From assembly GCF_008014675.1 (NCBI RefSeq), contig NZ_VOXD01000005.1, positions 62,001-126,000 on the forward strand: a stretch of 64,000 nucleotides of DNA, written 5' to 3'. Under the pieces are notes generated by a model. That model was not told the origin of the DNA and searched no databases. It worked only from the letters and a program-made list of their open reading frames with translations. Below are positions 1 through 64,000 of the stretch, piece after piece. This DNA is from Neolewinella aurantiaca (lineage in GTDB: Bacteria > Bacteroidota > Bacteroidia > Chitinophagales > Saprospiraceae). The position numbers and the translations under genes are program-made. Each line of letters begins with the position of its first letter. The stretch's first letter is position 1.

Positions 1-703
1 CAACGCGGCGGATGGTGGTTGCCGAGAGACTCCTGAGCGTTAGCCGCGTACCGATCTGGCCTCCGATCAGGACCGCGACGGCCAGTACGCCAAGAAGCTG
101 CCACGGAGGCTCAAAGCCACGGCTCACCTGCCCGAGTAACCCGCTCAGGGAGTTGACGAAGATGAACAGGCTGGTAACCGCCGCAATCGTCCGGGCCTCA
201 GCCCATCGTTGCAAAAACAAAACCGGACTCAGAAAAATACCACCCCCGATGCTGACCAGCCCCGCCAGGAAGCCTAGCGCACCGCCCAAAATGCCGGCCT
301 GCAGTTGTGTTCGCCGTGCTGCCTCCGGCAGCGGATCGTCGGCCAGGGGCTCCCGCTCCGCGCCCGGCCGCAGCCACATTGCCAGGCCGGCAAACAACAG
401 CACCAGCCCCAGCAGGCCCAGGAACTGTTCGCGGGGCAGCTCGATTCGTCCGCCCAGATAGGCCGCCGGCACACTGATCAATACCAGCGGCAAGGCTCTT
501 TGCCAGGGCATCGCGCCCGCTTTCCAGAAATGAAAAACACCACCGCCGGCCACAATCAGGTTGCAAACCAATGCAGTAGCCCGCATTTCGCCCGTTGGCA
601 AAGCCGCCAGGGCAAGGACCGCCAGGTAGCTGCTTCCGCCGCCAAATCCTGCCGTAGCATAAGTCAGGGCGATCAGGAAGAAGACCGGAGGGAGGTATAT
701 TAG
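1..703 (-). CDS. TauE/SafE family sulfite/anion exporter, partial
   Basis: An open frame read on the minus strand runs off the left edge and encodes a strongly hydrophobic protein of at least 230 residues. Near its N-terminus it has a glycine-rich ATAGFGGGSSYLA segment, and halfway along a second related one, GLVSIGGGIFLSP. These two half-repeats are typical of TauE/SafE permeases, inner-membrane exporters of small organic or sulfur anions. The C-terminus is missing. No ATG lies in frame before the GEMRATAL segment, although homology-like sequence begins about 35 codons earlier, at the LIYLPPVFF segment. The start is therefore a non-ATG codon or has been lost; the upstream bases are an inverted repeat. 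The substrate cannot be told. Confidence 0.8.
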
Positions 704-722
704 TTCAGGAGCCAGAGGGGAG

Positions 723-804
723 AAATCAGAGTACAGAATGCAGAGGTTAGAACGCAGAAATCAGAGTACAAAAGGTAGTTGGCAATCTGTACTCTGATTT
801 CTGC
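723..804. repeat. Nested inverted repeat of CAGAATGCAG/TCAGAGTACA words
   Basis: The 17 bases at 754-770 (GCAGAAATCAGAGTACA) are matched exactly in inverted orientation at 788-804. A related block at 723-743 also pairs with 787-810. The words are tandemly similar, so several alternative hairpins are possible. The repeat sits between the Dabb lipoprotein end and the start of the TauE-like permease, both on the minus strand, so it can act as a terminator of the first and falls exactly where the start codon of the second should be. Confidence 0.7.
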
Positions 805-825
805 ATTCTGCTCTTTGCCCTCTAC

Positions 826-1266
826 TTATTTGGAAAGAACGTTATCGTAGACCTGAACCCGCTTGAATTTGGCTTCTTGTTCCTCAACGAATTTCAGATG
901 GATGGGGTGTGTCTGATAAACATCGTGGCCGGCAACATCGTCGAACCACAGAATGAGGGCATAATCGAAGGAATTGTCGGTCACTCCGCGGGTAGGCGTA
1001 GAGGCTGCCGGGCCAAAGAAGAAGCGTTTAACGGTTGGAACGCCCTCCAGCCGGGAGACGCCCTCCTCGAAGTTCATCGCGGAAGCTTCGTCCACATCAT
1101 CATTGAGCCAGAAGTAGACAGTATGGATGAGGCCGGGCTCCATATCGCCGTCAATAACGCGCTCTATCTCGATGACCTCCTCTTTTTCCTGATTACAGGT
1201 GGTGAGGAAGGTAAGAGACAAGAAAAGTAAGGGAAGAATAAAAAGTCTTTGCATGATGGGTTGCAT
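826..1266 (-). CDS. Dabb-domain lipoprotein
   Basis: The protein starts with a lipoprotein signal peptide (MQRLFILPLLFLSLTFLTTC, lipobox LTTC), so translation may begin at the second methionine at 1254. The rest, from about residue 45, matches the stress-responsive alpha/beta-barrel (Dabb) family: a GLIHTVYFWL first strand, a DNSFDYALILWFDD core and a HPIHLKFVEEQ helix. Dabb proteins are small ferredoxin-like dimers, often linked to stress; their chemistry is mostly unknown. The next gene on the same strand is a Dabb paralogue without the signal peptide, which suggests a duplication with one envelope and one cytoplasmic copy. Confidence 0.8.
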   Translation of the reverse strand: MQPIMQRLFILPLLFLSLTFLTTCNQEKEEVIEIERVIDGDMEPGLIHTVYFWLNDDVDEASAMNFEEGVSRLEGVPTVKRFFFGPAASTPTRGVTDNSFDYALILWFDDVAGHDVYQTHPIHLKFVEEQEAKFKRVQVYDNVLSK

Positions 1267-1334
1267 TTAAAGGCTAAGATAAAAAACTACGGTCGGGTAT
1301 ATCCGGAGGATTTTCTGTTCAGTGCTGTCTCCCG

Positions 1335-1366
1335 GGCATTAACCCGGAAACCCCGGGTTTGCAGGA
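1335..1366 (-). terminator. GC-rich hairpin after the second Dabb gene
   Basis: AACCCGG and CCGGGTT arms around a short loop form a stem between the two minus-strand Dabb genes. There is no clear T-tract, so termination is a guess. Confidence 0.35.
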
Positions 1367-1430
1367 ACAGAGAACGAACCTTCAGTTGCGACAGACCACG
1401 CCGAAGCGAGTTGAACAGCGGCGGCTGACC

Positions 1431-1745
1431 TTACAACGCAGATGAGTCGTACACCTTCACTACGGCAAACTTAGCAGCCTGCTCTTCGACAAATTTGAGG
1501 TGAACGGGATCGATCTGATAAGCGTCGTGGTCCGCTACGTCCTTGAACATCAGGTGGAGGGAGTAATCGAAGGAGTGATCTGTAACGTCGCGCTCGGGCG
1601 TGGCGGCCGGTGCACTTACGTAGCAGGCGGCTACGGTTGGGGCTTCAGCGAGGGCTTTTGCGCCGGCAACGAAGTTCTCTTTTTCGGCCTCTGAGAGGCC
1701 GGGAGTGAGCCAAAAATAAACGGTGTGGAGCATACCAATGGTCAT
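1431..1745 (-). CDS. Dabb-domain protein (cytoplasmic paralogue)
   Basis: This is a 104-residue single-domain protein starting MTIGMLHTVYFWL. It shares the VTDHSFDYSLHLMFKD and DPVHLKFVEEQAAKF segments with the lipoprotein gene downstream, so the two are clearly paralogous. I chose the ATG at 1745; an upstream TTG at 1778 would add 11 poorly conserved residues. Dabb proteins usually dimerise as a small barrel, and no catalytic role can be assigned. It is divergent from the rhomboid gene, with a short AC-rich tandem segment in the shared promoter region. Confidence 0.75.
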   Translation of the reverse strand: MTIGMLHTVYFWLTPGLSEAEKENFVAGAKALAEAPTVAACYVSAPAATPERDVTDHSFDYSLHLMFKDVADHDAYQIDPVHLKFVEEQAAKFAVVKVYDSSAL

Positions 1746-1854
1746 AGTCAGATTGCTTTGGTTTGAATTGACCGCCAAGGTACCCCATCTTTACCGGTCT
1801 TAATCATGTTTACCCTAACGGACCACCGAACTAACAGACTAACGTACCAATTTA

Positions 1855-2490
1855 ATGACTCCAATCATCACCTACCTCATCATTGGCATTACCGGCGTGG
1901 TGTCTTACCTGGCCTTCAACGATTCTTCTTTGCGCGCAAAGATGTTGTTTGTTCCCGCCATGGTAAAAAACAGGGGCGAGACGTACCGCTTCATTACCCA
2001 TGGTTTTATCCATGCCGACTTCATGCACCTTTTGCTGAACATGTGGGCCTTGTACATTTTTGGTCCGTTTGCCGAGGTTTCCTTCATCATCATGTTCGGT
2101 CAGACTTTTGGCGGAGCAGCTTACCTTTTGTTTTACCTGGCGGCAATTGCGGCCTCGAGCTACATCACCTACACCCGTCATCAGGACAATTACGGCTATA
2201 CTGCCTTAGGGGCATCCGGTGCGGTGGCAGCCGTAATGTGGCCATTCATCTTCTTTCAGCCGTGGGCCTGGTTTGTATTTCCTCCACTGCCGGCCATCAT
2301 TCTGGGGCCGGCCTACATTGCCTACAGCCACTATGCCGACAAGCGGGGAACCGGCAACATCGGCCACAACGCTCACCTTTGGGGTGCTATTTTCGGCTTG
2401 GTGACGTTCGTCATTCTGGCCGCGACGTTTGCACCGTACATTCTTGCTGATTTTGCGGGCATGCTGATGCAGCCTACCATGCCGTTTTAA
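1855..2490 (+). CDS. Rhomboid family intramembrane serine protease
   Basis: The 211-residue polytopic membrane protein has the rhomboid hallmarks. There is an RFITHGFIHADFMHLLLNMW segment (residues 45-64) matching the HxxxN region of loop 1 and TM2, a GASGA box with the nucleophile Ser121, and a GHNAHLWGAIFG segment carrying the catalytic His174 in the last core helix. Rhomboids cleave single-pass membrane proteins within the bilayer. The substrate here is unknown. The gene stands alone and is followed by an intergenic copy of the 16-bp palindromic repeat. Confidence 0.88.
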   Translation: MTPIITYLIIGITGVVSYLAFNDSSLRAKMLFVPAMVKNRGETYRFITHGFIHADFMHLLLNMWALYIFGPFAEVSFIIMFGQTFGGAAYLLFYLAAIAASSYITYTRHQDNYGYTALGASGAVAAVMWPFIFFQPWAWFVFPPLPAIILGPAYIAYSHYADKRGTGNIGHNAHLWGAIFGLVTFVILAATFAPYILADFAGMLMQPTMPF

Positions 2491-2509
2491 CGACACCGGC
2501 TCACGGAAG

Positions 2510-2525
2510 GCGCGGCCGCAGGTGC
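2510..2525 (-). repeat. 16-bp NotI-palindrome repeat, exact copy 1
   Basis: GCGCGGCCGCAGGTGC, an exact match to the dispersed repeat, lies 20 bp after the rhomboid stop codon. A possible hairpin (CCGTTT/AAACGG, about 2530-2556) follows. Confidence 0.9.
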
Positions 2526-2630
2526 AATAAACCGTTTAGGGCCCAGTCGCCAAACGGGCTCAATGTGCTGCTTTCTCCTCGCAGAAACGGTGCATTAACG
2601 GGTATCCACAGGTTCCTTGATTCTTTCCCT

Positions 2631-2646
2631 GCACCTGCGTTCGCGC
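2631..2646 (+). repeat. 16-bp repeat, diverged copy (2 mismatches)
   Basis: GCACCTGCGTTCGCGC differs from the repeat consensus at two inner positions. It lies 90 bp upstream of ychF and just upstream of its likely promoter. Confidence 0.6.
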
Positions 2647-2662
2647 CTAAATATAAATGCCG

Positions 2663-2670
2663 TACTTTTG
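2663..2670 (+). promoter_or_regulatory. Putative -7 box of ychF
   Basis: TACTTTTG fits the Bacteroidota -7 consensus TAnnTTTG and lies 67 bp before the ATG. No good -33 TTG is present at the usual distance, so this is a tentative call. Confidence 0.4.
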
Positions 2671-2736
2671 CGCCCGATTTTCGGGTCAGTACTGCTGCCC
2701 GTCATCAATCTATTCTTCTATCAATCTTATCCTCCC

Positions 2737-3834
2737 ATGGCTTTAAAGTGCGGCATCGTAGGCCTCCCCAACGTCGGTAAATCCACCCTTTTCAACGCTC
2801 TGACCTCGGCCAAGGCGCTGGCGGCCAACTACCCTTTCGCGACCAAAGAGCCCAACATCGGGGTAATTACGGTTCCTGATCCCCGTCTCGATAAGCTCTC
2901 CGAGCTGGTAAACCCACAGAAAGTTCAGCCGACTACCGTCGACATCGTCGACATTGCCGGCCTCATCAAAGGCGCCAGCAAGGGCGAAGGGCTGGGTAAC
3001 CAATTCCTCGGTAACATCCGTGAAACCGACGCCATCATCCACGTTGTTCGCTGTTTCGACGACGACAATGTCGTTCACGTAGACGGATCGGTAGATCCCG
3101 TTCGCGACAAGATGATCATCGATACCGAGCTCATCCTGAAGGACATCGAGACCGTTGAGAAAAAAGTAGACAAGTTCCGCCGTACCGCTAAGTCCGGCGA
3201 CAAGGACAGCAAGAAAATGGTAGAGGTGGGAGATGCACTCCTGGCTCACCTCGAAAGCGAGCAACCCGCCCGCAGTTTCGAGACCACAGAAGAAGGCCAG
3301 GAAATCGTGAACGACCTGTACCTGCTCACCGCCAAGCCGATCCTTTACGTTTGTAACGTAGACGAAGACAGCTTCCCCGACGGCAACAAGCACACCGAAG
3401 CCTTCAAGGCCGAAGCGGCAAAAGAGAAAGCGGAGGTTATCCTTGTCTCCGCCCAAATCGAAGCGGAGATTGCTGAACTCGACACCAAAGAGGAGCGCCT
3501 CGAGTTTCTCGGAGAGATGGGCCTCGAGGAGCCTGGCGTTAACCGCGTCATCCGGGCCAGCTACAAGTTGCTGAACCTACTGACTTACTTCACCGCCGGC
3601 GAGAAAGAAGTTCGTGCCTGGACGATCGTGGAGGGAACCAAAGCCCCCGGTGCCGCAGGTGTTATTCATACCGACTTCGAGAAAGGATTCATCCGCGCTG
3701 AGGTTATCCACTACGCAGACTACGTTGAATTCGGGTCAGAATCCGGAGCGCGTGACGCAGGTAAACTGGGCGTTGAGGGCAAAGAATACGTGGTACAGGA
3801 TGGTGACGTAATGCACTTCCGCTTCAACGTTTAA
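2737..3834 (+). CDS. ychF: Redox-regulated ATPase YchF
   Basis: The 365-residue product begins [19 protein letters not shown], with the P-loop at residues 9-17, and has the [17 protein letters not shown] switch segment and a VCNVDED motif in place of the NKxD guanine motif. The last feature defines YchF/OLA1 proteins, which prefer ATP. The C-terminal TGS domain is present ([21 protein letters not shown]). The length matches the family. I chose this start because the family begins there; the frame is open for 40 more codons upstream but those are not conserved. YchF associates with ribosomes and is linked to the oxidative stress response. Confidence 0.97.
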
Positions 3835-3903
3835 TACCGTTTACTGCCCGCAACAGCGGGAATTGATCTGGTGCCGTAGAAACGGTACACATTTGAAAAC
3901 TTT

Positions 3904-3941
3904 AGCGCCCGGTACTCATTACAACATGAATACCGGGCGCT
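3904..3941. terminator. Stem-loop terminator after ychF
   Basis: The arms AGCGCCCGGTA (3904-3914) and TACCGGGCGCT (3931-3941) pair perfectly over 11 bp. The hairpin lies 70 bp after the ychF stop codon. A T-tract is absent, so efficiency is uncertain. Confidence 0.55.
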
Positions 3942-3950
3942 GTATGTGTG

Positions 3951-4040
3951 GTCGGAGGGCATCGTAAAGCCGATCTCTGCGGATTTTGCTTCGATTTTCG
4001 GATAAATGGCCGGTATATCCTGAAGTCTGGTATCGTTCAT
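3951..4040 (-). pseudogene. Remnant of an O-methyltransferase N-terminus
   Basis: On the minus strand about 30 codons read MNDTRLQDIPAIYPKIEAKS followed by AEIGFTMPSD. From memory this closely resembles the first residues of Bacteroidota class I SAM-dependent O-methyltransferases, where a GSLLRTLV-type segment follows. After PSD the resemblance stops and the frame runs into the ychF terminator hairpin. No catalytic SAM-binding domain is present nearby. I read it as a deletion remnant. The short length makes the family call moderate. Confidence 0.45.
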
Positions 4041-4147
4041 GTTCGTGTATTTTAGTGCAATCACAGGGATTTCGCACTGGAATACAAACGATCAGGCAAC
4101 CCAAACTACGACCGGCAATGGCGTCTTAGCCGCTCAATTCCTGTTCC

Positions 4148-4188
4148 GACGTGAAAACTCAGCTTATTTAAGCTGAGCTTTCACGTCG
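4148..4188 (-). terminator. Hairpin overlapping a gene end
   Basis: CGACGTGAAAACTCAGCTTA pairs with AAGCTGAGCTTTCACGTCG around a short AT loop. The stem includes the last codons of the minus-strand gene ending at 4164, so it is probably its terminator. Confidence 0.55.
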
Positions 4189-4574
4189 GTCTCCTTTTTA
4201 GCCCGCACCATGCAGAAGGTTCCGGATTTTTCTCCGGCCAGGTCGTAGAGCAGTAATGCCCTGCGGAGCAGTCGTTGCCGGGTGCTGGGATCTTCCTCCC
4301 GACCAGCCCAGGCGGTCAAAACATCGCCCAGTTGGTCGTAGTGTTGTGGATGGAGGTGCAGCTCATCCAGCTTGATCATCAAATCGGCGGGGGGCAATTC
4401 GAGGACATCGTCGATCTCGAAATCAAATTCGTCCCGGAACTGATCCTGAGCAATCTCCCAGGCCTGGGCCGGGTTCATGTCTCCTCCCTCAGTATTGAAC
4501 ATCATGGCGACAAGCTTCCCCAGACCCCGGCCGAGTCGTTCGATTTCGTCTTTGATGATATCTCTTTGTTGCAT
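4164..4574 (-). CDS. Conserved hypothetical protein, helical
   Basis: The 136-residue protein starts MQQRDIIKDEIERLGRGLGK. It is rich in Glu, Asp and Leu, lacks any signal peptide or membrane segment, and looks largely helical, with TPR-like character towards the end (STRQRLLRRALLLYDLAG). The N-terminus resembles small DUF6483-type proteins by general pattern only. It lies 74 bp downstream of a small membrane protein gene on the same strand and may share its transcript. I cannot assign a function. Confidence 0.6.
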   Translation of the reverse strand: MQQRDIIKDEIERLGRGLGKLVAMMFNTEGGDMNPAQAWEIAQDQFRDEFDFEIDDVLELPPADLMIKLDELHLHPQHYDQLGDVLTAWAGREEDPSTRQRLLRRALLLYDLAGEKSGTFCMVRAKKETDVKAQLK

Positions 4575-4648
4575 AGCAGCAAGAACGGGCTACAATTTGC
4601 TCCGAAGAAATTAAATAGACCAAATTGAAGATCGGTACGACGAGCGGG

Positions 4649-5086
4649 CTATTCCTTCCGCAGGAGCCGCATGATTTCATTGACCGGGTAGCGGTCTTCG
4701 GGGAAAGCCCAGGTTTTCCGGTCTTTGGTTTGCACGAGTAATACCCGGCTGGAAGGCCCCAGTCCTCCGCTCTCGTAGTTCTCGAGCCGGACATTCGAGG
4801 CACTGGGCAACCGGTTACTTTCTCCGTTAATGATCATCTCGGTGTCCGAGATTTCCAGGGTCGGATATTTAAACAGCGTCCAGAAAGACCCCAGAAACCC
4901 CATCAGGGCCAGCAAGGCCATGAAGTAGGCGAGCATTGGCAATAATACCCTTTTGCGCGGGTCGGGATCTTTAATTTTGTTCAACCGGAAAGCCAGCCAC
5001 ACGAGGAGCACAAATATTGCTCCGCAAATGGCCAACATGCCGTGAATGTCTCCGAGTTGGGGACTGAATGTTTCAATTTTCTGCAT
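4649..5086 (-). CDS. Small membrane protein of unknown function
   Basis: The 145-residue protein has two hydrophobic segments near residues 17-35 and 50-70, separated by a charged loop (RLNKIKDPDPRKR). A soluble domain of about 70 residues follows, with strand-like character (LEISDTEMIINGESNRLP) and resembling a membrane-anchored PH-like domain. Its ATG overlaps the stop codon of the upstream thioredoxin gene in a TAATG arrangement, so the two are translationally coupled. No catalytic motif is seen. Confidence 0.7.
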   Translation of the reverse strand: MQKIETFSPQLGDIHGMLAICGAIFVLLVWLAFRLNKIKDPDPRKRVLLPMLAYFMALLALMGFLGSFWTLFKYPTLEISDTEMIINGESNRLPSASNVRLENYESGGLGPSSRVLLVQTKDRKTWAFPEDRYPVNEIMRLLRKE

Positions 5087-6525
5087 TAGCGTTCTCCGGT
5101 TGATTTATCAGACTCTTCTCTCAGTTCACGCTGTTTCTCCAGGTTTTCGAGTAGTTCATCTAGTTGCTTTGCGGCGATTCGCTTAGATACGATTTCCTTA
5201 TTCTCATCCAGAACATAGATCGTCGGCGTAGAGCGGACATCGTAATCCTTGAAAAACCGTTGGTAGCGGTCGGTGGCGTGGAGCCAATCCCCGATTTCGT
5301 TGTCATCGATGTATTCCCAGCATTTTTCCAGCTCGTTCTGCTTGGTACAGACCGAGAAAACCTCTACTCCTCTGTCTTTCCACTTCGCGTAGAAATCTTT
5401 CATGTACGGAGTGGACTTCTTACAGGAGGAGCAATCGTACTTCCAGAAGTAGAGTACGGTATACTTTGCGTCGATGTCATAGAGTTCCACGGGGGAGCCA
5501 TCACGGCGGCTCATAGCAAGGTTGGGTGCTTTGCGGCCGATCAGAAGGGGACGAATCCGTTCAACGTCTTCGGTCATTGTCTCCAACTGTTCGGGATCAA
5601 CCCAGTAGGCCAAACCGCTTTTGTAGTAAGCATCGACCATATGAACGTAGACGGCGTCCATACCAACGATCTTGCTCTTTGCGGCTTTATTGGTGAAGTG
5701 GACCACGTAGTACTTGAACAGTTCCGAGTTGGGGTCCATTTTTCCCAGAACTTTGTCGATAGCCATTGCCACCGTATCCGGGTGCTGAATGTGCAGACGG
5801 TCGACGTAATAATTGATGCGCTCGAAAAGGAAGGGGGTGCGCAGCAGCCGATCGTCTTTGAGGTCCAGCGGATCGAAGTAATGCTCGAGCAGCCATGCGA
5901 GGCGGGCGGGGTTTCGTTCTTCTTCGGCGAGGTGCTCATAGGCCGGAGGATCATTAGCGCGGTTGGCCTTAATGATTGCGGTGGTGAAGGATTGCGGGTA
6001 CTCAGCCATTATTTTTTGCTGGTGGAGGTCTACTTCATCCGAGATTGCGTTTAGTTTTTCCATTAAAGGATCACGCTGCTCGTCGGTAAGGGTGGAATCC
6101 TGCAGGGCTTCGCGGGCTGGCCGGCTGGCTTCGCCCTGCCGGTCGAGGTAAGCGAGGTACTCGAAGAAGATTTCGTTTTCTTCACTGCTCTCCACCGTAG
6201 CTCCGGCAAGTTTGTCTTTCCTTGTTTTCAGGGTAAACACCTGGTCATCATCATCACCGACCACCATTTGGAAATAGCTGTTATCAGGTGCTAACACAAC
6301 CAGATAAATACCGCGGGGTAAGGCACTTGTGTCGCTTTCGAAAACATAGGTACCCTCCGGAGACCGTGCGGCGGTGTCAACGATATACTGCTTATCCAGA
6401 ACGTTGTTGGCGAGACTGAGGATCGGTTCTTCGTAGCCGTCAATTTCGATGGTGATTTTGTAGGATTCCTGGGCGCTCAAACCAAAGGTCAGGGCCATGA
6501 ACAGAAAGAGATAGTACTTGCGCAT
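5086..6525 (-). CDS. TlpA-like thioredoxin with DUF4369/DUF5106-type N-terminus
   Basis: The 479-residue protein has a signal peptide (MRKYYLFLFMALTFGLSAQ), a beta-rich N-terminal domain of the DUF4369 type, a helical middle region of the DUF5106 type, and a C-terminal thioredoxin fold. The redox motif is CSSC within YFWKYDCSSCKKSTP, followed by a cis-proline segment (STPTIYVLD). Such periplasmic proteins reduce or shuffle disulfides. A paralogue with a CEHC motif lies at 53.4-54.9 kb. It is the first gene of a coupled pair with the small membrane protein and is divergent from the sigma-54 regulator. Confidence 0.85.
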   Translation of the reverse strand: MRKYYLFLFMALTFGLSAQESYKITIEIDGYEEPILSLANNVLDKQYIVDTAARSPEGTYVFESDTSALPRGIYLVVLAPDNSYFQMVVGDDDDQVFTLKTRKDKLAGATVESSEENEIFFEYLAYLDRQGEASRPAREALQDSTLTDEQRDPLMEKLNAISDEVDLHQQKIMAEYPQSFTTAIIKANRANDPPAYEHLAEEERNPARLAWLLEHYFDPLDLKDDRLLRTPFLFERINYYVDRLHIQHPDTVAMAIDKVLGKMDPNSELFKYYVVHFTNKAAKSKIVGMDAVYVHMVDAYYKSGLAYWVDPEQLETMTEDVERIRPLLIGRKAPNLAMSRRDGSPVELYDIDAKYTVLYFWKYDCSSCKKSTPYMKDFYAKWKDRGVEVFSVCTKQNELEKCWEYIDDNEIGDWLHATDRYQRFFKDYDVRSTPTIYVLDENKEIVSKRIAAKQLDELLENLEKQRELREESDKSTGER

Positions 6526-6631
6526 ATTTGTGGTTCGCTTTGTCGTAACGCAAAGGTAACGCCTCAGTCTGCGAAAGTATTAGAGCGGACGAAGGGTTTG
6601 CATTTTGTTTAACCTGAAGCATTTTCGTTTA

Positions 6632-6646
6632 TCTTCGCCCCCCAAG
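6632..6646 (+). promoter_or_regulatory. Putative -7 box of the PAS/sigma-54 regulator
   Basis: TATCTTCG fits TAnnTTYG and lies about 30 bp before the chosen ATG at 6668. This supports starting the protein there and not at the ATG at 6605, which would lie upstream of the promoter. Confidence 0.4.
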
Positions 6647-6667
6647 CTCCTGCCCTACGGTATTATC

Positions 6668-9205
6668 ATGACTCCACCCACTCCAAAAGACCAATTGAAG
6701 CTCCACGTAGCCGCCTTCGACCAGGTGAGCGAAGGAGCGTTGTGGGCCGATAAACAGGGACGGATCGTATACGCCAACGAATCGGCGTGTCGTCTTTTGG
6801 GCTACACCCAGAGTCAGCTCCTCCGGAGTTCTTACCTGGAGATCGACCCGAATTATAGTCTGCTGGGCTGGAAAAAGTTCTGGAAACAACTCGACCCGGC
6901 AGGAGCGACCCACCTGGAGACACAGTTTGTAAACAGTGGCGGCAACTTTTTTGGTGTCCGGGGGCACATCGGCTTCGATGCTGCGGCGGAAGACCAATCA
7001 TTATGTCTGATTGTTTTTGGGTCGACAGAGGAAGGAAGCCGGGAGGCAGATTTGTTGGAAGCCGTTCAGCGCGACGGAAAAATCGGAAGCTGGGAATACC
7101 ACCTTGGCACCGGACAGGTGTACGTGTCTCCGCTGCTGCGCGAATGGCTCGGCTGGTCGTTGGAGCGTGACTTTTACCCCTCCGGAGACCTGGCCGAAAA
7201 GCTTTCTTCGCACCTGCTGCCGAGCCAGAAAAAAGAAGCGGCTACTCTTCTCGGCCGGTTAGCCAATGCGGCACGTTCCGCCGAAGTAACCCTCGATTTG
7301 CAACTGAGCGACGGGCAGACGCGCAGCCTCTTGCTCCGTGGCCAATCGGTCGAAAATGAAGTAGAAGTACGTAAAATTTACGGATCGGCCGTGCGGGAAG
7401 AAGACCACCTTGCGGGCATGATTCCTGCCGGTGATGAGTCTACCTTTCAGTTTAGTCTCGACCAAAGCCGCGACGCCATCGTCTGGGCAGACCTTGCCGA
7501 TGGCCACATTGCCTACGCCAACGCCCGCGCCCGCGAACTCACCCGTTATTCCCGCCAGGAAATAATTGGCCTGCCCGCAAACCTCCTGAGCCCGGATTAC
7601 AGAGAAGCATTGGCCAAACTACGCTCCGAGCACTACCTGGAACTGAGCACCAACACGATCCGTAAAGACGGAACGCCCTACCCTACCCGGGCGGGCATGC
7701 ACTTCCACGCAGCACCCGACGGAAAAGAGTACGCCGTGATCGTTAGTCACGACAGCGGACGGGAAACCGCTAACTCCGAAGACCTTCAACTTCATACCGC
7801 GACCCTGAACACCCTGCAGGAATGGGTCATCTGGCTCAACAACGATCAGTGCGTTGAAATGATGAACACCGCGGCGCGCAAAAAACTGAGCCGGCGGACC
7901 ACCCGCGAACTGACCGGTTTGCCGCTGACCGAGCTTATGCCAGAGTTGGAAATACCCGCCCTCGCACAGGTACGTCAGGAACAACTCGACGGCCGGGTCC
8001 GCCCCGACACCGACTACGTTTACGCCGACACAAACGGCAAGGAAAGAACCCTGCAGGTGCGCTTTGTTCAGGTAGCCGCCGGAAGCCGGATGTACCTCGG
8101 CGTAATCTGCCGGGACGTAACCAACGAAATGGCCGGCCGCCGCCGGTTGCAGGAAGCAAAGCGCCGCGTAGACGAACTGCGCAAGCAACTGGAAAGCGAA
8201 AACGAAGCCCTGAAAGAAGAAATAGATACGGTTACCTCCTCCGGGCCGATCATTACGGTATCCAAAAAGTACATGAAAGTGCTCGGCCAGATCGGTCAGG
8301 TAGCAGGCACCGACGCCACCGTGCTCGTTACCGGAGAAACCGGAACGGGAAAAGAACTCCTGGCCCAGAGCATTCACAACTTCAGTAACCGGGGAACCCG
8401 CAGAATGGTAAGCGTTAACTGTGCCGCGCTGCCGGAAAACCTGATTGAAAGTGAGCTGTTCGGTCACGAGCGCGGCTCGTTTACCGGGGCATTCGCCCAG
8501 AAAAAAGGTAAGTTCGAGCTCGCCGATGGAGGGACCATCTTCCTCGATGAAATTGGTGAGCTTCCGCTCGAGATGCAGTCCAAATTGCTCCGGGCACTGC
8601 AGGAGGGAGAGATTCAGCGCATTGGTTCTCAGGATGTGATCAAGGTCGACGTGCGCGTAGTCGCCGCTACCAACCGTGACCTGGAGCGGATGATCGGAGA
8701 AGGCACTTTCCGGGAAGATCTTTTCTACCGCCTCAACGTATTCCCGATTCATAACCTGCCGCTCCGCGAGCGGCCCGAAGACATCCCCGTACTGGTGAAG
8801 CACTTCACCAAAATTTACGCCCAGAAGATGGGCCGGCCGGTAACGCAGATCAACCAGAAAGACCTCGAAAAATTAGTCGCTTACGACTTCCCCGGCAACG
8901 TTCGTGAGTTGATCAACCTGGTTGAGCGGGCGGTGATCACCTCTAAAGACTCAACGCTCAACCTCGGCGTATCGTTACGCGCACTGCGCCGTACCGACCG
9001 GGGAGACGGCAAGCTTTCGCTGTCTCCCAACGATCGCCTGGTTTCCTTCGAAGAAATGCAACGGCAGTACATTATGGAGGCTTTGCGCAGAACGAAAGGA
9101 AAAGTAACCGGCGCCGGAGGCGCCGCCGAACTGCTGGACGTAAACGGACGGACGCTGATGAGCAAAATGGTTAAGCTGGGGATCGACCGGGGAGACTTTA
9201 CGTAA
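6668..9205 (+). CDS. PAS-domain sigma-54-dependent transcriptional activator
   Basis: The 845-residue protein has several PAS-like sensor repeats over roughly residues 10-500. A coiled linker (about 500-530) leads to an AAA+ sigma-54 interaction domain with Walker A GETGTGKE near residue 556, a GSFTGA loop near 603 in place of the usual GAFTGA, and a FLDEIGELP Walker B segment. A Fis-type helix-turn-helix ends the protein ([23 protein letters not shown]). There is no receiver domain, so the input is probably sensed directly by the PAS domains, as in FhlA-like activators. A close paralogue lies at 34.0-36.8 kb. Confidence 0.92.
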
Positions 9206-9350
9206 GGTATTTACCCGGCCGCATTCGCCTCCGATGAACAGCCGGAACGAACGACTTCAAGGCGCGTGAACCTGCCCGGAGACGATTTAAGCTGTGTGAA
9301 ACTGCTACCGACACACTTAGATCAGGGCCTAAGTGGTTCAGGGATGAGGG

Positions 9351-9366
9351 GCGCGGCCGCAGGTGC
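9351..9366 (-). repeat. 16-bp NotI-palindrome repeat, exact copy 2
   Basis: GCGCGGCCGCAGGTGC lies between the sigma-54 regulator and dnaX, followed by a partial second GAGGTGCG. Confidence 0.9.
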
Positions 9367-9549
9367 GAGGTGCGTTTTTTGATAAAAGAACGGTCGGTAA
9401 TAATTAGCACGCAAATGCCTCCCGCTTTGAAAACCATGCCTGCAAACTAACCCTGACAGGTAAGCCGACGGCTGAAGCCGTGCCTACTGAAAAGCTGTGA
9501 TGTCCGTTCATCACAACAGAGTTACTGAGAGTTTAAACGGTATGTTTCG

Positions 9550-9557
9550 TACCTTCG
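9550..9557 (+). promoter_or_regulatory. Putative -7 box of dnaX, close to the start codon
   Basis: TACCTTCG fits TAnnTTYG and ends 5 bp before the ATG at 9563. If used, transcription would start at or next to the start codon, giving a leaderless dnaX message. Confidence 0.4.
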
Positions 9558-9562
9558 CGATT

Positions 9563-11326
9563 ATGAGCAGTTTTGTAGTATCCGCAAGAAAGTACCGCCC
9601 CGTCCGCTTCGATGAAGTTGTCGGGCAGCAGCACGTATCGCAGACACTCAAGAACGCTTTACAGACGGATCACCTCGCGCACGCCTTTCTCTTTTGTGGC
9701 CCGCGCGGTGTAGGTAAAACCACCTCGGCACGTATTCTGGCCAAGGTCCTCAACTGTCAGAACCGCACGGAAGACTTCGAGCCCTGTAACCAATGCCAGA
9801 GCTGCGTGTCTTTCGACAGCGACGCCAACATTTACATCAGGGAGCTGGATGCGGCGAGTAACAACTCCGTAGACCACATCCGCTCGTTGAACGAGCAGGC
9901 GCGCATCCCGCTGGACCAGGGCAAGAGCCGGGTATTCATCGTGGATGAGGTTCATATGCTCTCTCAGGCGGCCTTCAACGCCTTCCTGAAAACGCTGGAA
10001 GAGCCGCCCGAACGGACCGTCTTCATTCTCGCAACGACAGAAAAGCATAAGATCATCCCGACGATCCTGTCGCGCTGTCAGGTGTTCGATTTCAAGCGGA
10101 TTCAGCCGAAGGACATCATTACGCACCTGCAGGGAATTTGCGAGCAGGAAGGCATTGATGCCGAAGAGGACGCCCTCCACATCATCGGCCAGAAAGCCGA
10201 CGGCGCCCTGCGGGACGCCCTCTCCATCTTTGACCGGATGACGAGCGCCGACGCCAATAAGATCACCTACGAAGGCGTAATCGAAAACCTGAACGTACTC
10301 GACTACGACTACTACTTCAGAGCGGTAGACTTTCTGCTGACCGAAGACCGAGGTGGTATCATGCTATTGTTCGACGACATCCTCCGCAAAGGGTTCGACG
10401 AAGACCTCTTCCTCAACGGGCTGGCGGCTCATGTCCGCGACCTTCTGGTTTGCAAAGACCCCGAAACCCTGAAACTGCTGGAAGTAGGAGAACGCCTCCG
10501 GGCACGCTACCACCAACAAGCCGCTATTGCCCCAACGGATATTTTGCTGACGCTGCTCAACATAGCGAACGACTGTGACCTTGGTTTCCGGCTGGCGCGC
10601 AATAAACGGCTGCACGTTGAAATGGCGTTGCTCAAGATGGCCGCTGTTCAGCGGGCATTCAGGAACGAACCAGTCGCCATTGCGCCTTCAACTTCCCCCG
10701 CACCTGCGGCCGCGCCGGAAAAAAAAAGTCCTGACCCCACCACTACCGTAAACGCGGAGGGTCCGGCGGGCGGAGAACTCGCCGCGCCACAAGTCGCAAA
10801 GCCCGAACTCGAGTCTCCTCCGAAATCCGCAGAGACTCCTGCGCCGGCAGCCGTAACTCCTCCGGTAGCACCGACGGCCTTTGGCACCATCGACATTGGT
10901 GACATGATGGCTGAAATTGAATCGGAAGAATCGGAGCTTACCGCCGCTGAAGACCTGCCGGAGCTTACTGACGAAACACTCACAACTGCCTGGGAGACGT
11001 TCAAACGCAATAATTCCGGCACCACCCTTGCCGTTAATATGAAGCGTGCCATCGGTAGTGTTGCCGGCGAAGAGATCCACGTTCGCATTGGTAGCCAGCG
11101 CGTTATGGCTTCCTTCCGGGAGGACACCAGCCTCATCATGTTCCTCCGGGAAACCTTCAAGCGGCCCGACCTGGTGATGCTGTTGAAAGTCGACGAAAGC
11201 CTGAGGCCCCAGAAATCTGAGGTAAAGAAACGGCTGACCGCAAAGGACAAATTCCTGGCCATGCGCGAGAAAAACCCTGCGATAGACAGTTTACGCAAGC
11301 GGTTTGATCTCCGGCCGGAAGAGTAA
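9563..11326 (+). CDS. dnaX: DNA polymerase III subunits gamma/tau
   Basis: The 588-residue product starts MSSFVVSARKYRPVRFDEVVGQ, as DnaX proteins do. It has Walker A GPRGVGKTTSAR from residue 46, a four-cysteine zinc module (CQNRTEDFEPCNQCQSC), VDEVHMLS Walker B and LSRCQVFDF sensor segments, then a Pro/Ala-rich linker near residues 375-450 and a tau-like C-terminal domain. It is the clamp-loader ATPase that couples the replisome. An exact copy of the 16-bp repeat sits in the linker and reads as PAPAAAP. I chose the start by homology; an in-frame ATG at 9497 lies upstream of the likely promoter. Confidence 0.96.
   Translation: MSSFVVSARKYRPVRFDEVVGQQHVSQTLKNALQTDHLAHAFLFCGPRGVGKTTSARILAKVLNCQNRTEDFEPCNQCQSCVSFDSDANIYIRELDAASNNSVDHIRSLNEQARIPLDQGKSRVFIVDEVHMLSQAAFNAFLKTLEEPPERTVFILATTEKHKIIPTILSRCQVFDFKRIQPKDIITHLQGICEQEGIDAEEDALHIIGQKADGALRDALSIFDRMTSADANKITYEGVIENLNVLDYDYYFRAVDFLLTEDRGGIMLLFDDILRKGFDEDLFLNGLAAHVRDLLVCKDPETLKLLEVGERLRARYHQQAAIAPTDILLTLLNIANDCDLGFRLARNKRLHVEMALLKMAAVQRAFRNEPVAIAPSTSPAPAAAPEKKSPDPTTTVNAEGPAGGELAAPQVAKPELESPPKSAETPAPAAVTPPVAPTAFGTIDIGDMMAEIESEESELTAAEDLPELTDETLTTAWETFKRNNSGTTLAVNMKRAIGSVAGEEIHVRIGSQRVMASFREDTSLIMFLRETFKRPDLVMLLKVDESLRPQKSEVKKRLTAKDKFLAMREKNPAIDSLRKRFDLRPEE
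10700..10715 (+). repeat. 16-bp NotI-palindrome repeat, exact copy 3, inside dnaX
   Basis: GCACCTGCGGCCGCGC is embedded in frame in the disordered Pro/Ala linker of dnaX. Confidence 0.9.
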
Positions 11327-11331
11327 GCATC

Positions 11332-12027
11332 TCAGATCGTAATTCGCCAAATTTCGTCGTTTTGCAACAGTTCCTGCCCCAGGTTGCACCACGCTCCTCC
11401 GTCATCAAGAATCCAACTGTCTGAAGAGACGATCACGTTTTCTGCGGGCATCGCGATGAGCTCTTTGTCCGGATTGTAGACTAACTCGACCTGCCAGTTG
11501 AAGGCATGCGTTTCGGCCATTTCCCTAAGCATCGTTTTCAGCCGGCCGGAGTTGGAAACCGGCTGGTCGAAATACCAGATCACCCGCGCTGCCACACGCA
11601 GCGCCTCCCCCACCCTGAGCAGGGCCGGCTCAGTATGGCGGACGTGCTTATAGGTGCCATGTACACCGGCCAGGTCACGATAAGTCCCGTCGCGGGACTC
11701 AAGGATGAGGCCTCCCCCAAACGCGCTTTCAAGCAGGATCAGCAGGTTAAAACCATCGATGGCTACCGTACGCCCGGCAATTTGTGTCAAATCTACCCGC
11801 CGCTCCTGCCGGGAAGCGATGGCTGCCTGCGAAGCGGAAGCCCGACCGACGGCCATCCGCTGCCGTTTGTTGAGCCGGTAGCGGTTACCAACCAGTTGCA
11901 GAGCAGAATCGGTTCCGTAATCTCTGCTAAGCAGCCAGCAAAGATCGTCGGTTGCGGCCCTCAGGGCCGGCAGGTACCGATCAGCAAACAGGGAAGGGTC
12001 GTTAGGTTGCGGGCCTCGGTTACGCAT
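11332..12027 (-). CDS. DUF434 domain-containing protein
   Basis: The 231-residue soluble protein starts MRNRGPQPNDPSLFADRYLP, the conserved opening of DUF434 proteins. It continues with a VAIDGFNLLILLESAFGGG segment and ends with a nuclease- or PIN-like half carrying acidic residues (IWYFDQPVS, VSSDSWILDDG). The biochemical function of the family is unknown. It is convergent with dnaX, with only 5 bp between the two stop codons, so neither has its own long terminator. Confidence 0.8.
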   Translation of the reverse strand: MRNRGPQPNDPSLFADRYLPALRAATDDLCWLLSRDYGTDSALQLVGNRYRLNKRQRMAVGRASASQAAIASRQERRVDLTQIAGRTVAIDGFNLLILLESAFGGGLILESRDGTYRDLAGVHGTYKHVRHTEPALLRVGEALRVAARVIWYFDQPVSNSGRLKTMLREMAETHAFNWQVELVYNPDKELIAMPAENVIVSSDSWILDDGGAWCNLGQELLQNDEIWRITI

Positions 12028-12066
12028 TGATGGTGGCAGTAGTTAGAAGTTGAACGGCAGGTTTAA

Positions 12067-12918
12067 TCATTGCTCCGGCAGTTTCAACAGTTCTACGTTA
12101 CGAAAGTCGATCGGATGGCTTTCGGCCTGCAGTGCGATGTAGCCCTTGGTGAGGATTTCGCCATCTCGGGCGATCCACTTGTCCGCAGCTTTACCGAGGC
12201 CCCATTTTCTGAGTTGTTTTGCATTCCCACCCCCAAGCTGAGGGTTTTGGAAACTCAGCACCGTATCTCCTTCGATCAGAAAGTGCATCGCTTCGCCGCC
12301 AAGGACAACCGCTTCGGCGTGTACCCACTGGTCTCCATCGTAGGTTTCAGACGAAGAGCTGATGCAGTGGCGGTTGTTCAGGGTATCGCCCATCATCACC
12401 GTCGTTCCCGGCGTACATACGTTTGCGGTGGTACGGGGTTTCCCGTCGTTGAGGCCACCCAGCAGTTGCAATTCCACCGATACGGGAAAGTGCTGGCCAT
12501 ACTCGTTGCTTGCCGCAGACTGGCTATGAAGCATCACACCACTGTTACGCACATTCCAGCTCGACCCGCCGGGTGTTTGCTCGCCCGTGAAGCGGTAGTC
12601 GAAGCGAAGTTTATAGTATGAATAAGGAATTTTATAATATATGTGGCCGAACAGGTCTTCGAACTCATCGTACTCATCGTATTTGATCCGGAGCATATCG
12701 TCCTCCCATACGAAGGTGTTTTGGAAGTTGTCGTTTACGTCTTTGCCGGCTATTTTGATGTCCCAGCCTTCGAGGTCTTTCCCGTTGAAAAGCGGAATCC
12801 AGTTTTCAGCGACAGCATCCGCTCCTACCGGTTCTTCCAGATTAGTGGAGTTTACGTCGGAGTTACCACAGCTCATAAAAAGCAGCAAAACAGGGAGGAG
12901 GCAGATCAGGTTTTTCAT
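12067..12918 (-). CDS. DUF1080 (3-keto-disaccharide hydrolase type) lipoprotein
   Basis: The 283-residue protein has a lipoprotein signal peptide (MKNLICLLPVLLLFMSC) and a concanavalin-like DUF1080 domain opening with WIPLFNGKDLEGWDIKIAG. It ends with the typical GYIALQAESHPIDFRNVELLKL segment. DUF1080 proteins bind or hydrolyse glycans, some being 3-keto-glycoside hydrolases. The substrate is unknown. I chose the ATG at 12918 because it puts the hydrophobic signal directly at the N-terminus. Confidence 0.87.
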   Translation of the reverse strand: MKNLICLLPVLLLFMSCGNSDVNSTNLEEPVGADAVAENWIPLFNGKDLEGWDIKIAGKDVNDNFQNTFVWEDDMLRIKYDEYDEFEDLFGHIYYKIPYSYYKLRFDYRFTGEQTPGGSSWNVRNSGVMLHSQSAASNEYGQHFPVSVELQLLGGLNDGKPRTTANVCTPGTTVMMGDTLNNRHCISSSSETYDGDQWVHAEAVVLGGEAMHFLIEGDTVLSFQNPQLGGGNAKQLRKWGLGKAADKWIARDGEILTKGYIALQAESHPIDFRNVELLKLPEQ

Positions 12919-13067
12919 GCGGTGAATATAGCCCAAGGGGACAGATGTGCGGAAGGTTTCTTCCGGGAATCAACTTCGTGAAGGCAGAATGCCTTCTGGC
13001 TATTCTACCACAGCAACCGCCAAAGAATGTTACTCCGGCATCTGAAGGGCAAACAAATCACCTTATT

Positions 13068-13595
13068 ATGTCTGATAAAAAGACGCGCCGGGAGTCTCCC
13101 GCCGTGAACGCCGGCTCTATGGCCGACATTGCCTTTCTGCTCCTCATCTTCTTTCTGGTTACGACCACTATTCAGGAGGACAAAGGCGTGCTTGTCCGGC
13201 TTCCCGTTTGGGACGATGCCCCCATTTCGGAGCCTATCAACGAGAACAACGTCCTCACCGTAATCATCAATAGTGCAGATCAGTTGTTGGTAGAAAACGA
13301 GCCAGCTACCATAGCCAGCATTCCGGTGTTACTTGCCGACCACGTAATTTCCCCGCTCCGTAAACCGACCAATGCCGTTGTTAGTCTCACCCACGACCGG
13401 GGTACCAGCTACGCCAGTTACCTGGCCGTATACGATGCTCTGAAACTAGGGTACAAAAACATCTGGGACGAAGCCGCCAACCGCGAATTCGGCAAAGCTT
13501 TCGACCTCCTCGAAATTGAGGATCAGCGTAATATTCGTAACACTCTGCCTATGGTAATTTCGGAGGCGGAACCGAGCGATATTCTGGGTAGTTAA
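13068..13595 (+). CDS. ExbD/TolR-type biopolymer transport protein
   Basis: The 175-residue protein has a short charged N-terminus, then one membrane helix containing the conserved aspartate (GSMADIAFLLLIFFLVTTTI), then a periplasmic domain. In the ExbB/ExbD motor the aspartate carries protons to energise TonB. There is no exbB gene next to it and TonB itself is 18 kb away, which is odd. The last 40 residues (EIEDQRNIRNTLPMVISEAE) are longer than in a minimal ExbD. Confidence 0.85.
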   Translation: MSDKKTRRESPAVNAGSMADIAFLLLIFFLVTTTIQEDKGVLVRLPVWDDAPISEPINENNVLTVIINSADQLLVENEPATIASIPVLLADHVISPLRKPTNAVVSLTHDRGTSYASYLAVYDALKLGYKNIWDEAANREFGKAFDLLEIEDQRNIRNTLPMVISEAEPSDILGS

Positions 13596-13613
13596 GGCTT
13601 TGCGTACCTGCTA

Positions 13614-14273
13614 CTAGTAGCACTGCTCAACTACTGCTTTGGCGAGTAATTTATAGCCCTGCTCATTGAAGTGAATCCCGTCGGTGCTGTACTTCAGCAG
13701 TTCGTCGCCTGGTTGTTTCTGGAAGTCTACCAAACAGAGGCCTTCGGCGGCGGCAATTGCTCTTACTTCGTCTGACAGGTCTTGCAGGCAGGCTTTCACG
13801 CCCTGAAATTCGTCGCTCACTGCATCATTTTCTGCGGCGGGGGGCGGGGTGATCAGTACAATGCGCGGCACTTCCTGACCACGGTCACTGAAGAAGGCGC
13901 GCGTCCGGGTAAGCAGTGTTTTCAGGTGGGTGGCGGGTTCGCTCCGCCGACCGGCGTATTCGGCTTTACAGTCGTTCGTTCCCAGGCTGATCAGGATTTC
14001 ATCGATACTTCCCATTTCGGCGTATCCTTTGCGCAGGTAAGCAGTAAGGTTCTCCATAGTATTGCGGCGCAACTCGCCCATTCCGTTGAACCCGAAGGTA
14101 TTGCCTCCGATGGCGGTATTCACCAGCGGGCCACCTCCCCGGAGCTCCTGCAGTTGAAAAACCCATCCTTTGCCCGCGCCGTTACTGTCGCCGATTACGA
14201 GTATATTTTTCTTATTCAGAGGAGTGGTACACGTCGTTAGGAAAAGAAAACCGAAGAGCACAAGAATACGCAT
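13614..14273 (-). CDS. SGNH/GDSL hydrolase lipoprotein
   Basis: The 219-residue protein starts MRILVLFGFLFLTTC (lipobox LTTC) and has the SGNH blocks: ILVIGDSNGAG with nucleophile Ser30, the Gly in AIGGNTFG, LISLGTNDCK with the oxyanion Asn, and STDGIHFNEQG with the catalytic Asp and His. Such enzymes are esterases or acyl hydrolases, often acting on acetylated sugars. The start at 14273 gives the signal peptide; further upstream residues would precede it. It is convergent with the ExbD gene. Confidence 0.87.
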   Translation of the reverse strand: MRILVLFGFLFLTTCTTPLNKKNILVIGDSNGAGKGWVFQLQELRGGGPLVNTAIGGNTFGFNGMGELRRNTMENLTAYLRKGYAEMGSIDEILISLGTNDCKAEYAGRRSEPATHLKTLLTRTRAFFSDRGQEVPRIVLITPPPAAENDAVSDEFQGVKACLQDLSDEVRAIAAAEGLCLVDFQKQPGDELLKYSTDGIHFNEQGYKLLAKAVVEQCY

Positions 14274-14459
14274 AGCAAGATTGGGTTTGAGGGTTGCAAG
14301 GTAAAGCCTACGCACGACTAACGAAATTATCGTGCCAAAGCTTTTGTCGGCCCACCACTTCAGCAGGCTTTTGTCTTTTCCGTGCCGCACTTACTGTAAA
14401 CACGGGTTGGGAAAATGGGAAAACACGACCAGAGAGGCTCCGGTCAGGAAGTGATTCGG

Positions 14460-14475
14460 GCGCGGCCGCAGGTGC
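14460..14475 (-). repeat. 16-bp NotI-palindrome repeat, exact copy 4
   Basis: GCGCGGCCGCAGGTGC, 187 bp upstream of the SGNH hydrolase start and oriented towards it. It forms an inverted pair with the copy at 14625. Confidence 0.9.
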
Positions 14476-14547
14476 CAAGTTTGTTTTGGGTACGTGGCCA
14501 ACAGCGATGAAAGTATTTCAGCTCCTCGACCGGTGTACACAAAAGAT

Positions 14548-14578
14548 GGAGCCACGGATACAATGTTCCCGTGGCTCC
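14548..14578. terminator. Hairpin between two inverted repeats
   Basis: GGAGCCACGG (14548-14557) pairs perfectly with CCGTGGCTCC (14569-14578). It lies downstream of the haloperoxidase-like gene and probably terminates it. Confidence 0.55.
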
Positions 14579-14624
14579 ACTTCCTGCGGGTCGGTGTACC
14601 CGCTCTTCTTAAAAAACCGTTGTT

Positions 14625-14640
14625 GCACCTGCGGCCGCGC
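14625..14640 (+). repeat. 16-bp NotI-palindrome repeat, exact copy 5
   Basis: GCACCTGCGGCCGCGC, 30 bp downstream of the haloperoxidase-like stop codon and inverted relative to the copy at 14460. Confidence 0.9.
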
Positions 14641-14670
14641 CCGTATACTTTACGCACGCGTGGGCTGGCA

Positions 14671-15921
14671 TCAATTCCAGGGGAGATCGTTCACCCGCTG
14701 GCCGACGGTAAATCCGAGTTCGACGCCAGCGTCCGAATCGGACGCAAAGTGAACCCCGAGAGGAATCCGGCTGTAGCCATTCTCGATCGCCATTGCCCGG
14801 AAGGAAGTGAACGTTCTGGGCGTTCCGTTAAACTCCGTCCGGCCTTCGTGGCTCCGATCGGTAAACGTGTAATCGGCGCCAAAAATCTCTTCCAGAACCA
14901 CAGCAGCAGCTCCTCCGAACGTAGCGTGACCAGAAGGGTAAGCCGGAAAACTGGGCGTAAAGAACCCTCCGGAACCATCAGGACACATAACCGTGTTCCA
15001 ATCCGGCTCGCCCATGTGCTCACGGATATAATCGATGGGACGAAGGTAATTGTGGCGGTATTTTTCACTCCAGCACCTCACGCCCGCGTCCGAAATAGCC
15101 ATGCTCACCTTTGCGTAGGCAGCAACCGTCTCCAACATATCGAGGCGTTCGATGGCAACGAGTTGGTTGGTGATGCTCAGCTGTCTTCCCGCAGGAGTGA
15201 AGGTGAGGATCGGGCAATCATCGCTCCAGAATTCACCAATCCAGTGTTCTTCGTGGCTTCCGCCAGCCTTGATGGAATTCACCAGGGTCATGACTTGCTC
15301 AGCCTCCTGGTACAGCTGCGAGCCACTGACCACACTGAAGACCGGCGGTGCTTCCACCACGTCTGTAGGCAGAGCTGCGAAAGTCATCGCTTTGCCCCAG
15401 TGCGGCAGCAGCGCCGGCGCATAATCCGGGTAGGTGGGTTTCCAGAGATGAGGCGCGACAGGCGGAACAAACTCAGGGTCGTTATTATTGAGGTAGCCTT
15501 CGTGGCCCCAGGTATCTGTTGCGGACCATTCGTAAATAGTTTCCGCGACGTAATTTCCGTACTCGACGGAACGGTAGAAAACTTCCGGCTCTCCGGACAG
15601 CTGGAGCTGCGCCCGAAGGTCACCACCAATATCCAGAATTTGAAACTGCTGCGCAGCGGGCGCCGTCGGGAACAAGTACTCGAAGCCTTTTTCGTAAGCT
15701 GCATTCACAACTACTTCCCAGTCGTACACTTCGGTAAAGTCCGGTTCGTCAATCTCAAGGCCATCAAAGTATCCCGAAAAACTCTGATAACGTCCTTCGC
15801 TGCCGTGAACGATGGCCTCGTAGGCCATCAGATTGATGAGCCCCATGCTCCTTGCCGAGACCGGTGGCCGGTAACCCGGGCTGTAGCGTTCTACTTCCAA
15901 AAAGAGTTGGTTCCAGATCAA
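14671..15921 (-). CDS. Vanadium-dependent haloperoxidase/PAP2-type protein, N-terminus out of frame
   Basis: The 416-codon frame encodes an all-helical protein with the vanadate/phosphate-binding motifs of the PAP2/haloperoxidase superfamily: KYRHNYLRP, PSYPSGH-type AYPSGHATFGGAA, and SRIPLGVHFASD. It resembles the bacterial vanadium-chloroperoxidase-like group. The frame opens at a TTG (LIWNQLFLEVERY), and homology-like residues continue a little further upstream (HRVP). The expected signal peptide is encoded directly upstream in another frame (15918-16040). Removing one TG unit from the (TG)5 run at 15930-15939 would join the two. The gene is thus either inactivated, phase-variable, or affected by a sequencing error. 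Confidence 0.85.
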   Translation of the reverse strand: MIWNQLFLEVERYSPGYRPPVSARSMGLINLMAYEAIVHGSEGRYQSFSGYFDGLEIDEPDFTEVYDWEVVVNAAYEKGFEYLFPTAPAAQQFQILDIGGDLRAQLQLSGEPEVFYRSVEYGNYVAETIYEWSATDTWGHEGYLNNNDPEFVPPVAPHLWKPTYPDYAPALLPHWGKAMTFAALPTDVVEAPPVFSVVSGSQLYQEAEQVMTLVNSIKAGGSHEEHWIGEFWSDDCPILTFTPAGRQLSITNQLVAIERLDMLETVAAYAKVSMAISDAGVRCWSEKYRHNYLRPIDYIREHMGEPDWNTVMCPDGSGGFFTPSFPAYPSGHATFGGAAAVVLEEIFGADYTFTDRSHEGRTEFNGTPRTFTSFRAMAIENGYSRIPLGVHFASDSDAGVELGFTVGQRVNDLPWN

Positions 15922-16040
15922 AGGAACCCTGTGTGTGTGAAGTTCTTCGCAGCAGAACTTTGCTCCAAAACGACTTCGTCTTTCTGACAGGCACTAAGGG
16001 TCAGGGCCACAAAAAACAGAAAAATGTAATGCTTCTTCAT
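15918..16040 (-). pseudogene. Detached signal-peptide part of the haloperoxidase-like lipoprotein
   Basis: A 40-codon frame starts MKKHYIFLFFVALTLSAC, a clear lipoprotein signal with lipobox LSAC, and ends in a TGA that overlaps the TTG of the main frame. It has no function alone. The frames separate at the (TG)5 run, where loss of one unit would give KNFTHRVPLIWNQ and a continuous protein. Confidence 0.7.
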
Positions 16041-16068
16041 GTGAATCAATTGGTGATTTGATTGAATA

Positions 16069-16632
16069 TTATTTGCAATCTGCATCGATTACCTTCAGGT
16101 AATTTGCTTGTAATTCATGATAGACCTCTTTACCCTTTGTTCTTTTTATTTCGTCGAACAACGCCATCTTTTCATCCTCGATGCGCTGCTTTTCTTTTTT
16201 CATCGTTACCACTTTACTGGCCATTTCATCATCGTAGGCTTCTGTTTCGTCCAGCAATTGTTTAATCCCGCTACTCACCTCTTCAAAAGATTCGAACATC
16301 CTGATCAGGCTCGCATTTCTGACTTTCAACATATTTGCTTTCTCCGCTGCGGGCATACTCTCAGGAAGATTTTCTTCGAGAACCATATTGACTTTATCCC
16401 ACTTTGCAGTGATGTCCTGTTTCATTGCCTTCAGATCGCAGAGCAATTCCTTTTCTTCATCAAACAATTGAATCAGTGCCATTTCGGCTTGAGCATCATT
16501 TCCGCATCCCATTGTCAGCAATAACAGCAAACCAGAAACGGAGGCTACGCATACAAATATAAACCTTTTGTAATCACCTGACACAATGGACCCTACGATA
16601 TTTAAATTAAAGAGACGAATTTGTGTATTCAT
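16069..16632 (-). CDS. Predicted coiled-coil lipoprotein, unknown function
   Basis: The 187-residue protein has a long basic n-region, a hydrophobic segment and a likely lipobox (LLLLLTMGC). A charged, heptad-like helical domain follows (LCDLKAMKQDITAKWDKV, MASKVVTMKKEKQRIEDEK). Its codon use and base composition are clearly more AT-rich than its neighbours, which suggests a different origin. The real start may be a later methionine-free alternative, but the ATG at 16632 is the only one giving the full signal region. No family recognised. Confidence 0.6.
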   Translation of the reverse strand: MNTQIRLFNLNIVGSIVSGDYKRFIFVCVASVSGLLLLLTMGCGNDAQAEMALIQLFDEEKELLCDLKAMKQDITAKWDKVNMVLEENLPESMPAAEKANMLKVRNASLIRMFESFEEVSSGIKQLLDETEAYDDEMASKVVTMKKEKQRIEDEKMALFDEIKRTKGKEVYHELQANYLKVIDADCK

Positions 16633-16691
16633 AATAACTACAGGGTGATTACACCCGATTTTAGAAGTTAAAAATATTCTTCTGTTAATCT

Positions 16692-16718
16692 GATATTTAC
16701 ACAGATAGTGTAAATATC
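16692..16718. promoter_or_regulatory. Perfect inverted repeat, possible operator
   Basis: GATATTTACAC and GTGTAAATATC are perfect 11-bp arms around a 5-bp centre. The element lies 60 bp upstream of the AT-rich lipoprotein gene and 55 bp after the tolC stop codon. AT-rich dyads of this type are usually operators. A terminator role is also possible. Confidence 0.45.
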
Positions 16719-16773
16719 TCCAGGCGAAACCGAACCAAATAAGTTCCGTGCTTCATCTGCTTAAAAGTACTGG

Positions 16774-18105
16774 CTAGAGCCAGGGCTGGCCACTCAGCTC
16801 CATTAAACCGATGTAAGCCTGAGTTTGCTCATATTCTGCCTGAGCGAGCCGGCGCTCAATGGCCAGGCGTTGAATGCGTACTTGCCGCAACTCAAACTGA
16901 TTGATTACACCGCTACGGTATAGTTCGTCGGCCAGCGCGAAATTTTCTTCGGCCAGCATCAGGTTCTCCTGTTCTACCCTGGCCTGTTCAACGTAGTATT
17001 CGTACTGTTGGTAATTCAGGTACATTTCATTTTTCGTGGAGAGCGAAGCCTGGTCGTAGCCCAACCGGGCGACGGTGGCGCTAAATTTCGCCACCTCAAT
17101 GTTTCTGTTTACGCGGTTACCGTCAAAAATATTCAGACTTGCGGACAGGCCGATAAAAGGGCTGAATGACCGGTTACTCGTCAGGAAGCCAGAGTTCGAG
17201 CTGAGGTAGCTGAAGTTGTATCCTGAACTCAGGTCGAGCGTAGGCTTACGTTCTGCTTCGGCGAGGGCGATCTCTCTTTCGGCGATGGCGACCTCCTTGG
17301 CGGAATACTGCAGATCAGGGTTTGACGCGAGAGCCAGTTCTGTCCATTGTTCGTAAGCCAACATCCCCTCCGGCATCAGGAAAGAGGTATCGACCGTTAC
17401 CGGCATGGTAGATTCTCGGTTAAGGTCCCGGTTCAGTGAACCCGCCACGATATCATACTGCAAAAGTGCCAGGTTACGGGAATTGATTAACTCGTTGAGA
17501 TCGGTCTTTGCCTGGAGTACATCGAGGCGGGTAGCAGATCCGATGGTCAGCTTAGCTTCGGTCAGTTCAAGTAAGTCCGTCAGGTAATTGAGATCCTCTT
17601 CAAGAATAGAAATCAATCGTGCCTGAAGGACGAGTTCCTGATACGCGCGGGAAATGTCGGCGGTAAGCTGCAGTGCTTCTCGGTTCCGGGCCAGAACGGC
17701 CAACTCGAATTCGTCCTGGAGCTGATCTTTCCGCAGAAACATCGCCTTACCGTCGTACAACGTCCAGTCTGCCTGAATGCTGGCGTTTAGTCTTTTATCA
17801 ACCCCACCGGTAATCACGTTTTCCCGCCCGTCGAGGAACGTCTGGGTTGCATTATCCAGGCTAAAGGTTCCACCTCCGGCGGCAGTGATGGAGGGGAGCA
17901 TTCCCGCAGCCCCTGCTCCGGTATTGGCTTTAGCCGATAGCGCAAGCGCGTCCGCGGTCATGAGGCCGAGGTTTTCTCTCAGGCCAATTTCCACGGCTTC
18001 TTCCAGGCTGAGGTACTGAGCACCGAGTATTGTTGGCAACAAACCGAGGCAAGCTGCGAGAAGCAGCCGTGAGACAATGGTCAGACGTCTGAATTTTAAT
18101 ATCAT
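16774..18105 (-). CDS. TolC family outer membrane efflux protein
   Basis: The 443-residue protein has a signal peptide (LLLAACLGLLPTILGAQ) and two repeats of the OEP family, with long helices such as AVEIGLRENLGLMTADALAL and the SATRLDVLQAKTDLNELINS segment. It forms the outer-membrane channel of the RND system encoded directly upstream. Its start codon overlaps the last base of the pump gene, so it is translationally coupled as the third gene of the operon. Confidence 0.92.
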   Translation of the reverse strand: MILKFRRLTIVSRLLLAACLGLLPTILGAQYLSLEEAVEIGLRENLGLMTADALALSAKANTGAGAAGMLPSITAAGGGTFSLDNATQTFLDGRENVITGGVDKRLNASIQADWTLYDGKAMFLRKDQLQDEFELAVLARNREALQLTADISRAYQELVLQARLISILEEDLNYLTDLLELTEAKLTIGSATRLDVLQAKTDLNELINSRNLALLQYDIVAGSLNRDLNRESTMPVTVDTSFLMPEGMLAYEQWTELALASNPDLQYSAKEVAIAEREIALAEAERKPTLDLSSGYNFSYLSSNSGFLTSNRSFSPFIGLSASLNIFDGNRVNRNIEVAKFSATVARLGYDQASLSTKNEMYLNYQQYEYYVEQARVEQENLMLAEENFALADELYRSGVINQFELRQVRIQRLAIERRLAQAEYEQTQAYIGLMELSGQPWL

Positions 18106-21100
18106 TACGCTTGGCTTTCTCCCACTTTTTTACGGGAAATCAATAAATACATAGAAGGGATCAGGTACAGGGTGAGCAACAGCGAGAACATCAACCCACC
18201 AATGATGGCAACCCCCATAGGAATCCTCGATGTCGACGCGGAACCCAAAGCGAGGGCAATCGGTAGTGTTCCCAGCACCGTTGCCAGTGAGGTCATCAGG
18301 ATGGGCCGCAAACGGGAAGCCGATGCACTCAGGATCGCCTCTCTTTTTGAGGTGGCGGTCTCTAGCTGCTGGTTGGCGAATTCAACGATCAGGATGCCGT
18401 TTTTGGTTACGATACCGATAAGAACAATGATTCCAATCTGAGAGAAAATATTCAGGGTATTGCCCAACAGGTGCAGGCTCAGCAACGCTCCCAGAATAGC
18501 AAGTGGTACCGTGACCATAATGATGATCGGGTCGACGTAAGATTCGAACTGAGCGGCCAGCGTCAGGAATACCAGCAATAAAGCCAGGCCGAAGGCAAAG
18601 AGCAGGCCACTGGAGCTTTCCTCTAATTCTTTCGAACTTCCGGAAAGAGAAGTGGAGAACGACTCGTCCAGCAGGTCATCGGCAATTTTGTCCATTTCCG
18701 AGATACCCATCCCAATGGTGTAACCATCGTTCAGGCCGGCGTTGATTGTAGCAGACACGTAGCGGTTGTAACGGAACAACTGTGGTGGAGAGGAAGTCTC
18801 TTCCAGGTTAACCACTTCCGAAAGTTTCACCAGCCGGCCATTGTCGGCACGGACATTAGACGTGGTCAGGTCAAGCGGTTCATCCCGGAACAGCCGTCCG
18901 GCCTCACCGATGACTTCGTACTGTTTACCGTCACGAATGAAATAACCGTAGCGCTGCCCCGCAAAGAAGAGTTGCAGGGTACTGGCAACGTCGAGCACGG
19001 AAACTCCAAGCGTCCGTGCTTTTTCGCGATCGATCGTAACCGTTAACTCCGGTTTCGTGAACTTGAGGTTTATGTCCACTACGCTGAAGGCGGGGTTATC
19101 CTCAGCTTTGCTGAGGAAATCCGGGAGTACTTCTTTAAGCTTTTCCAGCGTGGGTGCTTGTAGTACGTACTGTACCGGAAGGGCTCCACGAGACCTGGTG
19201 ACCTCAATGGTTTGAGCCTGAACGGCAAACGCGCGGGCAAAGTTTTTCTCGGCCAGCAAGGGTGCTACACTGCTGACGATTTCCTGCTGCGAACGCTCCC
19301 GCTCTCCCGGACTCGTCAGGTTCGTGAATACAAACCCGGAGTTTACGGAAGTGGAAGACCCGAAGCCGGGGGAAGTAACGGAAATGTAAGCTCTGATTTC
19401 CGGAATAGTATCCAGAATATTGAGCAATTCCAGCATGTACTCATCCATTAATTCATAGCTGGTTCCCTCAGGTGCGGTGGCAATTACCCGGAAAGCTCCC
19501 TTGTCTTCCATCGGTGCGAGCTCAGACGGGATGGCCATGGCTACGAAGTAAATCCCCACGAAGGCAGCAACGATGACCAACGGAGAAATCCACTTCACCC
19601 GCAGGTAGGAAGCAAGACTGGATCGGTAGATGCTGGTCATCCCCACAAAGAACCGTTCCGTGACGCGGTAAAAAGCGTTGTGCTTTTCCCTTTTCTTCAG
19701 CATCCGCGAAGAAAGCATCGGAGTCAGCGTCAGGGAGACAAAAGTGGATATTACAATGGCCCCGCCCACCACAAAGCCAAACTCCCGGAAGAGCCTTCCC
19801 GATAAACCGGAAAGGAAAATCACCGGCATAAACACCGCAATCAACGTAACGGAAGTAGCTATAATCGCAAAGAAAATCTCCTTGGCTCCTTCGTGTGCGG
19901 CAGCCATCGGTTCCATTCCTTCTTCAATCTTCTGGTAAATATTTTCCAGCATTACGATGGCATCGTCTACCACCAATCCTGTGGAAAGTACGATACCAAG
20001 CAGGGTGAGAATATTGATCGAATAATCCATCACGTACAGGACGAAGAAGGCGCCCAACAGGGAAATCGGCATCACGAGAACCGGAATGAGCGTTGTCCGC
20101 CAATCCCGCAGGAAGGCGAAAATCACCAATACTACCAGACCAAAAGCGATGAAAATGGTGTTCTGAACTTCGTCGATCGCAGCTCTGATGGGTTCTGTAT
20201 TGTCGAATGCATATCCAACCCTGATGTCCTCTGGCAACTCTTTTTCAATCCGGGCGACCCTCTCGTAGATGTCATCGGCGATTTCAATATAGTTGGCACC
20301 TGGCTGCGGGGTGATCGCAACTCCAACCATGGGGATGATTCCCTTGCCCCGCAATACCGTTCTTTTGTTCTGTGCTTCGATCTTCGCAACCCCGACGTCT
20401 TTGAGCCGAATGATTGTTCCTTCCCGTTCGGTGATGATCAGATCGTTGAACTGCTCCTCGGTTTCCAACCGGCCGTATGTTCTGATGGTCAGTTCCTGGC
20501 GGTAACCTTCAATTTTACCGGTCGGCAACTCTACATTTTCCCGGCTCAGTGCGTCGCGTATATCTGTGGGTGCGATCTCCAGCGCAGCCATTTTACCGGG
20601 GTCCAGGTTCAACCGCATCGAATACACTTTCGAACCCCATATTCTGATGCTTGCAATTCCCTTCACGGTCTGCAGCCTTTCCTTAAAAAGCTTATCGGCC
20701 ATATCCGTAAGGTCGAGCAACGATCGGTTATTAGACTGAAGGGTCAGCGCCATAATGGTTGTTGCATCCGCATCCGCTTTATTTACGATGGGAGGTTCCA
20801 CATCCGGAGGTAAAGACCTGATGGCGCGGGAGACCCGGTCACGCACGTCGTTAGCGGCTGCTTCGAGGTCAACGTCCAGTTCAAACTCCACAGTTACCGT
20901 AGAGCGGCCGTCGGAGCTCACCGAAGAGATTGTACGGATTCCGGAGATACCGTTGATGTTTTCCTCGAGAGGCTCCGTAATCTGCGATTCCATCACGTCT
21001 GCATTCGCTCCCGGGTAGTTGGCGACGACAGAAATAATGGGCGGATCTACAGAAGGGTATTCCCGGACTCCCAGGTAAGTGAAACCGATGAAGCCAAAAA

Positions 21101-21170
21101 TGATCACAACGATCGATAAGACGGAGGAAAGTACCGGCCTTTCGATATTAAGGGAAGAAAGATTCATCAA
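18105..21170 (-). CDS. RND efflux pump permease (AcrB/MdtC-like, HAE1 type)
   Basis: The 1021-residue protein has the full RND architecture: a first helix, a large periplasmic porter domain with PSVDPPIISVVANYPGA, six more helices including the proton-relay GLVVDDAIVMLENI (two adjacent aspartates), then the repeat of this plan. It starts MMNLSSLNIERPVLSSVL, which fits a multidrug or hydrophobic-compound exporter and not a heavy-metal one. It overlaps the adaptor gene by 4 bp (ATGA) and tolC by 1 bp. Confidence 0.95.
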   Translation of the reverse strand: MMNLSSLNIERPVLSSVLSIVVIIFGFIGFTYLGVREYPSVDPPIISVVANYPGANADVMESQITEPLEENINGISGIRTISSVSSDGRSTVTVEFELDVDLEAAANDVRDRVSRAIRSLPPDVEPPIVNKADADATTIMALTLQSNNRSLLDLTDMADKLFKERLQTVKGIASIRIWGSKVYSMRLNLDPGKMAALEIAPTDIRDALSRENVELPTGKIEGYRQELTIRTYGRLETEEQFNDLIITEREGTIIRLKDVGVAKIEAQNKRTVLRGKGIIPMVGVAITPQPGANYIEIADDIYERVARIEKELPEDIRVGYAFDNTEPIRAAIDEVQNTIFIAFGLVVLVIFAFLRDWRTTLIPVLVMPISLLGAFFVLYVMDYSINILTLLGIVLSTGLVVDDAIVMLENIYQKIEEGMEPMAAAHEGAKEIFFAIIATSVTLIAVFMPVIFLSGLSGRLFREFGFVVGGAIVISTFVSLTLTPMLSSRMLKKREKHNAFYRVTERFFVGMTSIYRSSLASYLRVKWISPLVIVAAFVGIYFVAMAIPSELAPMEDKGAFRVIATAPEGTSYELMDEYMLELLNILDTIPEIRAYISVTSPGFGSSTSVNSGFVFTNLTSPGERERSQQEIVSSVAPLLAEKNFARAFAVQAQTIEVTRSRGALPVQYVLQAPTLEKLKEVLPDFLSKAEDNPAFSVVDINLKFTKPELTVTIDREKARTLGVSVLDVASTLQLFFAGQRYGYFIRDGKQYEVIGEAGRLFRDEPLDLTTSNVRADNGRLVKLSEVVNLEETSSPPQLFRYNRYVSATINAGLNDGYTIGMGISEMDKIADDLLDESFSTSLSGSSKELEESSSGLLFAFGLALLLVFLTLAAQFESYVDPIIIMVTVPLAILGALLSLHLLGNTLNIFSQIGIIVLIGIVTKNGILIVEFANQQLETATSKREAILSASASRLRPILMTSLATVLGTLPIALALGSASTSRIPMGVAIIGGLMFSLLLTLYLIPSMYLLISRKKVGESQA

Positions 21171-22222
21171 CGGGCTTCTTTTAGTTTGGCTTTAACCTGC
21201 ATTCCGTCCGTAGCCCCCAGAATTCCGGTGACCAGTACAGAATCTCGTTCGGTGATACCGCCAAGAATTTGAACTGAAGTAGAAGTACGCATCCCGACTT
21301 CAACCGGCCGGGATTTCACCAGTCCGTTTTCGACCACCAGTACTTTCTGCCCTTCCAAAACCGGAATAATGGCTTCAGCCGGGATGAGCAATGAACCGCC
21401 TTTACTCTGGAGGCTGTACTGGACTTCGGCGTAACCGCCGGGCAAAAACAGGTTCTTTTTGTTCGACAAACGACACCGCATCCGCAACGAGCGGTTTTGC
21501 TCGTCCAGCGTCGGTGACACCAGGTAAACTTCAGCCCGGAAGGTATCCTTACTGGCGGGGATGGTGAAGGTTATCTCATCTCCGGTGGTAACCGTACCTG
21601 CCTGCTTTTCGGGAATAAAAAACTCCAGTTTTATGGGGTCCAGGCGGTGTAATTCCGCCATTCCTGTGCCCGGAGACACATAGGCGCCCTCACTCAGCAT
21701 TTTAACCCCTACCCTGCCGGAAAACGGGGCATAAACATTGGTTTTGGCAATCTGGGCATCCATCACCATGATGTCGGCAGCAATTACATCCGCAGCATTC
21801 TTCAGCCGGTCTACTTCCTCTGCCCTGATGGCCTGCAGGTCGCCCAGTTTCCGGGCTCGGGCGAGCTCAGATTTGGCGTAATCCAACTCTACTTCCAGTT
21901 TCTTTTTTTGCGCCTGAAGTTCCGCGTCGTTGATCTTGGCGAGCAACGCCCCTTTGGCTTTGTAAGCCCCTTCGGTGAAGTACAGTTTCTTGAGGTACCC
22001 CGAAGTCTCCGACGAGATCTGCACCTGATCTTCCGCTACAAAAGTTCCCGTAGAAGTCGACTGTTGTTGCAGGTCAGAGACTTCTGGCAAGACAACTTCG
22101 GCAACCAGGGTTGCCGGGCCCTTTTTCTCCGGTGCCGCAGTTTTGGCATCCTCGCTGCCGCAGGAAACCACTGCCAGCAGCCCCGCATACATCATCAGTA
22201 AACAAACTATTCTGGTAGTCAT
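21167..22222 (-). CDS. RND efflux periplasmic adaptor (membrane fusion protein)
   Basis: The 351-residue lipoprotein has the signal MTTRIVCLLMMYAGLLAVVSC. It continues with a lipoyl half-motif (GYLKKLYFTEGAYKAKGALLAKI), a coiled hairpin, the other half-motif (NVYAPFSGRVGVKMLSEGAYVS), and a beta-barrel and proximal domain ending AKLKEAR. It links the pump to TolC. It is the first gene of the operon, and no regulator gene lies beside it. Confidence 0.93.
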   Translation of the reverse strand: MTTRIVCLLMMYAGLLAVVSCGSEDAKTAAPEKKGPATLVAEVVLPEVSDLQQQSTSTGTFVAEDQVQISSETSGYLKKLYFTEGAYKAKGALLAKINDAELQAQKKKLEVELDYAKSELARARKLGDLQAIRAEEVDRLKNAADVIAADIMVMDAQIAKTNVYAPFSGRVGVKMLSEGAYVSPGTGMAELHRLDPIKLEFFIPEKQAGTVTTGDEITFTIPASKDTFRAEVYLVSPTLDEQNRSLRMRCRLSNKKNLFLPGGYAEVQYSLQSKGGSLLIPAEAIIPVLEGQKVLVVENGLVKSRPVEVGMRTSTSVQILGGITERDSVLVTGILGATDGMQVKAKLKEAR

Positions 22223-22894
22223 TGGATGTCGTTTTTAATAGCATCATTCAGTAGATCAACTGACGGCAAAGCGCTGGAACAAGGTTTTCTTCCGGGATGT
22301 TTAAGCCAAAAAACTGAAGGCCGGAATTTTCGCCGTGTATCGCTGACATTTTGGAGTCGCGCCAAGGTATTCAACTTATTGGCTTTGTACCGTAGTGCTA
22401 AAAAAAATAACAACACGTTTGCAATATGACCACCACAACGTCAGCAAATCCTGCTTGATATTACCTGTCTGAACAGGCATTGCTGACCCGGAAGCTGCAG
22501 GTTCCTGTTCGAACATCTTGCTTCAGGAGGCGCAAACGCAGGTGCAAAGAAAGGTTACGTCAAAACCACATTAACCATCCAACAATACGTACACTTGCCT
22601 GTCCTTACGCCCCGGCTAAGTAACTTTTACCTCCCACAACGCTCCAATGGGAGTGATTACAGGGTGCCATTCATCCGTCGGTTACGGGCGATCAAACGGT
22701 GACGTGAGTCATAAACGTCTTCCACTTAGGCGGTTTTGACGGTGTAAATGCGGGGCTAAAATTTACCGGTCTCTGCTGCACACTCATGCAACTTTCACCT
22801 TAGGATTTGTTGTGATGCCTCCGCCGCCGGAGCGGCAATAATTACATCTGTTCTTTCAGCCATCCTTCAGTAAAACCTCTAATTAAATTCCGAC
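22223..22894. other. Intergenic region, 672 bp
   Basis: The gap between the divergent RND operon and marC-like gene holds a diverged copy of the 16-bp repeat (22530), a small hairpin (CCTGTCTGAACAGG near 22466) and AT-rich promoter-like stretches. I see no convincing gene or remnant. Confidence 0.55.
22530..22545 (-). repeat. 16-bp repeat, diverged copy (3 mismatches)
   Basis: GCGCAAACGCAGGTGC keeps both ends of the repeat but not the NotI core. It lies upstream of, and points towards, the RND operon. Confidence 0.45.
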
Positions 22895-23515
22895 ATGGAA
22901 GACAATCTGACTTTTGCAATAACTGTGTTCACAGGCTTCTTTGCCATCACTAATCCTATATCAAACATGACGATCTTCTTATCGCTCACCGAAGGCGCAG
23001 ATAAGGAGACCAAGCGAAGCATCAATAAAAGAGCGAACATAACCGCTTTCATGATCGTGGCCATCTTCGTTCTGCTGGGGAAATTCATCTTCGAGATGTT
23101 TGACCTCAGTGTGCCTGCATTCAAAATAGCCGGAGGCATTCTCGTGTTTTTCATTGGCTTCGAAATGCTTCAGTCTAAAAAGTCCAATGTTAAAAACCTG
23201 AAAAATGTGAACGTCGACGAGAACATAGCTTTTTCCCCATTGGCCATCCCAATCCTGGCCGGACCAGGCACCATTGTTACGGCCATGAACTACGTCTCTG
23301 ATCCGACCTTCCTGAAAATCTGTATTGTTATCTGTATTTTTGGTCTCTTGTCTCTGACTACCTACTTCACGTTCCGCCTAAGCGATTTTGTAGTAAAGAC
23401 CCTGGGGACCAACGTCATTTCGGTAATCGGTAAGGTGATGGGTCTCATCATTGCTATTATCGGTACGGGAATGGTAATTGCCGGAATAAAGATCGCTTTC
23501 GATCTCTCAAGCTAA
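22895..23515 (+). CDS. MarC family integral membrane protein
   Basis: The 206-residue protein has six hydrophobic segments and the MarC/UPF0056 signatures TGFFAITNPISNMTIFLSLT and PLAIPILAGPGTIVTAM. The length fits the family. MarC proteins are membrane proteins of unknown substrate; they are not proven antibiotic pumps. It may be cotranscribed with the Kef genes 75 bp downstream. Confidence 0.92.
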   Translation: MEDNLTFAITVFTGFFAITNPISNMTIFLSLTEGADKETKRSINKRANITAFMIVAIFVLLGKFIFEMFDLSVPAFKIAGGILVFFIGFEMLQSKKSNVKNLKNVNVDENIAFSPLAIPILAGPGTIVTAMNYVSDPTFLKICIVICIFGLLSLTTYFTFRLSDFVVKTLGTNVISVIGKVMGLIIAIIGTGMVIAGIKIAFDLSS

Positions 23516-23590
23516 AGCAACCACCGCGCCTCTCTCCCCCTACAGGAAGTTTAGCTCCTTCCCCTAATTCTATCGTAAACCAGCCTGCTG

Positions 23591-24196
23591 ATGAAAAGAA
23601 TATTAATCCTGTTTGCACACCCGAAATTCGAACAGTCGCGGGCAAACAGAATGCTCGTAAACAAAATCCAGGGGGATAGCACGTTGACCTTCCACGATTT
23701 GTACGAACGGTACCCCCATTTTCACATCGACGTGAATTTCGAAAAAGAACTCCTGCTCGAGCATGACGTAGTAATCTGGCATCACCCGTTGTACTGGTAC
23801 AGTTGCCCGCCGCTCATGAAACAGTGGATAGACATGGTACTGGAATACGGCTGGGCTTACGGCCCCGGAGGCGATGCACTACAGTCTAAAAAGTGCCTTC
23901 AGGTCATCACCACCGGCGGCACCAAAAAAGTGTACTGTTCCGAAGGGAAAAACGTTTACTCTGTCAACCAGTTCCTGCGCCCCTTCGAGCAAACCGCCCG
24001 ACTCTGCGGCATGCAATACCTCCCTCCTTACGCCGTAATGGGAACCCATAGCCTCTCCGAAATCGAACTGGAATCTCACGCCGATCAGTACCTGCAAATC
24101 ATAGATTGCCTGAAAAACGGTCAGCCCGTAGCCAACCTGAGCGAATGTGTCTTTCAGGACGATATCCCCCAGTTTAACTCCAATACTTTATCATGA
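23591..24196 (+). CDS. NAD(P)H oxidoreductase, KefF/MdaB-like
   Basis: The 201-residue flavodoxin-fold protein starts MKRILILFAHPKFEQSRANR and carries the HPLYWYSCPPLMKQWIDMVL and WAYGPGG segments of the KefF/NQO family. KefF binds FMN and activates the KefC antiporter. Its stop codon overlaps the start of the KefC-like gene by 4 bp, which strongly supports a regulatory-subunit role. Confidence 0.9.
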   Translation: MKRILILFAHPKFEQSRANRMLVNKIQGDSTLTFHDLYERYPHFHIDVNFEKELLLEHDVVIWHHPLYWYSCPPLMKQWIDMVLEYGWAYGPGGDALQSKKCLQVITTGGTKKVYCSEGKNVYSVNQFLRPFEQTARLCGMQYLPPYAVMGTHSLSEIELESHADQYLQIIDCLKNGQPVANLSECVFQDDIPQFNSNTLS

Positions 24197-26067
24197 CCGG
24201 CAGCATACTTTTCGAAGCAATCGTTTTCCTCGCCGGCGCCGTCATCTGCGTTCCTCTCGCCAAGCGATTCGGCCTCAGTTCCGTGCTCGGTTACCTGATT
24301 GCGGGGATCGTGATAGGGCCATTCCTCTTAGGCTTCGTCGGGGAAGAAGGTGAAAACATCATGCACTTCGCAGAATTCGGAGTAGTCATGATGCTGTTCC
24401 TAATCGGACTCGAGATCGAGCCTAAGAACTTCTGGCAGATGCGAAAAACGATCGTAGGAATGGGCGGAGCCCAGGTCGGCGGAACCATGCTGGTCTCTTT
24501 TCTTCTGTTTCAGTTATTTGATTTCGACTGGACGGTCTCTCTGACTTTTTCCATGGCTGTTGCCCTGTCATCCACCGCAATAACGCTGCAAAGCCTCAAA
24601 GAGAATGGTCAGTTCAATACGACCTACGGTGCATCGTCTTTCTCGATACTACTGTTTCAGGACATTATCGTTATTCTGATGCTCGGTATGCTTCCCCTGC
24701 TGGCCGATACTGACAGCAATACTGTTACCGACGACCATGGCACGGCTTCCAGTTTGCTCGACAACCTTCCTATGGGCTTCCAAACCCTGGCCATCGTTGC
24801 CTCAGTGATCATTGTAGTTCTGGCTGGCCGGTACCTGTTCGTTCCTATGCTGAGAGGAGTAGCTAACACCAGAGTCAGAGAGCTCCTCACCGCATCTGCT
24901 TTGCTGATCGTACTGGGGATTGCCTTTCTGATGGAAATGGTGGGGCTGAGCCCTGCCCTGGGGGCTTTCCTTGGGGGTGTAGTACTGGCAAACAGCGAAT
25001 TCAAACACGAGTTGGAGAGCACCCTGGAACCCTTCAAGGACCTGCTGCTCGGTCTCTTCTTCATGGCGGTAGGTGCTTCGATCAATTTCATCGTGATCAG
25101 CGAAAACCCCGTAATGGTAACCAGTCTCGTTATTGGGGTGATCGCCCTGAAAGCAATTGTACTGTACGCGGTCGCGGTAATCTTTAAACTGAAAATGGAC
25201 CAGCGGCTGCTCCTTACCGTCGGCCTTGCCCAAATCGGTGAATTCGCCTTCGTGCTGCTTTCCTTTGCTTTTCAGATAAAAATCCTCGATAAGGTTCAGT
25301 TAGATCTCATGTCGGTAGTTACAGCAATTACGATGACCCTCACACCGGTACTTGCGATTGTAAACGAACGTTTCATCCTTCCCCACTTCGGGACCAAAGC
25401 CATAGACGACCGGCCGATGGACGAGATCGGAGAAGCAAACAAGGTAATTCTCGTAGGTTTTGGTCACTTCGGGAGCACCGTAGGCAGATTCCTCAGAGCG
25501 TACGGTGTTGAGCCTACCATTTTGGATTTCGACTCCAACCGTGTTGACCTCCTCCGGAAAATGGGCTTCAAAGTCTATTACGGTGACGCTACCAGGCTCG
25601 ACTTGCTGAAATCAGCAGGAATTGAAAATGCGGATATCCTGATCAGTGCTGTAGACAGCCCTGAGATAACGTTCAACCTGGTTAAGGGTGTCAAAAAATA
25701 TTACCCCAACGTAAAACTGATGGTTAGGGCAAAAAACCGCTACGACGCCTACGAATTACTGGACCTCGGCGTAGAAAACATCTACCGGGAGTCGCTCGAC
25801 ACCTCCGTCAAAATGGCAAGCGACGTTCTGGCACAAATGGGATTCAGAAGGTACACCATATCCCGACAGGCTGAAATCTTCAAAACCCAGGATGAAGAAA
25901 GTATGAGAAGACTTGCCGCGCTGCCCAACGACGGCGAATCCTACATATTCAAGGCCCGGGAAGAAATGGCCCAGCAGGAAAAGTTACTCGAAGAAGACCT
26001 CAAGCGCGGGCAGATCACCAACGATAACCACTGGGACAGCGAGCAAATGAGGATGATCATAGAATAA
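24193..26067 (+). CDS. KefB/KefC-type glutathione-regulated potassium efflux protein
   Basis: The 624-residue protein has a monovalent cation:proton antiporter domain of about 12 helices (residues 1-380), with GLEIEPKNFW and LGAFLGGVVLANSEF motifs. A cytoplasmic TrkA-N/RCK domain follows (VILVGFGHFGSTVGRFL, GDATRLDLLKSAGI). The family exports potassium under electrophile stress and acidifies the cytoplasm. Coupling to the upstream KefF-like gene supports the assignment. A charged C-terminal tail (EEMAQQEKLLEEDLKR) follows the RCK domain. Confidence 0.93.
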   Translation: MTGSILFEAIVFLAGAVICVPLAKRFGLSSVLGYLIAGIVIGPFLLGFVGEEGENIMHFAEFGVVMMLFLIGLEIEPKNFWQMRKTIVGMGGAQVGGTMLVSFLLFQLFDFDWTVSLTFSMAVALSSTAITLQSLKENGQFNTTYGASSFSILLFQDIIVILMLGMLPLLADTDSNTVTDDHGTASSLLDNLPMGFQTLAIVASVIIVVLAGRYLFVPMLRGVANTRVRELLTASALLIVLGIAFLMEMVGLSPALGAFLGGVVLANSEFKHELESTLEPFKDLLLGLFFMAVGASINFIVISENPVMVTSLVIGVIALKAIVLYAVAVIFKLKMDQRLLLTVGLAQIGEFAFVLLSFAFQIKILDKVQLDLMSVVTAITMTLTPVLAIVNERFILPHFGTKAIDDRPMDEIGEANKVILVGFGHFGSTVGRFLRAYGVEPTILDFDSNRVDLLRKMGFKVYYGDATRLDLLKSAGIENADILISAVDSPEITFNLVKGVKKYYPNVKLMVRAKNRYDAYELLDLGVENIYRESLDTSVKMASDVLAQMGFRRYTISRQAEIFKTQDEESMRRLAALPNDGESYIFKAREEMAQQEKLLEEDLKRGQITNDNHWDSEQMRMIIE

Positions 26068-26164
26068 ACACCCACCATTGCCGGGGGGCTCCGCCGGCGG
26101 ATAAAGCGAAAAGCTGCCTTGCCCGGAAACAGCAACACAGCGGTTACTATACCTAAGTCAACCC

Positions 26165-26971
26165 CTACCGGATCAATCGAAAACCAAGGTGATTCAACCC
26201 GCTGTCGGCGGGAGTGAACTGGCGTTGTTTAAAGTCAAATCCGGTACAATAGCTGGTGCTGCACAGAAAAGAACCTCCCTTAATAACCGATTCCTGAGTG
26301 GCCGTTTTTTTGGTTGCGGTCCACTCCCACACGTTTCCGCTGATATCGTATAGCCCGTTCGCTGCCGGAGGAAAAGATTTCACCGGAGCAATTCCCGGAA
26401 AGCCATCCAGCACATTGTCTTCGTAGGGAAACGGTCCTTGCCACCAGTTACCGGGGTATTTGCCGTCTGGCACCATTTCCTCTCCCCAGGGGAAGCTGGG
26501 GTACTGCCCCCCCTGGCTGGCCGCCCAGATCCATTCTTCTTCGGTGGGTAACTTTTTACCGATCCAGTCGGCGTAAGCATTGACGTCGCGCAGCGAGAGC
26601 TGAGTAACGGGGTGGTCGGGGGCAGCAGGCATCGAGTCCGGCCCCAGCGGAAAGCGCCAGGTTGCACTGTCGACCGGCATCCAGCTGAGGCTGTCTTTAT
26701 TGAACACCCCGGACCATCCGAAGTCTTCTGCTTCGGTAACGTACCCCGTTGCGTCCACGAATTTCGCGAACGCGGCCGTAGTTACTTCGGTAGCATCCAT
26801 CAGGAAGCCGGGCTGATCTGCGCCGTCGCCTGCAATCCAAACCATTCCTTCGGGAACATCCGCCGGAGGCAGCTTTTTCACTGCTCCTTCGCAACCAGTT
26901 ATTGTACCTGCGGCCGCGCCCAAAATGACGCACATCGTAACAAGCCTTATGCTGTATTTAATGATTTTCAT
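26165..26971 (-). CDS. Formylglycine-generating-enzyme-like lipoprotein (SUMF1 domain)
   Basis: The 268-residue protein has a lipoprotein signal ending AAAGTITGC and an FGE-sulfatase fold starting PEGMVWIAGDGADQPGF. It has NAYADWIGKKLPTEEEWIWAA, the NVWEWTATK block and GGSFLCSTSYCTGF. The two cysteines four residues apart match the active-site pair of true formylglycine-generating enzymes, so it could oxidise a cysteine of a sulfatase or similar protein, but no sulfatase gene is in the window. A one-mismatch copy of the 16-bp repeat encodes part of the signal peptide. Confidence 0.88.
   Translation of the reverse strand: MKIIKYSIRLVTMCVILGAAAGTITGCEGAVKKLPPADVPEGMVWIAGDGADQPGFLMDATEVTTAAFAKFVDATGYVTEAEDFGWSGVFNKDSLSWMPVDSATWRFPLGPDSMPAAPDHPVTQLSLRDVNAYADWIGKKLPTEEEWIWAASQGGQYPSFPWGEEMVPDGKYPGNWWQGPFPYEDNVLDGFPGIAPVKSFPPAANGLYDISGNVWEWTATKKTATQESVIKGGSFLCSTSYCTGFDFKQRQFTPADSGLNHLGFRLIR
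26904..26919 (+). repeat. 16-bp repeat, one mismatch, in a signal peptide
   Basis: GTACCTGCGGCCGCGC differs from the consensus at one base. On the coding (minus) strand it reads GAAAGT in the signal peptide of the SUMF1-domain lipoprotein. Confidence 0.8.
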
Positions 26972-27266
26972 AGCGCAAAGTTAGCAATTTGAGAAGTGCC
27001 GTTAAGCATCGAACGGCTACAACACTCAACCAAATCTACCCTAACATAAGCACTGCACCACAGCACAGAATCCAAAAACAAAAGACAAAAACGAAACCTG
27101 GCCGACAAACTATTTATTCTATAAAATCCGAATCATACCCAAGTTTTATTTGTCTAAATGACAAATTTCACTACATTAGCCCTTACAGGGCGTCAATCAC
27201 GAAACATCCCAAATTATTTGGCGCAAATAAACCTAGCTTCTTCTCATATTATTACACATACTTTTT
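26972..27266. promoter_or_regulatory. AT-rich divergent promoter region
   Basis: This 295-bp region separates the lipoprotein from the divergent subtilase and is markedly AT-rich. A TACTTTTT box just upstream of the subtilase ATG at 27267 loosely fits the -7 consensus. Confidence 0.35.
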
Positions 27267-30200
27267 ATGCTAAGATTTTTACTCCTGGCGGCCGCGTGCC
27301 TCCTATGGACTTCCACGTCCTTTGCCCAGAGCCAGCACTACTTTGTTGACCAACAGAAAGTGAACCTCGCTCCCACCACCACCCAATTCATCGTAACTGC
27401 CGACGAAAGCATAACCCTTCAAAGTGTCAAGGCCGACGACATCAAGAAATACGAAAGCTGGCCTTACAAACCATACGCCGTGCTGGAAACCACCCGTGCC
27501 ATGACTACTGACGAAGTAGTGGCCAGCCTTGGTTTCGATACCGACGAAGTACAGGTGAGCACAGCCTTCTCACTCGACGACGGCTTTGTCATCTACCCCA
27601 CCCGCAACATTGCCTTCAAAACAGGAGACAAGAACGACATCGTTGCTATCCAGCAAATTCTCGGCCAGTACGGCATCAAAAGCATCGAGAAAAAATACGG
27701 TACCTACCGCGTGGAGCTCAACGAATTAGCGCAGGTATTCGACGCCTCCAATGCACTGTACACCAGCGGATTAGTTGAATTCTCCCACCCTGATTTCTAC
27801 GCTCCGATTCAACGCTTCCAGATCAACGATCCGCTTTTCGGAGAGCAATTCCAGATGCATAACACGGGGCAAACCATCGATGGCGTTTCGGGAGGAAACG
27901 ACATCGACTGTAATGCACTCGAGGCCTGGGGCCTCACCCTGGGCTCCTCTTCCATCACCGTAGCGGTGATCGATGACGGACTCGAGGATCACGAAGACCT
28001 CGAAACCGCCAGCGGCGTTAGCCGCTATACCAATGGTTTCAGCCCGGTGAACAATGGCAACGGCGACGCCGTCAGTGGAAGTGCTCACGGTGTAAGTTGT
28101 GCCGGCTCTATTGCGGCGAGCCACAACAACATTGGTGTGCGCGGAGTAGCTCCCCTCGTCAATCTGATTTCCGTAAACATCTTCGTCGGCGGAGAGTCCA
28201 ATCAGGACCTGGCCGACGCTATCAGCTGGGCCAAAAATAATGGCGCTGACGTGATGAGTAATTCCTGGGGTTTTGGTTCCTGTACATACAGCATTTCTGT
28301 GCTGAACAACGCACTTGCTGATGCTAACAGCAACGGACGGGGTGGACTTGGCTGTGTGATCACCTTTGCTTCCGGCAACGATTACCAGAGTTGTGTAAGC
28401 TACCCCGGTGACAATGTAAACGTAATCGGTGTTGGCGCAATTGCCAATACCGGTGCGAGATCAGCCTACTCTAACTATGGCCCGGCTCTCGACATCGTCG
28501 CACCTTCCAACAACGTCGGCGGCCCCGGCGCCGGAGTTCGGACTACCGACCGCATGGGATCCAACGGCTACAACGGTACTAACTATACCAACACCTTCGG
28601 TGGTACTTCTTCCGCCACACCGGTTGTTTCCGGAGTAGCTGCGCTGGTACTCGGGTTCAACCCCAACCTTACTTCTTCCGAAGTAAAATCCATCCTTTAT
28701 TCCACAGCTACAGATATGGGAGCCAGCGGGTACGACACCCAATTCGGGAACGGACGAGTTAACGCTCTGGCGGCCATTCAGGCTGCCGGTGGCACCGGCG
28801 GTCCTACCTGTAGCGATGGCATTCAGAATGGTCAGGAAACCGGAGTTGACTGTGGTGGCCCTACCTGCCCGTCTTGTCCACCGGTTGGCTGTAACGGCAC
28901 CGACGTAACGCTCAGCATCACCCTCGACAACTACCCTGAGGAAACCAGCTGGACGCTGACCAACGACGCAGGCGTCACCGTCGAATCTGGCGGAACCTAC
29001 GGCAGCCAGGCCGACGGAAGCACGGTTACCATCGACCTCTGTCTGGTCGATGATTGTTACACCTTCACCATCCTCGATGCCTACGGCGACGGCATTTGCT
29101 GTAGCTACGGTAGTGGCTCTTACACCCTCTCCCAAGGCAGTACCGTTCTTGCTTCCGGCGGATCATTCGGCTCCAGCGAAGCAACCGATTTCTGTATCGG
29201 AGGCTCCCCAGCGGACACCGCTCCCCCAAGTACCCCAACCGGCGTTTCGGTGAGTAATGAGGCCGAGACCAGCGTACTGCTGAGCTGGAATGCTTCCAGC
29301 GACAATGTAGGCGTTACCGGCTACAACATTTTTGTAGACGGCGCGTCCGCAGGTTCAGTGAGCGGTACTTCAGCCACCATCAACGGCCTGACTGCGTGTA
29401 CAACTTACAGCTTCAGCGTTTCAGCCTTTGATGCCGCGGGGAACACTTCCGGCACAGGATCAGCCACCGGCACCACCACCGGCTGCTCTTCCGGCGGTGG
29501 TGACCCCATTGATATTGACGGGGCTTATTTTGAATCCGGTCTCGACGGCTGGACCGACGGAGGTAGCGACTGTTTCCGCTACAGCGGCACACGTAGTTAT
29601 GAGGGCACCCGCTCTATGCGTTTACGCGATAACAGTGGCGTGGCTTCATCGATGACTAAAGGTTTCAATCTCAGCGGACTGAACAACGTAGAAATCAGCT
29701 TCATCTTCTACCCTAACAGTATGGAGAACGGAGAAGATTTCTGGGTGCGTTACAACAGTGGTAGTGGCTGGCAAACAGTGGCTACTTACGCAGCGGGCTC
29801 CAGTTTCAGCAACGGTAGCTTCTACTCTGCCACCATCGTTCTTGATGCAGCGCAGTACAGCCTGAACGCCAACAGTCAGTTCCGCATCCAGTGTGATGCC
29901 AGTGCCAACGGCGATCAGGTCTACATCGACGCAGTAACAGTTCGTGGTAACGTAGCCACCACCACCAGCCCGGGCCAACTCGACCTTCAGCAACTCCCAA
30001 CGGTCACTCTCTTTGACGAAGGTCCGGAAAGTGAGCAGGAGGTACGCATTGCTCCGAACCCGGCTGACGACATCATCATGGTTAGCGCAGACGAACCGAT
30101 TCTTGAGGTAAGTGTACTGACCATCGACGGCAAGCAACTCATGGTTCGCACCTTCGAAGGGGTTGAGCAGGCTACCCTACGGGTAGACGATCTGCCTACC

Positions 30201-30269
30201 GGGCTGTACCTTATCAGCGTACTCACCAACGAAGAACGAAACGCCGAACGGGTCGTAATCCGCCGGTAA
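27267..30269 (+). CDS. Secreted S8 subtilisin-like protease with T9SS sorting domain
   Basis: The 1000-residue protein has a signal peptide (MLRFLLLAAACLLWTSTSFA) and a propeptide-like N-domain of about 190 residues. The S8 catalytic domain has Asp236 (VIDDGLED), His274 (SAHGVSCAGS) and Ser448 (GTSSATPVVSG). A cysteine-rich linker (CSDGIQNGQETGVDCGGPTC), fibronectin type III-like and jelly-roll-like modules follow. The last 70 residues form a type A C-terminal sorting domain (APNPADD, LPTGLYLISV, ERVVIRR), so export goes through the Por/T9SS machinery. It is a likely extracellular, surface-linked protease, ending with a strong terminator. Confidence 0.95.
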   Translation: MLRFLLLAAACLLWTSTSFAQSQHYFVDQQKVNLAPTTTQFIVTADESITLQSVKADDIKKYESWPYKPYAVLETTRAMTTDEVVASLGFDTDEVQVSTAFSLDDGFVIYPTRNIAFKTGDKNDIVAIQQILGQYGIKSIEKKYGTYRVELNELAQVFDASNALYTSGLVEFSHPDFYAPIQRFQINDPLFGEQFQMHNTGQTIDGVSGGNDIDCNALEAWGLTLGSSSITVAVIDDGLEDHEDLETASGVSRYTNGFSPVNNGNGDAVSGSAHGVSCAGSIAASHNNIGVRGVAPLVNLISVNIFVGGESNQDLADAISWAKNNGADVMSNSWGFGSCTYSISVLNNALADANSNGRGGLGCVITFASGNDYQSCVSYPGDNVNVIGVGAIANTGARSAYSNYGPALDIVAPSNNVGGPGAGVRTTDRMGSNGYNGTNYTNTFGGTSSATPVVSGVAALVLGFNPNLTSSEVKSILYSTATDMGASGYDTQFGNGRVNALAAIQAAGGTGGPTCSDGIQNGQETGVDCGGPTCPSCPPVGCNGTDVTLSITLDNYPEETSWTLTNDAGVTVESGGTYGSQADGSTVTIDLCLVDDCYTFTILDAYGDGICCSYGSGSYTLSQGSTVLASGGSFGSSEATDFCIGGSPADTAPPSTPTGVSVSNEAETSVLLSWNASSDNVGVTGYNIFVDGASAGSVSGTSATINGLTACTTYSFSVSAFDAAGNTSGTGSATGTTTGCSSGGGDPIDIDGAYFESGLDGWTDGGSDCFRYSGTRSYEGTRSMRLRDNSGVASSMTKGFNLSGLNNVEISFIFYPNSMENGEDFWVRYNSGSGWQTVATYAAGSSFSNGSFYSATIVLDAAQYSLNANSQFRIQCDASANGDQVYIDAVTVRGNVATTTSPGQLDLQQLPTVTLFDEGPESEQEVRIAPNPADDIIMVSADEPILEVSVLTIDGKQLMVRTFEGVEQATLRVDDLPTGLYLISVLTNEERNAERVVIRR

Positions 30270-30295
30270 ACACTGTTCCTGGTTTTTGATTTAAA

Positions 30296-30335
30296 GCAAA
30301 CAGGCTGTCGCAGATATCTGCGACAGCCTGTTTGC
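30296..30335. terminator. Perfect 40-bp palindrome after the subtilase
   Basis: The two 20-bp halves are perfect inverted copies (starting GCAAACAGGCTGTCGC), followed by ATTTT. It lies between convergent genes and can serve both strands. Confidence 0.8.
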
Positions 30336-30365
30336 ATTTTACCATAAATGCCCCCCCGACTCACA

Positions 30366-31148
30366 CTACTCCTGAACGGCGAGCTCGTTTACTGCCCCCC
30401 ACATCCGGTCGAAGTCTGCATAACCCCTTGCGATAGCGTATAACTTGTCTCCATTACGGTAAATCACCGTTGGGTAACCGGTTACGCCCCACTGGCGGTT
30501 GGTTTGGAAGTCCGCCAGGGTTTCAGCCTTGATGGCGTCGCTGGCAAAGAGTTCCGAAAACCGCTTAAAGTCTAATCCCAACTCCTTACAAATCGGTTCG
30601 TAGAAACTGGTCTCCGCCGGATCCTGATTTTGTACATAGAAGTGGTGTTGGGTAAGTTCGAAGAAACGGCTTTCCGCCTCCGGCTTCATCTTACGGGCCG
30701 CTACAACCGCCCGACAGCTTGGCTCGGTATTGTACTGAAAGTGCTCGCGCTCGAACAGGTCGTATCCGAAAGGTTGTCCACTACGCTTCGTCACCTCTTC
30801 CCAGTGATGCTTGAGAAAACCCCTGAATTGTTCGTTCCACTCCTCCGAATCATCGGGCCGGAGGCCACCGAGGACGATGCGGTAGGAAATTCCGTTGGCC
30901 GCTGCTGCGCGCTCAAGGCGGTTCAACTCAGGTGAAATGCCCCAGCACCAGGAGCACATCGGGTCACCAACATAAATAATTTCCTGATCGTCGGAGAAGT
31001 TGATAGGGTTCGCGGTCTCCGCTACGGGGGCGGGAGTACAGAGTCCGGTTTCGGGATCGCAGAAAGCGCCGGCAGGTGCAGTCATTTTTTGAGCTTTTGC
31101 GGTCACTGTCAACAAAACAGTAACCAGAATTAGAAGGATGCGTTGCAT
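30366..31148 (-). CDS. DsbA family protein (FrnE/2-hydroxychromene isomerase-like)
   Basis: The 260-residue protein has a signal peptide (MQRILLILVTVLLTVTAKAQ), a short cysteine-bearing segment (FCDPETGLC), and a DsbA fold with VGDPMCSWCWGISPEL, giving a CSWC redox motif, and the cis-proline loop GVTGYPTVIY. The size and the long helical insert fit the FrnE branch more than classical DsbA. It probably catalyses disulfide exchange in the periplasm. Confidence 0.85.
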   Translation of the reverse strand: MQRILLILVTVLLTVTAKAQKMTAPAGAFCDPETGLCTPAPVAETANPINFSDDQEIIYVGDPMCSWCWGISPELNRLERAAAANGISYRIVLGGLRPDDSEEWNEQFRGFLKHHWEEVTKRSGQPFGYDLFEREHFQYNTEPSCRAVVAARKMKPEAESRFFELTQHHFYVQNQDPAETSFYEPICKELGLDFKRFSELFASDAIKAETLADFQTNRQWGVTGYPTVIYRNGDKLYAIARGYADFDRMWGAVNELAVQE

Positions 31149-31337
31149 GCTTCCCCCAACCCGTCAGAAACATCTTTAGTTGAAATGACTGTTGCAATTT
31201 GTTGGAATAGGGTCGTCTCGCGTCGTTTTATCGGACATCTGCAAGTTCTGCCCAAAGGCGATGTCAATGAACGAAAAACCGGCTGACACTTTACCTCTGA
31301 GTTTGTGGTACAAGCCCTGAGCCAGCCCCAAACTAAA

Positions 31338-31361
31338 AATCCACGCCTTTGGCGTGGATTT
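31338..31361. terminator. Hairpin downstream of tRNA-Asp
   Basis: AAATCCACGCC and GGCGTGGATTT form a near-perfect stem with a tiny loop. It lies about 90 bp past the tRNA on its transcript. Confidence 0.5.
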
Positions 31362-31421
31362 AACGTCCGTAACGCGAGGAGAGGACAGTTCTCTTCCTCC
31401 GGAACGATAGTAATAAAACGC

Positions 31422-31450
31422 AAAAAGCCACCCCCGAAGGAGTGGCTCTT
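31422..31450 (-). terminator. Terminator of tRNA-Asp
   Basis: On the minus strand GAGCCACTCC, a TTCG loop and GGGGTGGCTTTTT form an intrinsic terminator with a T-tract, starting 4 bp after the tRNA 3' end. Confidence 0.75.
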
Positions 31451-31453
31451 GTG

Positions 31454-31527
31454 CGGTCTGGACGGGACTCGAACCCGCGACCTCCGGCGTGACAGGCCGG
31501 CATTCTAACCAACTGAACTACCAGACC
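31454..31527 (-). tRNA. tRNA-Asp (GTC anticodon)
   Basis: The 74-nt sequence folds as a canonical cloverleaf: acceptor stem GGTCTGG/CCAGACC, D arm with AGTTGGTTAGAA, anticodon stem-loop GCCGG-CCTGTCACG-CCGG with anticodon GTC, and T arm GCGGGTTCGAGTCCCGT. The discriminator base is G, as expected for tRNA-Asp. CCA is not encoded. A terminator follows at once. Confidence 0.96.
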
Positions 31528-31708
31528 AGTAGTTCTTGCTTTTCAGGATGTTTACTGCGTTTCAGTAACCGTGTTCCCAAATGCTGCGCAAATATACATG
31601 CATCGCAACGACCCTTGCAAGTGTTTGGGCAAATTAAATAGATCGTTTTTGGGCTCTTTTTCCTTATCCACTTGATTATCAACGTGAAGGAGCAAAAACT
31701 TTTTTTCC

Positions 31709-32581
31709 TTATTCGAGCATAAATTTCACCGGGAGGTTAAAACGGACCCTAACCGGGCGTCCGCCCTGGATTCCCGGCCGGAACCGTTTTCCTTCATTAT
31801 TGATCGCCAGAACCGCTTTTATAGCCGATTCCGTACAACCAGCGCCTACCTCCCGGGCGGGAGAGACGTCTGTAATCGTTCCATCTTTCTCTACAATGAA
31901 GGAAATGACAACCGTCCCCTGGATTCCGTTCTCGCGCGCCAGCGCGGGGTACCTGACCCGTGATTGCACAAAACTCAGCAGTGCGCGGTCAGAACAAGCC
32001 TTTCGTTCATCCCCGGACAAGGGAAAACATTCTTCTCCAAAAACCGGCATTCGCTCAGCAAACAGCAGTGGTCCTTCATCGACAGGAGGAGGTGGTGGCG
32101 GAAGAGGTGGCGGCGGAGGCGGGGCCGCAGGTGCAACGGGTGTTGGAGGAGCAAGGTCACGGAGGATCGGCTCATCGGCGGAGATATCCTGGCTTTCGAA
32201 AGTTTCCGGCTCGGATTCAGGTTCGGCGACCGTCTCAATCACCGGCGGGGGCGGCGGGGGCGGTGGCGGTGGCGGCGGATGATTGGTTGGGGGAATCACC
32301 TCGTTGATTTCCAGGTCCGGCTCAATCGTGTAGCCCGCTAACACTTCCTGCGGTTGAAACTCGGTGAAGTTGATGGTAATAATGCTTGCGGCGATGGCAA
32401 GACAAAGGGAGAGACCATGTAAAGGAGTCGTAAAGCGAAAGGCGGCGTTTTTAGGGCGCTTGCCTTCGGGGGTGTTTGAACGGAGCGCACGGCGGAGAAT
32501 CAAAACCGTTAGCCCTGCCAGCAAGCATAAGCCACCCAGCCCCAGCAGCACAACTGTGCCACTGAAAATAAAGATCAGCAT
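31709..32581 (-). CDS. tonB: TonB family energy transducer
   Basis: The protein has two membrane helices near its N-terminus, a periplasmic linker with long proline runs, and a C-terminal TonB domain (VQSRVRYPALARENGIQGTVVISFIVEKDG). It carries proton-motive energy from ExbBD to outer-membrane receptors. I chose the ATG at 32581 (MLIFIFSGTVVLLG, 290 residues); a TTG at 32659 would add 26 residues. A one-mismatch copy of the 16-bp repeat encodes VAPAAPPP in the linker. The nearest receptor-like barrel is at 55 kb. Confidence 0.87.
   Translation of the reverse strand: MLIFIFSGTVVLLGLGGLCLLAGLTVLILRRALRSNTPEGKRPKNAAFRFTTPLHGLSLCLAIAASIITINFTEFQPQEVLAGYTIEPDLEINEVIPPTNHPPPPPPPPPPPPVIETVAEPESEPETFESQDISADEPILRDLAPPTPVAPAAPPPPPPLPPPPPPVDEGPLLFAERMPVFGEECFPLSGDERKACSDRALLSFVQSRVRYPALARENGIQGTVVISFIVEKDGTITDVSPAREVGAGCTESAIKAVLAINNEGKRFRPGIQGGRPVRVRFNLPVKFMLE
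32119..32134 (-). repeat. 16-bp repeat, one mismatch, in tonB linker
   Basis: GCGGGGCCGCAGGTGC has a single C-to-G change in the NotI core. It encodes alanine and proline in the disordered TonB linker. Confidence 0.8.
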
Positions 32582-32736
32582 AATGGTAAAGTTGAGGAAA
32601 AACCTCAGTGGGTTTTCCCGGATGGAGAATTCACGGCCGGCCGGCTCGTCTGCTGACAAGATGCCAGCGTGGTGCTTTTTGGTGGTTGGTCCGGACTTTG
32701 CTGTTCAGGACATATTATTCAAAAGAACACTACTTT

Positions 32737-32756
32737 GCACCTGCGCTGCGGCGCCC
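32737..32756 (+). repeat. 16-bp repeat, degenerate copy
   Basis: GCACCTGCGCTGCGGCGCCC keeps the first nine bases of the repeat and the GC-rich end, with an insertion in the centre. It lies between the receiver gene and tonB, preceded by TACTTT. Confidence 0.4.
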
Positions 32757-32797
32757 GGATTAGCCGTATGTACATCTCCCTGGCTAAAGCCAGCATG

Positions 32798-33337
32798 TTA
32801 TGCCTCGGTCTGCGTCGAAATACTGCTTTTGATCAAAGCGATGATTTCCTCCCGGTTGGGGAAGTGCTCCACCTTACTCAACAAACCCACTGCCTTCTGC
32901 AAGTTCATGTTACGTTCGGCATTTTCTGCTTTGCAGCGCTCAGCGATACTTTTCTGCTTTTCGTTGTCGGCAATAGCCTTTTCGATATGGCGGTAGAGGC
33001 TCGAGATATTATCCTTCAGGACGTAGCCATTGGCGCCCTGTAAAATTGCGGCGGCAGATTTCTCCTCACTGTTCAAGGTCCCGGTGAGAAAAATGAAGGG
33101 TAAATGAGCAAAGTGTTCTCTGACGTGCAACAGTGCCTGCAGGCCATTATAATCCGGCAGGTTGTAATCGGCAATCACCAAGTCATAGGTCGACCAACTC
33201 AGTTTTTCCAAAAACTCAGCTTCATCGGCCGCTCGGGTAAACATGGCGTTCGGGATTTCCCGTAGAAGGTGCCTTTTACAAAGTTCAAAATCGGCTTTCC
33301 TATCTTCAAGCACAAGGATTTTGAGTAAGCGATCCAT
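32798..33337 (-). CDS. Single-domain response regulator with C-terminal extension
   Basis: The 179-residue protein has a receiver domain with acidic pocket Glu11-Asp12, phospho-acceptor Asp57 (DLVIADYNLPDYNG), Thr85 (FIFLTGTLNS) and Lys108 (GYVLKDN). A helical tail of about 60 residues without a DNA-binding motif follows. It must act through protein contacts. Upstream on the same strand are a thioredoxin-like protein and a PAS/sigma-54 activator; no histidine kinase is nearby, so its partner kinase is unknown. Confidence 0.87.
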   Translation of the reverse strand: MDRLLKILVLEDRKADFELCKRHLLREIPNAMFTRAADEAEFLEKLSWSTYDLVIADYNLPDYNGLQALLHVREHFAHLPFIFLTGTLNSEEKSAAAILQGANGYVLKDNISSLYRHIEKAIADNEKQKSIAERCKAENAERNMNLQKAVGLLSKVEHFPNREEIIALIKSSISTQTEA

Positions 33338-33516
33338 CTTTTAAAATTTAACAGTGTTTTTGGATTCAACGTTTACAGGCCGGCAGGAGGTATGTCGTTT
33401 CGGCCGTAAACAGTTGCAATATATAGTTGAATTTGCAACTAAGTACAGAACCGATAATAGTATGCTGTTAATCGCTTTCTCTGACTATACACTTACGTAT
33501 CGTTTTTATTTTCAAC

Positions 33517-33849
33517 TTAAAGATGGCGTGCCATCCTGGCCGAAAGTTTTCGGCGTGGTAAGATTCCGTTTATGTGGTCAACGACTTCGTGGTCTCTGAG
33601 CATAATTATGGAAGGAATCTGGTTGATCCCAAAAGAGAGTGAGAGGTCCTTATTGGACTCAACATCTACCCAATACACCTGAACCCCAGGCATTTCGATC
33701 AAAATCTTATCGATAAATCCTTTAAGAATAGCTACACCTCCGGCCCAGTCTGCTTTAAACACAACTAAGACTAACTGTTGGTCACTCTGATTGAGCCATA
33801 GATTTAAAGAAGAATCGCTCAAGGATTTATGTTCAGATAGATGGGACAC
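33517..33849 (-). CDS. Cysteine-free thioredoxin-fold protein
   Basis: The 110-residue protein follows the thioredoxin pattern: VLVVFKADWAGGVAILKGFI in the active-site position, VQVYWVDVESNKDLSLSFGINQIPSIIML with the cis-proline, and a final helix. The usual WCGPC is replaced by WAGGV and the protein has no cysteine at all, so it cannot do disulfide chemistry. It probably serves as a binding module. It lies between a receiver gene and a sigma-54 activator on one strand, so a signalling role is a fair guess. Confidence 0.7.
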   Translation of the reverse strand: MSHLSEHKSLSDSSLNLWLNQSDQQLVLVVFKADWAGGVAILKGFIDKILIEMPGVQVYWVDVESNKDLSLSFGINQIPSIIMLRDHEVVDHINGILPRRKLSARMARHL

Positions 33850-34018
33850 TGGGGGGAAATGATGTGGCTATAATGCGGCCTTAATTACGCAACGGAGTAT
33901 TTGGAGACAATGTTTGGTCTTTGGGGTGAAAATCCTTGACTAAGTGCTCTCGGAGAGCTTTCCGGACAGAACTTCGGCGCTTGAAAGTACGCCTGTACCA
34001 TCGAAATTATCGGCTTTA

Positions 34019-36844
34019 TCATTCATAGGCCTTGAGGTAATCGATTTTTTTGATGTCGAGTTTTCTCATCTTCGAGACAAGAGTCCGGTCGTTGAGGCCA
34101 AGGATCACACCTGCTCCGTTCGGCCCTGTAACCCGGCCTTCGGTCATGATGAGCGCGTTGATGATGTGCTGGCGCTGCATTTCCTCGAACTGCAGGAACG
34201 GAGCTTCGCCCTTCACTGTTTTTTCCTGTTGAACATTCAGCGGAATCGACAGGGTTTCGGAATTACAAAGCACGACCGCCCGTTCTACCAGGTTTTCGAG
34301 TTCCCTGATGTTGCCGGGGAAAGAGTATTTCTTGAGTTTTGCCAGATCGGAACTGTTGATCTTGGTCACCTTCTTATTCTGCCGCTTGGCGAACTTTCTG
34401 GTGAAGTGTTCCACCAGGACAGGAATATCCTCGGGGCGTTCCCGCAGGGCCATGTTCTCGATCGGAAAGACGTTGAGCCGGTAGTACAGGTCTGCCCGGA
34501 AGCTTCCTTGCCGGACCATTTCCTGCAGGTTCCGGTTCGTCGCGGCCACCAACCTTACGTCTACGTTTAGGGTTTCGGTACCTCCCAATCGCTCGAACTC
34601 ACCTTCCTGAAGAGCACGGAGTAATTTAGACTGGAGATCTAGAGGGAGCTCGCCAATTTCGTCGAGGAACAGGGTTCCGCCGTCGGCCATTTCAAAACGG
34701 CCTCTTTTGCGCCCCACGGCTCCGGTGTAAGCTCCTTTTTCGTGTCCGAACAACTCGCTCTCGATCAGATTTTCGGGCAAAGCGGCGCAGTTCACTTTGA
34801 TCAGGGCCTGATCTGACCGCTCACTCAGCTGGTGGATCGCACGTGCGAGTAACTCTTTTCCCGTTCCGGTCTCTCCCGTAATGAGAACGGTTGTATCTAC
34901 GTCTGCGACCTGGCCAATCTGGTGCAACACCTTTTTGTACTTGGGGCTGACGGTAATGATGTTGTTTACGTTATAACCTGATCCTACTTCTTCGCGCAGG
35001 GTTACGTTTTCATCCTCGAGGTTATCTTTTAACCTTCTGATTTCTTCATAGGCTGTTTCGAGGCTTTGTTCCCGTTCTCGCTGCCCGGTCATGTCCCGGC
35101 CTACCAGCATGAAAAAAGATTGGTTATTATCTGTTATCCGGCTCACGTTGAGGTTTATCGTGAGTTCTTCGCCGGAGTTCGAAATGACATCGATGTTTAG
35201 TGTCTGCTCTTCGAAAATACTTTTTTGGTCCAGCTGCGGAAACACCTTCGAGTATTTAGCCCCGATGATGTCTTCTCGTTTACGACCAATGAGGTCGAGG
35301 AGCGTACCGTTGATGTAATTGATGCGCAAGTCGACGTTCAGCCAGAGGATACAATCAGCAGCAGAATCGAGCGCCTCGGCCGACAACTTCAACTGTATAT
35401 CGCGCTCGCGCTTGGCCGTCATGTCCTGCAGGTAAATACAGCTGTACACTTCTCCTCCGTAGGTGAGGTTACTGATTCTGATTTTTACCGCCAGTTTTTT
35501 GCCTGACATCAGCTTTAGCTCCATTTCCCCGGTCAGGGTTTCTCCAGATTCAAGCCGGGCTTTCGCTTCCTGACGGATATGCTCATCGGGCAAGTCCAAG
35601 AACATGCTGATGTGTTTGCCTTCGATATCGCTCAAATCCGCTCCGGTTCTTTCCAGGAAGGTTTCGTTGACGAAGTGAATGGTTCCGTCCTCCTTCAGCC
35701 ACAGGATAAGTTCCTTGGAGTGGTCCAGGGTGAATTCCAGAATGGCCTGCCTGCGGCGGGCGATCTCAAGCTCTGTGATGTTACGACAAAAGCCGACGGT
35801 GTACTCTTCTTTCCCAAACCGGAGGTAAGTAATACTGGCATCCAGCAAATAGTGGTTCCCTTCTTTATCGACGACTTCCCAGATAGACTGATCGGCGCGT
35901 TCGCTGCGCATTTTCTCCCACCAGGCTTCGACTCTTTCACCTTTAAAGCCGATGGTATACGCCCCGGCGTGCATTTTTTGCAGCTCTTCGCGGGTATAGC
36001 CTAGCAGGTCACTGGCTGCCTGATTGGCGTAGGGTACCGTACCGTCCGGCCGGGTCCAGAAAATGAGGTCTTTTGCCTGGTCGATACTGAAGGCAGCGAG
36101 CTCTCCGGAGATGGAGTCAACGTGGTCCGTCGCAATCAGGTCGTTTTCCTGGCGAATCATGCCAAAAAGCCTGGTAACGTGCAGGGCATTACCAGACGAC
36201 TGAGCGAAAAACCGGAGGTTCATAGTGCCTCTGCTTCCGGTAAAATGCAGGAGTTGATCGAATGCGCCGGCTTCATCAAGCAGTTCTTTCACCTGTGGGC
36301 GAATCCGGTCCCAGTCTGATGGCAGTATTCTCTCCTGAAGCTGGTAAGCTACTTCCCGGGCCGATTTACTTTCGTCCAGGCCTGCCAGTTCCCTCAGATA
36401 CGGAGACATATAGAGGACATCATCTACCCGGTTGTACATCCAGAAGCCGACGTTTCCATCATTGCTCATCAACTCCAGATCCGCTTCGTCGATTCCTTCG
36501 GCGAGCAGATTATGGAGGTAGATAAGGGTTAGCCCCTCTCCTGTGCGCACCATTTCCACTTCAACCGGGCGCAGCAGCTCATCGGAAGTGACGAGGTCTG
36601 TGTTATAAACGAAACTGCCTTTATCCTCCAGTTCACGGAGGCGTTTTTTCCAGATGATTTGGTTCAGTTGCCCGTCGAGGCCCGACCAGAACTGGCCTTC
36701 GAGCTCTTCTGGCTCCATCTTGAACAGTCGCGCAGCTGCCGGATTAAGGGCAATTACTCTGCTGCTGTCCTCAATCAAGAGCATCGGGACGGACAGCTGG
36801 CTAAACAAGCCATTAAAATCTAAAGCAACTGTTTGTTTCTCCAC
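34019..36844 (-). CDS. Multi-PAS sigma-54-dependent transcriptional activator
   Basis: The 941-residue protein has about five PAS-like repeats, including [20 protein letters not shown] and [21 protein letters not shown] coiled linker ([20 protein letters not shown]) leads to an AAA+ sigma-54 domain with Walker A GETGTGKE near residue 655 and an intact GAYTGA loop near 704. A Fis-type helix-turn-helix ends it ([22 protein letters not shown]). It is a close paralogue of the activator at 6.7-9.2 kb. The PAS set probably senses a small ligand or redox state. Downstream on the strand are the cysteine-free thioredoxin and receiver genes. Confidence 0.93.
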
Positions 36845-37023
36845 TAGGGGGCTTAAAGAATTATCGTACCTGTGGCAAGGTAACGCAAATGTATGGAAAT
36901 ATGCAGCGTGCTTCCCGCTTGAACAAATAAGCAGCTAAACACGTAAATTTAAACAATCAATAGCTTTGCGGGGTACACCCAGCTGTAAAATCTGCGTTAA
37001 CCACAAATAAACTACCTTGCAAT

Positions 37024-38238
37024 ATGCGCTGGTTTCTCTACTTCCTCCTCTTCCCTTTGTTCTTACTTACTCAGTCACAGGTAAGTATCTCGGCGCAAAA
37101 GGTCCTGGCACCACAGCCGGTTTCGCTGATTCCTGCTTCCGGTTACCCTTCTTACCCGGAATACATAGCGATAATGGAAGGCCTCGCAAAGCGCTATCCA
37201 GACAAATGCGCGTTGGAGATATGGGGAACATTACCTTCTGGCCGTCAAATTTTAACATTACATTTAACCAAAGAAATTGATAGTCCGATGGCGCGGCCGC
37301 AGGTGCTGTGTTCCGCTACCATGCATGGCGATGAGACGGCGGGCTACTGGTTGCTGCTCCAGCTGGCCGAGCAACTACTGATGAACAACCCCGGTAACGT
37401 TCTTGAAGACCTCGACATTTTCATCAATCCGCTGGCAAACCCCGACGGAGCCTACCGCCGCGGCAACGAAAGCCTCCGCGGCGCCAGCCGCGGCAATGCC
37501 GCCAACGTTGACCTGAACCGCAATTACCCTGACCCCGACGACGGCCCCCACCCCGATGGCTTCGACTATCAGCCGGAAACCCGAATATTCATGCAAGCCG
37601 CCCGGGAACACAGCTTTGACCTTGCCATCAACCTGCACGGAGGAGCGGAGGTATTCAATTATCCCTGGGATACTTACCGCGAGCGCCACCCCGACACGGA
37701 ATGGTGGAGCCGCATCAGCCGCGATTTTGCCAGCAGGGCCCAGACCGCCAGTGGCCGTAGCGGGTACTTCAACGACCGCCACAACGGAGTTACAAATGGT
37801 CATGACTGGTACCCCATCGCCGGCTCCCGGCAGGATTACATGAACTACTACCATCGTTGCCGCGAAGCCACCCTGGAGGTAAGCGACCGCAAACACTTCC
37901 CACCCGATGACCTGCCCCAGCTCTGGGACTGGATTTCGCCAGGCCTCCTGGGCTTCATCAATGAGGCACGCCTGGGCCTCCACGGCGTAGTAACCGACCG
38001 GGAAACCGGCAACCCGATTGCAGCTCAGCTGACTGTTCCTGGTCATGACCGGTCAAACTCCGACGTCTTCGCCGATGGGGCCTACGGCAACTTCCACCGC
38101 TACCTGGCCGAAGGCGACTATCAAGTGCTTTTCTCGGCTCCCGGCTTTGTACCACAGTGGCGAAACGTTACCATCCGTAATGGCCGGCGGACAAATATTG
38201 AGGTGAAGATGGAACGCCTGGAAGCCACCAGAAAATAA
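37024..38238 (+). CDS. M14 family zinc carboxypeptidase
   Basis: The 404-residue protein has a signal peptide (MRWFLYFLLFPLFLLTQSQ) and an M14 domain with zinc ligands in TMHGDETAG (His and Glu) and in INLHGGAEVFNYPWD (His), substrate-binding NVDLNRNYPD, and catalytic Glu in EATLEVSD. The last 80 residues form a carboxypeptidase-regulatory-like beta-sandwich (LHGVVTDRETGNPIAAQLTV). It is probably secreted and trims peptides. An exact copy of the 16-bp repeat lies in the coding region and reads MARPQVL. Confidence 0.92.
   Translation: MRWFLYFLLFPLFLLTQSQVSISAQKVLAPQPVSLIPASGYPSYPEYIAIMEGLAKRYPDKCALEIWGTLPSGRQILTLHLTKEIDSPMARPQVLCSATMHGDETAGYWLLLQLAEQLLMNNPGNVLEDLDIFINPLANPDGAYRRGNESLRGASRGNAANVDLNRNYPDPDDGPHPDGFDYQPETRIFMQAAREHSFDLAINLHGGAEVFNYPWDTYRERHPDTEWWSRISRDFASRAQTASGRSGYFNDRHNGVTNGHDWYPIAGSRQDYMNYYHRCREATLEVSDRKHFPPDDLPQLWDWISPGLLGFINEARLGLHGVVTDRETGNPIAAQLTVPGHDRSNSDVFADGAYGNFHRYLAEGDYQVLFSAPGFVPQWRNVTIRNGRRTNIEVKMERLEATRK
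37291..37306 (-). repeat. 16-bp NotI-palindrome repeat, exact copy 6, inside M14 gene
   Basis: GCGCGGCCGCAGGTGC encodes ARPQV within the catalytic domain, just before the first zinc-binding motif. Confidence 0.9.
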
Positions 38239-38283
38239 CCTCGTTGCTAAGGCCGAAGAGCAGTCCCTCCGAAACCCCTCTTT

Positions 38284-38299
38284 GCACCTGCGGCCGCGC
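38284..38299 (+). repeat. 16-bp NotI-palindrome repeat, exact copy 7
   Basis: TTTGCACCTGCGGCCGCGCC contains the exact 16-mer, 170 bp upstream of pruA and in its direction. Confidence 0.9.
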
Positions 38300-38402
38300 C
38301 TCAGTCTCTCTCAATTCAGAAGTAAAGATGGCAAGGACGAAGCTCATCACTGCCCTCAGCCGCCAACGATGGGCTGAATTAAAGCGCCCATCAATCAACC
38401 AA

Positions 38403-38433
38403 TTGCCTGCTCAAGGCATTCGCCTTACATTCG
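38403..38433 (+). promoter_or_regulatory. Putative promoter of pruA
   Basis: TTG at 38403-38405, a 20-bp spacer and TACATTCG at 38426-38433 match the Bacteroidota -33/-7 pattern. Transcription would start about 14 bp before the ATG. Confidence 0.55.
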
Positions 38434-38453
38434 CACCAACCAAATAACCACCA

Positions 38454-40085
38454 ATGTCTAACGCCATTTTCAATATAGCCGTGCCCTACAATGAGCCCGT
38501 GCTGAGTTACGCCCCGGGAAGCCCGGAAAAGAAGGCCCTGCTGGCCGCCATCCATAAAGCCAAATCGAAACAATCTGAACTGCCCGCTTTCATTAACGGA
38601 AAGCGCGTGCTCGACGGAGAAAAAGTCAGCGTTCATCCGCCCCACGAACACGCCCATACCCTTGGCCACTTTTACCGGGGCACAAAGGAGCACGTTCACC
38701 AGGCTATTGACGCAGCCCTGGCGGCCAAGCAAAGCTGGGCCGACACGCCATGGCACGAACGTGCCGCTGTTTTCCTGCGTGCAGCCGACCTGCTGGCCGG
38801 CCCTTATCGTGCCCGTATGAACGCCGCCACGATGCTCGCTCAAAGCAAGAATGCTTACCAGGCAGAGATCGACGCCGTTGCTGAGATGTGTGATTTCTTC
38901 CGCTTCAACGCATACTTCCTGCAGGAAATCTACCGCGAGCAACCTCTCATTAGCCCTGCTACCATCTGGAACAAGCTGGAGTATCGTCCGCTGGAAGGCT
39001 TTATTCTCGCCATTACGCCGTTCAACTTCACCAGTATTGCGGCCAACCTGCCCGCCGCTCCTGCGATGTGCGGCAACACCGTTGTCTGGAAACCAGCCGA
39101 AACTCAGATTTACAGTGCCGTCGTGATTATGGAACTGTTCGAAGAGGCTGGCCTTCCCCCCGGAGTTATCAACCTCATCTACACCGATGGCCCCGAAGTG
39201 GGAGACATCGTATTTAAGCACCGCGACTTTGCGGGTCTGCACTTCACCGGCAGCACCGGCGTTTTCCAGCACCTTTGGAAAGAGATCGGGACGAACATCG
39301 ACAAGTACCGCTCCTACCCCCGCGTGGTTGGGGAAACCGGCGGTAAAGACTTCATCATCGCCCACAAAGATTCCGACGCGGAGCAGGTCGCTGTCGCGAT
39401 GTTGCGCGGCGCTTTCGAATTCCAGGGGCAGAAGTGCTCTGCAGCCAGCCGAGCGTACATCTCCGCCGGCCTCTGGCCGGCCGTCAAAGAACGCTTGCTT
39501 AAAGATATGAACACCCTGAAGATGGGTTCCGTCGAAGACTTCGGCAACTTCGTCAACGCCGTCATCGACGAGCGCTCGTTCGATAAGATCGCCAAGTACA
39601 TCGACGGCGAAAAGAAAAATCCGGATGCCGAAATCATCGCAGGCGGAGGCTACGACAAATCTGAAGGCTACTTCATCGAGCCAACCGTGATCGTAACTAA
39701 AGACCCCCACTCCACTACCATGGAGGAGGAAATCTTCGGCCCTGTCCTTACCGTCTACGTCTTCGAAGACAACTGCTGGGAAGAAGCACTTCACCTCGTA
39801 GACACCACCAGCCCATACGCGCTGACCGGTGCCGTCTTCGCAACCGACCGCAACATCATCGACCACGCAACGAAGGCCTTGGCCAACTCTGCGGGTAATT
39901 TTTACGTGAACGACAAGCCCACCGGCGCAGTTGTTGGCCAGCAGCCCTTCGGCGGAGCCCGTGGCTCCGGTACAAACGATAAAGCAGGCTCGGCCCTCAA
40001 CCTCACCCGCTGGATGTCGCCACGCCTGATCAAGGAGAACTTCAACGCTCCGCGTGATTACCGCTACCCTTTCCTGGGGGAGTAA
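38454..40085 (+). CDS. pruA: L-glutamate gamma-semialdehyde dehydrogenase
   Basis: The 543-residue protein matches the delta-1-pyrroline-5-carboxylate dehydrogenase group of the aldehyde dehydrogenases, starting at the conserved NEPVLSYAPGSPEK region. It has the GFILAITPFNFTSIAANLP, VVGETGGKDFIIAH (catalytic Glu) and FQGQKCSAASRAYIS (catalytic Cys) motifs. It oxidises glutamate semialdehyde to glutamate with NAD in proline catabolism. The partner proline dehydrogenase is at 58.9-60.2 kb, on the other strand. A strong terminator follows. Confidence 0.96.
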   Translation: MSNAIFNIAVPYNEPVLSYAPGSPEKKALLAAIHKAKSKQSELPAFINGKRVLDGEKVSVHPPHEHAHTLGHFYRGTKEHVHQAIDAALAAKQSWADTPWHERAAVFLRAADLLAGPYRARMNAATMLAQSKNAYQAEIDAVAEMCDFFRFNAYFLQEIYREQPLISPATIWNKLEYRPLEGFILAITPFNFTSIAANLPAAPAMCGNTVVWKPAETQIYSAVVIMELFEEAGLPPGVINLIYTDGPEVGDIVFKHRDFAGLHFTGSTGVFQHLWKEIGTNIDKYRSYPRVVGETGGKDFIIAHKDSDAEQVAVAMLRGAFEFQGQKCSAASRAYISAGLWPAVKERLLKDMNTLKMGSVEDFGNFVNAVIDERSFDKIAKYIDGEKKNPDAEIIAGGGYDKSEGYFIEPTVIVTKDPHSTTMEEEIFGPVLTVYVFEDNCWEEALHLVDTTSPYALTGAVFATDRNIIDHATKALANSAGNFYVNDKPTGAVVGQQPFGGARGSGTNDKAGSALNLTRWMSPRLIKENFNAPRDYRYPFLGE

Positions 40086-40124
40086 GTTGTGACGTTGCCG
40101 AGTCCCTCGGTTATTTCCTTCAGA

Positions 40125-40163
40125 ACAACGGCCCTATCCGGATTTTCCGGATGGGGCCGTTGT
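40125..40163. terminator. Terminator of pruA
   Basis: ACAACGGCCC and GGGCCGTTGT, with inner ATCCGGA/TCCGGAT, form a long stem with one bulge, starting 40 bp after the stop codon; CGTTTCT follows. Confidence 0.75.
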
Positions 40164-40315
40164 CGTTTCTAAACGTCGAAGAAAAAATATATGCGTCAGT
40201 AGCACCACAAACGGACCACATCAGGCAATTAAACAACAATACGAGGCCATTAACACGCATAATAATTCCGTCAATTGATTACATTACCGAAGAATTATGT
40301 TAAGACTTAAAGATC

Positions 40316-40588
40316 ATGCCAACACCAACAAATGAAAATCAATCCATCCGGACTGCCTATTGGCGGGAGAACCTGACCTATTTAGTTGTTCTCCTTTTCG
40401 TGTGGTTCATCGTCAGCTATGGCTGCGGGATTCTGTTCGTTGACCAGCTCAACAACTTCAGAATTGGAGGAGCCAAGCTGGGTTTTTGGTTCGCGCAACA
40501 GGGGTCGATCTACGTCTTCGTGGGGCTCATCTTTATCTATGTCTGGCTAATGAACCGGCTGGACAAGAAGTACGGCTTCGAGGAGTGA
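40316..40588 (+). CDS. DUF4212 small subunit of sodium:solute symporter
   Basis: The 90-residue protein has two membrane helices (NLTYLVVLLFVWFIVSYGCG and GSIYVFVGLIFIYVWLMNRL) and the YWRENL start and MNRLDKKYG end of the DUF4212 family. These proteins are always found next to a VC_2705-type symporter and are taken to be its small subunit. The large subunit follows 133 bp later on the same strand. Confidence 0.9.
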   Translation: MPTPTNENQSIRTAYWRENLTYLVVLLFVWFIVSYGCGILFVDQLNNFRIGGAKLGFWFAQQGSIYVFVGLIFIYVWLMNRLDKKYGFEE

Positions 40589-40721
40589 GTTGGGGGGTGT
40601 TGGGGTCACTGAGTTGCTACCGCACGAGGCAGGCACAACAACGCCTGCCAAGCCTCCGACGCCTCCAACATGCGGCAGCAACTCACCAACTCAGTAACTC
40701 AACAACTCACCTTTTGATATC
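40589..40721. repeat. Nested inverted repeat between symporter subunit genes
   Basis: TGAGTTGCTACCGCA (40610-40624) pairs with TGCGGCAGCAACTCA (40671-40685) with one mismatch. GGCAGGC/GCCTGCC forms an inner hairpin, and the outer AACTCAnnAACTCA words also pair with the GAGTTGGGG side. Almost the whole gap can fold into one structure. Confidence 0.65.
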
Positions 40722-42437
40722 ATGACCGTACAAACCTGGACTTTCCTTATCGTCGGCCTGACCTTCGCCCTCTACATTGCTATTGCCATTTGGGCCAGAG
40801 CGGGATCTACCCACGAATTCTACACTGCCGGCGGAGGCGTTCACCCCATAGCCAACGGCATGGCTACTGCGGCCGACTGGATGAGCGCGGCGAGCTTTAT
40901 TTCCATGGCCGGCATTATCAGTTTTGCCGGTTACGATGGTTCTGTCTATCTGATGGGCTGGACCGGAGGCTACGTTTTACTGGCCCTCCTGCTTGCGCCC
41001 TATCTGCGAAAATTCGGCAAATTCACCGTTCCGGACTTCATCGGAGACCGTTACTACAGCAACACGGCCAGAACTGTGGCGGTCGTTTGTGCCATCGTGG
41101 TCAGTTTCACCTATGTTGCCGGTCAGATGCGCGGGGTAGGTCTGGTTTTCAGCAGGTTTCTTGAGGTGGAAATCAATACCGGCGTGTACATCGGAACGGC
41201 CATCGTGTTCTTCTACGCCATCATTGGCGGGATGAAGGGTATTACGTACACCCAGGTCGCACAATACTGCGTGCTCATCTTTGCGTTCATGGTTCCTGCG
41301 ATCTTTATTTCGTTGAACATGACCGGTGAAATCATCCCTCAACTCGGTTTCATCGGAGAGATGAGCGACGGGAGCGGAATGAGCCTGCTGGACAAACTCG
41401 ACGGATTGCACCGCGAACTGGGCTTCGAAGAATATACGAACGGTACCAAGTCGACGATTGATGTTTTCGCGATCACCTTCGCCCTCATGGCCGGCACGGC
41501 GGGTTTACCGCACGTAATTGTTCGTTTCTTCACGGTCCCGAAGGTGAAAGACGCCCGCATTTCGGCGGGCTGGGCGCTCCTGTTCATCGCCATCCTGTAC
41601 ACCACCGCTCCGGCGATTGCGGCCTTTGCCCGTACCAATCTGATCGACACGATGCACAACCAGCCTTACTCCGAAATGCCGGAGTGGTTCAAAAAGTGGG
41701 AAGAAACCGGCCTGATTGCCTTCACCGATAAAAACGCAGACGGCCTCATCACCTACGGTCCGGGAGCAATGACGGACGCCACGACCGCCAACGAAGTTTA
41801 TATCGACAACGACATCATGGTGCTCGCCAACCCCGAAATTGCCGGCCTGCCCGACTGGGTGATCGCCCTGGTGGCAGCGGGTGCCCTGGCTGCGGCACTC
41901 TCTACCGCAGCGGGGCTGCTGCTCGTGATCTCTACGGCCATTTCGCGCGACCTGATGAGAATGCAGGTGAAGCCCGACATGAGCGAAAAAGAAGAATTGT
42001 GGTGGGCACGGGGCGGGGCCGCAGGTGCAGTGATCATTGCGGCATACTTCGGGATCAATCCTCCGGGTTTCGTTGCGGCGACGGTGGCACTTGCCTTCGG
42101 CCTTGCCGCGGCAAGTTTTTTCCCGGCCATTGTGCTTGGCATCTTCGATAAGCGGATGAACCGCGAAGGAGCCATCTCCGGAATGGTCATCGGCATACTG
42201 CTCATGTTTGGCTACATGGCCGTCTTCAAGCTCGGCTGGTTTGTTGATGAGGTTCCACCAAGCTCCAGCTGGTGGTTTGGCATCTCGCCCGAAGGCTTCG
42301 GGACGGTAGCGATGATGGTCAACCTCGTCGTAGCGGCCACCGTGAGCCGCATGACCTCGCCGCCACCGGCGGCGGTCCAATCCATTGTCGAAGACATCCG
42401 GATCCCGAAGGGGGCCGGAGCAGCAATAGACCACTAA
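40722..42437 (+). CDS. Sodium:solute symporter (VC_2705/ActP-like)
   Basis: The 571-residue protein has about 13 membrane helices and the SSS signatures EFYTAGGGVHPIANGMATAADWMSAASF and GTAGLPHVIVRFFTVP. An extra acidic periplasmic segment lies near residues 315-375. The DUF4212 partner places it in the VC_2705 subgroup, thought to import acetate or other short acids. Acetyl-CoA synthetase occurs 6 kb downstream. A one-mismatch copy of the 16-bp repeat codes for GGAAGAV. Confidence 0.92.
   Translation: MTVQTWTFLIVGLTFALYIAIAIWARAGSTHEFYTAGGGVHPIANGMATAADWMSAASFISMAGIISFAGYDGSVYLMGWTGGYVLLALLLAPYLRKFGKFTVPDFIGDRYYSNTARTVAVVCAIVVSFTYVAGQMRGVGLVFSRFLEVEINTGVYIGTAIVFFYAIIGGMKGITYTQVAQYCVLIFAFMVPAIFISLNMTGEIIPQLGFIGEMSDGSGMSLLDKLDGLHRELGFEEYTNGTKSTIDVFAITFALMAGTAGLPHVIVRFFTVPKVKDARISAGWALLFIAILYTTAPAIAAFARTNLIDTMHNQPYSEMPEWFKKWEETGLIAFTDKNADGLITYGPGAMTDATTANEVYIDNDIMVLANPEIAGLPDWVIALVAAGALAAALSTAAGLLLVISTAISRDLMRMQVKPDMSEKEELWWARGGAAGAVIIAAYFGINPPGFVAATVALAFGLAAASFFPAIVLGIFDKRMNREGAISGMVIGILLMFGYMAVFKLGWFVDEVPPSSSWWFGISPEGFGTVAMMVNLVVAATVSRMTSPPPAAVQSIVEDIRIPKGAGAAIDH
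42013..42028 (-). repeat. 16-bp repeat, one mismatch, in symporter gene
   Basis: GCGGGGCCGCAGGTGC, the same variant as in tonB and the barrel gene, encodes GGAAGA at the edge of a helix. Confidence 0.8.
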
Positions 42438-42449
42438 ACGAGAAACCAT

Positions 42450-42782
42450 TTATTCCTGCTCTCGTAACCAGTCTGCTACTACGTCTTCCAACTCCCCGAT
42501 GAGGTCTTCGTCCATGTACTTATACTCGTCGGGGATGTCGAGCACTTCGATATTGAGGTACTTTGTTTCGCCCGGAAAGCGTGAAAGAAGGTAGTGGTGG
42601 TGTTTCTTCTCCATCACGAACACAACGTCTGCCCACCTGAGCAACCCGCCGTTTACCCGAACCCGGGCTTTAGCGACCGTTCCGGCAGACCTGACGGAAA
42701 TGTCATCACGTTTCCGGAAGATCGTTTCAGCGGTAAGGCTCCGCCACTGGTTACGGCTACAGATGAAAAGGAGGTTTTGCAT
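42450..42782 (-). CDS. Low-molecular-weight protein tyrosine phosphatase-like protein
   Basis: The 110-residue protein starts MQNLLFICSRNQWRSLTAE and carries the phosphatase loop CSRNQWR (Cys-x5-Arg), followed by AETIFRK and a short acidic C-terminal region. It matches the small COG4551-type branch, shorter than classical LMW-PTP. The acid/base DP pair is only loosely present (DIPDEY), so activity is not assured. I chose the ATG at 42782; the upstream codons include the region of the 16-bp repeat. Confidence 0.8.
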   Translation of the reverse strand: MQNLLFICSRNQWRSLTAETIFRKRDDISVRSAGTVAKARVRVNGGLLRWADVVFVMEKKHHHYLLSRFPGETKYLNIEVLDIPDEYKYMDEDLIGELEDVVADWLREQE

Positions 42783-42823
42783 AGGAACCGGAAAACGCTT
42801 TTCGGTCAGGAACAGTTCCTTAA

Positions 42824-43063
42824 ACATTCATTGCACCTGCGGCCGCGCCTTTTAGCCTCTTTCCGAACCCCGTTGGCAACGTACTCTCGTTGCGCAACTT
42901 CCCCGAAGACGCTACTTTCCGTCTGGTTGACACCAACGGACGCATCCTTCGGCAGGGTGCATTGAAGCCGCAACTGGAAATATCCGATTTGCCCGCCGGA
43001 GCGTACCAGTTTACAGCTACCGGCCATAACTGGCAAGTGAACCAACGGGTAATCAAGGAGTAA
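42824..43063 (+). pseudogene. Orphan T9SS C-terminal sorting domain remnant
   Basis: The plus strand is open from a TAA at 42821 to a TAA at 43061 and reads as a type A sorting domain: FSLFPNPVGN, FRLVDTNGRILRQG, LEISDLPAGAYQF and a final NQRVIKE. There is no start codon and no cargo domain. It begins immediately after an exact copy of the 16-bp repeat, which reads in frame as APAAAP. It is probably the last piece of a lost secreted protein, cut by a deletion or recombination at the repeat. Confidence 0.65.
42833..42848 (+). repeat. 16-bp NotI-palindrome repeat, exact copy 8
   Basis: GCACCTGCGGCCGCGC lies at the junction with the orphan sorting domain. Confidence 0.9.
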
Positions 43064-43123
43064 GGTGTTGCAGTGGCTTCAGCGTTTAGTTGGGGCCACT
43101 CTAAATCATTGGCGGAATTGCAG

Positions 43124-43139
43124 GCGCGGACGCAGGTGC
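43124..43139 (-). repeat. 16-bp repeat, one mismatch
   Basis: GCGCGGACGCAGGTGC lies between the sorting-domain remnant and the flavin oxidoreductase gene. Confidence 0.75.
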
Positions 43140-43246
43140 AAGGGAAGTTTTTTAAGAAGCAAAGAACGTCCTGGTACACTTACTCGTTCTCCACCAGACG
43201 AGCAAAATTCACCAACTGCTTTTTCCAGCTACTTCAAACCTCCTGA

Positions 43247-44458
43247 ATGGACATCCTCCAACAAAAACTACAGTTACCCAACGGATCAACTTTAAGCAAC
43301 CGGATCGCTAAGTCTGCCATGAGTGAAAACCTTTCGGACAAGGATCACCGGCCTTCCCCTACCCTGATCAGGGCCTACAAGGAATGGGCCCGGAGTGGTG
43401 CTGGCTTGCTGATGACGGGTAACGTGATGATTGATTCAGCAGCCATCGGGGAACCGAGGAACGTGGTCGTTGAAAACCGCGACAATTTCGAACTTCTCAA
43501 GCAATGGGCAGCAACCACCAGCGGTACCGATACCCAACTGTGGGTTCAGGTGAACCACCCCGGCCGCCAGGCGATGGAGCAGATCAACAGCGTTTTAAAG
43601 GCTCCTTCCGCCGTTGCTCTGAAGATGGGTGGCCGAAAAGACGCAACGGGTAAAATCCCCGAAGCCCTGACCGAAGCTGAGATTCTTGAGATCATCGATC
43701 GCTTTGGCACCACCTCACTCATCCTGAAAGAAGCCGGCTTTGCCGGAGTCCAGATTCACGGAGCGCATGGTTACCTCGTAAGCCAGTTCTTGTCTCCCAA
43801 TGCGAACGTAAGAACCGACAAATGGGGCGGCAGTCCGGAAAACCGTTCCCGATTCGTCGTTGAAGTGTACCGAAAGATCAGAGCTATGGTAGGTGATGAC
43901 TTTCCCATCGGGATCAAGCTCAATTCTGCTGACTTTCAAAAAGGCGGATTCTCCGAAGAAGAATCGATGGAGGTCGTCAAGATCCTTTCCCGTGAAGGCA
44001 TCGACCTGATCGAGATCTCCGGTGGAACCTACGAAGCCCCCGCGATGATGGGGGCCCGTAAGGCCAGCACGGTAAAGCGCGAGGCGTACTTCATGGACTA
44101 TATCGAAAAGGCCCGCAAGGTCACGGATACCCCCCTGATGCTGACCGGCGGGTTCCGAACCGCCGCAGTAATGCGGGATGCAGTTGCTTCAGACCAACTC
44201 GACGTCGTTGGCATCGCACGTCCCTTCACTATTTACCCGAACATTGGCAACGATATTTTCGAGGGGAATCGCGCGGAGTTCCCGACCGACACCACAAAAA
44301 CAGGCGTCAAAGCCATCGATGGCTTCATGAATATCATCTGGTATGAAGCCCAGATCAAACGGATAGGCCAAGGAAAAGCACCTGCTCCGCAGCTGAGTGC
44401 CTGGACCGTCTTCCTGAAGTATTTCTGGTTGATCATCAAGCACAAAATTGGCATCTAA
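43247..44458 (+). CDS. NADH:flavin oxidoreductase, old yellow enzyme family
   Basis: The 403-residue FMN TIM-barrel protein has the signatures LWVQVNHPGRQ, GVQIHGAHGYLVSQFLSPNANVRTD and GGSPENRSRF, plus MLTGGFRTAAVMRDAV for FMN phosphate binding. Old yellow enzymes reduce activated C=C bonds with NAD(P)H. The C-terminal extension (LSAWTVFLKYFWLIIK) is longer than in the smallest family members. It heads a block of redox enzymes and is convergent with a nitroreductase gene. Confidence 0.92.
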   Translation: MDILQQKLQLPNGSTLSNRIAKSAMSENLSDKDHRPSPTLIRAYKEWARSGAGLLMTGNVMIDSAAIGEPRNVVVENRDNFELLKQWAATTSGTDTQLWVQVNHPGRQAMEQINSVLKAPSAVALKMGGRKDATGKIPEALTEAEILEIIDRFGTTSLILKEAGFAGVQIHGAHGYLVSQFLSPNANVRTDKWGGSPENRSRFVVEVYRKIRAMVGDDFPIGIKLNSADFQKGGFSEEESMEVVKILSREGIDLIEISGGTYEAPAMMGARKASTVKREAYFMDYIEKARKVTDTPLMLTGGFRTAAVMRDAVASDQLDVVGIARPFTIYPNIGNDIFEGNRAEFPTDTTKTGVKAIDGFMNIIWYEAQIKRIGQGKAPAPQLSAWTVFLKYFWLIIKHKIGI

Positions 44459-44505
44459 CGCCTCTGACTGCCGCCGGGCAAAATATTTTTCTTCCGGAAA
44501 TACAA

Positions 44506-44543
44506 AAGGGCACTACCAGATCAGCTGATCCGGTAGTGCCCTT
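44506..44543. terminator. Bidirectional terminator
   Basis: AAGGGCACTACC (44506-44517) and GGTAGTGCCCTT (44532-44543) pair perfectly, with A and T runs on both sides. It serves the flavin oxidoreductase and the nitroreductase operon end. Confidence 0.8.
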
Positions 44544-44565
44544 ATTTTCGAAGCAGGATTGATCC

Positions 44566-45201
44566 TTATTTGTATTCAGTTACAAACTCCTCTTTGGGGT
44601 TGCGCACTTTTTTCATGCTTGCCAACCAATCACCTTCTTTTGCCCGGTAGCCCAGGTAAAGCAGGGTAACACTTCTGAGTCCTTTTTCCCTGAGGCCAAG
44701 TGCCTCATCGACCAAAGCGGGGTCAAAGCCTTCGGCCGGAGTGGCATCAACTTTGAGCTCGGCAGCCTGGGCGATGGATAGCGCGAACCCGATGTAAGAC
44801 TGGCGCGCGGTATGATCGAAATTCTCTTCAGCAGACTGATTGAGGTACATTTCCTTCAGCTTATCTGTGTAGCTGCTGAAGCGGCCCTGAGGCAGTCCTC
44901 TTTCCTCGGTCGTCCGGTCGTAGATAGCGTCGATGCGCTCTTCGGTATAACGATCCCAGGCCGCAAATACGAGTACGTGGGAGCAATCCACCATCACCTC
45001 AGGATTGAGCACCTTCGGAGCCAGTTTCTCTTTAATTTCCTGGTTGCTTACCACCAGAACCCGAAACTGCTGTAATCCGGAAGAAGTTGGTGCCAACCGG
45101 GCAGCCTCTACGATCTTGTCGACGTCTTCCTGGCTGACCTTCTTAGTGGGGTCGTAAGCCTTAGTGGCGTAACGCCACTGTAAATCATCTAATAATGCCA
45201 T
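44566..45201 (-). CDS. Nitroreductase family protein (NfsB-like)
   Basis: The 211-residue flavoprotein has LLDDLQWRYATKAYDP, the FMN-binding APTSSGLQQFRVLVV segment and an end KNPKEEF-type RNPKEEFVTEY, all typical of the NfsB group. Such enzymes reduce nitro compounds, quinones or other oxidants with NAD(P)H. It lies 7 bp downstream of the hydroxyacyl-CoA dehydrogenase gene on the same strand, so they are probably cotranscribed. Confidence 0.9.
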   Translation of the reverse strand: MALLDDLQWRYATKAYDPTKKVSQEDVDKIVEAARLAPTSSGLQQFRVLVVSNQEIKEKLAPKVLNPEVMVDCSHVLVFAAWDRYTEERIDAIYDRTTEERGLPQGRFSSYTDKLKEMYLNQSAEENFDHTARQSYIGFALSIAQAAELKVDATPAEGFDPALVDEALGLREKGLRSVTLLYLGYRAKEGDWLASMKKVRNPKEEFVTEYK

Positions 45202-45208
45202 AATATTT

Positions 45209-46096
45209 TTATTTAGTGTTTGCGGAAGCAGAAGCCGGGTATTTATAAAACCCTTCGCCAGTGGCTACTCCTAACTTTCCTTTGTCGATATAATTTTCTT
45301 TCAGGTAATCAACAACCTGCTGCTTCAGCGGATCACCTGTTTTCTCCGCTGATATCTTGTAGATGTTATAGGCCGTCGTGATTCCAACTACGTCAAGAAT
45401 CCTGAATGGCCCTGCGGGAGCACCGGTTCCCATTACCCACGTTTTGTCGACGGTTTCGATATCCGCTACGCCTCTGACCAGCAGGTCCAGCGCTGCGCCC
45501 AGGAAAGGAACCAGCAACGTGTTGATGATATAGCCGGGTTGTTCCTTGTGGAGAGGCAGAGCGACCATCCCGATAGATTTTGCGAACGCGACCAGTGTAT
45601 CGAACACTTCGGCATCCGTTCCGGGGTGGCCCATGATTTCAGCCGTATTGTGCTTCCAGATTTCGTTGGCGAAGTGAAGCGCAGCGAACTGCGCCGGGCG
45701 GCCCGTTGAGTCAGCAAACTGGCTGGGCAGCATCGTCGATGAGTTCGTAGCGAAGATGGTCTTCGCGGGAGCTACGCCGGCCAATTTCTCGTAAAAACCA
45801 ATCTTGATGGAAGGGTTCTCAGGGATCGATTCGATCAGCAGATCGGCATCAGCGACCGCTGTTGCCAGGTCAGCCGAAAGGCTCAGACGGTCAATGGCGT
45901 CATCTACCTCTTGTTGCGAGGCTTCAAGGTCTGCTTTGAATGCTTCTCCCAATTTCAGGAAGGTGGCTTTCGCCTTCTCCAGCACCTCATCGCTGATGTC
46001 GTAAACCGTAACAGCGTAGCCGTGGAATGCCGTCTGGAACGCAATCTGCGCTCCCAAAACCCCACTGCCCGCTATAGTTACATTCTTGATGTCCAT
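45209..46096 (-). CDS. 3-hydroxyacyl-CoA dehydrogenase family protein
   Basis: The 295-residue protein has a Rossmann start (NVTIAGSGVLGAQIAFQTAF), the FATNSSTMLPSQF motif, the catalytic His region ALHFANEIWKHNTAEIMGH, and a C-terminal dimerisation domain (DKTWVMGTGAPAGPFRILDVVG). It resembles 3-hydroxybutyryl-CoA dehydrogenase, with an unusual HFANEIWKH in place of the common HFFNP, so the substrate may differ. It lies 11 bp after the Ohr gene on the same strand. Confidence 0.88.
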   Translation of the reverse strand: MDIKNVTIAGSGVLGAQIAFQTAFHGYAVTVYDISDEVLEKAKATFLKLGEAFKADLEASQQEVDDAIDRLSLSADLATAVADADLLIESIPENPSIKIGFYEKLAGVAPAKTIFATNSSTMLPSQFADSTGRPAQFAALHFANEIWKHNTAEIMGHPGTDAEVFDTLVAFAKSIGMVALPLHKEQPGYIINTLLVPFLGAALDLLVRGVADIETVDKTWVMGTGAPAGPFRILDVVGITTAYNIYKISAEKTGDPLKQQVVDYLKENYIDKGKLGVATGEGFYKYPASASANTK

Positions 46097-46107
46097 GGAT
46101 TTGGTTC

Positions 46108-46530
46108 TTAGTTGTTGGTTACGGATAATTCCACATCAATATTGCCGCGGGTGGCGTTGGAATAGGGGCATACCTGGTGGGCCTTTTCAACCAACTCCTG
46201 CGCTTGCTCCGTGCTTACACCCGGAACGTTTACGGCCAATACTGCAGCGAGTCCGAATCCGCCGTTGTCGGTTTTACCGATGCTTATTTTAGCATTTACG
46301 CTCGTTTCACCGGTTTCTACCTTGCTCTGTTTGATGACAAGATTGAGGGCACTGTCGAAGCAGGCAGCATAACCCGCTGCGAAGAGCATTTCGGGGTTTG
46401 CGTAGTCATCGTTCGCTCCGCCGAGAGCCTTTGGCATTCTGACTTCGAGGTCCAACACCCCGTTATCGCTTTTTACGTGGCCGTTACGGCCACCGGTTGC
46501 AGTTGCTTCTGCAGTGTACATCGCTTTCAT
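46108..46530 (-). CDS. ohr: Organic hydroperoxide resistance protein, Ohr
   Basis: The 140-residue OsmC-fold protein has the two catalytic cysteines in GYAACFDSAL and AHQVCPYSNAT and the Ohr signatures LFAAGYA and NVPGVS. It reduces organic peroxides using lipoylated or thiol partners. The regulator family that usually controls Ohr (OhrR, MarR type) is encoded 0.8 kb away. It probably heads an operon with the hydroxyacyl-CoA dehydrogenase and nitroreductase genes. Confidence 0.93.
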   Translation of the reverse strand: MKAMYTAEATATGGRNGHVKSDNGVLDLEVRMPKALGGANDDYANPEMLFAAGYAACFDSALNLVIKQSKVETGETSVNAKISIGKTDNGGFGLAAVLAVNVPGVSTEQAQELVEKAHQVCPYSNATRGNIDVELSVTNN

Positions 46531-46595
46531 AATATTGTTGTTTTACTGGTTTGCCACCCGTTGCGGCAGCGTTGATTTGATTATTTAGGGATTGT

Positions 46596-47234
46596 TCAGG
46601 AAGGACGAACCGCTTTTTCGACGGGTGCGTCTCCTGAGACAATTTCGAATGTTTCGTTGTGCATCACGTCATCATCAAGAACTTCGACCAGCGTTCTGGC
46701 AACGTCGGCCCGGGGGATGCTTCCCTGAGAATCCAACTTTTTCCTGAGGGTGATTTTCCCGCTACCGGACTCGTCCGTCAGGCTGCCCGGGCGGACGATA
46801 GTGTAGTTCAGGCCAGTAGCCCGCAGATGCTCATCGGCATTATGCTTTGCCTCCAGGTAATCCTGGAGTTCGTCGCTGGCCGAGGGGTTATCGGCCCCCA
46901 TAGAACTGAGCATCACAAACTTTCGGCCTCCGGCTTTTTTGGTGGCGTCGGCCAGTTTCTTCGCTCCGTCCTGGTCTACGGCTTTTAGCTTCTTACCTTT
47001 CGATCCTGCAGCGAAAATCACTTTATCTGCGTTTTCGACGGCGTGGCTGAGGTCTTCCGTCAAATCTGCGAGAACGGTGTCTACCTGATCTTTCTCGAAC
47101 CGGTCCTTTTGTTCTTGTTTACGGACCATAGCGATGGGGTTATAATTGGCTGAGTCTTTCAGTAACTGAACGATTTGTCTTCCGGTGGTTCCGTTGGCTC
47201 CGGCGATCAGTACATTTTGCTTATCGGCATTCAT
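46596..47234 (-). CDS. NAD(P)-binding SDR-like protein
   Basis: The 212-residue protein starts MNADKQNVLIAGANGTTGRQ, an atypical-SDR dinucleotide motif, followed by VIFAAGSKGKKL, FVMLSSMGADNP and YTIVRPGSLTDE, as in the YwnB/NmrA-like family. These proteins bind NAD(P) and act as sensors or reductases. It sits between the OhrR-like regulator and Ohr and may belong to the same peroxide response. Confidence 0.87.
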   Translation of the reverse strand: MNADKQNVLIAGANGTTGRQIVQLLKDSANYNPIAMVRKQEQKDRFEKDQVDTVLADLTEDLSHAVENADKVIFAAGSKGKKLKAVDQDGAKKLADATKKAGGRKFVMLSSMGADNPSASDELQDYLEAKHNADEHLRATGLNYTIVRPGSLTDESGSGKITLRKKLDSQGSIPRADVARTLVEVLDDDVMHNETFEIVSGDAPVEKAVRPS

Positions 47235-47354
47235 AATTGATGGTTTTAAATTGGTCTCTTAAAAAATGATTCGGCTGAGGAAGCAGTAAGTTTACGGCCT
47301 CCGCCTTCAGACCTATGACCGGCAGCAGTTATGGAATGTTCGTTCTGAAAAGTA

Positions 47355-47813
47355 TCAATTCTCTTTCACCGGCCTGTCTGACAGCACCTTGATCCATTCA
47401 TCGAGCTTTTCTTTGAGTTGGAGTACATCGGCCAATTTTATATTGTCGGCGACCAACCCATCGAGCAACTTTTGGGGGACAGACTGGGCTTCAACCTTCA
47501 ACTGCTTCCCTTTTTCGGTGAGCTGAACGATAACGCTCCTTTCGTCCTCAGCAGACCGACGGCGACTCAGAAGTTCCAACTTTTCCATCCGTTTCAGTAA
47601 GGGAGAGAGCGTATTGGTGTTGAGAATCAACCGGTCAGTTATTTTGCTGACCGCCACCCCATCCTCTTCCCAGAGCACCAATAGCACCAGGTACTGCGGG
47701 TAAGTAAGCCCCAGCTTATCCAGAAAGGGTTTATAGGCTTTCGTGATCAGTCTCGAGGCCGAATAGATCGGAAAACAAACCTGATTTTCCAGCTTTAATT
47801 TTGCATCATCCAT
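47355..47813 (-). CDS. MarR family regulator, OhrR-like
   Basis: The 152-residue winged-helix protein starts with ENQVCFPIYSASRLITKAY. Cys13 in this context matches the peroxide-sensing cysteine of OhrR (family pattern NQLCFALYSASR). The wing and recognition helix follow (LNTNTLSPLLKRMEKLELLSRRRSAEDER). Oxidation of the cysteine should release DNA. It overlaps the upstream doxX-like gene by 8 bp, so both are one transcript, and ohr lies close downstream. Confidence 0.9.
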   Translation of the reverse strand: MDDAKLKLENQVCFPIYSASRLITKAYKPFLDKLGLTYPQYLVLLVLWEEDGVAVSKITDRLILNTNTLSPLLKRMEKLELLSRRRSAEDERSVIVQLTEKGKQLKVEAQSVPQKLLDGLVADNIKLADVLQLKEKLDEWIKVLSDRPVKEN

Positions 47814-48252
47814 GGGTGAGTTGTTTTTCGTTATTGCGTGTCCGCCAGGCCTTCCATGCTCCGGAAGACCACAAAGCCCAAACGATAAGCACGGGTTGAA
47901 AGAACAGACGAATCAAACGGGCCCGGTCTGAATCCAAAGCACCAAAGGCATCCTTCCCGTCCATATACTGCGCTATGTTACCGGGAAATATGAGGACAAA
48001 AAATATCGCCAGAGCCCAACCGAAGTTGACCCTTTGGTTCTTCCAGAGTGCCAGCCCCAGTCCAAGCAGCATTTCTACGATACCAGACAAGATTACCACC
48101 AGGTCTTTACTCAGCGGTACCCAATCGGGTACTTGCGCCTGAAAGTCGACCCGGTTGAACGTCAGATGACTGAAGCCAGCATAGATCATAAATACCGCCA
48201 ACAGGATGCGGAATACGTTTTGAACGATCGTTGTATCGACGTGAGGCTTCAT
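47806..48252 (-). CDS. DoxX family membrane protein
   Basis: The 148-residue protein has four hydrophobic segments (NVFRILLAVFMIYAGFSHL, VVILSGIVEMLLGLGLAL, FGWALAIFFVLIFPG, FFQPVLIVWALW) typical of DoxX/DoxD-like proteins. Several members protect against thiol or oxidative stress. The start is placed at the ATG at 48252, downstream of a palindromic operator candidate; an ATG at 48294 would put the operator inside the gene. It is the first gene of the doxX-ohrR transcript. Confidence 0.83.
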   Translation of the reverse strand: MKPHVDTTIVQNVFRILLAVFMIYAGFSHLTFNRVDFQAQVPDWVPLSKDLVVILSGIVEMLLGLGLALWKNQRVNFGWALAIFFVLIFPGNIAQYMDGKDAFGALDSDRARLIRLFFQPVLIVWALWSSGAWKAWRTRNNEKQLTHG

Positions 48253-48277
48253 AGTAAATTTAAATCGTGCAAGTTTA

Positions 48278-48291
48278 TATCGTGAACGATA
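48278..48291. promoter_or_regulatory. Putative operator of the doxX-ohrR operon
   Basis: TATCGTGAACGATA is a perfect 6-2-6 dyad, 25 bp upstream of the doxX start codon, with a second half-like site (ATCGTGCAAG) at 48264. A position at the promoter and this size fit binding by a MarR-family dimer such as the OhrR-like protein of this operon. Confidence 0.5.
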
Positions 48292-48430
48292 CAAATAGTC
48301 AGAAGGTTCAGAAAATGATGGTTTTTATCTCCGATGCTGATGGCCAACCCGATAGACAATAATCCAAGAATTGAGGAATTTGGCAACTATCCTCTCATAT
48401 CGTCCAACAATCTTCCCAAAACCGCTCTTT

Positions 48431-48446
48431 GCACCCGCGTTCCCGC
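48431..48446 (+). repeat. 16-bp repeat, diverged copy (3 mismatches)
   Basis: GCACCCGCGTTCCCGC, preceded by CTCTTT, lies 60 bp upstream of acs and in its direction. Confidence 0.45.
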
Positions 48447-48506
48447 AAAAAAATCAAAGACAAACCCTACATTGGTACCCGCAATTAAAGTTTAAAGATC
48501 CAAATC

Positions 48507-50411
48507 ATGCTACCTACCCAAATCAGCTCTTTTGAGCATTACCAGTCAGAATACGCCCGCTCAGTCGAAAACCCCGAGGGCTTCTGGGCCGGAGAGGCGG
48601 AAACCTTCACCTGGCATAAAAAGTGGGACAACACCCTGACCTGGAACTTCGAAGGCCCTGAGGTGAAGTGGTTTGAAGGAGGCAAGTTGAACATCACCGA
48701 AAACTGCCTCGACCGGCACCTCGCGGAACGCGGCGACCAAACCGCCATCCTTTTCGAGCCCAACGAGGCTGGTGACCCGGCACGTCACTTCACTTACCGG
48801 CAGCTTCACTCCCACGTTTGTAAAGTGGCCAATGCCCTGCGCGAACTCGGCATCAACAAAGGAGACCGGGTCTGTTTTTATATGCCGATGGTGCCGGAGC
48901 TGGCTTTCTCGGTACTGGCCTGCGCCCGCATCGGCGCCATCCATTCCGTCGTCTTCGCCGGCTTCAGCGCCCAGGCGCTGGCGGACCGGGTGAACGACGC
49001 CGATTGCAAAATGATTATCTGCTCGGACTTCAATAAACGCGGTAGCAAAAACATTGCGGTTAAAGAGGTCGTCGACGAAGCGATGGCCATTGGCTGCCCC
49101 TCCGTCGAGACCGTTATGGTGCACAGAAATACTGGCGAAGACATCGGTTGGGACGAGAGCTACGACGTCTGGTACCACGAAAAAGTAGATGGTCAACCCG
49201 AGCAGTGCGAAGCCGAAGTGATGGACGCCGAAGACGTTCTTTTCATCCTCTATACTTCCGGATCGACGGGCAAGCCCAAGGGGGTTGTCCATACCTGCGG
49301 AGGCTACATGGTGTACGCTGCGTACAGCTTCCTCAACGTATTTCAGTACAAACCGGGAGACGTGTACTGGTGTACGGCCGATATCGGCTGGATCACCGGA
49401 CACAGTTATATTCTGTACGGTCCGTTGTTGTGCGGCGCGACAACGATGATGTTTGAGGGCGTGCCGACCTACCCCGACGCCGGCCGGTTTTGGGAAATTT
49501 GTGCAAAGCACAAGGTGAACCAGTTTTACACCGCTCCAACCGCCATCAGAGCCCTGATGGCCAAAGGAGATCACTTCGTGGAGGGCCACGACCTGAGCAG
49601 CCTCAAGGTGATCGGATCGGTCGGGGAGCCCATTAATCTGGAGGCCTGGGAATGGTATAAAGAACACGTTGGCAAAGGCGAAGTCCCTATTGTGGACACC
49701 TGGTGGCAAACGGAAACCGGTGGAATCATGATTACCGGCGTTGGTGGCCACAGCCCCCAGAAAGCAACTTTTGCCGGGTATCCGTTGCCGGGCATTCAAC
49801 CGTGCCTAGTCGATAAAAACACCCTGAAAGTAGAGACAGAAAATCCCGCTGCGGGCCTCCTTGCGGTCAAGTTTCCGTGGCCGGGCATTCTGCGTACGAC
49901 CTGGGGCGACCACGTGCGCTGCAAGAACACCTATTTCAGCACCGTTCCGGGTATGTACTTTACCGGCGACGGAGCGCGGCGCGACGAGAATGGCATGTAC
50001 CGGATCGTCGGCCGGGTCGACGACGTCATCAACGTGTCCGGTCACCGGATGGGGACTGCGGAGGTGGAAAATGCGATCGACGAGCATCCGCAAGTAGTGG
50101 AATCGGCCGTCGTTGGTTACCCGCACGACATCAAGGGGCAGGGCATTTACGCATACATCATTCTGGGCCCGGAGGCAGGTGCAAACGATGCTTTGAGAGC
50201 AGAGATCGTGGCGACGGTTCGCCAGGAGATCGGCCCCATCGCGAAGCCCGACAAGATCCAATTCGTCTCCGAACTGCCCAAAACCCGGTCGGGTAAAATC
50301 ATGAGGAGGGTTCTGCGCAAGATCGCCGCCGGCGAAGGAGATTCTTTGGGGGATGTGTCTACCTTATTGAACCCTGAAGCCGTCCGGACTATTATTGAAG
50401 GTAGAGTTTAG
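48507..50411 (+). CDS. acs: Acetyl-CoA synthetase
   Basis: The 634-residue protein is of full length and has the ANL motifs: LYTSGSTGKPKGVVHT for the phosphate loop, VDTWWQTETGG, GRVDDVINVSGHRMGTAEVE for the hinge region, and PKTRSGKIMRR near the end with the lysine that is acetylated in regulated Acs proteins. It makes acetyl-CoA from acetate, ATP and CoA. The nearby DUF4212/symporter pair would supply acetate. Confidence 0.97.
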   Translation: MLPTQISSFEHYQSEYARSVENPEGFWAGEAETFTWHKKWDNTLTWNFEGPEVKWFEGGKLNITENCLDRHLAERGDQTAILFEPNEAGDPARHFTYRQLHSHVCKVANALRELGINKGDRVCFYMPMVPELAFSVLACARIGAIHSVVFAGFSAQALADRVNDADCKMIICSDFNKRGSKNIAVKEVVDEAMAIGCPSVETVMVHRNTGEDIGWDESYDVWYHEKVDGQPEQCEAEVMDAEDVLFILYTSGSTGKPKGVVHTCGGYMVYAAYSFLNVFQYKPGDVYWCTADIGWITGHSYILYGPLLCGATTMMFEGVPTYPDAGRFWEICAKHKVNQFYTAPTAIRALMAKGDHFVEGHDLSSLKVIGSVGEPINLEAWEWYKEHVGKGEVPIVDTWWQTETGGIMITGVGGHSPQKATFAGYPLPGIQPCLVDKNTLKVETENPAAGLLAVKFPWPGILRTTWGDHVRCKNTYFSTVPGMYFTGDGARRDENGMYRIVGRVDDVINVSGHRMGTAEVENAIDEHPQVVESAVVGYPHDIKGQGIYAYIILGPEAGANDALRAEIVATVRQEIGPIAKPDKIQFVSELPKTRSGKIMRRVLRKIAAGEGDSLGDVSTLLNPEAVRTIIEGRV

Positions 50412-50603
50412 AGGTACCGAGACGGTCCCCGTTCACCGACCCCGTTGCGCAACCGGTATCTTCTGTAAACGTTGCTGCTTTGCCTGCATTCTTACCTCCC
50501 GGAGAAAGCACAACTACCCTGAACGAGGGTTCAGGAGCTGTGCTCTGCTGAGTCCGCGCAGCAGAATACACGGTAAAGGGGTTTTGCTTCAAAACAAGAT
50601 ACT

Positions 50604-50999
50604 ATGCTGAAAGTAAGCCTTCCCGTCGGAGACGACCTTCTTGAAATCCACCACAACATGTGGAATGGCAAGGATCAGGTATTCTGGAACGGAGAATCGG
50701 TAAGTCGTAAGAACCGCTTTTTTGGCAGCACGCATGTTTTTCGGGTAGCCAACAGCATTACTGGTCGGGAAGACGTGTTCCGGGTGAGGGTCGGGATGGG
50801 ATTCAACGGTACAACTTACAGCGTGAAGCGCAACGAGCGCGTTTTGCTGGGAACATGGCGGGACCAACTCACCCACGACTCCCGCCGGCAGATGCCAACC
50901 GATGACAGCCTGGACCTCAACAATCCCCCACCCCGCCACCGTCCTGATCCAGAGCCGGCTCAGCGCCGAAACTGGTCTGATGAAGACCTGATTGTTTGA
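50604..50999 (+). CDS. Hypothetical protein
   Basis: The 131-residue protein starts MLKVSLPVGDDLLEIHHNMW and looks like a beta-rich domain of about 85 residues (QVFWNGESVSRK, FRVRVGMGFNGTTYSV), followed by a proline- and charge-rich disordered tail (NNPPPRHRPDPEPAQRRN). It has no signal peptide or membrane helix. I do not recognise the family. The frame ends just before an exact copy of the 16-bp repeat. Confidence 0.6.
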   Translation: MLKVSLPVGDDLLEIHHNMWNGKDQVFWNGESVSRKNRFFGSTHVFRVANSITGREDVFRVRVGMGFNGTTYSVKRNERVLLGTWRDQLTHDSRRQMPTDDSLDLNNPPPRHRPDPEPAQRRNWSDEDLIV

Positions 51000-51033
51000 G
51001 TTGTTCGGCAAGCAATGCCCATCAACCGTCCTG

Positions 51034-51049
51034 GCACCTGCGGCCGCGC
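51034..51049 (+). repeat. 16-bp NotI-palindrome repeat, exact copy 9
   Basis: GCACCTGCGGCCGCGC lies 35 bp after the hypothetical gene and 174 bp upstream of aroC, in its direction. Confidence 0.9.
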
Positions 51050-51143
51050 CCGTTAGCTACTTCAGGCTATCATAGATTGTTTTGCCACCGTAAATTCCCG
51101 GCAATCCCGGGCTGGAAACTTCTTTTACCGCACCCTGCTGCGT

Positions 51144-51151
51144 TAACTTTG
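51144..51151 (+). promoter_or_regulatory. Putative -7 box of aroC
   Basis: TAACTTTG fits TAnnTTTG, 72 bp before the aroC start codon. A -33 TTG is not evident. Confidence 0.45.
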
Positions 51152-51222
51152 CCGCCCTCAAATATATTTACGTTTCCCCTGGTGACCGTAATTCAACGAC
51201 GCACCAACTCCCAAACTTACTC

Positions 51223-52305
51223 ATGGCAGGCAGTTCTCACGGCAAACTCTTCCGCATCTCTACTTTCGGCGAAAGCCACGGCGTCGGCCTTGGCGTCGTC
51301 ATCGATGGTTGCCCGGCCGGGCTTGATTTCGATCTCGATTTTATTCAGTCCGAGCTGGCCCGCCGCAAACCCGGCCAGAGCCGTATTGTTACCCAGCGCA
51401 AAGAAGAAGACGGAGTTAAGGTGCTTTCCGGTGTATTCGAAGGCAAAACCACCGGTACGCCCATCGGCATGGTAATCATGAATAAAGATCAGCGGAGTAA
51501 AGATTACGGTCATATTTTCGATAAGTTCCGTCCCAGCCACGCAGACTATACCTTCCACGCCAAGTACGGTGCCCGCGATTACCGCGGCGGCGGGCGCTCC
51601 AGCGCCCGCGAAACCGCGGCGCGTGTAGCCGCCGGCGCTGTAGCCCAACTGCTCCTGCGGCATTACGGCATCAGCATCAAAAGCTACGTTTCTCAGGTAG
51701 GCAGCATCGTGCTCGACAAATCATACAAAGACCTTGATCTCAGCCAGATCGAAGCCAACGACGTTCGCTGTCCGGACGCAGAGATGGCTGCAGTAATGGA
51801 ACAGGAAATCCTGACGGTACGTAAAGCGGGCGACACCATCGGTGGTGTTATCACCTGCGTCGCCACCGGCGTACCCGCAGGTTGGGGAGAACCCGTTTTC
51901 GATAAACTTCACGCCGACCTGGGCAAGGCGATGCTCAGCATCAACGCATGCAAAGGCTTCGAATACGGCTCCGGCTTCGCCGGCGTGACCATGCGCGGCA
52001 GTGAACACAACGACGAGTTTTACACTGAAGAAGACGGAACGGTCCGGACCCGCACCAACCGTAGTGGCGGCATCCAGGGAGGCATCTCCAACGGTGAAGA
52101 CATTTACTTCCGGACGGCCTTTAAATCAGTCGCTACCATTATCCAAGACCAGGCTTCGGTCAACGAAGCGGGCGAAGATGTAACCGTTACGGGTAAGGGC
52201 CGACACGACCCCTGTGTACTGCCCCGGGCCGTAGCCATTGTGGACAATATGGCGGCCCTCGTTCTCGCTGATCATTGCCTGCGGGCGCGGGCGAACCGGT
52301 TGTAA
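51223..52305 (+). CDS. aroC: Chorismate synthase
   Basis: The 360-residue protein starts [20 protein letters not shown] and carries the three family signatures: [16 protein letters not shown], the [24 protein letters not shown] motif and [12 protein letters not shown]. It converts EPSP to chorismate with reduced FMN as the last shared step of aromatic amino acid synthesis. The length is standard. It stands alone, without other aro genes. Confidence 0.97.
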
Positions 52306-52371
52306 AAAGGAGAGACTAAAGGCTGTTTTGCTTCCGGGCTTACAGCCTGAAGGCTTCCGAACAGCGCGTTA

Positions 52372-52421
52372 TATAGTTGCCTCGGCCACCCGGGTATTTT
52401 TTGGCGGCTGAGGTAACTATA
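52372..52421 (-). terminator. Hairpin at the end of the rfbD-like gene
   Basis: ATAGTTGCCTCGGCC and GGCTGAGGTAACTAT pair with two wobble positions around a loop containing a T run. It covers the last codons and serves convergent aroC and the reductase gene. Confidence 0.5.
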
Positions 52422-53262
52422 GCTTCCCGATACATTCTTTCAGTGCCTCCCGCCAGTTGCGGGGCACACCGACTACATTGCTGATTTTTCCGGTATCCAG
52501 TACACTGTAACTCGGTCGCTTCGCCGGTGTGGGGTACTGTTCCGTTCTGATCGGCTTCAGGGCACATTCCGTTCCTGACATCTCGAAAATGGCGTGGGCA
52601 AAATCATACCAAGAGCATACTCCGCTATTAGCGAAGTTGTACACGCCGGGTTCAGCCTTCGCTTCCACGAGCGCCAGGGCGGCGGCAGCCAGGTCTGCAG
52701 CGTACGTAGGGCTACCCACCTGATCCGCTACAATCGATAACTGATCCCGCTCTCCGCCAAGACGCAGCATTGTGCGGACAAAGTTCTGGCCGTATTCGGC
52801 GTACACCCAGCTGGTGCGAAGTACGAAAGCATCAGGATGATGCTTCATTACCGCATTTTCGCCTTCAAGCTTGGTCTTTGCGTAGACGCTGGTTCCCATC
52901 GTACTGTCGTCTTCTCTCAGCGGACGGTTGTAGTTGTCGGCGTAGACGTAATCTGTACTGAAATGGACGAAGCCGATGCCGGCATCGTAGCAGGCAGCGG
53001 CCAGGCGCTTGGCGCCTTCTACGTTTACGAGGCTACACTTTTCGGGCTCCGCCTCCGCTCGGTCTACGGCGGTATAGGCCGCGGCGTTAAAACAGATGTC
53101 CGGTTTGGCTTCCGCGAAAGCGGCCCTGAGGTCCGCAGGCTTCGTTATGTCTAACGACGAGCGGTTGTACGCGAAGATGCGTACGCCTTCGAGCGCGCGT
53201 GCGGCACCAATTAGTTTTTGGCCCAACTGGCCGCCTGCTCCGCAGATCATTATTCTTTTCAT
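52417..53262 (-). CDS. rfbD: dTDP-4-dehydrorhamnose reductase
   Basis: The 281-residue SDR starts MKRIMICGAGGQLGQKL. It has CFNAAAYTAVDRAEAEPEKC, HFSTDYVYADNYNRPLRE and the catalytic TSVYAKTKLEGE (Tyr-x3-Lys), with SWVYAEYGQNFVRTML as in RmlD. It reduces dTDP-4-keto-rhamnose to dTDP-rhamnose for cell-surface polysaccharides. The other rhamnose genes are not in the window. I prefer the ATG at 53262 to the one at 53277. Confidence 0.92.
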   Translation of the reverse strand: MKRIMICGAGGQLGQKLIGAARALEGVRIFAYNRSSLDITKPADLRAAFAEAKPDICFNAAAYTAVDRAEAEPEKCSLVNVEGAKRLAAACYDAGIGFVHFSTDYVYADNYNRPLREDDSTMGTSVYAKTKLEGENAVMKHHPDAFVLRTSWVYAEYGQNFVRTMLRLGGERDQLSIVADQVGSPTYAADLAAAALALVEAKAEPGVYNFANSGVCSWYDFAHAIFEMSGTECALKPIRTEQYPTPAKRPSYSVLDTGKISNVVGVPRNWREALKECIGKL

Positions 53263-53363
53263 GGGATTGGTTGACATGATGGCGTTGCCATCACAGAGCT
53301 AAGATTCAGCGTGTACGCAGAACCCTTCGTAACGTCAGATGCTTTAAGTGGCGATCTGGTGGC

Positions 53364-54851
53364 CTACTCTTTTTCCTTCGCGATGCGAATAGCATCTTTG
53401 AGCTGGGCGACTTTCAGGTTTTTGCCCACAATTACCCGATCCTTGTTCAGGAGGTAAAGTTCCGGCGTATTATCGACGTAGTACGTTTTGAAGATGGAGC
53501 GGTTGGTGGGGTCATAGACGTTGGTCCATTCACTCATTCCGTTCGCCTTTACGAAATTCTTCCATTTGGTCTGGTCGGTATCGAGCGCGATGGCGTAGAC
53601 GTCGAGTTCGCTTTTGAGTTCGTTCATCACCTTCACGAACTTAGGAGTCTCCTCGATACAATGTTCACATTCAGGGTTGTACATGTAGACGGCGATGAAA
53701 GGCTTCTTGAGGTCGTAGAGGCGTCTGGGTGTACCGTTCATATCGGGTACGGTGATGTCCGGGCCTTTTTGCCCCACCAGGCTGTAAGCCATCTGATCTG
53801 CTCTTTGCTGTAAGCCGTAGACCGTCATGCTGTCCGACCAGAAAGCGCGCTCTTTGGTGAAGTAATTCTGAATCATGTGTACATGGATGGCAGCACCGTC
53901 CATTACCGTCGTCTTACCCGGTTCGTACTGGAGGGTGATCCAGTTGGCGAAGAACTTGAAAAACTCCGGCTTGTCGAGCACTTTGCTTATCAGCTTATCG
54001 GACGATTCGATGATCGCGTCGGCATTTTGGGGGGTTAACTCCTGGATGTAGCGCTTCAGTTTATTGAAGATCACCGGAGTGTTGAGCAAGCGGATGTCGT
54101 TAAAGTCAACGTCGTTCCAGAAGTCTTCGCGGAAGGCAGCTACCTGGGCCTGCTCGTCGATTGTTCCGTCGGGAAGGCGAACGTCCCTCAATTGGGGGTT
54201 GCGGCCCGCCCGCTTGAACGAAGTGAACAGGGATTTGGGGTGCTTGGCGAAAAGCTTGTTTTGGTATTCGAGACGTTGGTCTACCAACGCTTTGCGGTCG
54301 GCCTGGAGCTTTTCGTATTCGGGAGATCCCGGGCTGGCGCTACGAACGGCGTCTCCCAACTGGCGGAAGTCTTCCTGCTGGCCGGCTTCGAACTTCAGCA
54401 ACTCGTAGAACAATTCATTCTCTACGCTGCCCTCTACTTTCATATCGCGAAGTGCATTCTGGGCGGTGGGAGCGCTGAGGCTGAAAGTCTGGTCCTGATC
54501 GATCAGCAACTGTACGGCTGCTCCGTCGGAGAAGTAACAGTAGTAATGCCCGGGCTTGTAGGGTTCGTCGCGCTTGAAAACGACTGCGTTGCCTTCCACG
54601 ATTGCTTCATCGGCACGAAATTGCTGTTCCGCAAACTGACCGATTAACAGTGCCCCTTGTAGCGGAACACCACCAATTTCGACGCGAATGTTCGGGCTTT
54701 CCAACTCCCGTGCCTCCAGTTCTGCGGTAGAAACAGCGCTGGTAAAACTACTTCCCGAAGAACTTCCGGAGGTGGTGGCAGAAGTTGCTCCGGCAGGGTC
54801 CCCACAGGAATACAAAGCGATCAGGACGAGAAAGGACAGTAACTTACGCAT
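53364..54851 (-). CDS. TlpA-like thioredoxin lipoprotein with DUF5106-type region
   Basis: The 495-residue protein has a lipoprotein signal (MRKLLSFLVLIALYSC), a Ser/Thr-rich spacer, a beta-rich N-domain, a DUF5106-type helical region (IQNYFTKERAFWSDSMTVYG) and a C-terminal thioredoxin fold with CEHC in YMYNPECEHCIEETPKF and the cis-proline NTPELYLLN. It is a paralogue of the protein at 5.1-6.5 kb, differing in its redox motif and lipid anchor. It probably works in periplasmic thiol exchange. Confidence 0.85.
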   Translation of the reverse strand: MRKLLSFLVLIALYSCGDPAGATSATTSGSSSGSSFTSAVSTAELEARELESPNIRVEIGGVPLQGALLIGQFAEQQFRADEAIVEGNAVVFKRDEPYKPGHYYCYFSDGAAVQLLIDQDQTFSLSAPTAQNALRDMKVEGSVENELFYELLKFEAGQQEDFRQLGDAVRSASPGSPEYEKLQADRKALVDQRLEYQNKLFAKHPKSLFTSFKRAGRNPQLRDVRLPDGTIDEQAQVAAFREDFWNDVDFNDIRLLNTPVIFNKLKRYIQELTPQNADAIIESSDKLISKVLDKPEFFKFFANWITLQYEPGKTTVMDGAAIHVHMIQNYFTKERAFWSDSMTVYGLQQRADQMAYSLVGQKGPDITVPDMNGTPRRLYDLKKPFIAVYMYNPECEHCIEETPKFVKVMNELKSELDVYAIALDTDQTKWKNFVKANGMSEWTNVYDPTNRSIFKTYYVDNTPELYLLNKDRVIVGKNLKVAQLKDAIRIAKEKE

Positions 54852-54942
54852 GGGAAGGTTGGTTTTACGGGGGGCAAAAGTACAAAATTAGATCGCCTTT
54901 GGCCACCGTTAACATTAGCTTTAATACCCATCGTAAAGCCCA

Positions 54943-54994
54943 ACAACCAGAGGGTGGATGATTTCATGCAGAAATGCGACCTCCCTCTGGTTGT
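54943..54994. terminator. Terminator of the barrel gene
   Basis: ACAACCAGAGGG (54943-54954) and CCCTCTGGTTGT (54983-54994) pair perfectly around a 28-bp loop, 45 bp after the barrel gene ends on the minus strand. Confidence 0.6.
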
Positions 54995-55039
54995 ACTGAC
55001 TTATCAAGAAACTATCATCAGATTTGAAAGCGCAACCCC

Positions 55040-57544
55040 TTACCCTCCTACTCTTCCTGCTTCTTCGGAAAGTCCCGTATTCCGTTTACGACTCTTCACT
55101 TTCTGATTACCAAAGTTGTAGCTCAGGCTGAGCGTTGCCCTGCGACTGTCCCAGTTTCCTTTCCCGTTGCTCACCAAACCATTGAATTCGGAGCGGCCAC
55201 GCCAGCCAGATGTGTACAAAAGGTCGTTGCCGCTGATTTTCACGTTCAACTGATTACCAAAGAACTTCTTCTGAAGGCCGACGTTGAGTGCTCCACTCGT
55301 TTTGTACTCGAAAACCCCACCCCAAACGCCCGGGCCGGAGAAGTAGCCACTCAGTTCCGCCGTAAAGCCTTTTGGCAGATTGAACGTTTGCTGCGAAAAA
55401 ATGCTGTACGTGAAAGCCTGTACGTCAATCGTCGCTCCGTTCTCATACGTCGCCTGGTTGTCCAGGTAGCCCGCGGAGGCGTTGAAGAAGGCATTCCATT
55501 TCGGGGTAATCGTAAACGGCAGTGCAGCGCTGAAACTGTAGTTGGTTTGGGTAGCGAGATTGTCCCAGCCAATAAAGCCTGCTGCGGGATTGATGTCGTC
55601 CGGACCAATCAGGCGGGTGATCTGGTTGCTCGTCCGGCTGTAACCCAGCTTAAAATTGTACCGGTAGGCCAGGGTATAACCGAGTTCGAGGTTATCGACA
55701 ATTTCAGGATTGAGAAAGGGATTTCCTTTTTCGTAACTAAGTTGGCTGATCTGGTTCCGGAAAGGATTCAGCACGTTGTAATCCGGCCGGTTGATTCGTC
55801 GCCCGTAGTTCAACGATACGGTGTTCCCCTTTTGCTGGTTGATGGCGTAAGTGATTCCGGCACTGGGGAAAAAGCTCACGTAGTTGAGTTCGACCGGTGG
55901 TTCCTCGAGGTCTGCACGAAAGGGGCTCAGTATGCCCATTGCGTCGGTCACTTCCGCTCTCAGTCCGGCCGAGTAGCTGACCTGCTCGCTGAGCTTGCCC
56001 GCGTAGTTTACGTAAGCGGCAAAGACGTTTTCGTCGTAGTCGAACTGGTTAGATCTATCTCGGTTGAGTACTCTCTCTCCGTCTGCTTCCACGTCGAAAT
56101 AAAAGAAGGTGTTGTTGGTACCTACCTGACTGAACTTCAGGCCCGCTCCGAACTGGCCTCCCGCAAGTGGTTGTTCGTAATCCAGTTTGGCGGTATAGAT
56201 ATCGATATCCGTTGGGGTATCGAAGTAGTTGTTGATGACGTTGATCGTTTCGGTTCCGTCGCCGCTCAGGTACCTGTTGGGTTGATCGCGCAGGTTATCG
56301 TTACGGAAGCGGCCGTAATCGAGATCAACGTTCAGGCTCTTACCCTTGCCCGCGTCATAGCGGTAGTTGATGTTGTACGTCTGCTGTCCGCGGTCGTTGT
56401 TACCGTTGGTTTCTGCCCGCAGGAGGCTATCCGGGTTTTCCTGCAGAGCTCCTGCTGTGAACAGGTCGATGTTGTTGTAAGAATAAAAGTCTCCTCCGCT
56501 GTTCTGGCCGGAGGCCAGAAAACCGATGGTATGTTTATCGTTCAGGAAGAAGTCTGTTCCAATCCGGAAACTCGGGTTAGCGACTTTGTTGAAAAAGGCG
56601 GTATTCTCTTCCAGATAAAGGCCGTTTTGGTAACTCTGGAACTCGAGATTGGTGTAGAACTCGCTAAGGCCGTACCCCAGGGTGCCGAAAACGTTGAGGT
56701 TGCGATTGCGGTAATTCCCCGTAAAATTGCCGTTCGCCTGGCTGTAACGGCCCTGGCTCGCTGTGGCGGAGACGGTACCGTTAAATCCTTCGTTTTCGTT
56801 TTTCTTCAGGCGGATATCCAGAATACCGGCGTTACCTTCTGCTTCGTACTTTGCTCCGGGGTTGGTGATGATGTCGATGCGGTCGATCTGCTCTGCGGTG
56901 AGGCTGCGCAGGTAATTAGACAGGTCTTCTCCGGCCAGGGGAAGCCGTTTCCCGTCAACGTAAACCAGCACCCCCGAACGGCCGAGCACGTTGATGTTGT
57001 TGTTATTGTCTACCGTAACACCGGGGGCTTTTCGCAGCAGGTCAAGTCCGTTGTCACCAACGGCATTAATGGTTCCCTGAACGTTGAAAACCGTCCGGTC
57101 GGGTTTGATTTCCACAAGCGCTCGGGTAGCGGTAACGGTGGCTTCAGCAAGCTCAACGGCTGCGGGCGCGAGCTGCAATATACCGAGATCGAGCACACCG
57201 TTTTTCACCTCGATACCCTCCCTGCGCAGGTCCGGAGCGCCGAGGTAAGTCACCACAAGGTCGTAAGTACCATCGGTAATACCGTCCATTTTAAAGAGGC
57301 CGGCGTCATCTGTGGTTTCAACCTTCACGAGTTCTCCTACCGTAGAATACAAGGCTACGTTAGCGAACGCAACGGCCACGCCGTCGGCATCCTGGACCTG
57401 GCCTTTGATTTCGAGTTCCCCCTTCAGCTCTATGGCTTCGGCGTTTGGCCCGGCGACATTCTGGGCCATCAGGGCGGGGCCGCAGGTGCAAAGTAAGATC
57501 ACTAAATAGCAAAGTCGGGTAAAGCAGGGTATTGTCTGTTTCAT
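55040..57544 (-). CDS. TonB-dependent-receptor-like outer membrane beta-barrel protein
   Basis: The 834-residue protein has a signal peptide (CYLVILLCTCGPALMAQ), a carboxypeptidase-regulatory-like domain (ELEIKGQVQDADGVAVAFANV), a plug domain with DRTVFNVQGTINAVGDNGLDLL and GVLVYVDGKRLPL, and a long barrel with many YxxxxxYxxR-type strands of the PF14905 class. It is probably an uptake receptor with unknown ligand; no SusD partner is present. The start at 57544 gives a proper signal peptide. A one-mismatch copy of the 16-bp repeat codes for the end of that signal peptide. Confidence 0.9.
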   Translation of the reverse strand: MKQTIPCFTRLCYLVILLCTCGPALMAQNVAGPNAEAIELKGELEIKGQVQDADGVAVAFANVALYSTVGELVKVETTDDAGLFKMDGITDGTYDLVVTYLGAPDLRREGIEVKNGVLDLGILQLAPAAVELAEATVTATRALVEIKPDRTVFNVQGTINAVGDNGLDLLRKAPGVTVDNNNNINVLGRSGVLVYVDGKRLPLAGEDLSNYLRSLTAEQIDRIDIITNPGAKYEAEGNAGILDIRLKKNENEGFNGTVSATASQGRYSQANGNFTGNYRNRNLNVFGTLGYGLSEFYTNLEFQSYQNGLYLEENTAFFNKVANPSFRIGTDFFLNDKHTIGFLASGQNSGGDFYSYNNIDLFTAGALQENPDSLLRAETNGNNDRGQQTYNINYRYDAGKGKSLNVDLDYGRFRNDNLRDQPNRYLSGDGTETINVINNYFDTPTDIDIYTAKLDYEQPLAGGQFGAGLKFSQVGTNNTFFYFDVEADGERVLNRDRSNQFDYDENVFAAYVNYAGKLSEQVSYSAGLRAEVTDAMGILSPFRADLEEPPVELNYVSFFPSAGITYAINQQKGNTVSLNYGRRINRPDYNVLNPFRNQISQLSYEKGNPFLNPEIVDNLELGYTLAYRYNFKLGYSRTSNQITRLIGPDDINPAAGFIGWDNLATQTNYSFSAALPFTITPKWNAFFNASAGYLDNQATYENGATIDVQAFTYSIFSQQTFNLPKGFTAELSGYFSGPGVWGGVFEYKTSGALNVGLQKKFFGNQLNVKISGNDLLYTSGWRGRSEFNGLVSNGKGNWDSRRATLSLSYNFGNQKVKSRKRNTGLSEEAGRVGG
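57474..57489 (-). repeat. 16-bp repeat, one mismatch, in a signal peptide
   Basis: GCGGGGCCGCAGGTGC is the same variant as in tonB and the symporter. On the coding strand it reads CTCGPA at the signal peptidase region. Confidence 0.8.
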
Positions 57545-57736
57545 ATCACTTAGTGTTTTCGTGCCTGACTTCAGGCATTCAAACCCTAAAAACGAGCGAG
57601 GGGCAGATTGGCTGCACCAACCACTTGTACTTCCTACCGAACCCAGCTGGTTCTCGACCAAAACAACGAAAACATCGACCAGAGAAAACCGCTCCTCAAA
57701 TTGGCGCGTGGCTACAAGAGAAAGATACACGGCACT

Positions 57737-58026
57737 ACCGACACTTTCGACTATTTTCATTGCGAAGCGACTTTGGCCTTGGCTCCGGCCACTAATTCGG
57801 TTGCTGGTGGCCGTTAAAAAGCAAGCTGTATGAGCCAAAACGGAGCGGCTGCATTTCCGAATGGCTATTATACCCGACGGTCACAAGACTTCGAAGGGCA
57901 AGTTTGATGGCGAGTTTTTGCTTTTTAGTCCATCAGTGACCGAATTAGTGTTCAGCCGGAGACACAGCCCGAGGGGTTTGCTTCTTTACCCCGTTAAAGA
58001 AGGCCGCCGGCAGGCAAGGTGAGACG
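57737..58026. repeat. 290-bp direct repeat, copy A
   Basis: The block from ACCGACACTTTCGACTATTT to GGCAAGGTGAGACG recurs at 58490-58780 with about six differences, including a one-base change in an A run. Confidence 0.9.
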
Positions 58027-58096
58027 GGCGGCGACGCTTGCCTGCTACCGGTGCCCGAGGACTACGCTTCTTCCCGTTTTGCCCGTTCATTTTTTT

Positions 58097-58126
58097 CTTG
58101 ATAAAAAACGAACTAAAAAAATCAAG
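58097..58126. repeat. CTTGAT/ATCAAG short inverted repeat
   Basis: CTTGAT and ATCAAG flank an A-rich 18-bp centre after a run of seven T. Similar T-run, TTGAT and ATCAAGG patterns are familiar to me from intergenic repeats of other Bacteroidota, by memory only. Confidence 0.5.
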
Positions 58127-58130
58127 GCTG

Positions 58131-58318
58131 TGCCACCGGCTGATCGTGGAATCCAGTTCTTGAAGCCTAAAATGGAAAAACTCGCGTCGGCGTTGGTCGG
58201 GTTGCTTCTAAACCTATCCGTCCATTGAAGTCTGGGTAGCTGAGTCCTAGGCCTTGAGGACACTCGGACAGTTTCCATTTTCAAACGGCTTCAAAAACCG
58301 GATTCCACTGCCGGTGCC
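58131..58318. repeat. Imperfect long inverted repeat in the spacer
   Basis: Blocks of the left arm (58131-58176: TGCCACCGG, TGGAATCC, GAAGCC, AATGGAAA) recur in reverse order and complement in the right arm (58272-58318). The region of about 190 bp can fold into a long interrupted hairpin. Confidence 0.65.
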
Positions 58319-58489
58319 AAGGCCGAAGCCGGAGTGTCGAAGCTCTGTGCTTTGCTTTAAATTACGGGGCTTAGAGCATTCAGGAAAATCTTTGGTCCGG
58401 GCCGCCTTCATCTCCGGTGAACAGCCGGGATGAGCGACCTCTGGTCGCGTAATTGGCACGTAGAGGTTTAGTCGGGGTAAAACTCCTCC

Positions 58490-58780
58490 ACCGACACTTT
58501 CGACTATTTTCATTGCGAAGCGACTTTGGCCTTGGCTCCGGCCACTAATTCGGTTGCTGATGGCCGTTAAAAAAGCAAGCTGTATGAGCCAAAACGGAGC
58601 GGCTGCATTTCCGAATGGCTATTATACCCGACGGTCACAAGACTTCGAAGGGCAAGTTTGATGGCGAGTTTTTGCTTTTTAGGCCAGCAGTGACCGAATT
58701 AGTGATCAGCCGGAGACACAGCCCGAGGGGTTTGCTTCTTTACCCCGTTAAAGAAGGCCGCCGGCAGGCAAGGTGAGACG
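58490..58780. repeat. 290-bp direct repeat, copy B
   Basis: Second copy of the block at 57737-58026, in the same orientation. It is followed by AGATGTATGACGAGATATGA and then the proline dehydrogenase gene end. Confidence 0.9.
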
Positions 58781-58891
58781 AGATGTATGACGAGATATGA
58801 CGCTGTTGCCACCCTGCAAGATTTGCTAAGCACGGAAGTAAAGTCATCTCATTGGCTACAAACTGTAGCGGACCATTGTGACTCACACTAA

Positions 58892-60163
58892 CTACTTCGC
58901 AGTAGCTTTAGAGCGCCGGCGCTCTATCTCTTTTCGGATCATCTTCAATTCACGCCCCATCTCCCCCGTCACCGAAGCATTCTCTTGCGCCCGTCTCACC
59001 AGGTAGGGCAGCACTTCAGAGACAGGCCCGTACACCAGATACTTGGAGGCGTTGTAGCCTTCTGCAGCGAGATTGAACGTAAGATTATCGGACATCCCGA
59101 ACAGTTGCGCGCAGCGAATATTAGGATGGTTACGTGGAATATCGTTATCCCGGATCAGTTCCGTCATCAGCCGGACAGAGTCTTCGTTGTGGGTGCCCAC
59201 GCAGCTTGAAATTTCGTTGACATGCTCGATGCAGTAGCGCAGGGCTTCGTTGAAGTCGCGGTGGGTTGCTTCCAGGCTGGGCTGAATCGGTGTAGGATAT
59301 CCCATCTCTTTGGCGCGGGCATTTTCTTTAACCATGTATGCACCGCGAACGAGCTTAGTGCCAAGTTTGTAGCCTTCTCTTCTGGCTTTTTCGTGGCTCG
59401 CTTTCAAAAACTCCAACCGGTCGTGCCGGTATAGTTGAAAGGTATTGTGCACAATTATTTTTTCCCGGTTGTAGCGGGCCATCATCCGGTCGGCAAGCTG
59501 GTCTATGGTGTTCTGCATCCAGCTTTCTTCTCCGTCGATGTAGATGTGAACGCCCCGCTTTTCCGCCTGCGCACAGATGGCATCGAGCCGCTTCACGGTA
59601 ACCTGGAGCTGTGCGAGGGTGGCATCGTCGAAATCCAGTGGCGCGTCGTTCAGGTGGGTCAGCATCGAGTCCGGGGCAAGAGCAGTTACTTTCACTACTA
59701 CCGCGTTTGCCGCAGGGGCCTCGCCACTAAACTCGATTCCCCTGAGGGTCTCCTTCATGAAGTTGTTGTAATCCTCGGTGGAACTCTTGGCTTCGGCTCC
59801 GTAGTCGAGGATACTCGTCACGTTCTGCTCGTAAAGCTTCTCGATGGTCGGCAGGGCATCCACCAGACTTGTCCCGCCCACGAACTGACGGTACACGGTA
59901 TTCTTTACTCCCCATGCTGCGCCGGGCAATCCCATTTTGACGGCAGGCACACCAAGGGCAGACATGATATCAGTGAGCCAGGTCTTGCCCATCAGGCTAA
60001 ACATCCGGCCACTGTGTTTAAGGTCGGCATCGGAGAGGTGAGCGAACGTCGTTTCGGTGTCATCAAAGTCGGGTAAGGGCCGTTTTCGTTGATCCTCCAT
60101 GTGTCCCTTTACGAGATCTTTAGCGAGGGAAAACTTCTTTACGGGGCCTCCTGATTTTTTCAT
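58892..60163 (-). CDS. Proline dehydrogenase
   Basis: The 423-residue FAD protein has the proline dehydrogenase TIM-barrel motifs SILDYGAEAKSSTEDYNNFM, GTKLVRGAYMVKENARA with the substrate-lysine region, and VGTHNEDSVRL, ending YLVRRAQENASV. It oxidises proline to pyrroline-5-carboxylate and passes electrons to the quinone pool. The second step is done by the separate pruA product at 38.5 kb, so this organism has the monofunctional pair and not a PutA fusion. Confidence 0.95.
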   Translation of the reverse strand: MKKSGGPVKKFSLAKDLVKGHMEDQRKRPLPDFDDTETTFAHLSDADLKHSGRMFSLMGKTWLTDIMSALGVPAVKMGLPGAAWGVKNTVYRQFVGGTSLVDALPTIEKLYEQNVTSILDYGAEAKSSTEDYNNFMKETLRGIEFSGEAPAANAVVVKVTALAPDSMLTHLNDAPLDFDDATLAQLQVTVKRLDAICAQAEKRGVHIYIDGEESWMQNTIDQLADRMMARYNREKIIVHNTFQLYRHDRLEFLKASHEKARREGYKLGTKLVRGAYMVKENARAKEMGYPTPIQPSLEATHRDFNEALRYCIEHVNEISSCVGTHNEDSVRLMTELIRDNDIPRNHPNIRCAQLFGMSDNLTFNLAAEGYNASKYLVYGPVSEVLPYLVRRAQENASVTGEMGRELKMIRKEIERRRSKATAK

Positions 60164-60222
60164 TTCATACTGGTTAGGGCGGGCAATATCGGGCTAAGGA
60201 GCAATTAGTAGGTAGTCAGCTT

Positions 60223-61734
60223 TTATCCTGACTCCCCATTCAGGAACGTGCTGCGGATCCAGTTTCTTTCCAGAAGCCAGAAAACTACCATTAAAGCCAC
60301 GAACATTGCTCCTCTAACCGCCATTGCACCCTGCGCTCCGTCGCCTGCTTGCCCCGTAAACAGCGTAGCTGAATACACGGCCAGGCACGCCAGACCAGCA
60401 TATATCGCGATCCTGCTCCACGGGTAGTTCACCGGGAAGAATTTACGCGACACCAGCCAGGCCAGAAAGCACATGACGATGAAACAGCTCAGCATTGCCC
60501 AGGCCATGGCCGCGATGCCGTAATCCGGCACGAACAGGATGCCACCGCCGATGACAATCACGCTGCCCACCGTTGCCACCGCACCGCCATAGATGGTTTT
60601 GTCGGTGAGTTTGTAGGCTACGCTGAGGTTGGAGTACAAACCAAAGAAGAAGTTAGCGGCCAGCAGGATCGGCAGTACGTACAGCCCCGCGCGCTCCTCG
60701 GCGTCGATGAAGCGCTCCAACCACGGTAAAAACAGCAAAATTGCGGCCGAGGCCAGGGTAGCAACGATGGCGTAAGCCCGGGCTGCATCGGCGTATATCT
60801 GCCGGTCGGCAGTAGCCACATCTTTGCCCGCCTGCCGGAAGAAGAACGGCTCGGCAGCATAGTTGTAAGCGGTGATGAACAGGTTGAGGAAAACCGCCAG
60901 TTTCGTTGCCGCATTGAAATACCCCGCGTACCGCAGGTTCTCCGTAACCGAACCTCCGTGCCAGAATTTGATCAGCTCGGGGGCGATCAGAAAGTTGATG
61001 ATTCCCGCAACGCCCACCACCGTGAGCGGCAAACTATAGTTCAGCATCGTTCTGAGTGCCGGAACCGGGCCGGTCTTTTTGCCGTAACGCCGCAGTCCGT
61101 CGACCAGCAGGAATACGTACCGGAAGGCCGATGCGAGCGCAATACACAGCAGGTAGTAGCCCACCTGGTAATCGGCGTTATAGCTTATTCCCCAGTGTTC
61201 CGTTACGTAGCCGGCGTTCCAGCGCCACACGTAGAGCAGAAGAAAAATGAGGGTGATGTTGACAACGACGTTCCCCAGGTTTACAAAGACGAAGAACCAC
61301 GCGCGCTGCTCAAGCCGTAAACGGGCCAGCGGCACGGCACTCAGCGCATCGAACGCAACGGTAAAGATGACCAGCTGCACGTACACCACCCGATCGGGGT
61401 ATTCCAGCCAATCGGCCAACTGGGGCGCAAATAGCAGCATTGCCCCCAACACGGAGACCACCGCCACCGTCACCACCCGCTGGGCTTTGCGGAAAACGGC
61501 CGGCGCGCTGTATTCATCGCGGCTGGCGTAACGAAACACAACGGTATCCATCCTGAACACCAGGACGGCAATCAGCAAGGCCGTATAAAACATCAGACCG
61601 CCCACCACACCGTACTCTTCCGCAGGCATCAGCCGTGTAATGAAATAGGTAACCAGCACGAAATTGAGCATTCTGCCCAAAATGTTGCTGAAGCCGTAAA
61701 CGATCGTCTCTCCGCCAAGTTTTTTCAATGACAT
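60223..61734 (-). CDS. Polysaccharide flippase (Wzx/MATE-like)
   Basis: The 503-residue protein starts MSLKKLGGETIVYGFSNIL and has 14 likely membrane helices with the polysaccharide-biosynthesis pattern (NFVLVTYFITRLMPAEEYGVV, LPLTVVGVAGIINFLIAPELI). It probably flips lipid-linked glycans across the inner membrane. No glycosyltransferase gene lies beside it. I chose the ATG at 61734; the 33 further codons upstream would overlap the divergent permease promoter region. Confidence 0.88.
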   Translation of the reverse strand: MSLKKLGGETIVYGFSNILGRMLNFVLVTYFITRLMPAEEYGVVGGLMFYTALLIAVLVFRMDTVVFRYASRDEYSAPAVFRKAQRVVTVAVVSVLGAMLLFAPQLADWLEYPDRVVYVQLVIFTVAFDALSAVPLARLRLEQRAWFFVFVNLGNVVVNITLIFLLLYVWRWNAGYVTEHWGISYNADYQVGYYLLCIALASAFRYVFLLVDGLRRYGKKTGPVPALRTMLNYSLPLTVVGVAGIINFLIAPELIKFWHGGSVTENLRYAGYFNAATKLAVFLNLFITAYNYAAEPFFFRQAGKDVATADRQIYADAARAYAIVATLASAAILLFLPWLERFIDAEERAGLYVLPILLAANFFFGLYSNLSVAYKLTDKTIYGGAVATVGSVIVIGGGILFVPDYGIAAMAWAMLSCFIVMCFLAWLVSRKFFPVNYPWSRIAIYAGLACLAVYSATLFTGQAGDGAQGAMAVRGAMFVALMVVFWLLERNWIRSTFLNGESG

Positions 61735-61984
61735 GCCGCAAAGATAGACGGCCCTGCTTTTTGATCGTCTCCGATTTTGAATATGCCAGCTCTCCGCTAC
61801 CATCCGCCGGGTGTGGGATAGCATATGTACCAACCGCCGCCCGGGCAGAGATCGGCATTCTACCCAGGCTCAACCCTACGGAGTCTTCGTAAAAACACGA
61901 AGTCCGCCGAGCAATCCCGTCCTTTCGTCGAAAAGCGGGACCAAAACCAATAAAAGACCGAGCAACCAATATACCTTCGGCCAC

Positions 61985-63232
61985 ATGGATCTAATGGAAA
62001 ATTTCCGCGTCGCCTGGCGCAGTGTAATGGCAAATCTGCTCAGAGCCTTGCTCACTACCATGATTATTGCGGTGGGCATTATGGCCCTGGTCGGAATCCT
62101 GACAGCCATCGATGCCGCGATCTACTCGCTGTCGTCTAACCTCTCCAGTCTTGGAGCCAATACCATCGAAATAGAGCGGGTAAGTACTAACCTACAAGGT
62201 AGTGGCGGTGGCCGCCGCCGTGGTCCGCGTAAACAGTCTGACCCTTTCACCTACGATCAGGCCACGGAGTTTGCCGATCGGTACAACTACCCCGCCGAAG
62301 TGAGCATCAGTTTCGCCTGCACCGGCGCAACGGTAGTGAAATACGGAGACAGAGAAACCAACCCCAACGCTGCGATCTTCGCCATGAGCACCAATTATCT
62401 CGATGCCAAAGGCTTTGAAATATCTCAGGGGCGCAACTTCAGCTATACCGAAGTGGCCGAAGGCGGTAACATCTGCATCATCGGATCAGCCCTGGTGGAG
62501 GAACTCTTCAACGATAATCCCGAAAAGGCGATCGGACAAGAAATCACGGCAGGTTCACTCCGTCTAAGAGTAGTAGGTACACTGAAAAGTAAAGGATCGA
62601 GCATGGCCGGCAACCAGGACAAACGCGTACTGATTCCACTCCAGACCGGAAAGCGCTTTTACGGAAGCAGCCGTACGAATTACGCCATACTCATCGCTAT
62701 TTCCGACCCAACCGGGGTGGAGGCAGCAATGGCCGAAGCGACCGTCACGATGCGTAACGTCCGGCGACTCCGCGCCGGAGAGGAGAACGATTTCGAAGTA
62801 GTCAACAGTTCCGATCTTGTATCGATCATCAAAGACAATACTGTCACCCTGCGCGCAGCAGCCGTAGCAATTGGCCTGATGACCCTGCTCGGTGCCGCCA
62901 TCGGCCTGATGAACATCATGCTTGTAACAGTAACCGAGCGAACCCGCGAAATAGGTGTCCGTAAAGCACTCGGCGCAACGCGCCGAAACGTACTGCTGCA
63001 GTTCCTGATCGAAGCGATCGTTATCTGTCAGCTTGGTGGTATACTTGGCATCATCGGAGGGGTTGCCATCGGCAACCTGGTAGCTTACGCCACCGGCGGC
63101 GGCTTCATCGTCCCCTGGCTGTGGATCGGGCTCGCATTGGTTGTTTGTACTGTTGTAGGTCTTCTTTCCGGACTCTACCCTGCCATGCGGGCTGCAGCTC
63201 TTGACCCCATCGAGTCTTTGCGGTACGAATAG
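61985..63232 (+). CDS. MacB-like ABC transporter permease (FtsX domain)
   Basis: The 415-residue protein has an N-terminal helix (LLRALLTTMIIAVGIMALVGIL), a MacB-type periplasmic core domain, and three C-terminal FtsX helices with the coupling segment GVRKALGATRRNVLLQFLIEA and the end GLYPAMRAAALDPIESLRYE. It would work with a separate ATPase, not encoded nearby, and probably in lipoprotein or peptide export. The ATG at 61985 is preferred; a second ATG lies three codons later. Confidence 0.9.
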   Translation: MDLMENFRVAWRSVMANLLRALLTTMIIAVGIMALVGILTAIDAAIYSLSSNLSSLGANTIEIERVSTNLQGSGGGRRRGPRKQSDPFTYDQATEFADRYNYPAEVSISFACTGATVVKYGDRETNPNAAIFAMSTNYLDAKGFEISQGRNFSYTEVAEGGNICIIGSALVEELFNDNPEKAIGQEITAGSLRLRVVGTLKSKGSSMAGNQDKRVLIPLQTGKRFYGSSRTNYAILIAISDPTGVEAAMAEATVTMRNVRRLRAGEENDFEVVNSSDLVSIIKDNTVTLRAAAVAIGLMTLLGAAIGLMNIMLVTVTERTREIGVRKALGATRRNVLLQFLIEAIVICQLGGILGIIGGVAIGNLVAYATGGGFIVPWLWIGLALVVCTVVGLLSGLYPAMRAAALDPIESLRYE

Positions 63233-63452
63233 AATACTACCCCGCAGACGGAGATAGCCTTACATAAAGGTTACATCCCCGTAATCGGACATCTTCACGG
63301 TTGGCATAAAAACGCCCAAACCGGGCAAGGTTCAGAAAGTACTGGCTAAAATCAACATCGACTCTCTCAAAACCGTATGCTACCGGCCTTTGAGTGCTGT
63401 TCTCAGGGCGGGAGAACAACATTCGGTGCCGCCGGCAGCGGCACCGGGTGGG

Positions 63453-63797
63453 TTATATCTGGTTGTCATCGTCGGGGAACACCACCTTAGGCTCAAAAGC
63501 CAGGGCTTCCTCGGTGGTCATGTATCCGTAAGCAATAATGATCACGAGGTCTCCCGGCTGACAGCGGCGCGCAGCGGCGCCGTTAAGACAGATAATCCCC
63601 GAGCCTTCCTCTCCACGGATAGTGTAGGTCTCGATACGTTCACCATTATTGTTGTTAACAATCTGGACCTTCTCGCCCTCGATGATACCTGCTGCGTCAA
63701 GCAACTTACCGTCGATAGTGATGGAGCCCACGTAATTGAGGTTAGCCTCAGTAACTTTTACGCGGTGAATTTTTCCTTTGAAACGTTGAATCAGCAT
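63453..63797 (-). CDS. panD: Aspartate 1-decarboxylase
   Basis: The 114-residue proenzyme starts [20 protein letters not shown] and contains the self-cleavage site Gly24-Ser25 (NYVGSITID), which gives the pyruvoyl cofactor. [19 protein letters not shown] matches the family. It makes beta-alanine for pantothenate. It is the gene after panC on the same strand; the intergenic distance is 83 bp. Confidence 0.95.
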
Positions 63798-63880
63798 GAT
63801 TACTTTGAATTGGGGCAATAAATAGTTGTGTTGACAACAATTAGACGACGGAAAGTCGCGAAAGGAACGTTATTATGGCG

Positions 63881-64000
63881 TTAAGAGTTGGATTGATTAA
63901 CGATCCGGTTATCGATTAACCTGACCGGACCGCATTGAACTGCGGTTGCCACCACGAGCTCGCGCACATTATCTCCATCCAGGTAAGGCAGTAAAGTATC
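63881..64000 (-). CDS. panC: Pantothenate synthetase, C-terminal end
   Basis: The last 39 residues are present before the right edge: a frame reading VRELVVATAVQCGPVRLIDN, which matches the C-terminal end of PanC, followed by INQSNS-like residues and a stop. PanC joins beta-alanine, made by the adjacent panD product, with pantoate. The rest lies outside the window. Confidence 0.85.
   Translation of the reverse strand, partial: DTLLPYLDGDNVRELVVATAVQCGPVRLIDNRIVNQSNS

Follow-up and report, generated by a model that had tools for sequence, protein, structure and literature searches.

The genomes of Neolewinella/Lewinella carry a long, asymmetric repeat that is highly iterated, genome-wide and far above chance, and which could well be a self-DNA recognition signal working like the DUS of Neisseriaceae or the USS of Pasteurellaceae. 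Scanning 864 kb with a matrix found 283 copies, which extrapolates to ∼2,000 copies per genome. The support for this reading is genome-wide enrichment, dialects that broadly follow the DnaX tree, a mostly indel-free appearance within genes, balanced strands, an intergenic preference and a covarying dyad.

Within the window (the whole 64-kb stretch of Neolewinella aurantiaca DNA analysed) a scan for the 16-mer with up to two mismatches gave 17 matches, against 0.09 expected from shuffles. All nine exact and five one-mismatch copies listed in the first-pass annotation were recovered at their positions, as were three of its four weaker ones, the fourth being a longer-loop variant that the matrix misses (Table 1). 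With the final matrix the window yields 20 copies, including those at 7210, 29341 and 50167 that were absent from the earlier list. Across the 6.0 Mb genome there are 274 exact 16-mers (124 on the plus and 150 on the minus strand) and no copy of the reversed pattern. The earlier view that it is iterated far above chance therefore holds, and the rate of one per 4–5 kb given with it is corrected to ∼1 per 3 kb by matrix and to 1 per 22 kb for the exact 16-mer genome-wide, a form in which the window is locally rich.

Table 1. Copies of the motif in the 64-kb window; intergenic or genic status follows our own simple gene calls.
Position	Strand	Form	Context and remarks
2509..2525	-	motif copy GCACCTGCGGCCGCGCC	intergenic; left half of inverted -+ pair with 2631
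2631..2647	+	motif copy GCACCTGCGTTCGCGCC	intergenic; right half of inverted -+ pair with 2509..2525; two mismatches to 16-mer
7210..7226	+	motif copy GCACCTGCTGCCGAGCC, stem variant GCT..AGC	genic (sigma-54 activator); conserved in L021
9350..9366	-	motif copy	intergenic, upstream of dnaX
10700..10716	+	motif copy	Ala/Pro linker of dnaX (APAAAP), immediately ahead of A run
14459..14475	-	motif copy	intergenic; forms -+ inverted pair with 14625
14625..14641	+	motif copy	intergenic by own gene calls; pairs with 14459..14475
22529..22545	-	motif copy GCACCTGCGTTTGCGCC	intergenic; three mismatches to 16-mer
26904..26920	+	motif copy GTACCTGCGGCCGCGCC	antisense to minus-strand gene, close to its start (N-terminus resembles a signal peptide by eye)
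29340..29356	-	weaker motif copy	in gene; 24.3 bits
32118..32134	-	motif copy GCACCTGCGGCCCCGCC	intergenic by own gene calls
32737..32755	+	longer-loop variant GCACCTGCGCTGCGGCGCC	missed by matrix; read from sequence
37290..37306	-	exact 16-mer copy	23.1 bits, weak flanks; called intergenic, yet inside ORF 37024-38238 (peptidase M14)
38284..38300	+	exact 16-mer copy	intergenic
42012..42028	-	motif copy GCACCTGCGGCCCCGCC	inside sodium:solute symporter gene
42833..42849	+	exact 16-mer copy	intergenic by own gene calls
43123..43139	-	motif copy GCACCTGCGTCCGCGCC	top score in window, 44.0 bits
48431..48447	+	motif copy GCACCCGCGTTCCCGCA	upstream of acetyl-CoA synthetase-like gene; 35.8 bits (final matrix)
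50166..50182	-	motif copy GCACCTGCCTCCGGGCC, stem variant GCC..GGC	in acetyl-CoA synthetase-like gene
51034..51050	+	exact 16-mer copy	intergenic by own gene calls
57473..57489	-	motif copy GCACCTGCGGCCCCGCC	intergenic by own gene calls

The 16-mer is the most frequent form of a longer unit, AACC-n6-TTTGCACCTGCG-N4-CGCC, in which a 17-bp core is accompanied by weak flanks. There are 109 distinct cores among the 283 copies, with variable letters at the NotI centre and a conserved left half, and the palindrome is confined to the right half. The NotI palindrome is thus incidental, and the initial description of a 16-bp NotI-centred palindrome resembling HIP1 of cyanobacteria had to be given up. 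Both repeats are highly iterated and genome-wide, yet HIP1 is perfectly palindromic over its 8 bp (GCGATCGC) and linked to cognate orphan methyltransferases (PMC4390886), whereas the Neolewinella motif is asymmetric, longer and varies by dialect. It also contains a small dyad, GCG..CGC, that covaries: at stem positions 8/13, 13 of the 17 non-GC pairs are complementary, against 0.46 expected.

Each of the 21 genomes of the genus holds at least one dialect pattern above its reversed control, the patterns being GCACCTGCGnCCGCGCC, ..GGCAGCGCC, ..CCCCGCC, CCTGCGCTCCGnCGCC and TGCTACTTTGnnAGnC. The excess is weakest in G004 (61 copies against 8 reversed) and G016 (108 against 15); the pattern of G014 is found 390 times against 0 reversed, and that of G011 892 times against 5, with at most three copies in any other genome. 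A G001-type word is present in G001 (324 copies), G007 (132) and G015 (60), against 0 reversed, and 0 to 38 times in other genomes, the 38 copies being those of G002. First pattern counts had suggested that the system was lost from G001 and G011, which proved wrong, as each has its own dialect. The dialect groups broadly follow the DnaX tree, except that G015 carries the G001-type word and is placed apart from G001 and G007, and they are non-exclusive, with mixed ..CCG and ..CCC in G005 and some CAG copies in G019. At sites shared across majority dialects, both copies match their own genome's letter in six of nine pairs at position 12 and in six of nine at position 11, and one of the two does so in the rest; these nine pairs are non-independent, many of them being the DnaX site. 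One such site reads GCACCAGCGGCAGCGCA in G014 and GCACCAGCGGCCGCGCA in G019, encoding HQRQRT and HQRPRT, respectively.

Matrix building found too few seeds in eight genomes (G001, G004, G007, G011, G013, G015, G016 and G020), and re-seeding was clean for G011 alone, partly noisy for G001 and mostly noise for G007 and G015. The dialects of G004, G013, G016 and G020, which the matrix did not resolve, rest on pattern counts. The matrix of G002 converged on another repeat and was dropped from the gap tests described below; G003, G008 and G018 were outside the matrix set, and G010 was also left out. De novo word searches in small samples of family genomes (94 kb of G021, 51 kb of G022 and 84 kb of G023; G024 was omitted because its contigs are too short) found no comparable word, nor did those in small samples from one Phaeodactylibacter locus and pooled Saprospiraceae loci.

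Motif copies prefer intergenic DNA, with 96 of 160 lying there by our own simple gene calls in ∼16% of the bases, a density ∼8-fold higher than within genes, and they are unpolarised. Genic copies form part of codons in conserved genes and are read in several frames. In the strict gap test (40 sites in 81 site-by-genome pairs, with ≥50% identity and no dialect core in the subject), 27 of the 40 genic sites show no gap relative to the nearest genome lacking the word and at two sites at least four residues are absent from it. Gaps nevertheless occur more often at motif sites (24 of 81) than at control positions (5.5%), and a laxer test, in which 325 starting sites yielded 74 with passing alignments (321 alignments), places gaps at 53 of 143.

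These alignments bear on whether the repeat is a mobile single-strand hairpin element of the REP/RAYT kind, or a MITE, spread by a Y1 transposase. REP/BIME sequences have a short stem, inverted pairs, many copies and an intergenic bias, all of which the motif shares, including the covariation at positions 8/13, and Y1_Tnp genes are present in 20 of the 21 genomes. However, most genic copies replace codons and the discrete fixed-length insertion that is the REP/RAYT hallmark is not seen at most of these 40 sites. Across the 21 genomes the number of Y1_Tnp genes, counted with a profile (PF01797) broader than RAYT, bears no relation to the number of motif copies; in G018, a fragmented assembly, none was found beside 744 relaxed-core copies. 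The arms of the -+ pairs that we read also differ from each other. From the gap tests and Y1_Tnp counts we disfavour insertion of this type and consider it very improbable.

As the first-pass annotation had it, copies lie in both orientations, in and between genes; inside genes 30 are sense and 34 antisense. This balance argues against a terminator, attenuator or processing hairpin acting at the RNA level, as does the density in convergent gaps, where terminators belong, which is only half as high (seven copies, 0.71 vs 1.41 per kb). The covarying dyad, the long hairpins into which some +- pairs fold and the antisense copies often found directly after stop codons would suit such an element, but copies are mostly single (31 close pairs among 283), and an RNA role is improbable. 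Strand balance likewise weighs against a role in recombination or segregation like that of Chi or KOPS, both of which are polar. Although a motif present genome-wide, within and between genes, would fit, the strands differ by at most two copies on five of six stretches (12 vs 19 on the sixth, C12), so that no such polarity is apparent on them. The motif is moreover far longer than 8 bp and has dialects inside one genus, and we regard this role as extremely doubtful.

With copies less than 300 bp apart merged, spacing is more even than random in G000 (CV 0.71 vs 0.915 ± 0.06) and G005 (0.57 vs 0.88 ± 0.13) and not in G014 and G012, the other two of the four genomes compared. Close pairs (≤200 bp) in G000 number 26 -+, five +- and no tandem, where ∼15 are expected in all, and in G005 eight -+ and one +-, where ∼3 are expected; no -+ pair was found in G012, G014 or G009. 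The longest gap between copies, 22.7 kb, contains mobile-type genes (a single case, from 10 chosen ORFs scanned), and its right edge lies within an efflux gene that itself bears a motif copy shared with G012. Giant genes fill one other long gap in G000 and one in G014; G000 has six further long gaps. Even spacing, the excess of close divergent pairs in G000 and G005 and the intergenic preference are what one might expect of an intracellular protein that organises the chromosome or binds DNA globally, whether nucleoid-associated or bridging inverted pairs, for which selection keeps the ∼2,000 sites. We nonetheless think this unlikely, as the pair excess is missing in G012, G014 and G009, and the near-total replacement of the word in G011 and in G001 is hard to reconcile with a regulator of very many sites. 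Placement within codons of conserved genes also speaks against it, and a covarying stem is unexpected for a dimer on double-stranded DNA.

If the repeat is instead a self-DNA recognition signal, a receptor serving DNA uptake or transformation would prefer DNA bearing the local dialect, and recombination of the imported DNA into the chromosome would enrich and homogenise the word, mostly at tolerant places; the dyad may be recognised as a small hairpin in one of the strands. The even spacing in G000 and G005 and the mobile-type genes in the longest gap count in favour of this reading; the lack of such evenness in G014 and G012, the non-exclusive dialects and the raised gap frequency at motif sites count against it. 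ComEC is present in all 21 genus genomes and DprA in 20, the exception being a 55%-complete genome; both also occur in bacteria not known as competent. A PF00437 profile search of the 21 genomes found no convincing type IV pilus ATPase: matches to this pilus/secretion ATPase profile are short (at best ∼84 of 370 positions, in ORFs of ∼950 aa), and 11 of the genomes are barely at the cut-off (24.9–25.5 bits). Since these matches are only short or partial, a minor pilin, the known type of receptor, is unlikely, and because the search returned no convincing ATPase the route of any uptake is probably not a type IV pilus. For the same reason, and as uptake is something we infer, we do not file the repeat as a DUS.

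DUS are 10–12 bp long, and USS consist of a conserved core with weak flanking tracts; we know of no covarying stem described for either. Unlike DUS, the Neolewinella motif belongs to another phylum and has a longer, 17-bp core, weak flanks and a covarying stem. It resembles them in its thousands of copies, mostly intergenic placement, close inverted pairs and phylogeny-congruent dialects (PMC3630211, PMC2397512). DUS dialects are reportedly consistent with phylogeny (PMC3630211) and include wadDUS, with a one-base insertion (PMC3630211, PMC2397512), DUS are few in acquired DNA (PMC2397512) and have no orientation bias, and uptake words are not especially evenly spaced (PMC1939737). USS likewise have two dialects, Hin and Apl, an extended 17-mer form and a receptor predicted to be a minor pilin (PMC12616744); they share dialects and a conserved core with weak flanks with our motif, whose core is 17 bp vs 9 (PMC1626085) and has a stem. 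Closer in phylogeny, within the same phylum, transformation of Riemerella anatipestifer requires ComEC, DprA and proteins that do not resemble known machinery (PMC8459023). R. columbina favours DNA of its own kind, and the candidate words described there are simple overrepresented k-mers of unknown function (PMC7965970), whereas the Neolewinella word is long and dialect-forming.

The initial suggestion that the repeat marks a target of DNA recognition is probably right, and its impression that nothing of the kind was described in the host group agrees with the open-licence literature searched, in which no such system for Bacteroidota appeared among the matches listed and no paper combined Lewinella with natural competence. 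More tentatively, the repeat might represent a type IV pilus-independent, sequence-specific self-DNA recognition in Bacteroidota, its label a small hairpin on single-stranded DNA and its dialects drifting by compensatory stem changes and isolating species genetically. To our knowledge, the only established sequence-specific labels for DNA uptake are those of Neisseriaceae and Pasteurellaceae, families that both have type IV pili. If true, our reading would add an independent case of a dialect system, in another phylum and in a genus for which no convincing pilus ATPase was found; it would also imply an as yet unknown receptor and allow comparative tests of why bacteria label their own DNA. The motif may also mark foreign DNA in Neolewinella/Lewinella genomes.

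All nine exact and five one-mismatch copies of the 16-bp NotI-centred repeat listed by the first-pass annotation are present in the window, and its claim that the repeat is far above chance holds, as the window contains 17 matches with ≤2 mismatches against 0.09 expected. The genome-wide count that it had proposed as a check gave 274 exact copies of the 16-mer (124 on the plus and 150 on the minus strand) in the N. aurantiaca assembly (G000; 6.0 Mb, 104 contigs) and 0 of the reversed pattern. Relatives identified through DnaX assign this genome to Neolewinella/Lewinella (Bacteroidota). A weight matrix iterated first over 464 kb and later over 864 kb of this genome identified 283 copies in the latter (3.28 per 10 kb), which extrapolates to ∼2,000 copies per genome.

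The matrix from these 283 copies holds 32.5 bits of information, 24.6 of them in a 17-bp core, and its consensus runs from a weak pyrimidine-rich flank through AACC ∼10 bp upstream, TTT and GCACCTGCG-N4-CGCC to an A-rich tail that is again weak. The originally noted core is the most frequent (54/283) of 109 distinct cores; a minority form, CATCCTGCG, has its left part displaced by one base. A total of 266 copies have G at core position 8 and C at position 13; 13 of the remaining 17 also have complementary bases there (10 T-A, 3 C-G), compared to 0.46 expected and a maximum of 4 in 5,000 permutations. A complementary 8/13 pair, in most cases G-C itself, is also found in 193 of 203 matches to CACCTGC-N6-GC. 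As the stem covaries, these counts suggest that the word may be recognised in hairpin form on a single strand.

The exact 16-mer is present in 20 of the 60 genomes searched (G000 included), all within the genus and with 1 to 688 copies each, G001 being the only one of the 21 Neolewinella/Lewinella genomes without it. For a relaxed core, counts clearly exceed the reversed control in most of these genomes and are close to background in G001 (11 vs 4) and G011 (9 vs 4); loss of the word in these two genomes is ruled out, as both have a dialect, a variant form of the core. The G011 dialect, TGCTACTTTGnnAGnC, has 892 copies there with ≤1 mismatch and ≤3 in every other genome. Likewise, CCTGCGCTCCGnCGCC is found 324 times in G001, 132 times in G007 and 60 times in G015 (0 to 38 elsewhere; reversed 0 throughout), GCACCTGCGGCAGCGC has 390 in G014, 52 in G006 and 25 in G002 (≤9 elsewhere), and ..CCCCGCC is preferred in G012, G017 and G009, with G005 mixed. 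In a DnaX tree G011 falls outside the other 19 genomes, the GCGnCCGCGCC genomes form one clade with G014 within it, adjoining G019, and G009 pairs with G012, G004 with G017 and G001 with G007; an exception to this match of dialect and tree is G015, whose position at the base of the tree lacks resolution. A survey of 298 genomes of the family drew six genus members with 45 to 1,198 relaxed-word copies and gave ≤16 in any other. The highest count outside the genus (G140, 16 vs 0 reversed) perhaps marks a relative with a different dialect. Other short words are strongly repeated in sampled stretches of G016, G013, G004 and G002 (ACATCCGATGT, ACGTCCGACGT, CCGTCCAACGG, GCTGCGCAGC); those of the first three genomes look like local arrays because they vanish when counted per 1-kb bin.

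Copies could have arisen by insertion of a fixed-length unit or by change of existing sequence into the word. Of 40 genic sites with an orthologue free of any word dialect, 27 align with the closest word-free genome without a gap within 5 residues of the site, and at 2 of the sites at least 4 residues are missing. Since 27 of 40 are gapless, these alignments argue against fixed-length insertion as the general origin and we consider it excluded in that role. Motif sites are nevertheless more gapped than control positions (24/81 vs 5.5%; 53/143 in another gap test), probably because many lie in variable linkers. Shared sites often spell the word in the local dialect: for genome pairs with differing majority letters, which are non-independent as many represent the DnaX site, 6 of 9 pairs at position 12 have each genome's own letter in its copy, as do 6 of 9 at position 11, and the remaining three at each position have it in one copy only. 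The clearest swap is GCACCAGCGGCAGCGCA (HQRQRT) in G014 vs GCACCAGCGGCCGCGCA (HQRPRT) in G019, where the word-free G015 has HGRDRV. The DnaX linker copy takes CAG or CCCC forms in G014, G012, G017 and G004, is degenerate in G005 and G002, and is absent in G006, G019 and G011. It is followed by an A-run (table), and a run of ≥8 occurs in the corresponding region of 18/20 genus dnaX genes (loci L101-L120), with none found in G009 and G012. Thermus dnaX has a slippage site, which this run resembles; by analogy, slippage could give a short gamma subunit.

Positions of the dnaX A-run and of the longest motif-free stretch
Feature	Location	Loci	Content
Run of nine A's after the dnaX linker copy	window, 10719-10727		
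22.7-kb motif-free stretch	G000 contig C12, 23667-46352	L170, L171	mobile-type genes

Simple gene calls of our own, in which some genes are missed, place 96 of 160 copies between genes, in ∼16% of bases; the genic ones are 30 sense and 34 antisense. Divergent and tandem gaps hold 1.41 copies per kb, convergent gaps 0.71 per kb (7 copies). The genic word is translated in several frames, giving APAAAP linkers, ARTQVQ, HLRPRP or the CTC..AQ end of signal-peptide-like starts. Strand counts differ by ≤2 on five of six stretches, C12 having 12 vs 19. With close copies merged, the distances between copies are more regular than chance predicts in G000 (CV 0.71 vs 0.915 ± 0.06, 0/2,000 simulations) and G005 (0.57 vs 0.88 ± 0.13, P 0.0005), but not in G014 and G012. 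Copies ≤200 bp apart in G000 are all inverted (26 -+ and 5 +-, with ∼15 pairs expected in total), often 76-95 bp apart, and G005 has 8 -+ and 1 +-; close copies in these two genomes are thus never tandem and mostly -+, and in the pairs inspected the sequences of the two arms differ. No -+ close pairs were found in G012, G014 or G009, with one tandem pair each in G012 and G009.

Eight stretches of >9 kb in the 864 kb are without a copy. The longest encodes, among 10 ORFs scanned, KilA-N, DDE transposase-type, UPF0236 (transposase-like), AbiEii-like ATPase and cation-efflux genes, and its right edge is a copy, also present in G012, within an AcrB-type efflux gene. Giant ORFs occupy one further G000 gap (C12, L175) and one G014 gap. 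With two of the eight G000 gaps inspected, depletion of the motif in acquired DNA is no more than suggested.

Among the matches listed, open-licence literature on Lewinella/Neolewinella or on uptake sequences in Bacteroidetes/Bacteroidota contains no description of the motif. Its features are close to those reported for the neisserial DNA uptake sequence (PMC3630211, PMC2397512), and from this likeness we think that DNA-uptake bias together with recombination most likely maintains the word: biased uptake would favour word-bearing DNA, and recombination would maintain the word in the chromosome. ComEC is present in 21/21 and DprA in 20/21 genus genomes. No convincing type IV pilus motor was found, as PF00437 matches are short and partial, in 11/21 genus genomes just at the cut-off. 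Transformation in the bacteroidote Riemerella is described as using ComEC, DprA and unusual proteins (PMC8459023), and R. columbina is reported to favour its own DNA (PMC7965970), which by analogy makes a pilus-independent uptake route in Bacteroidota plausible.
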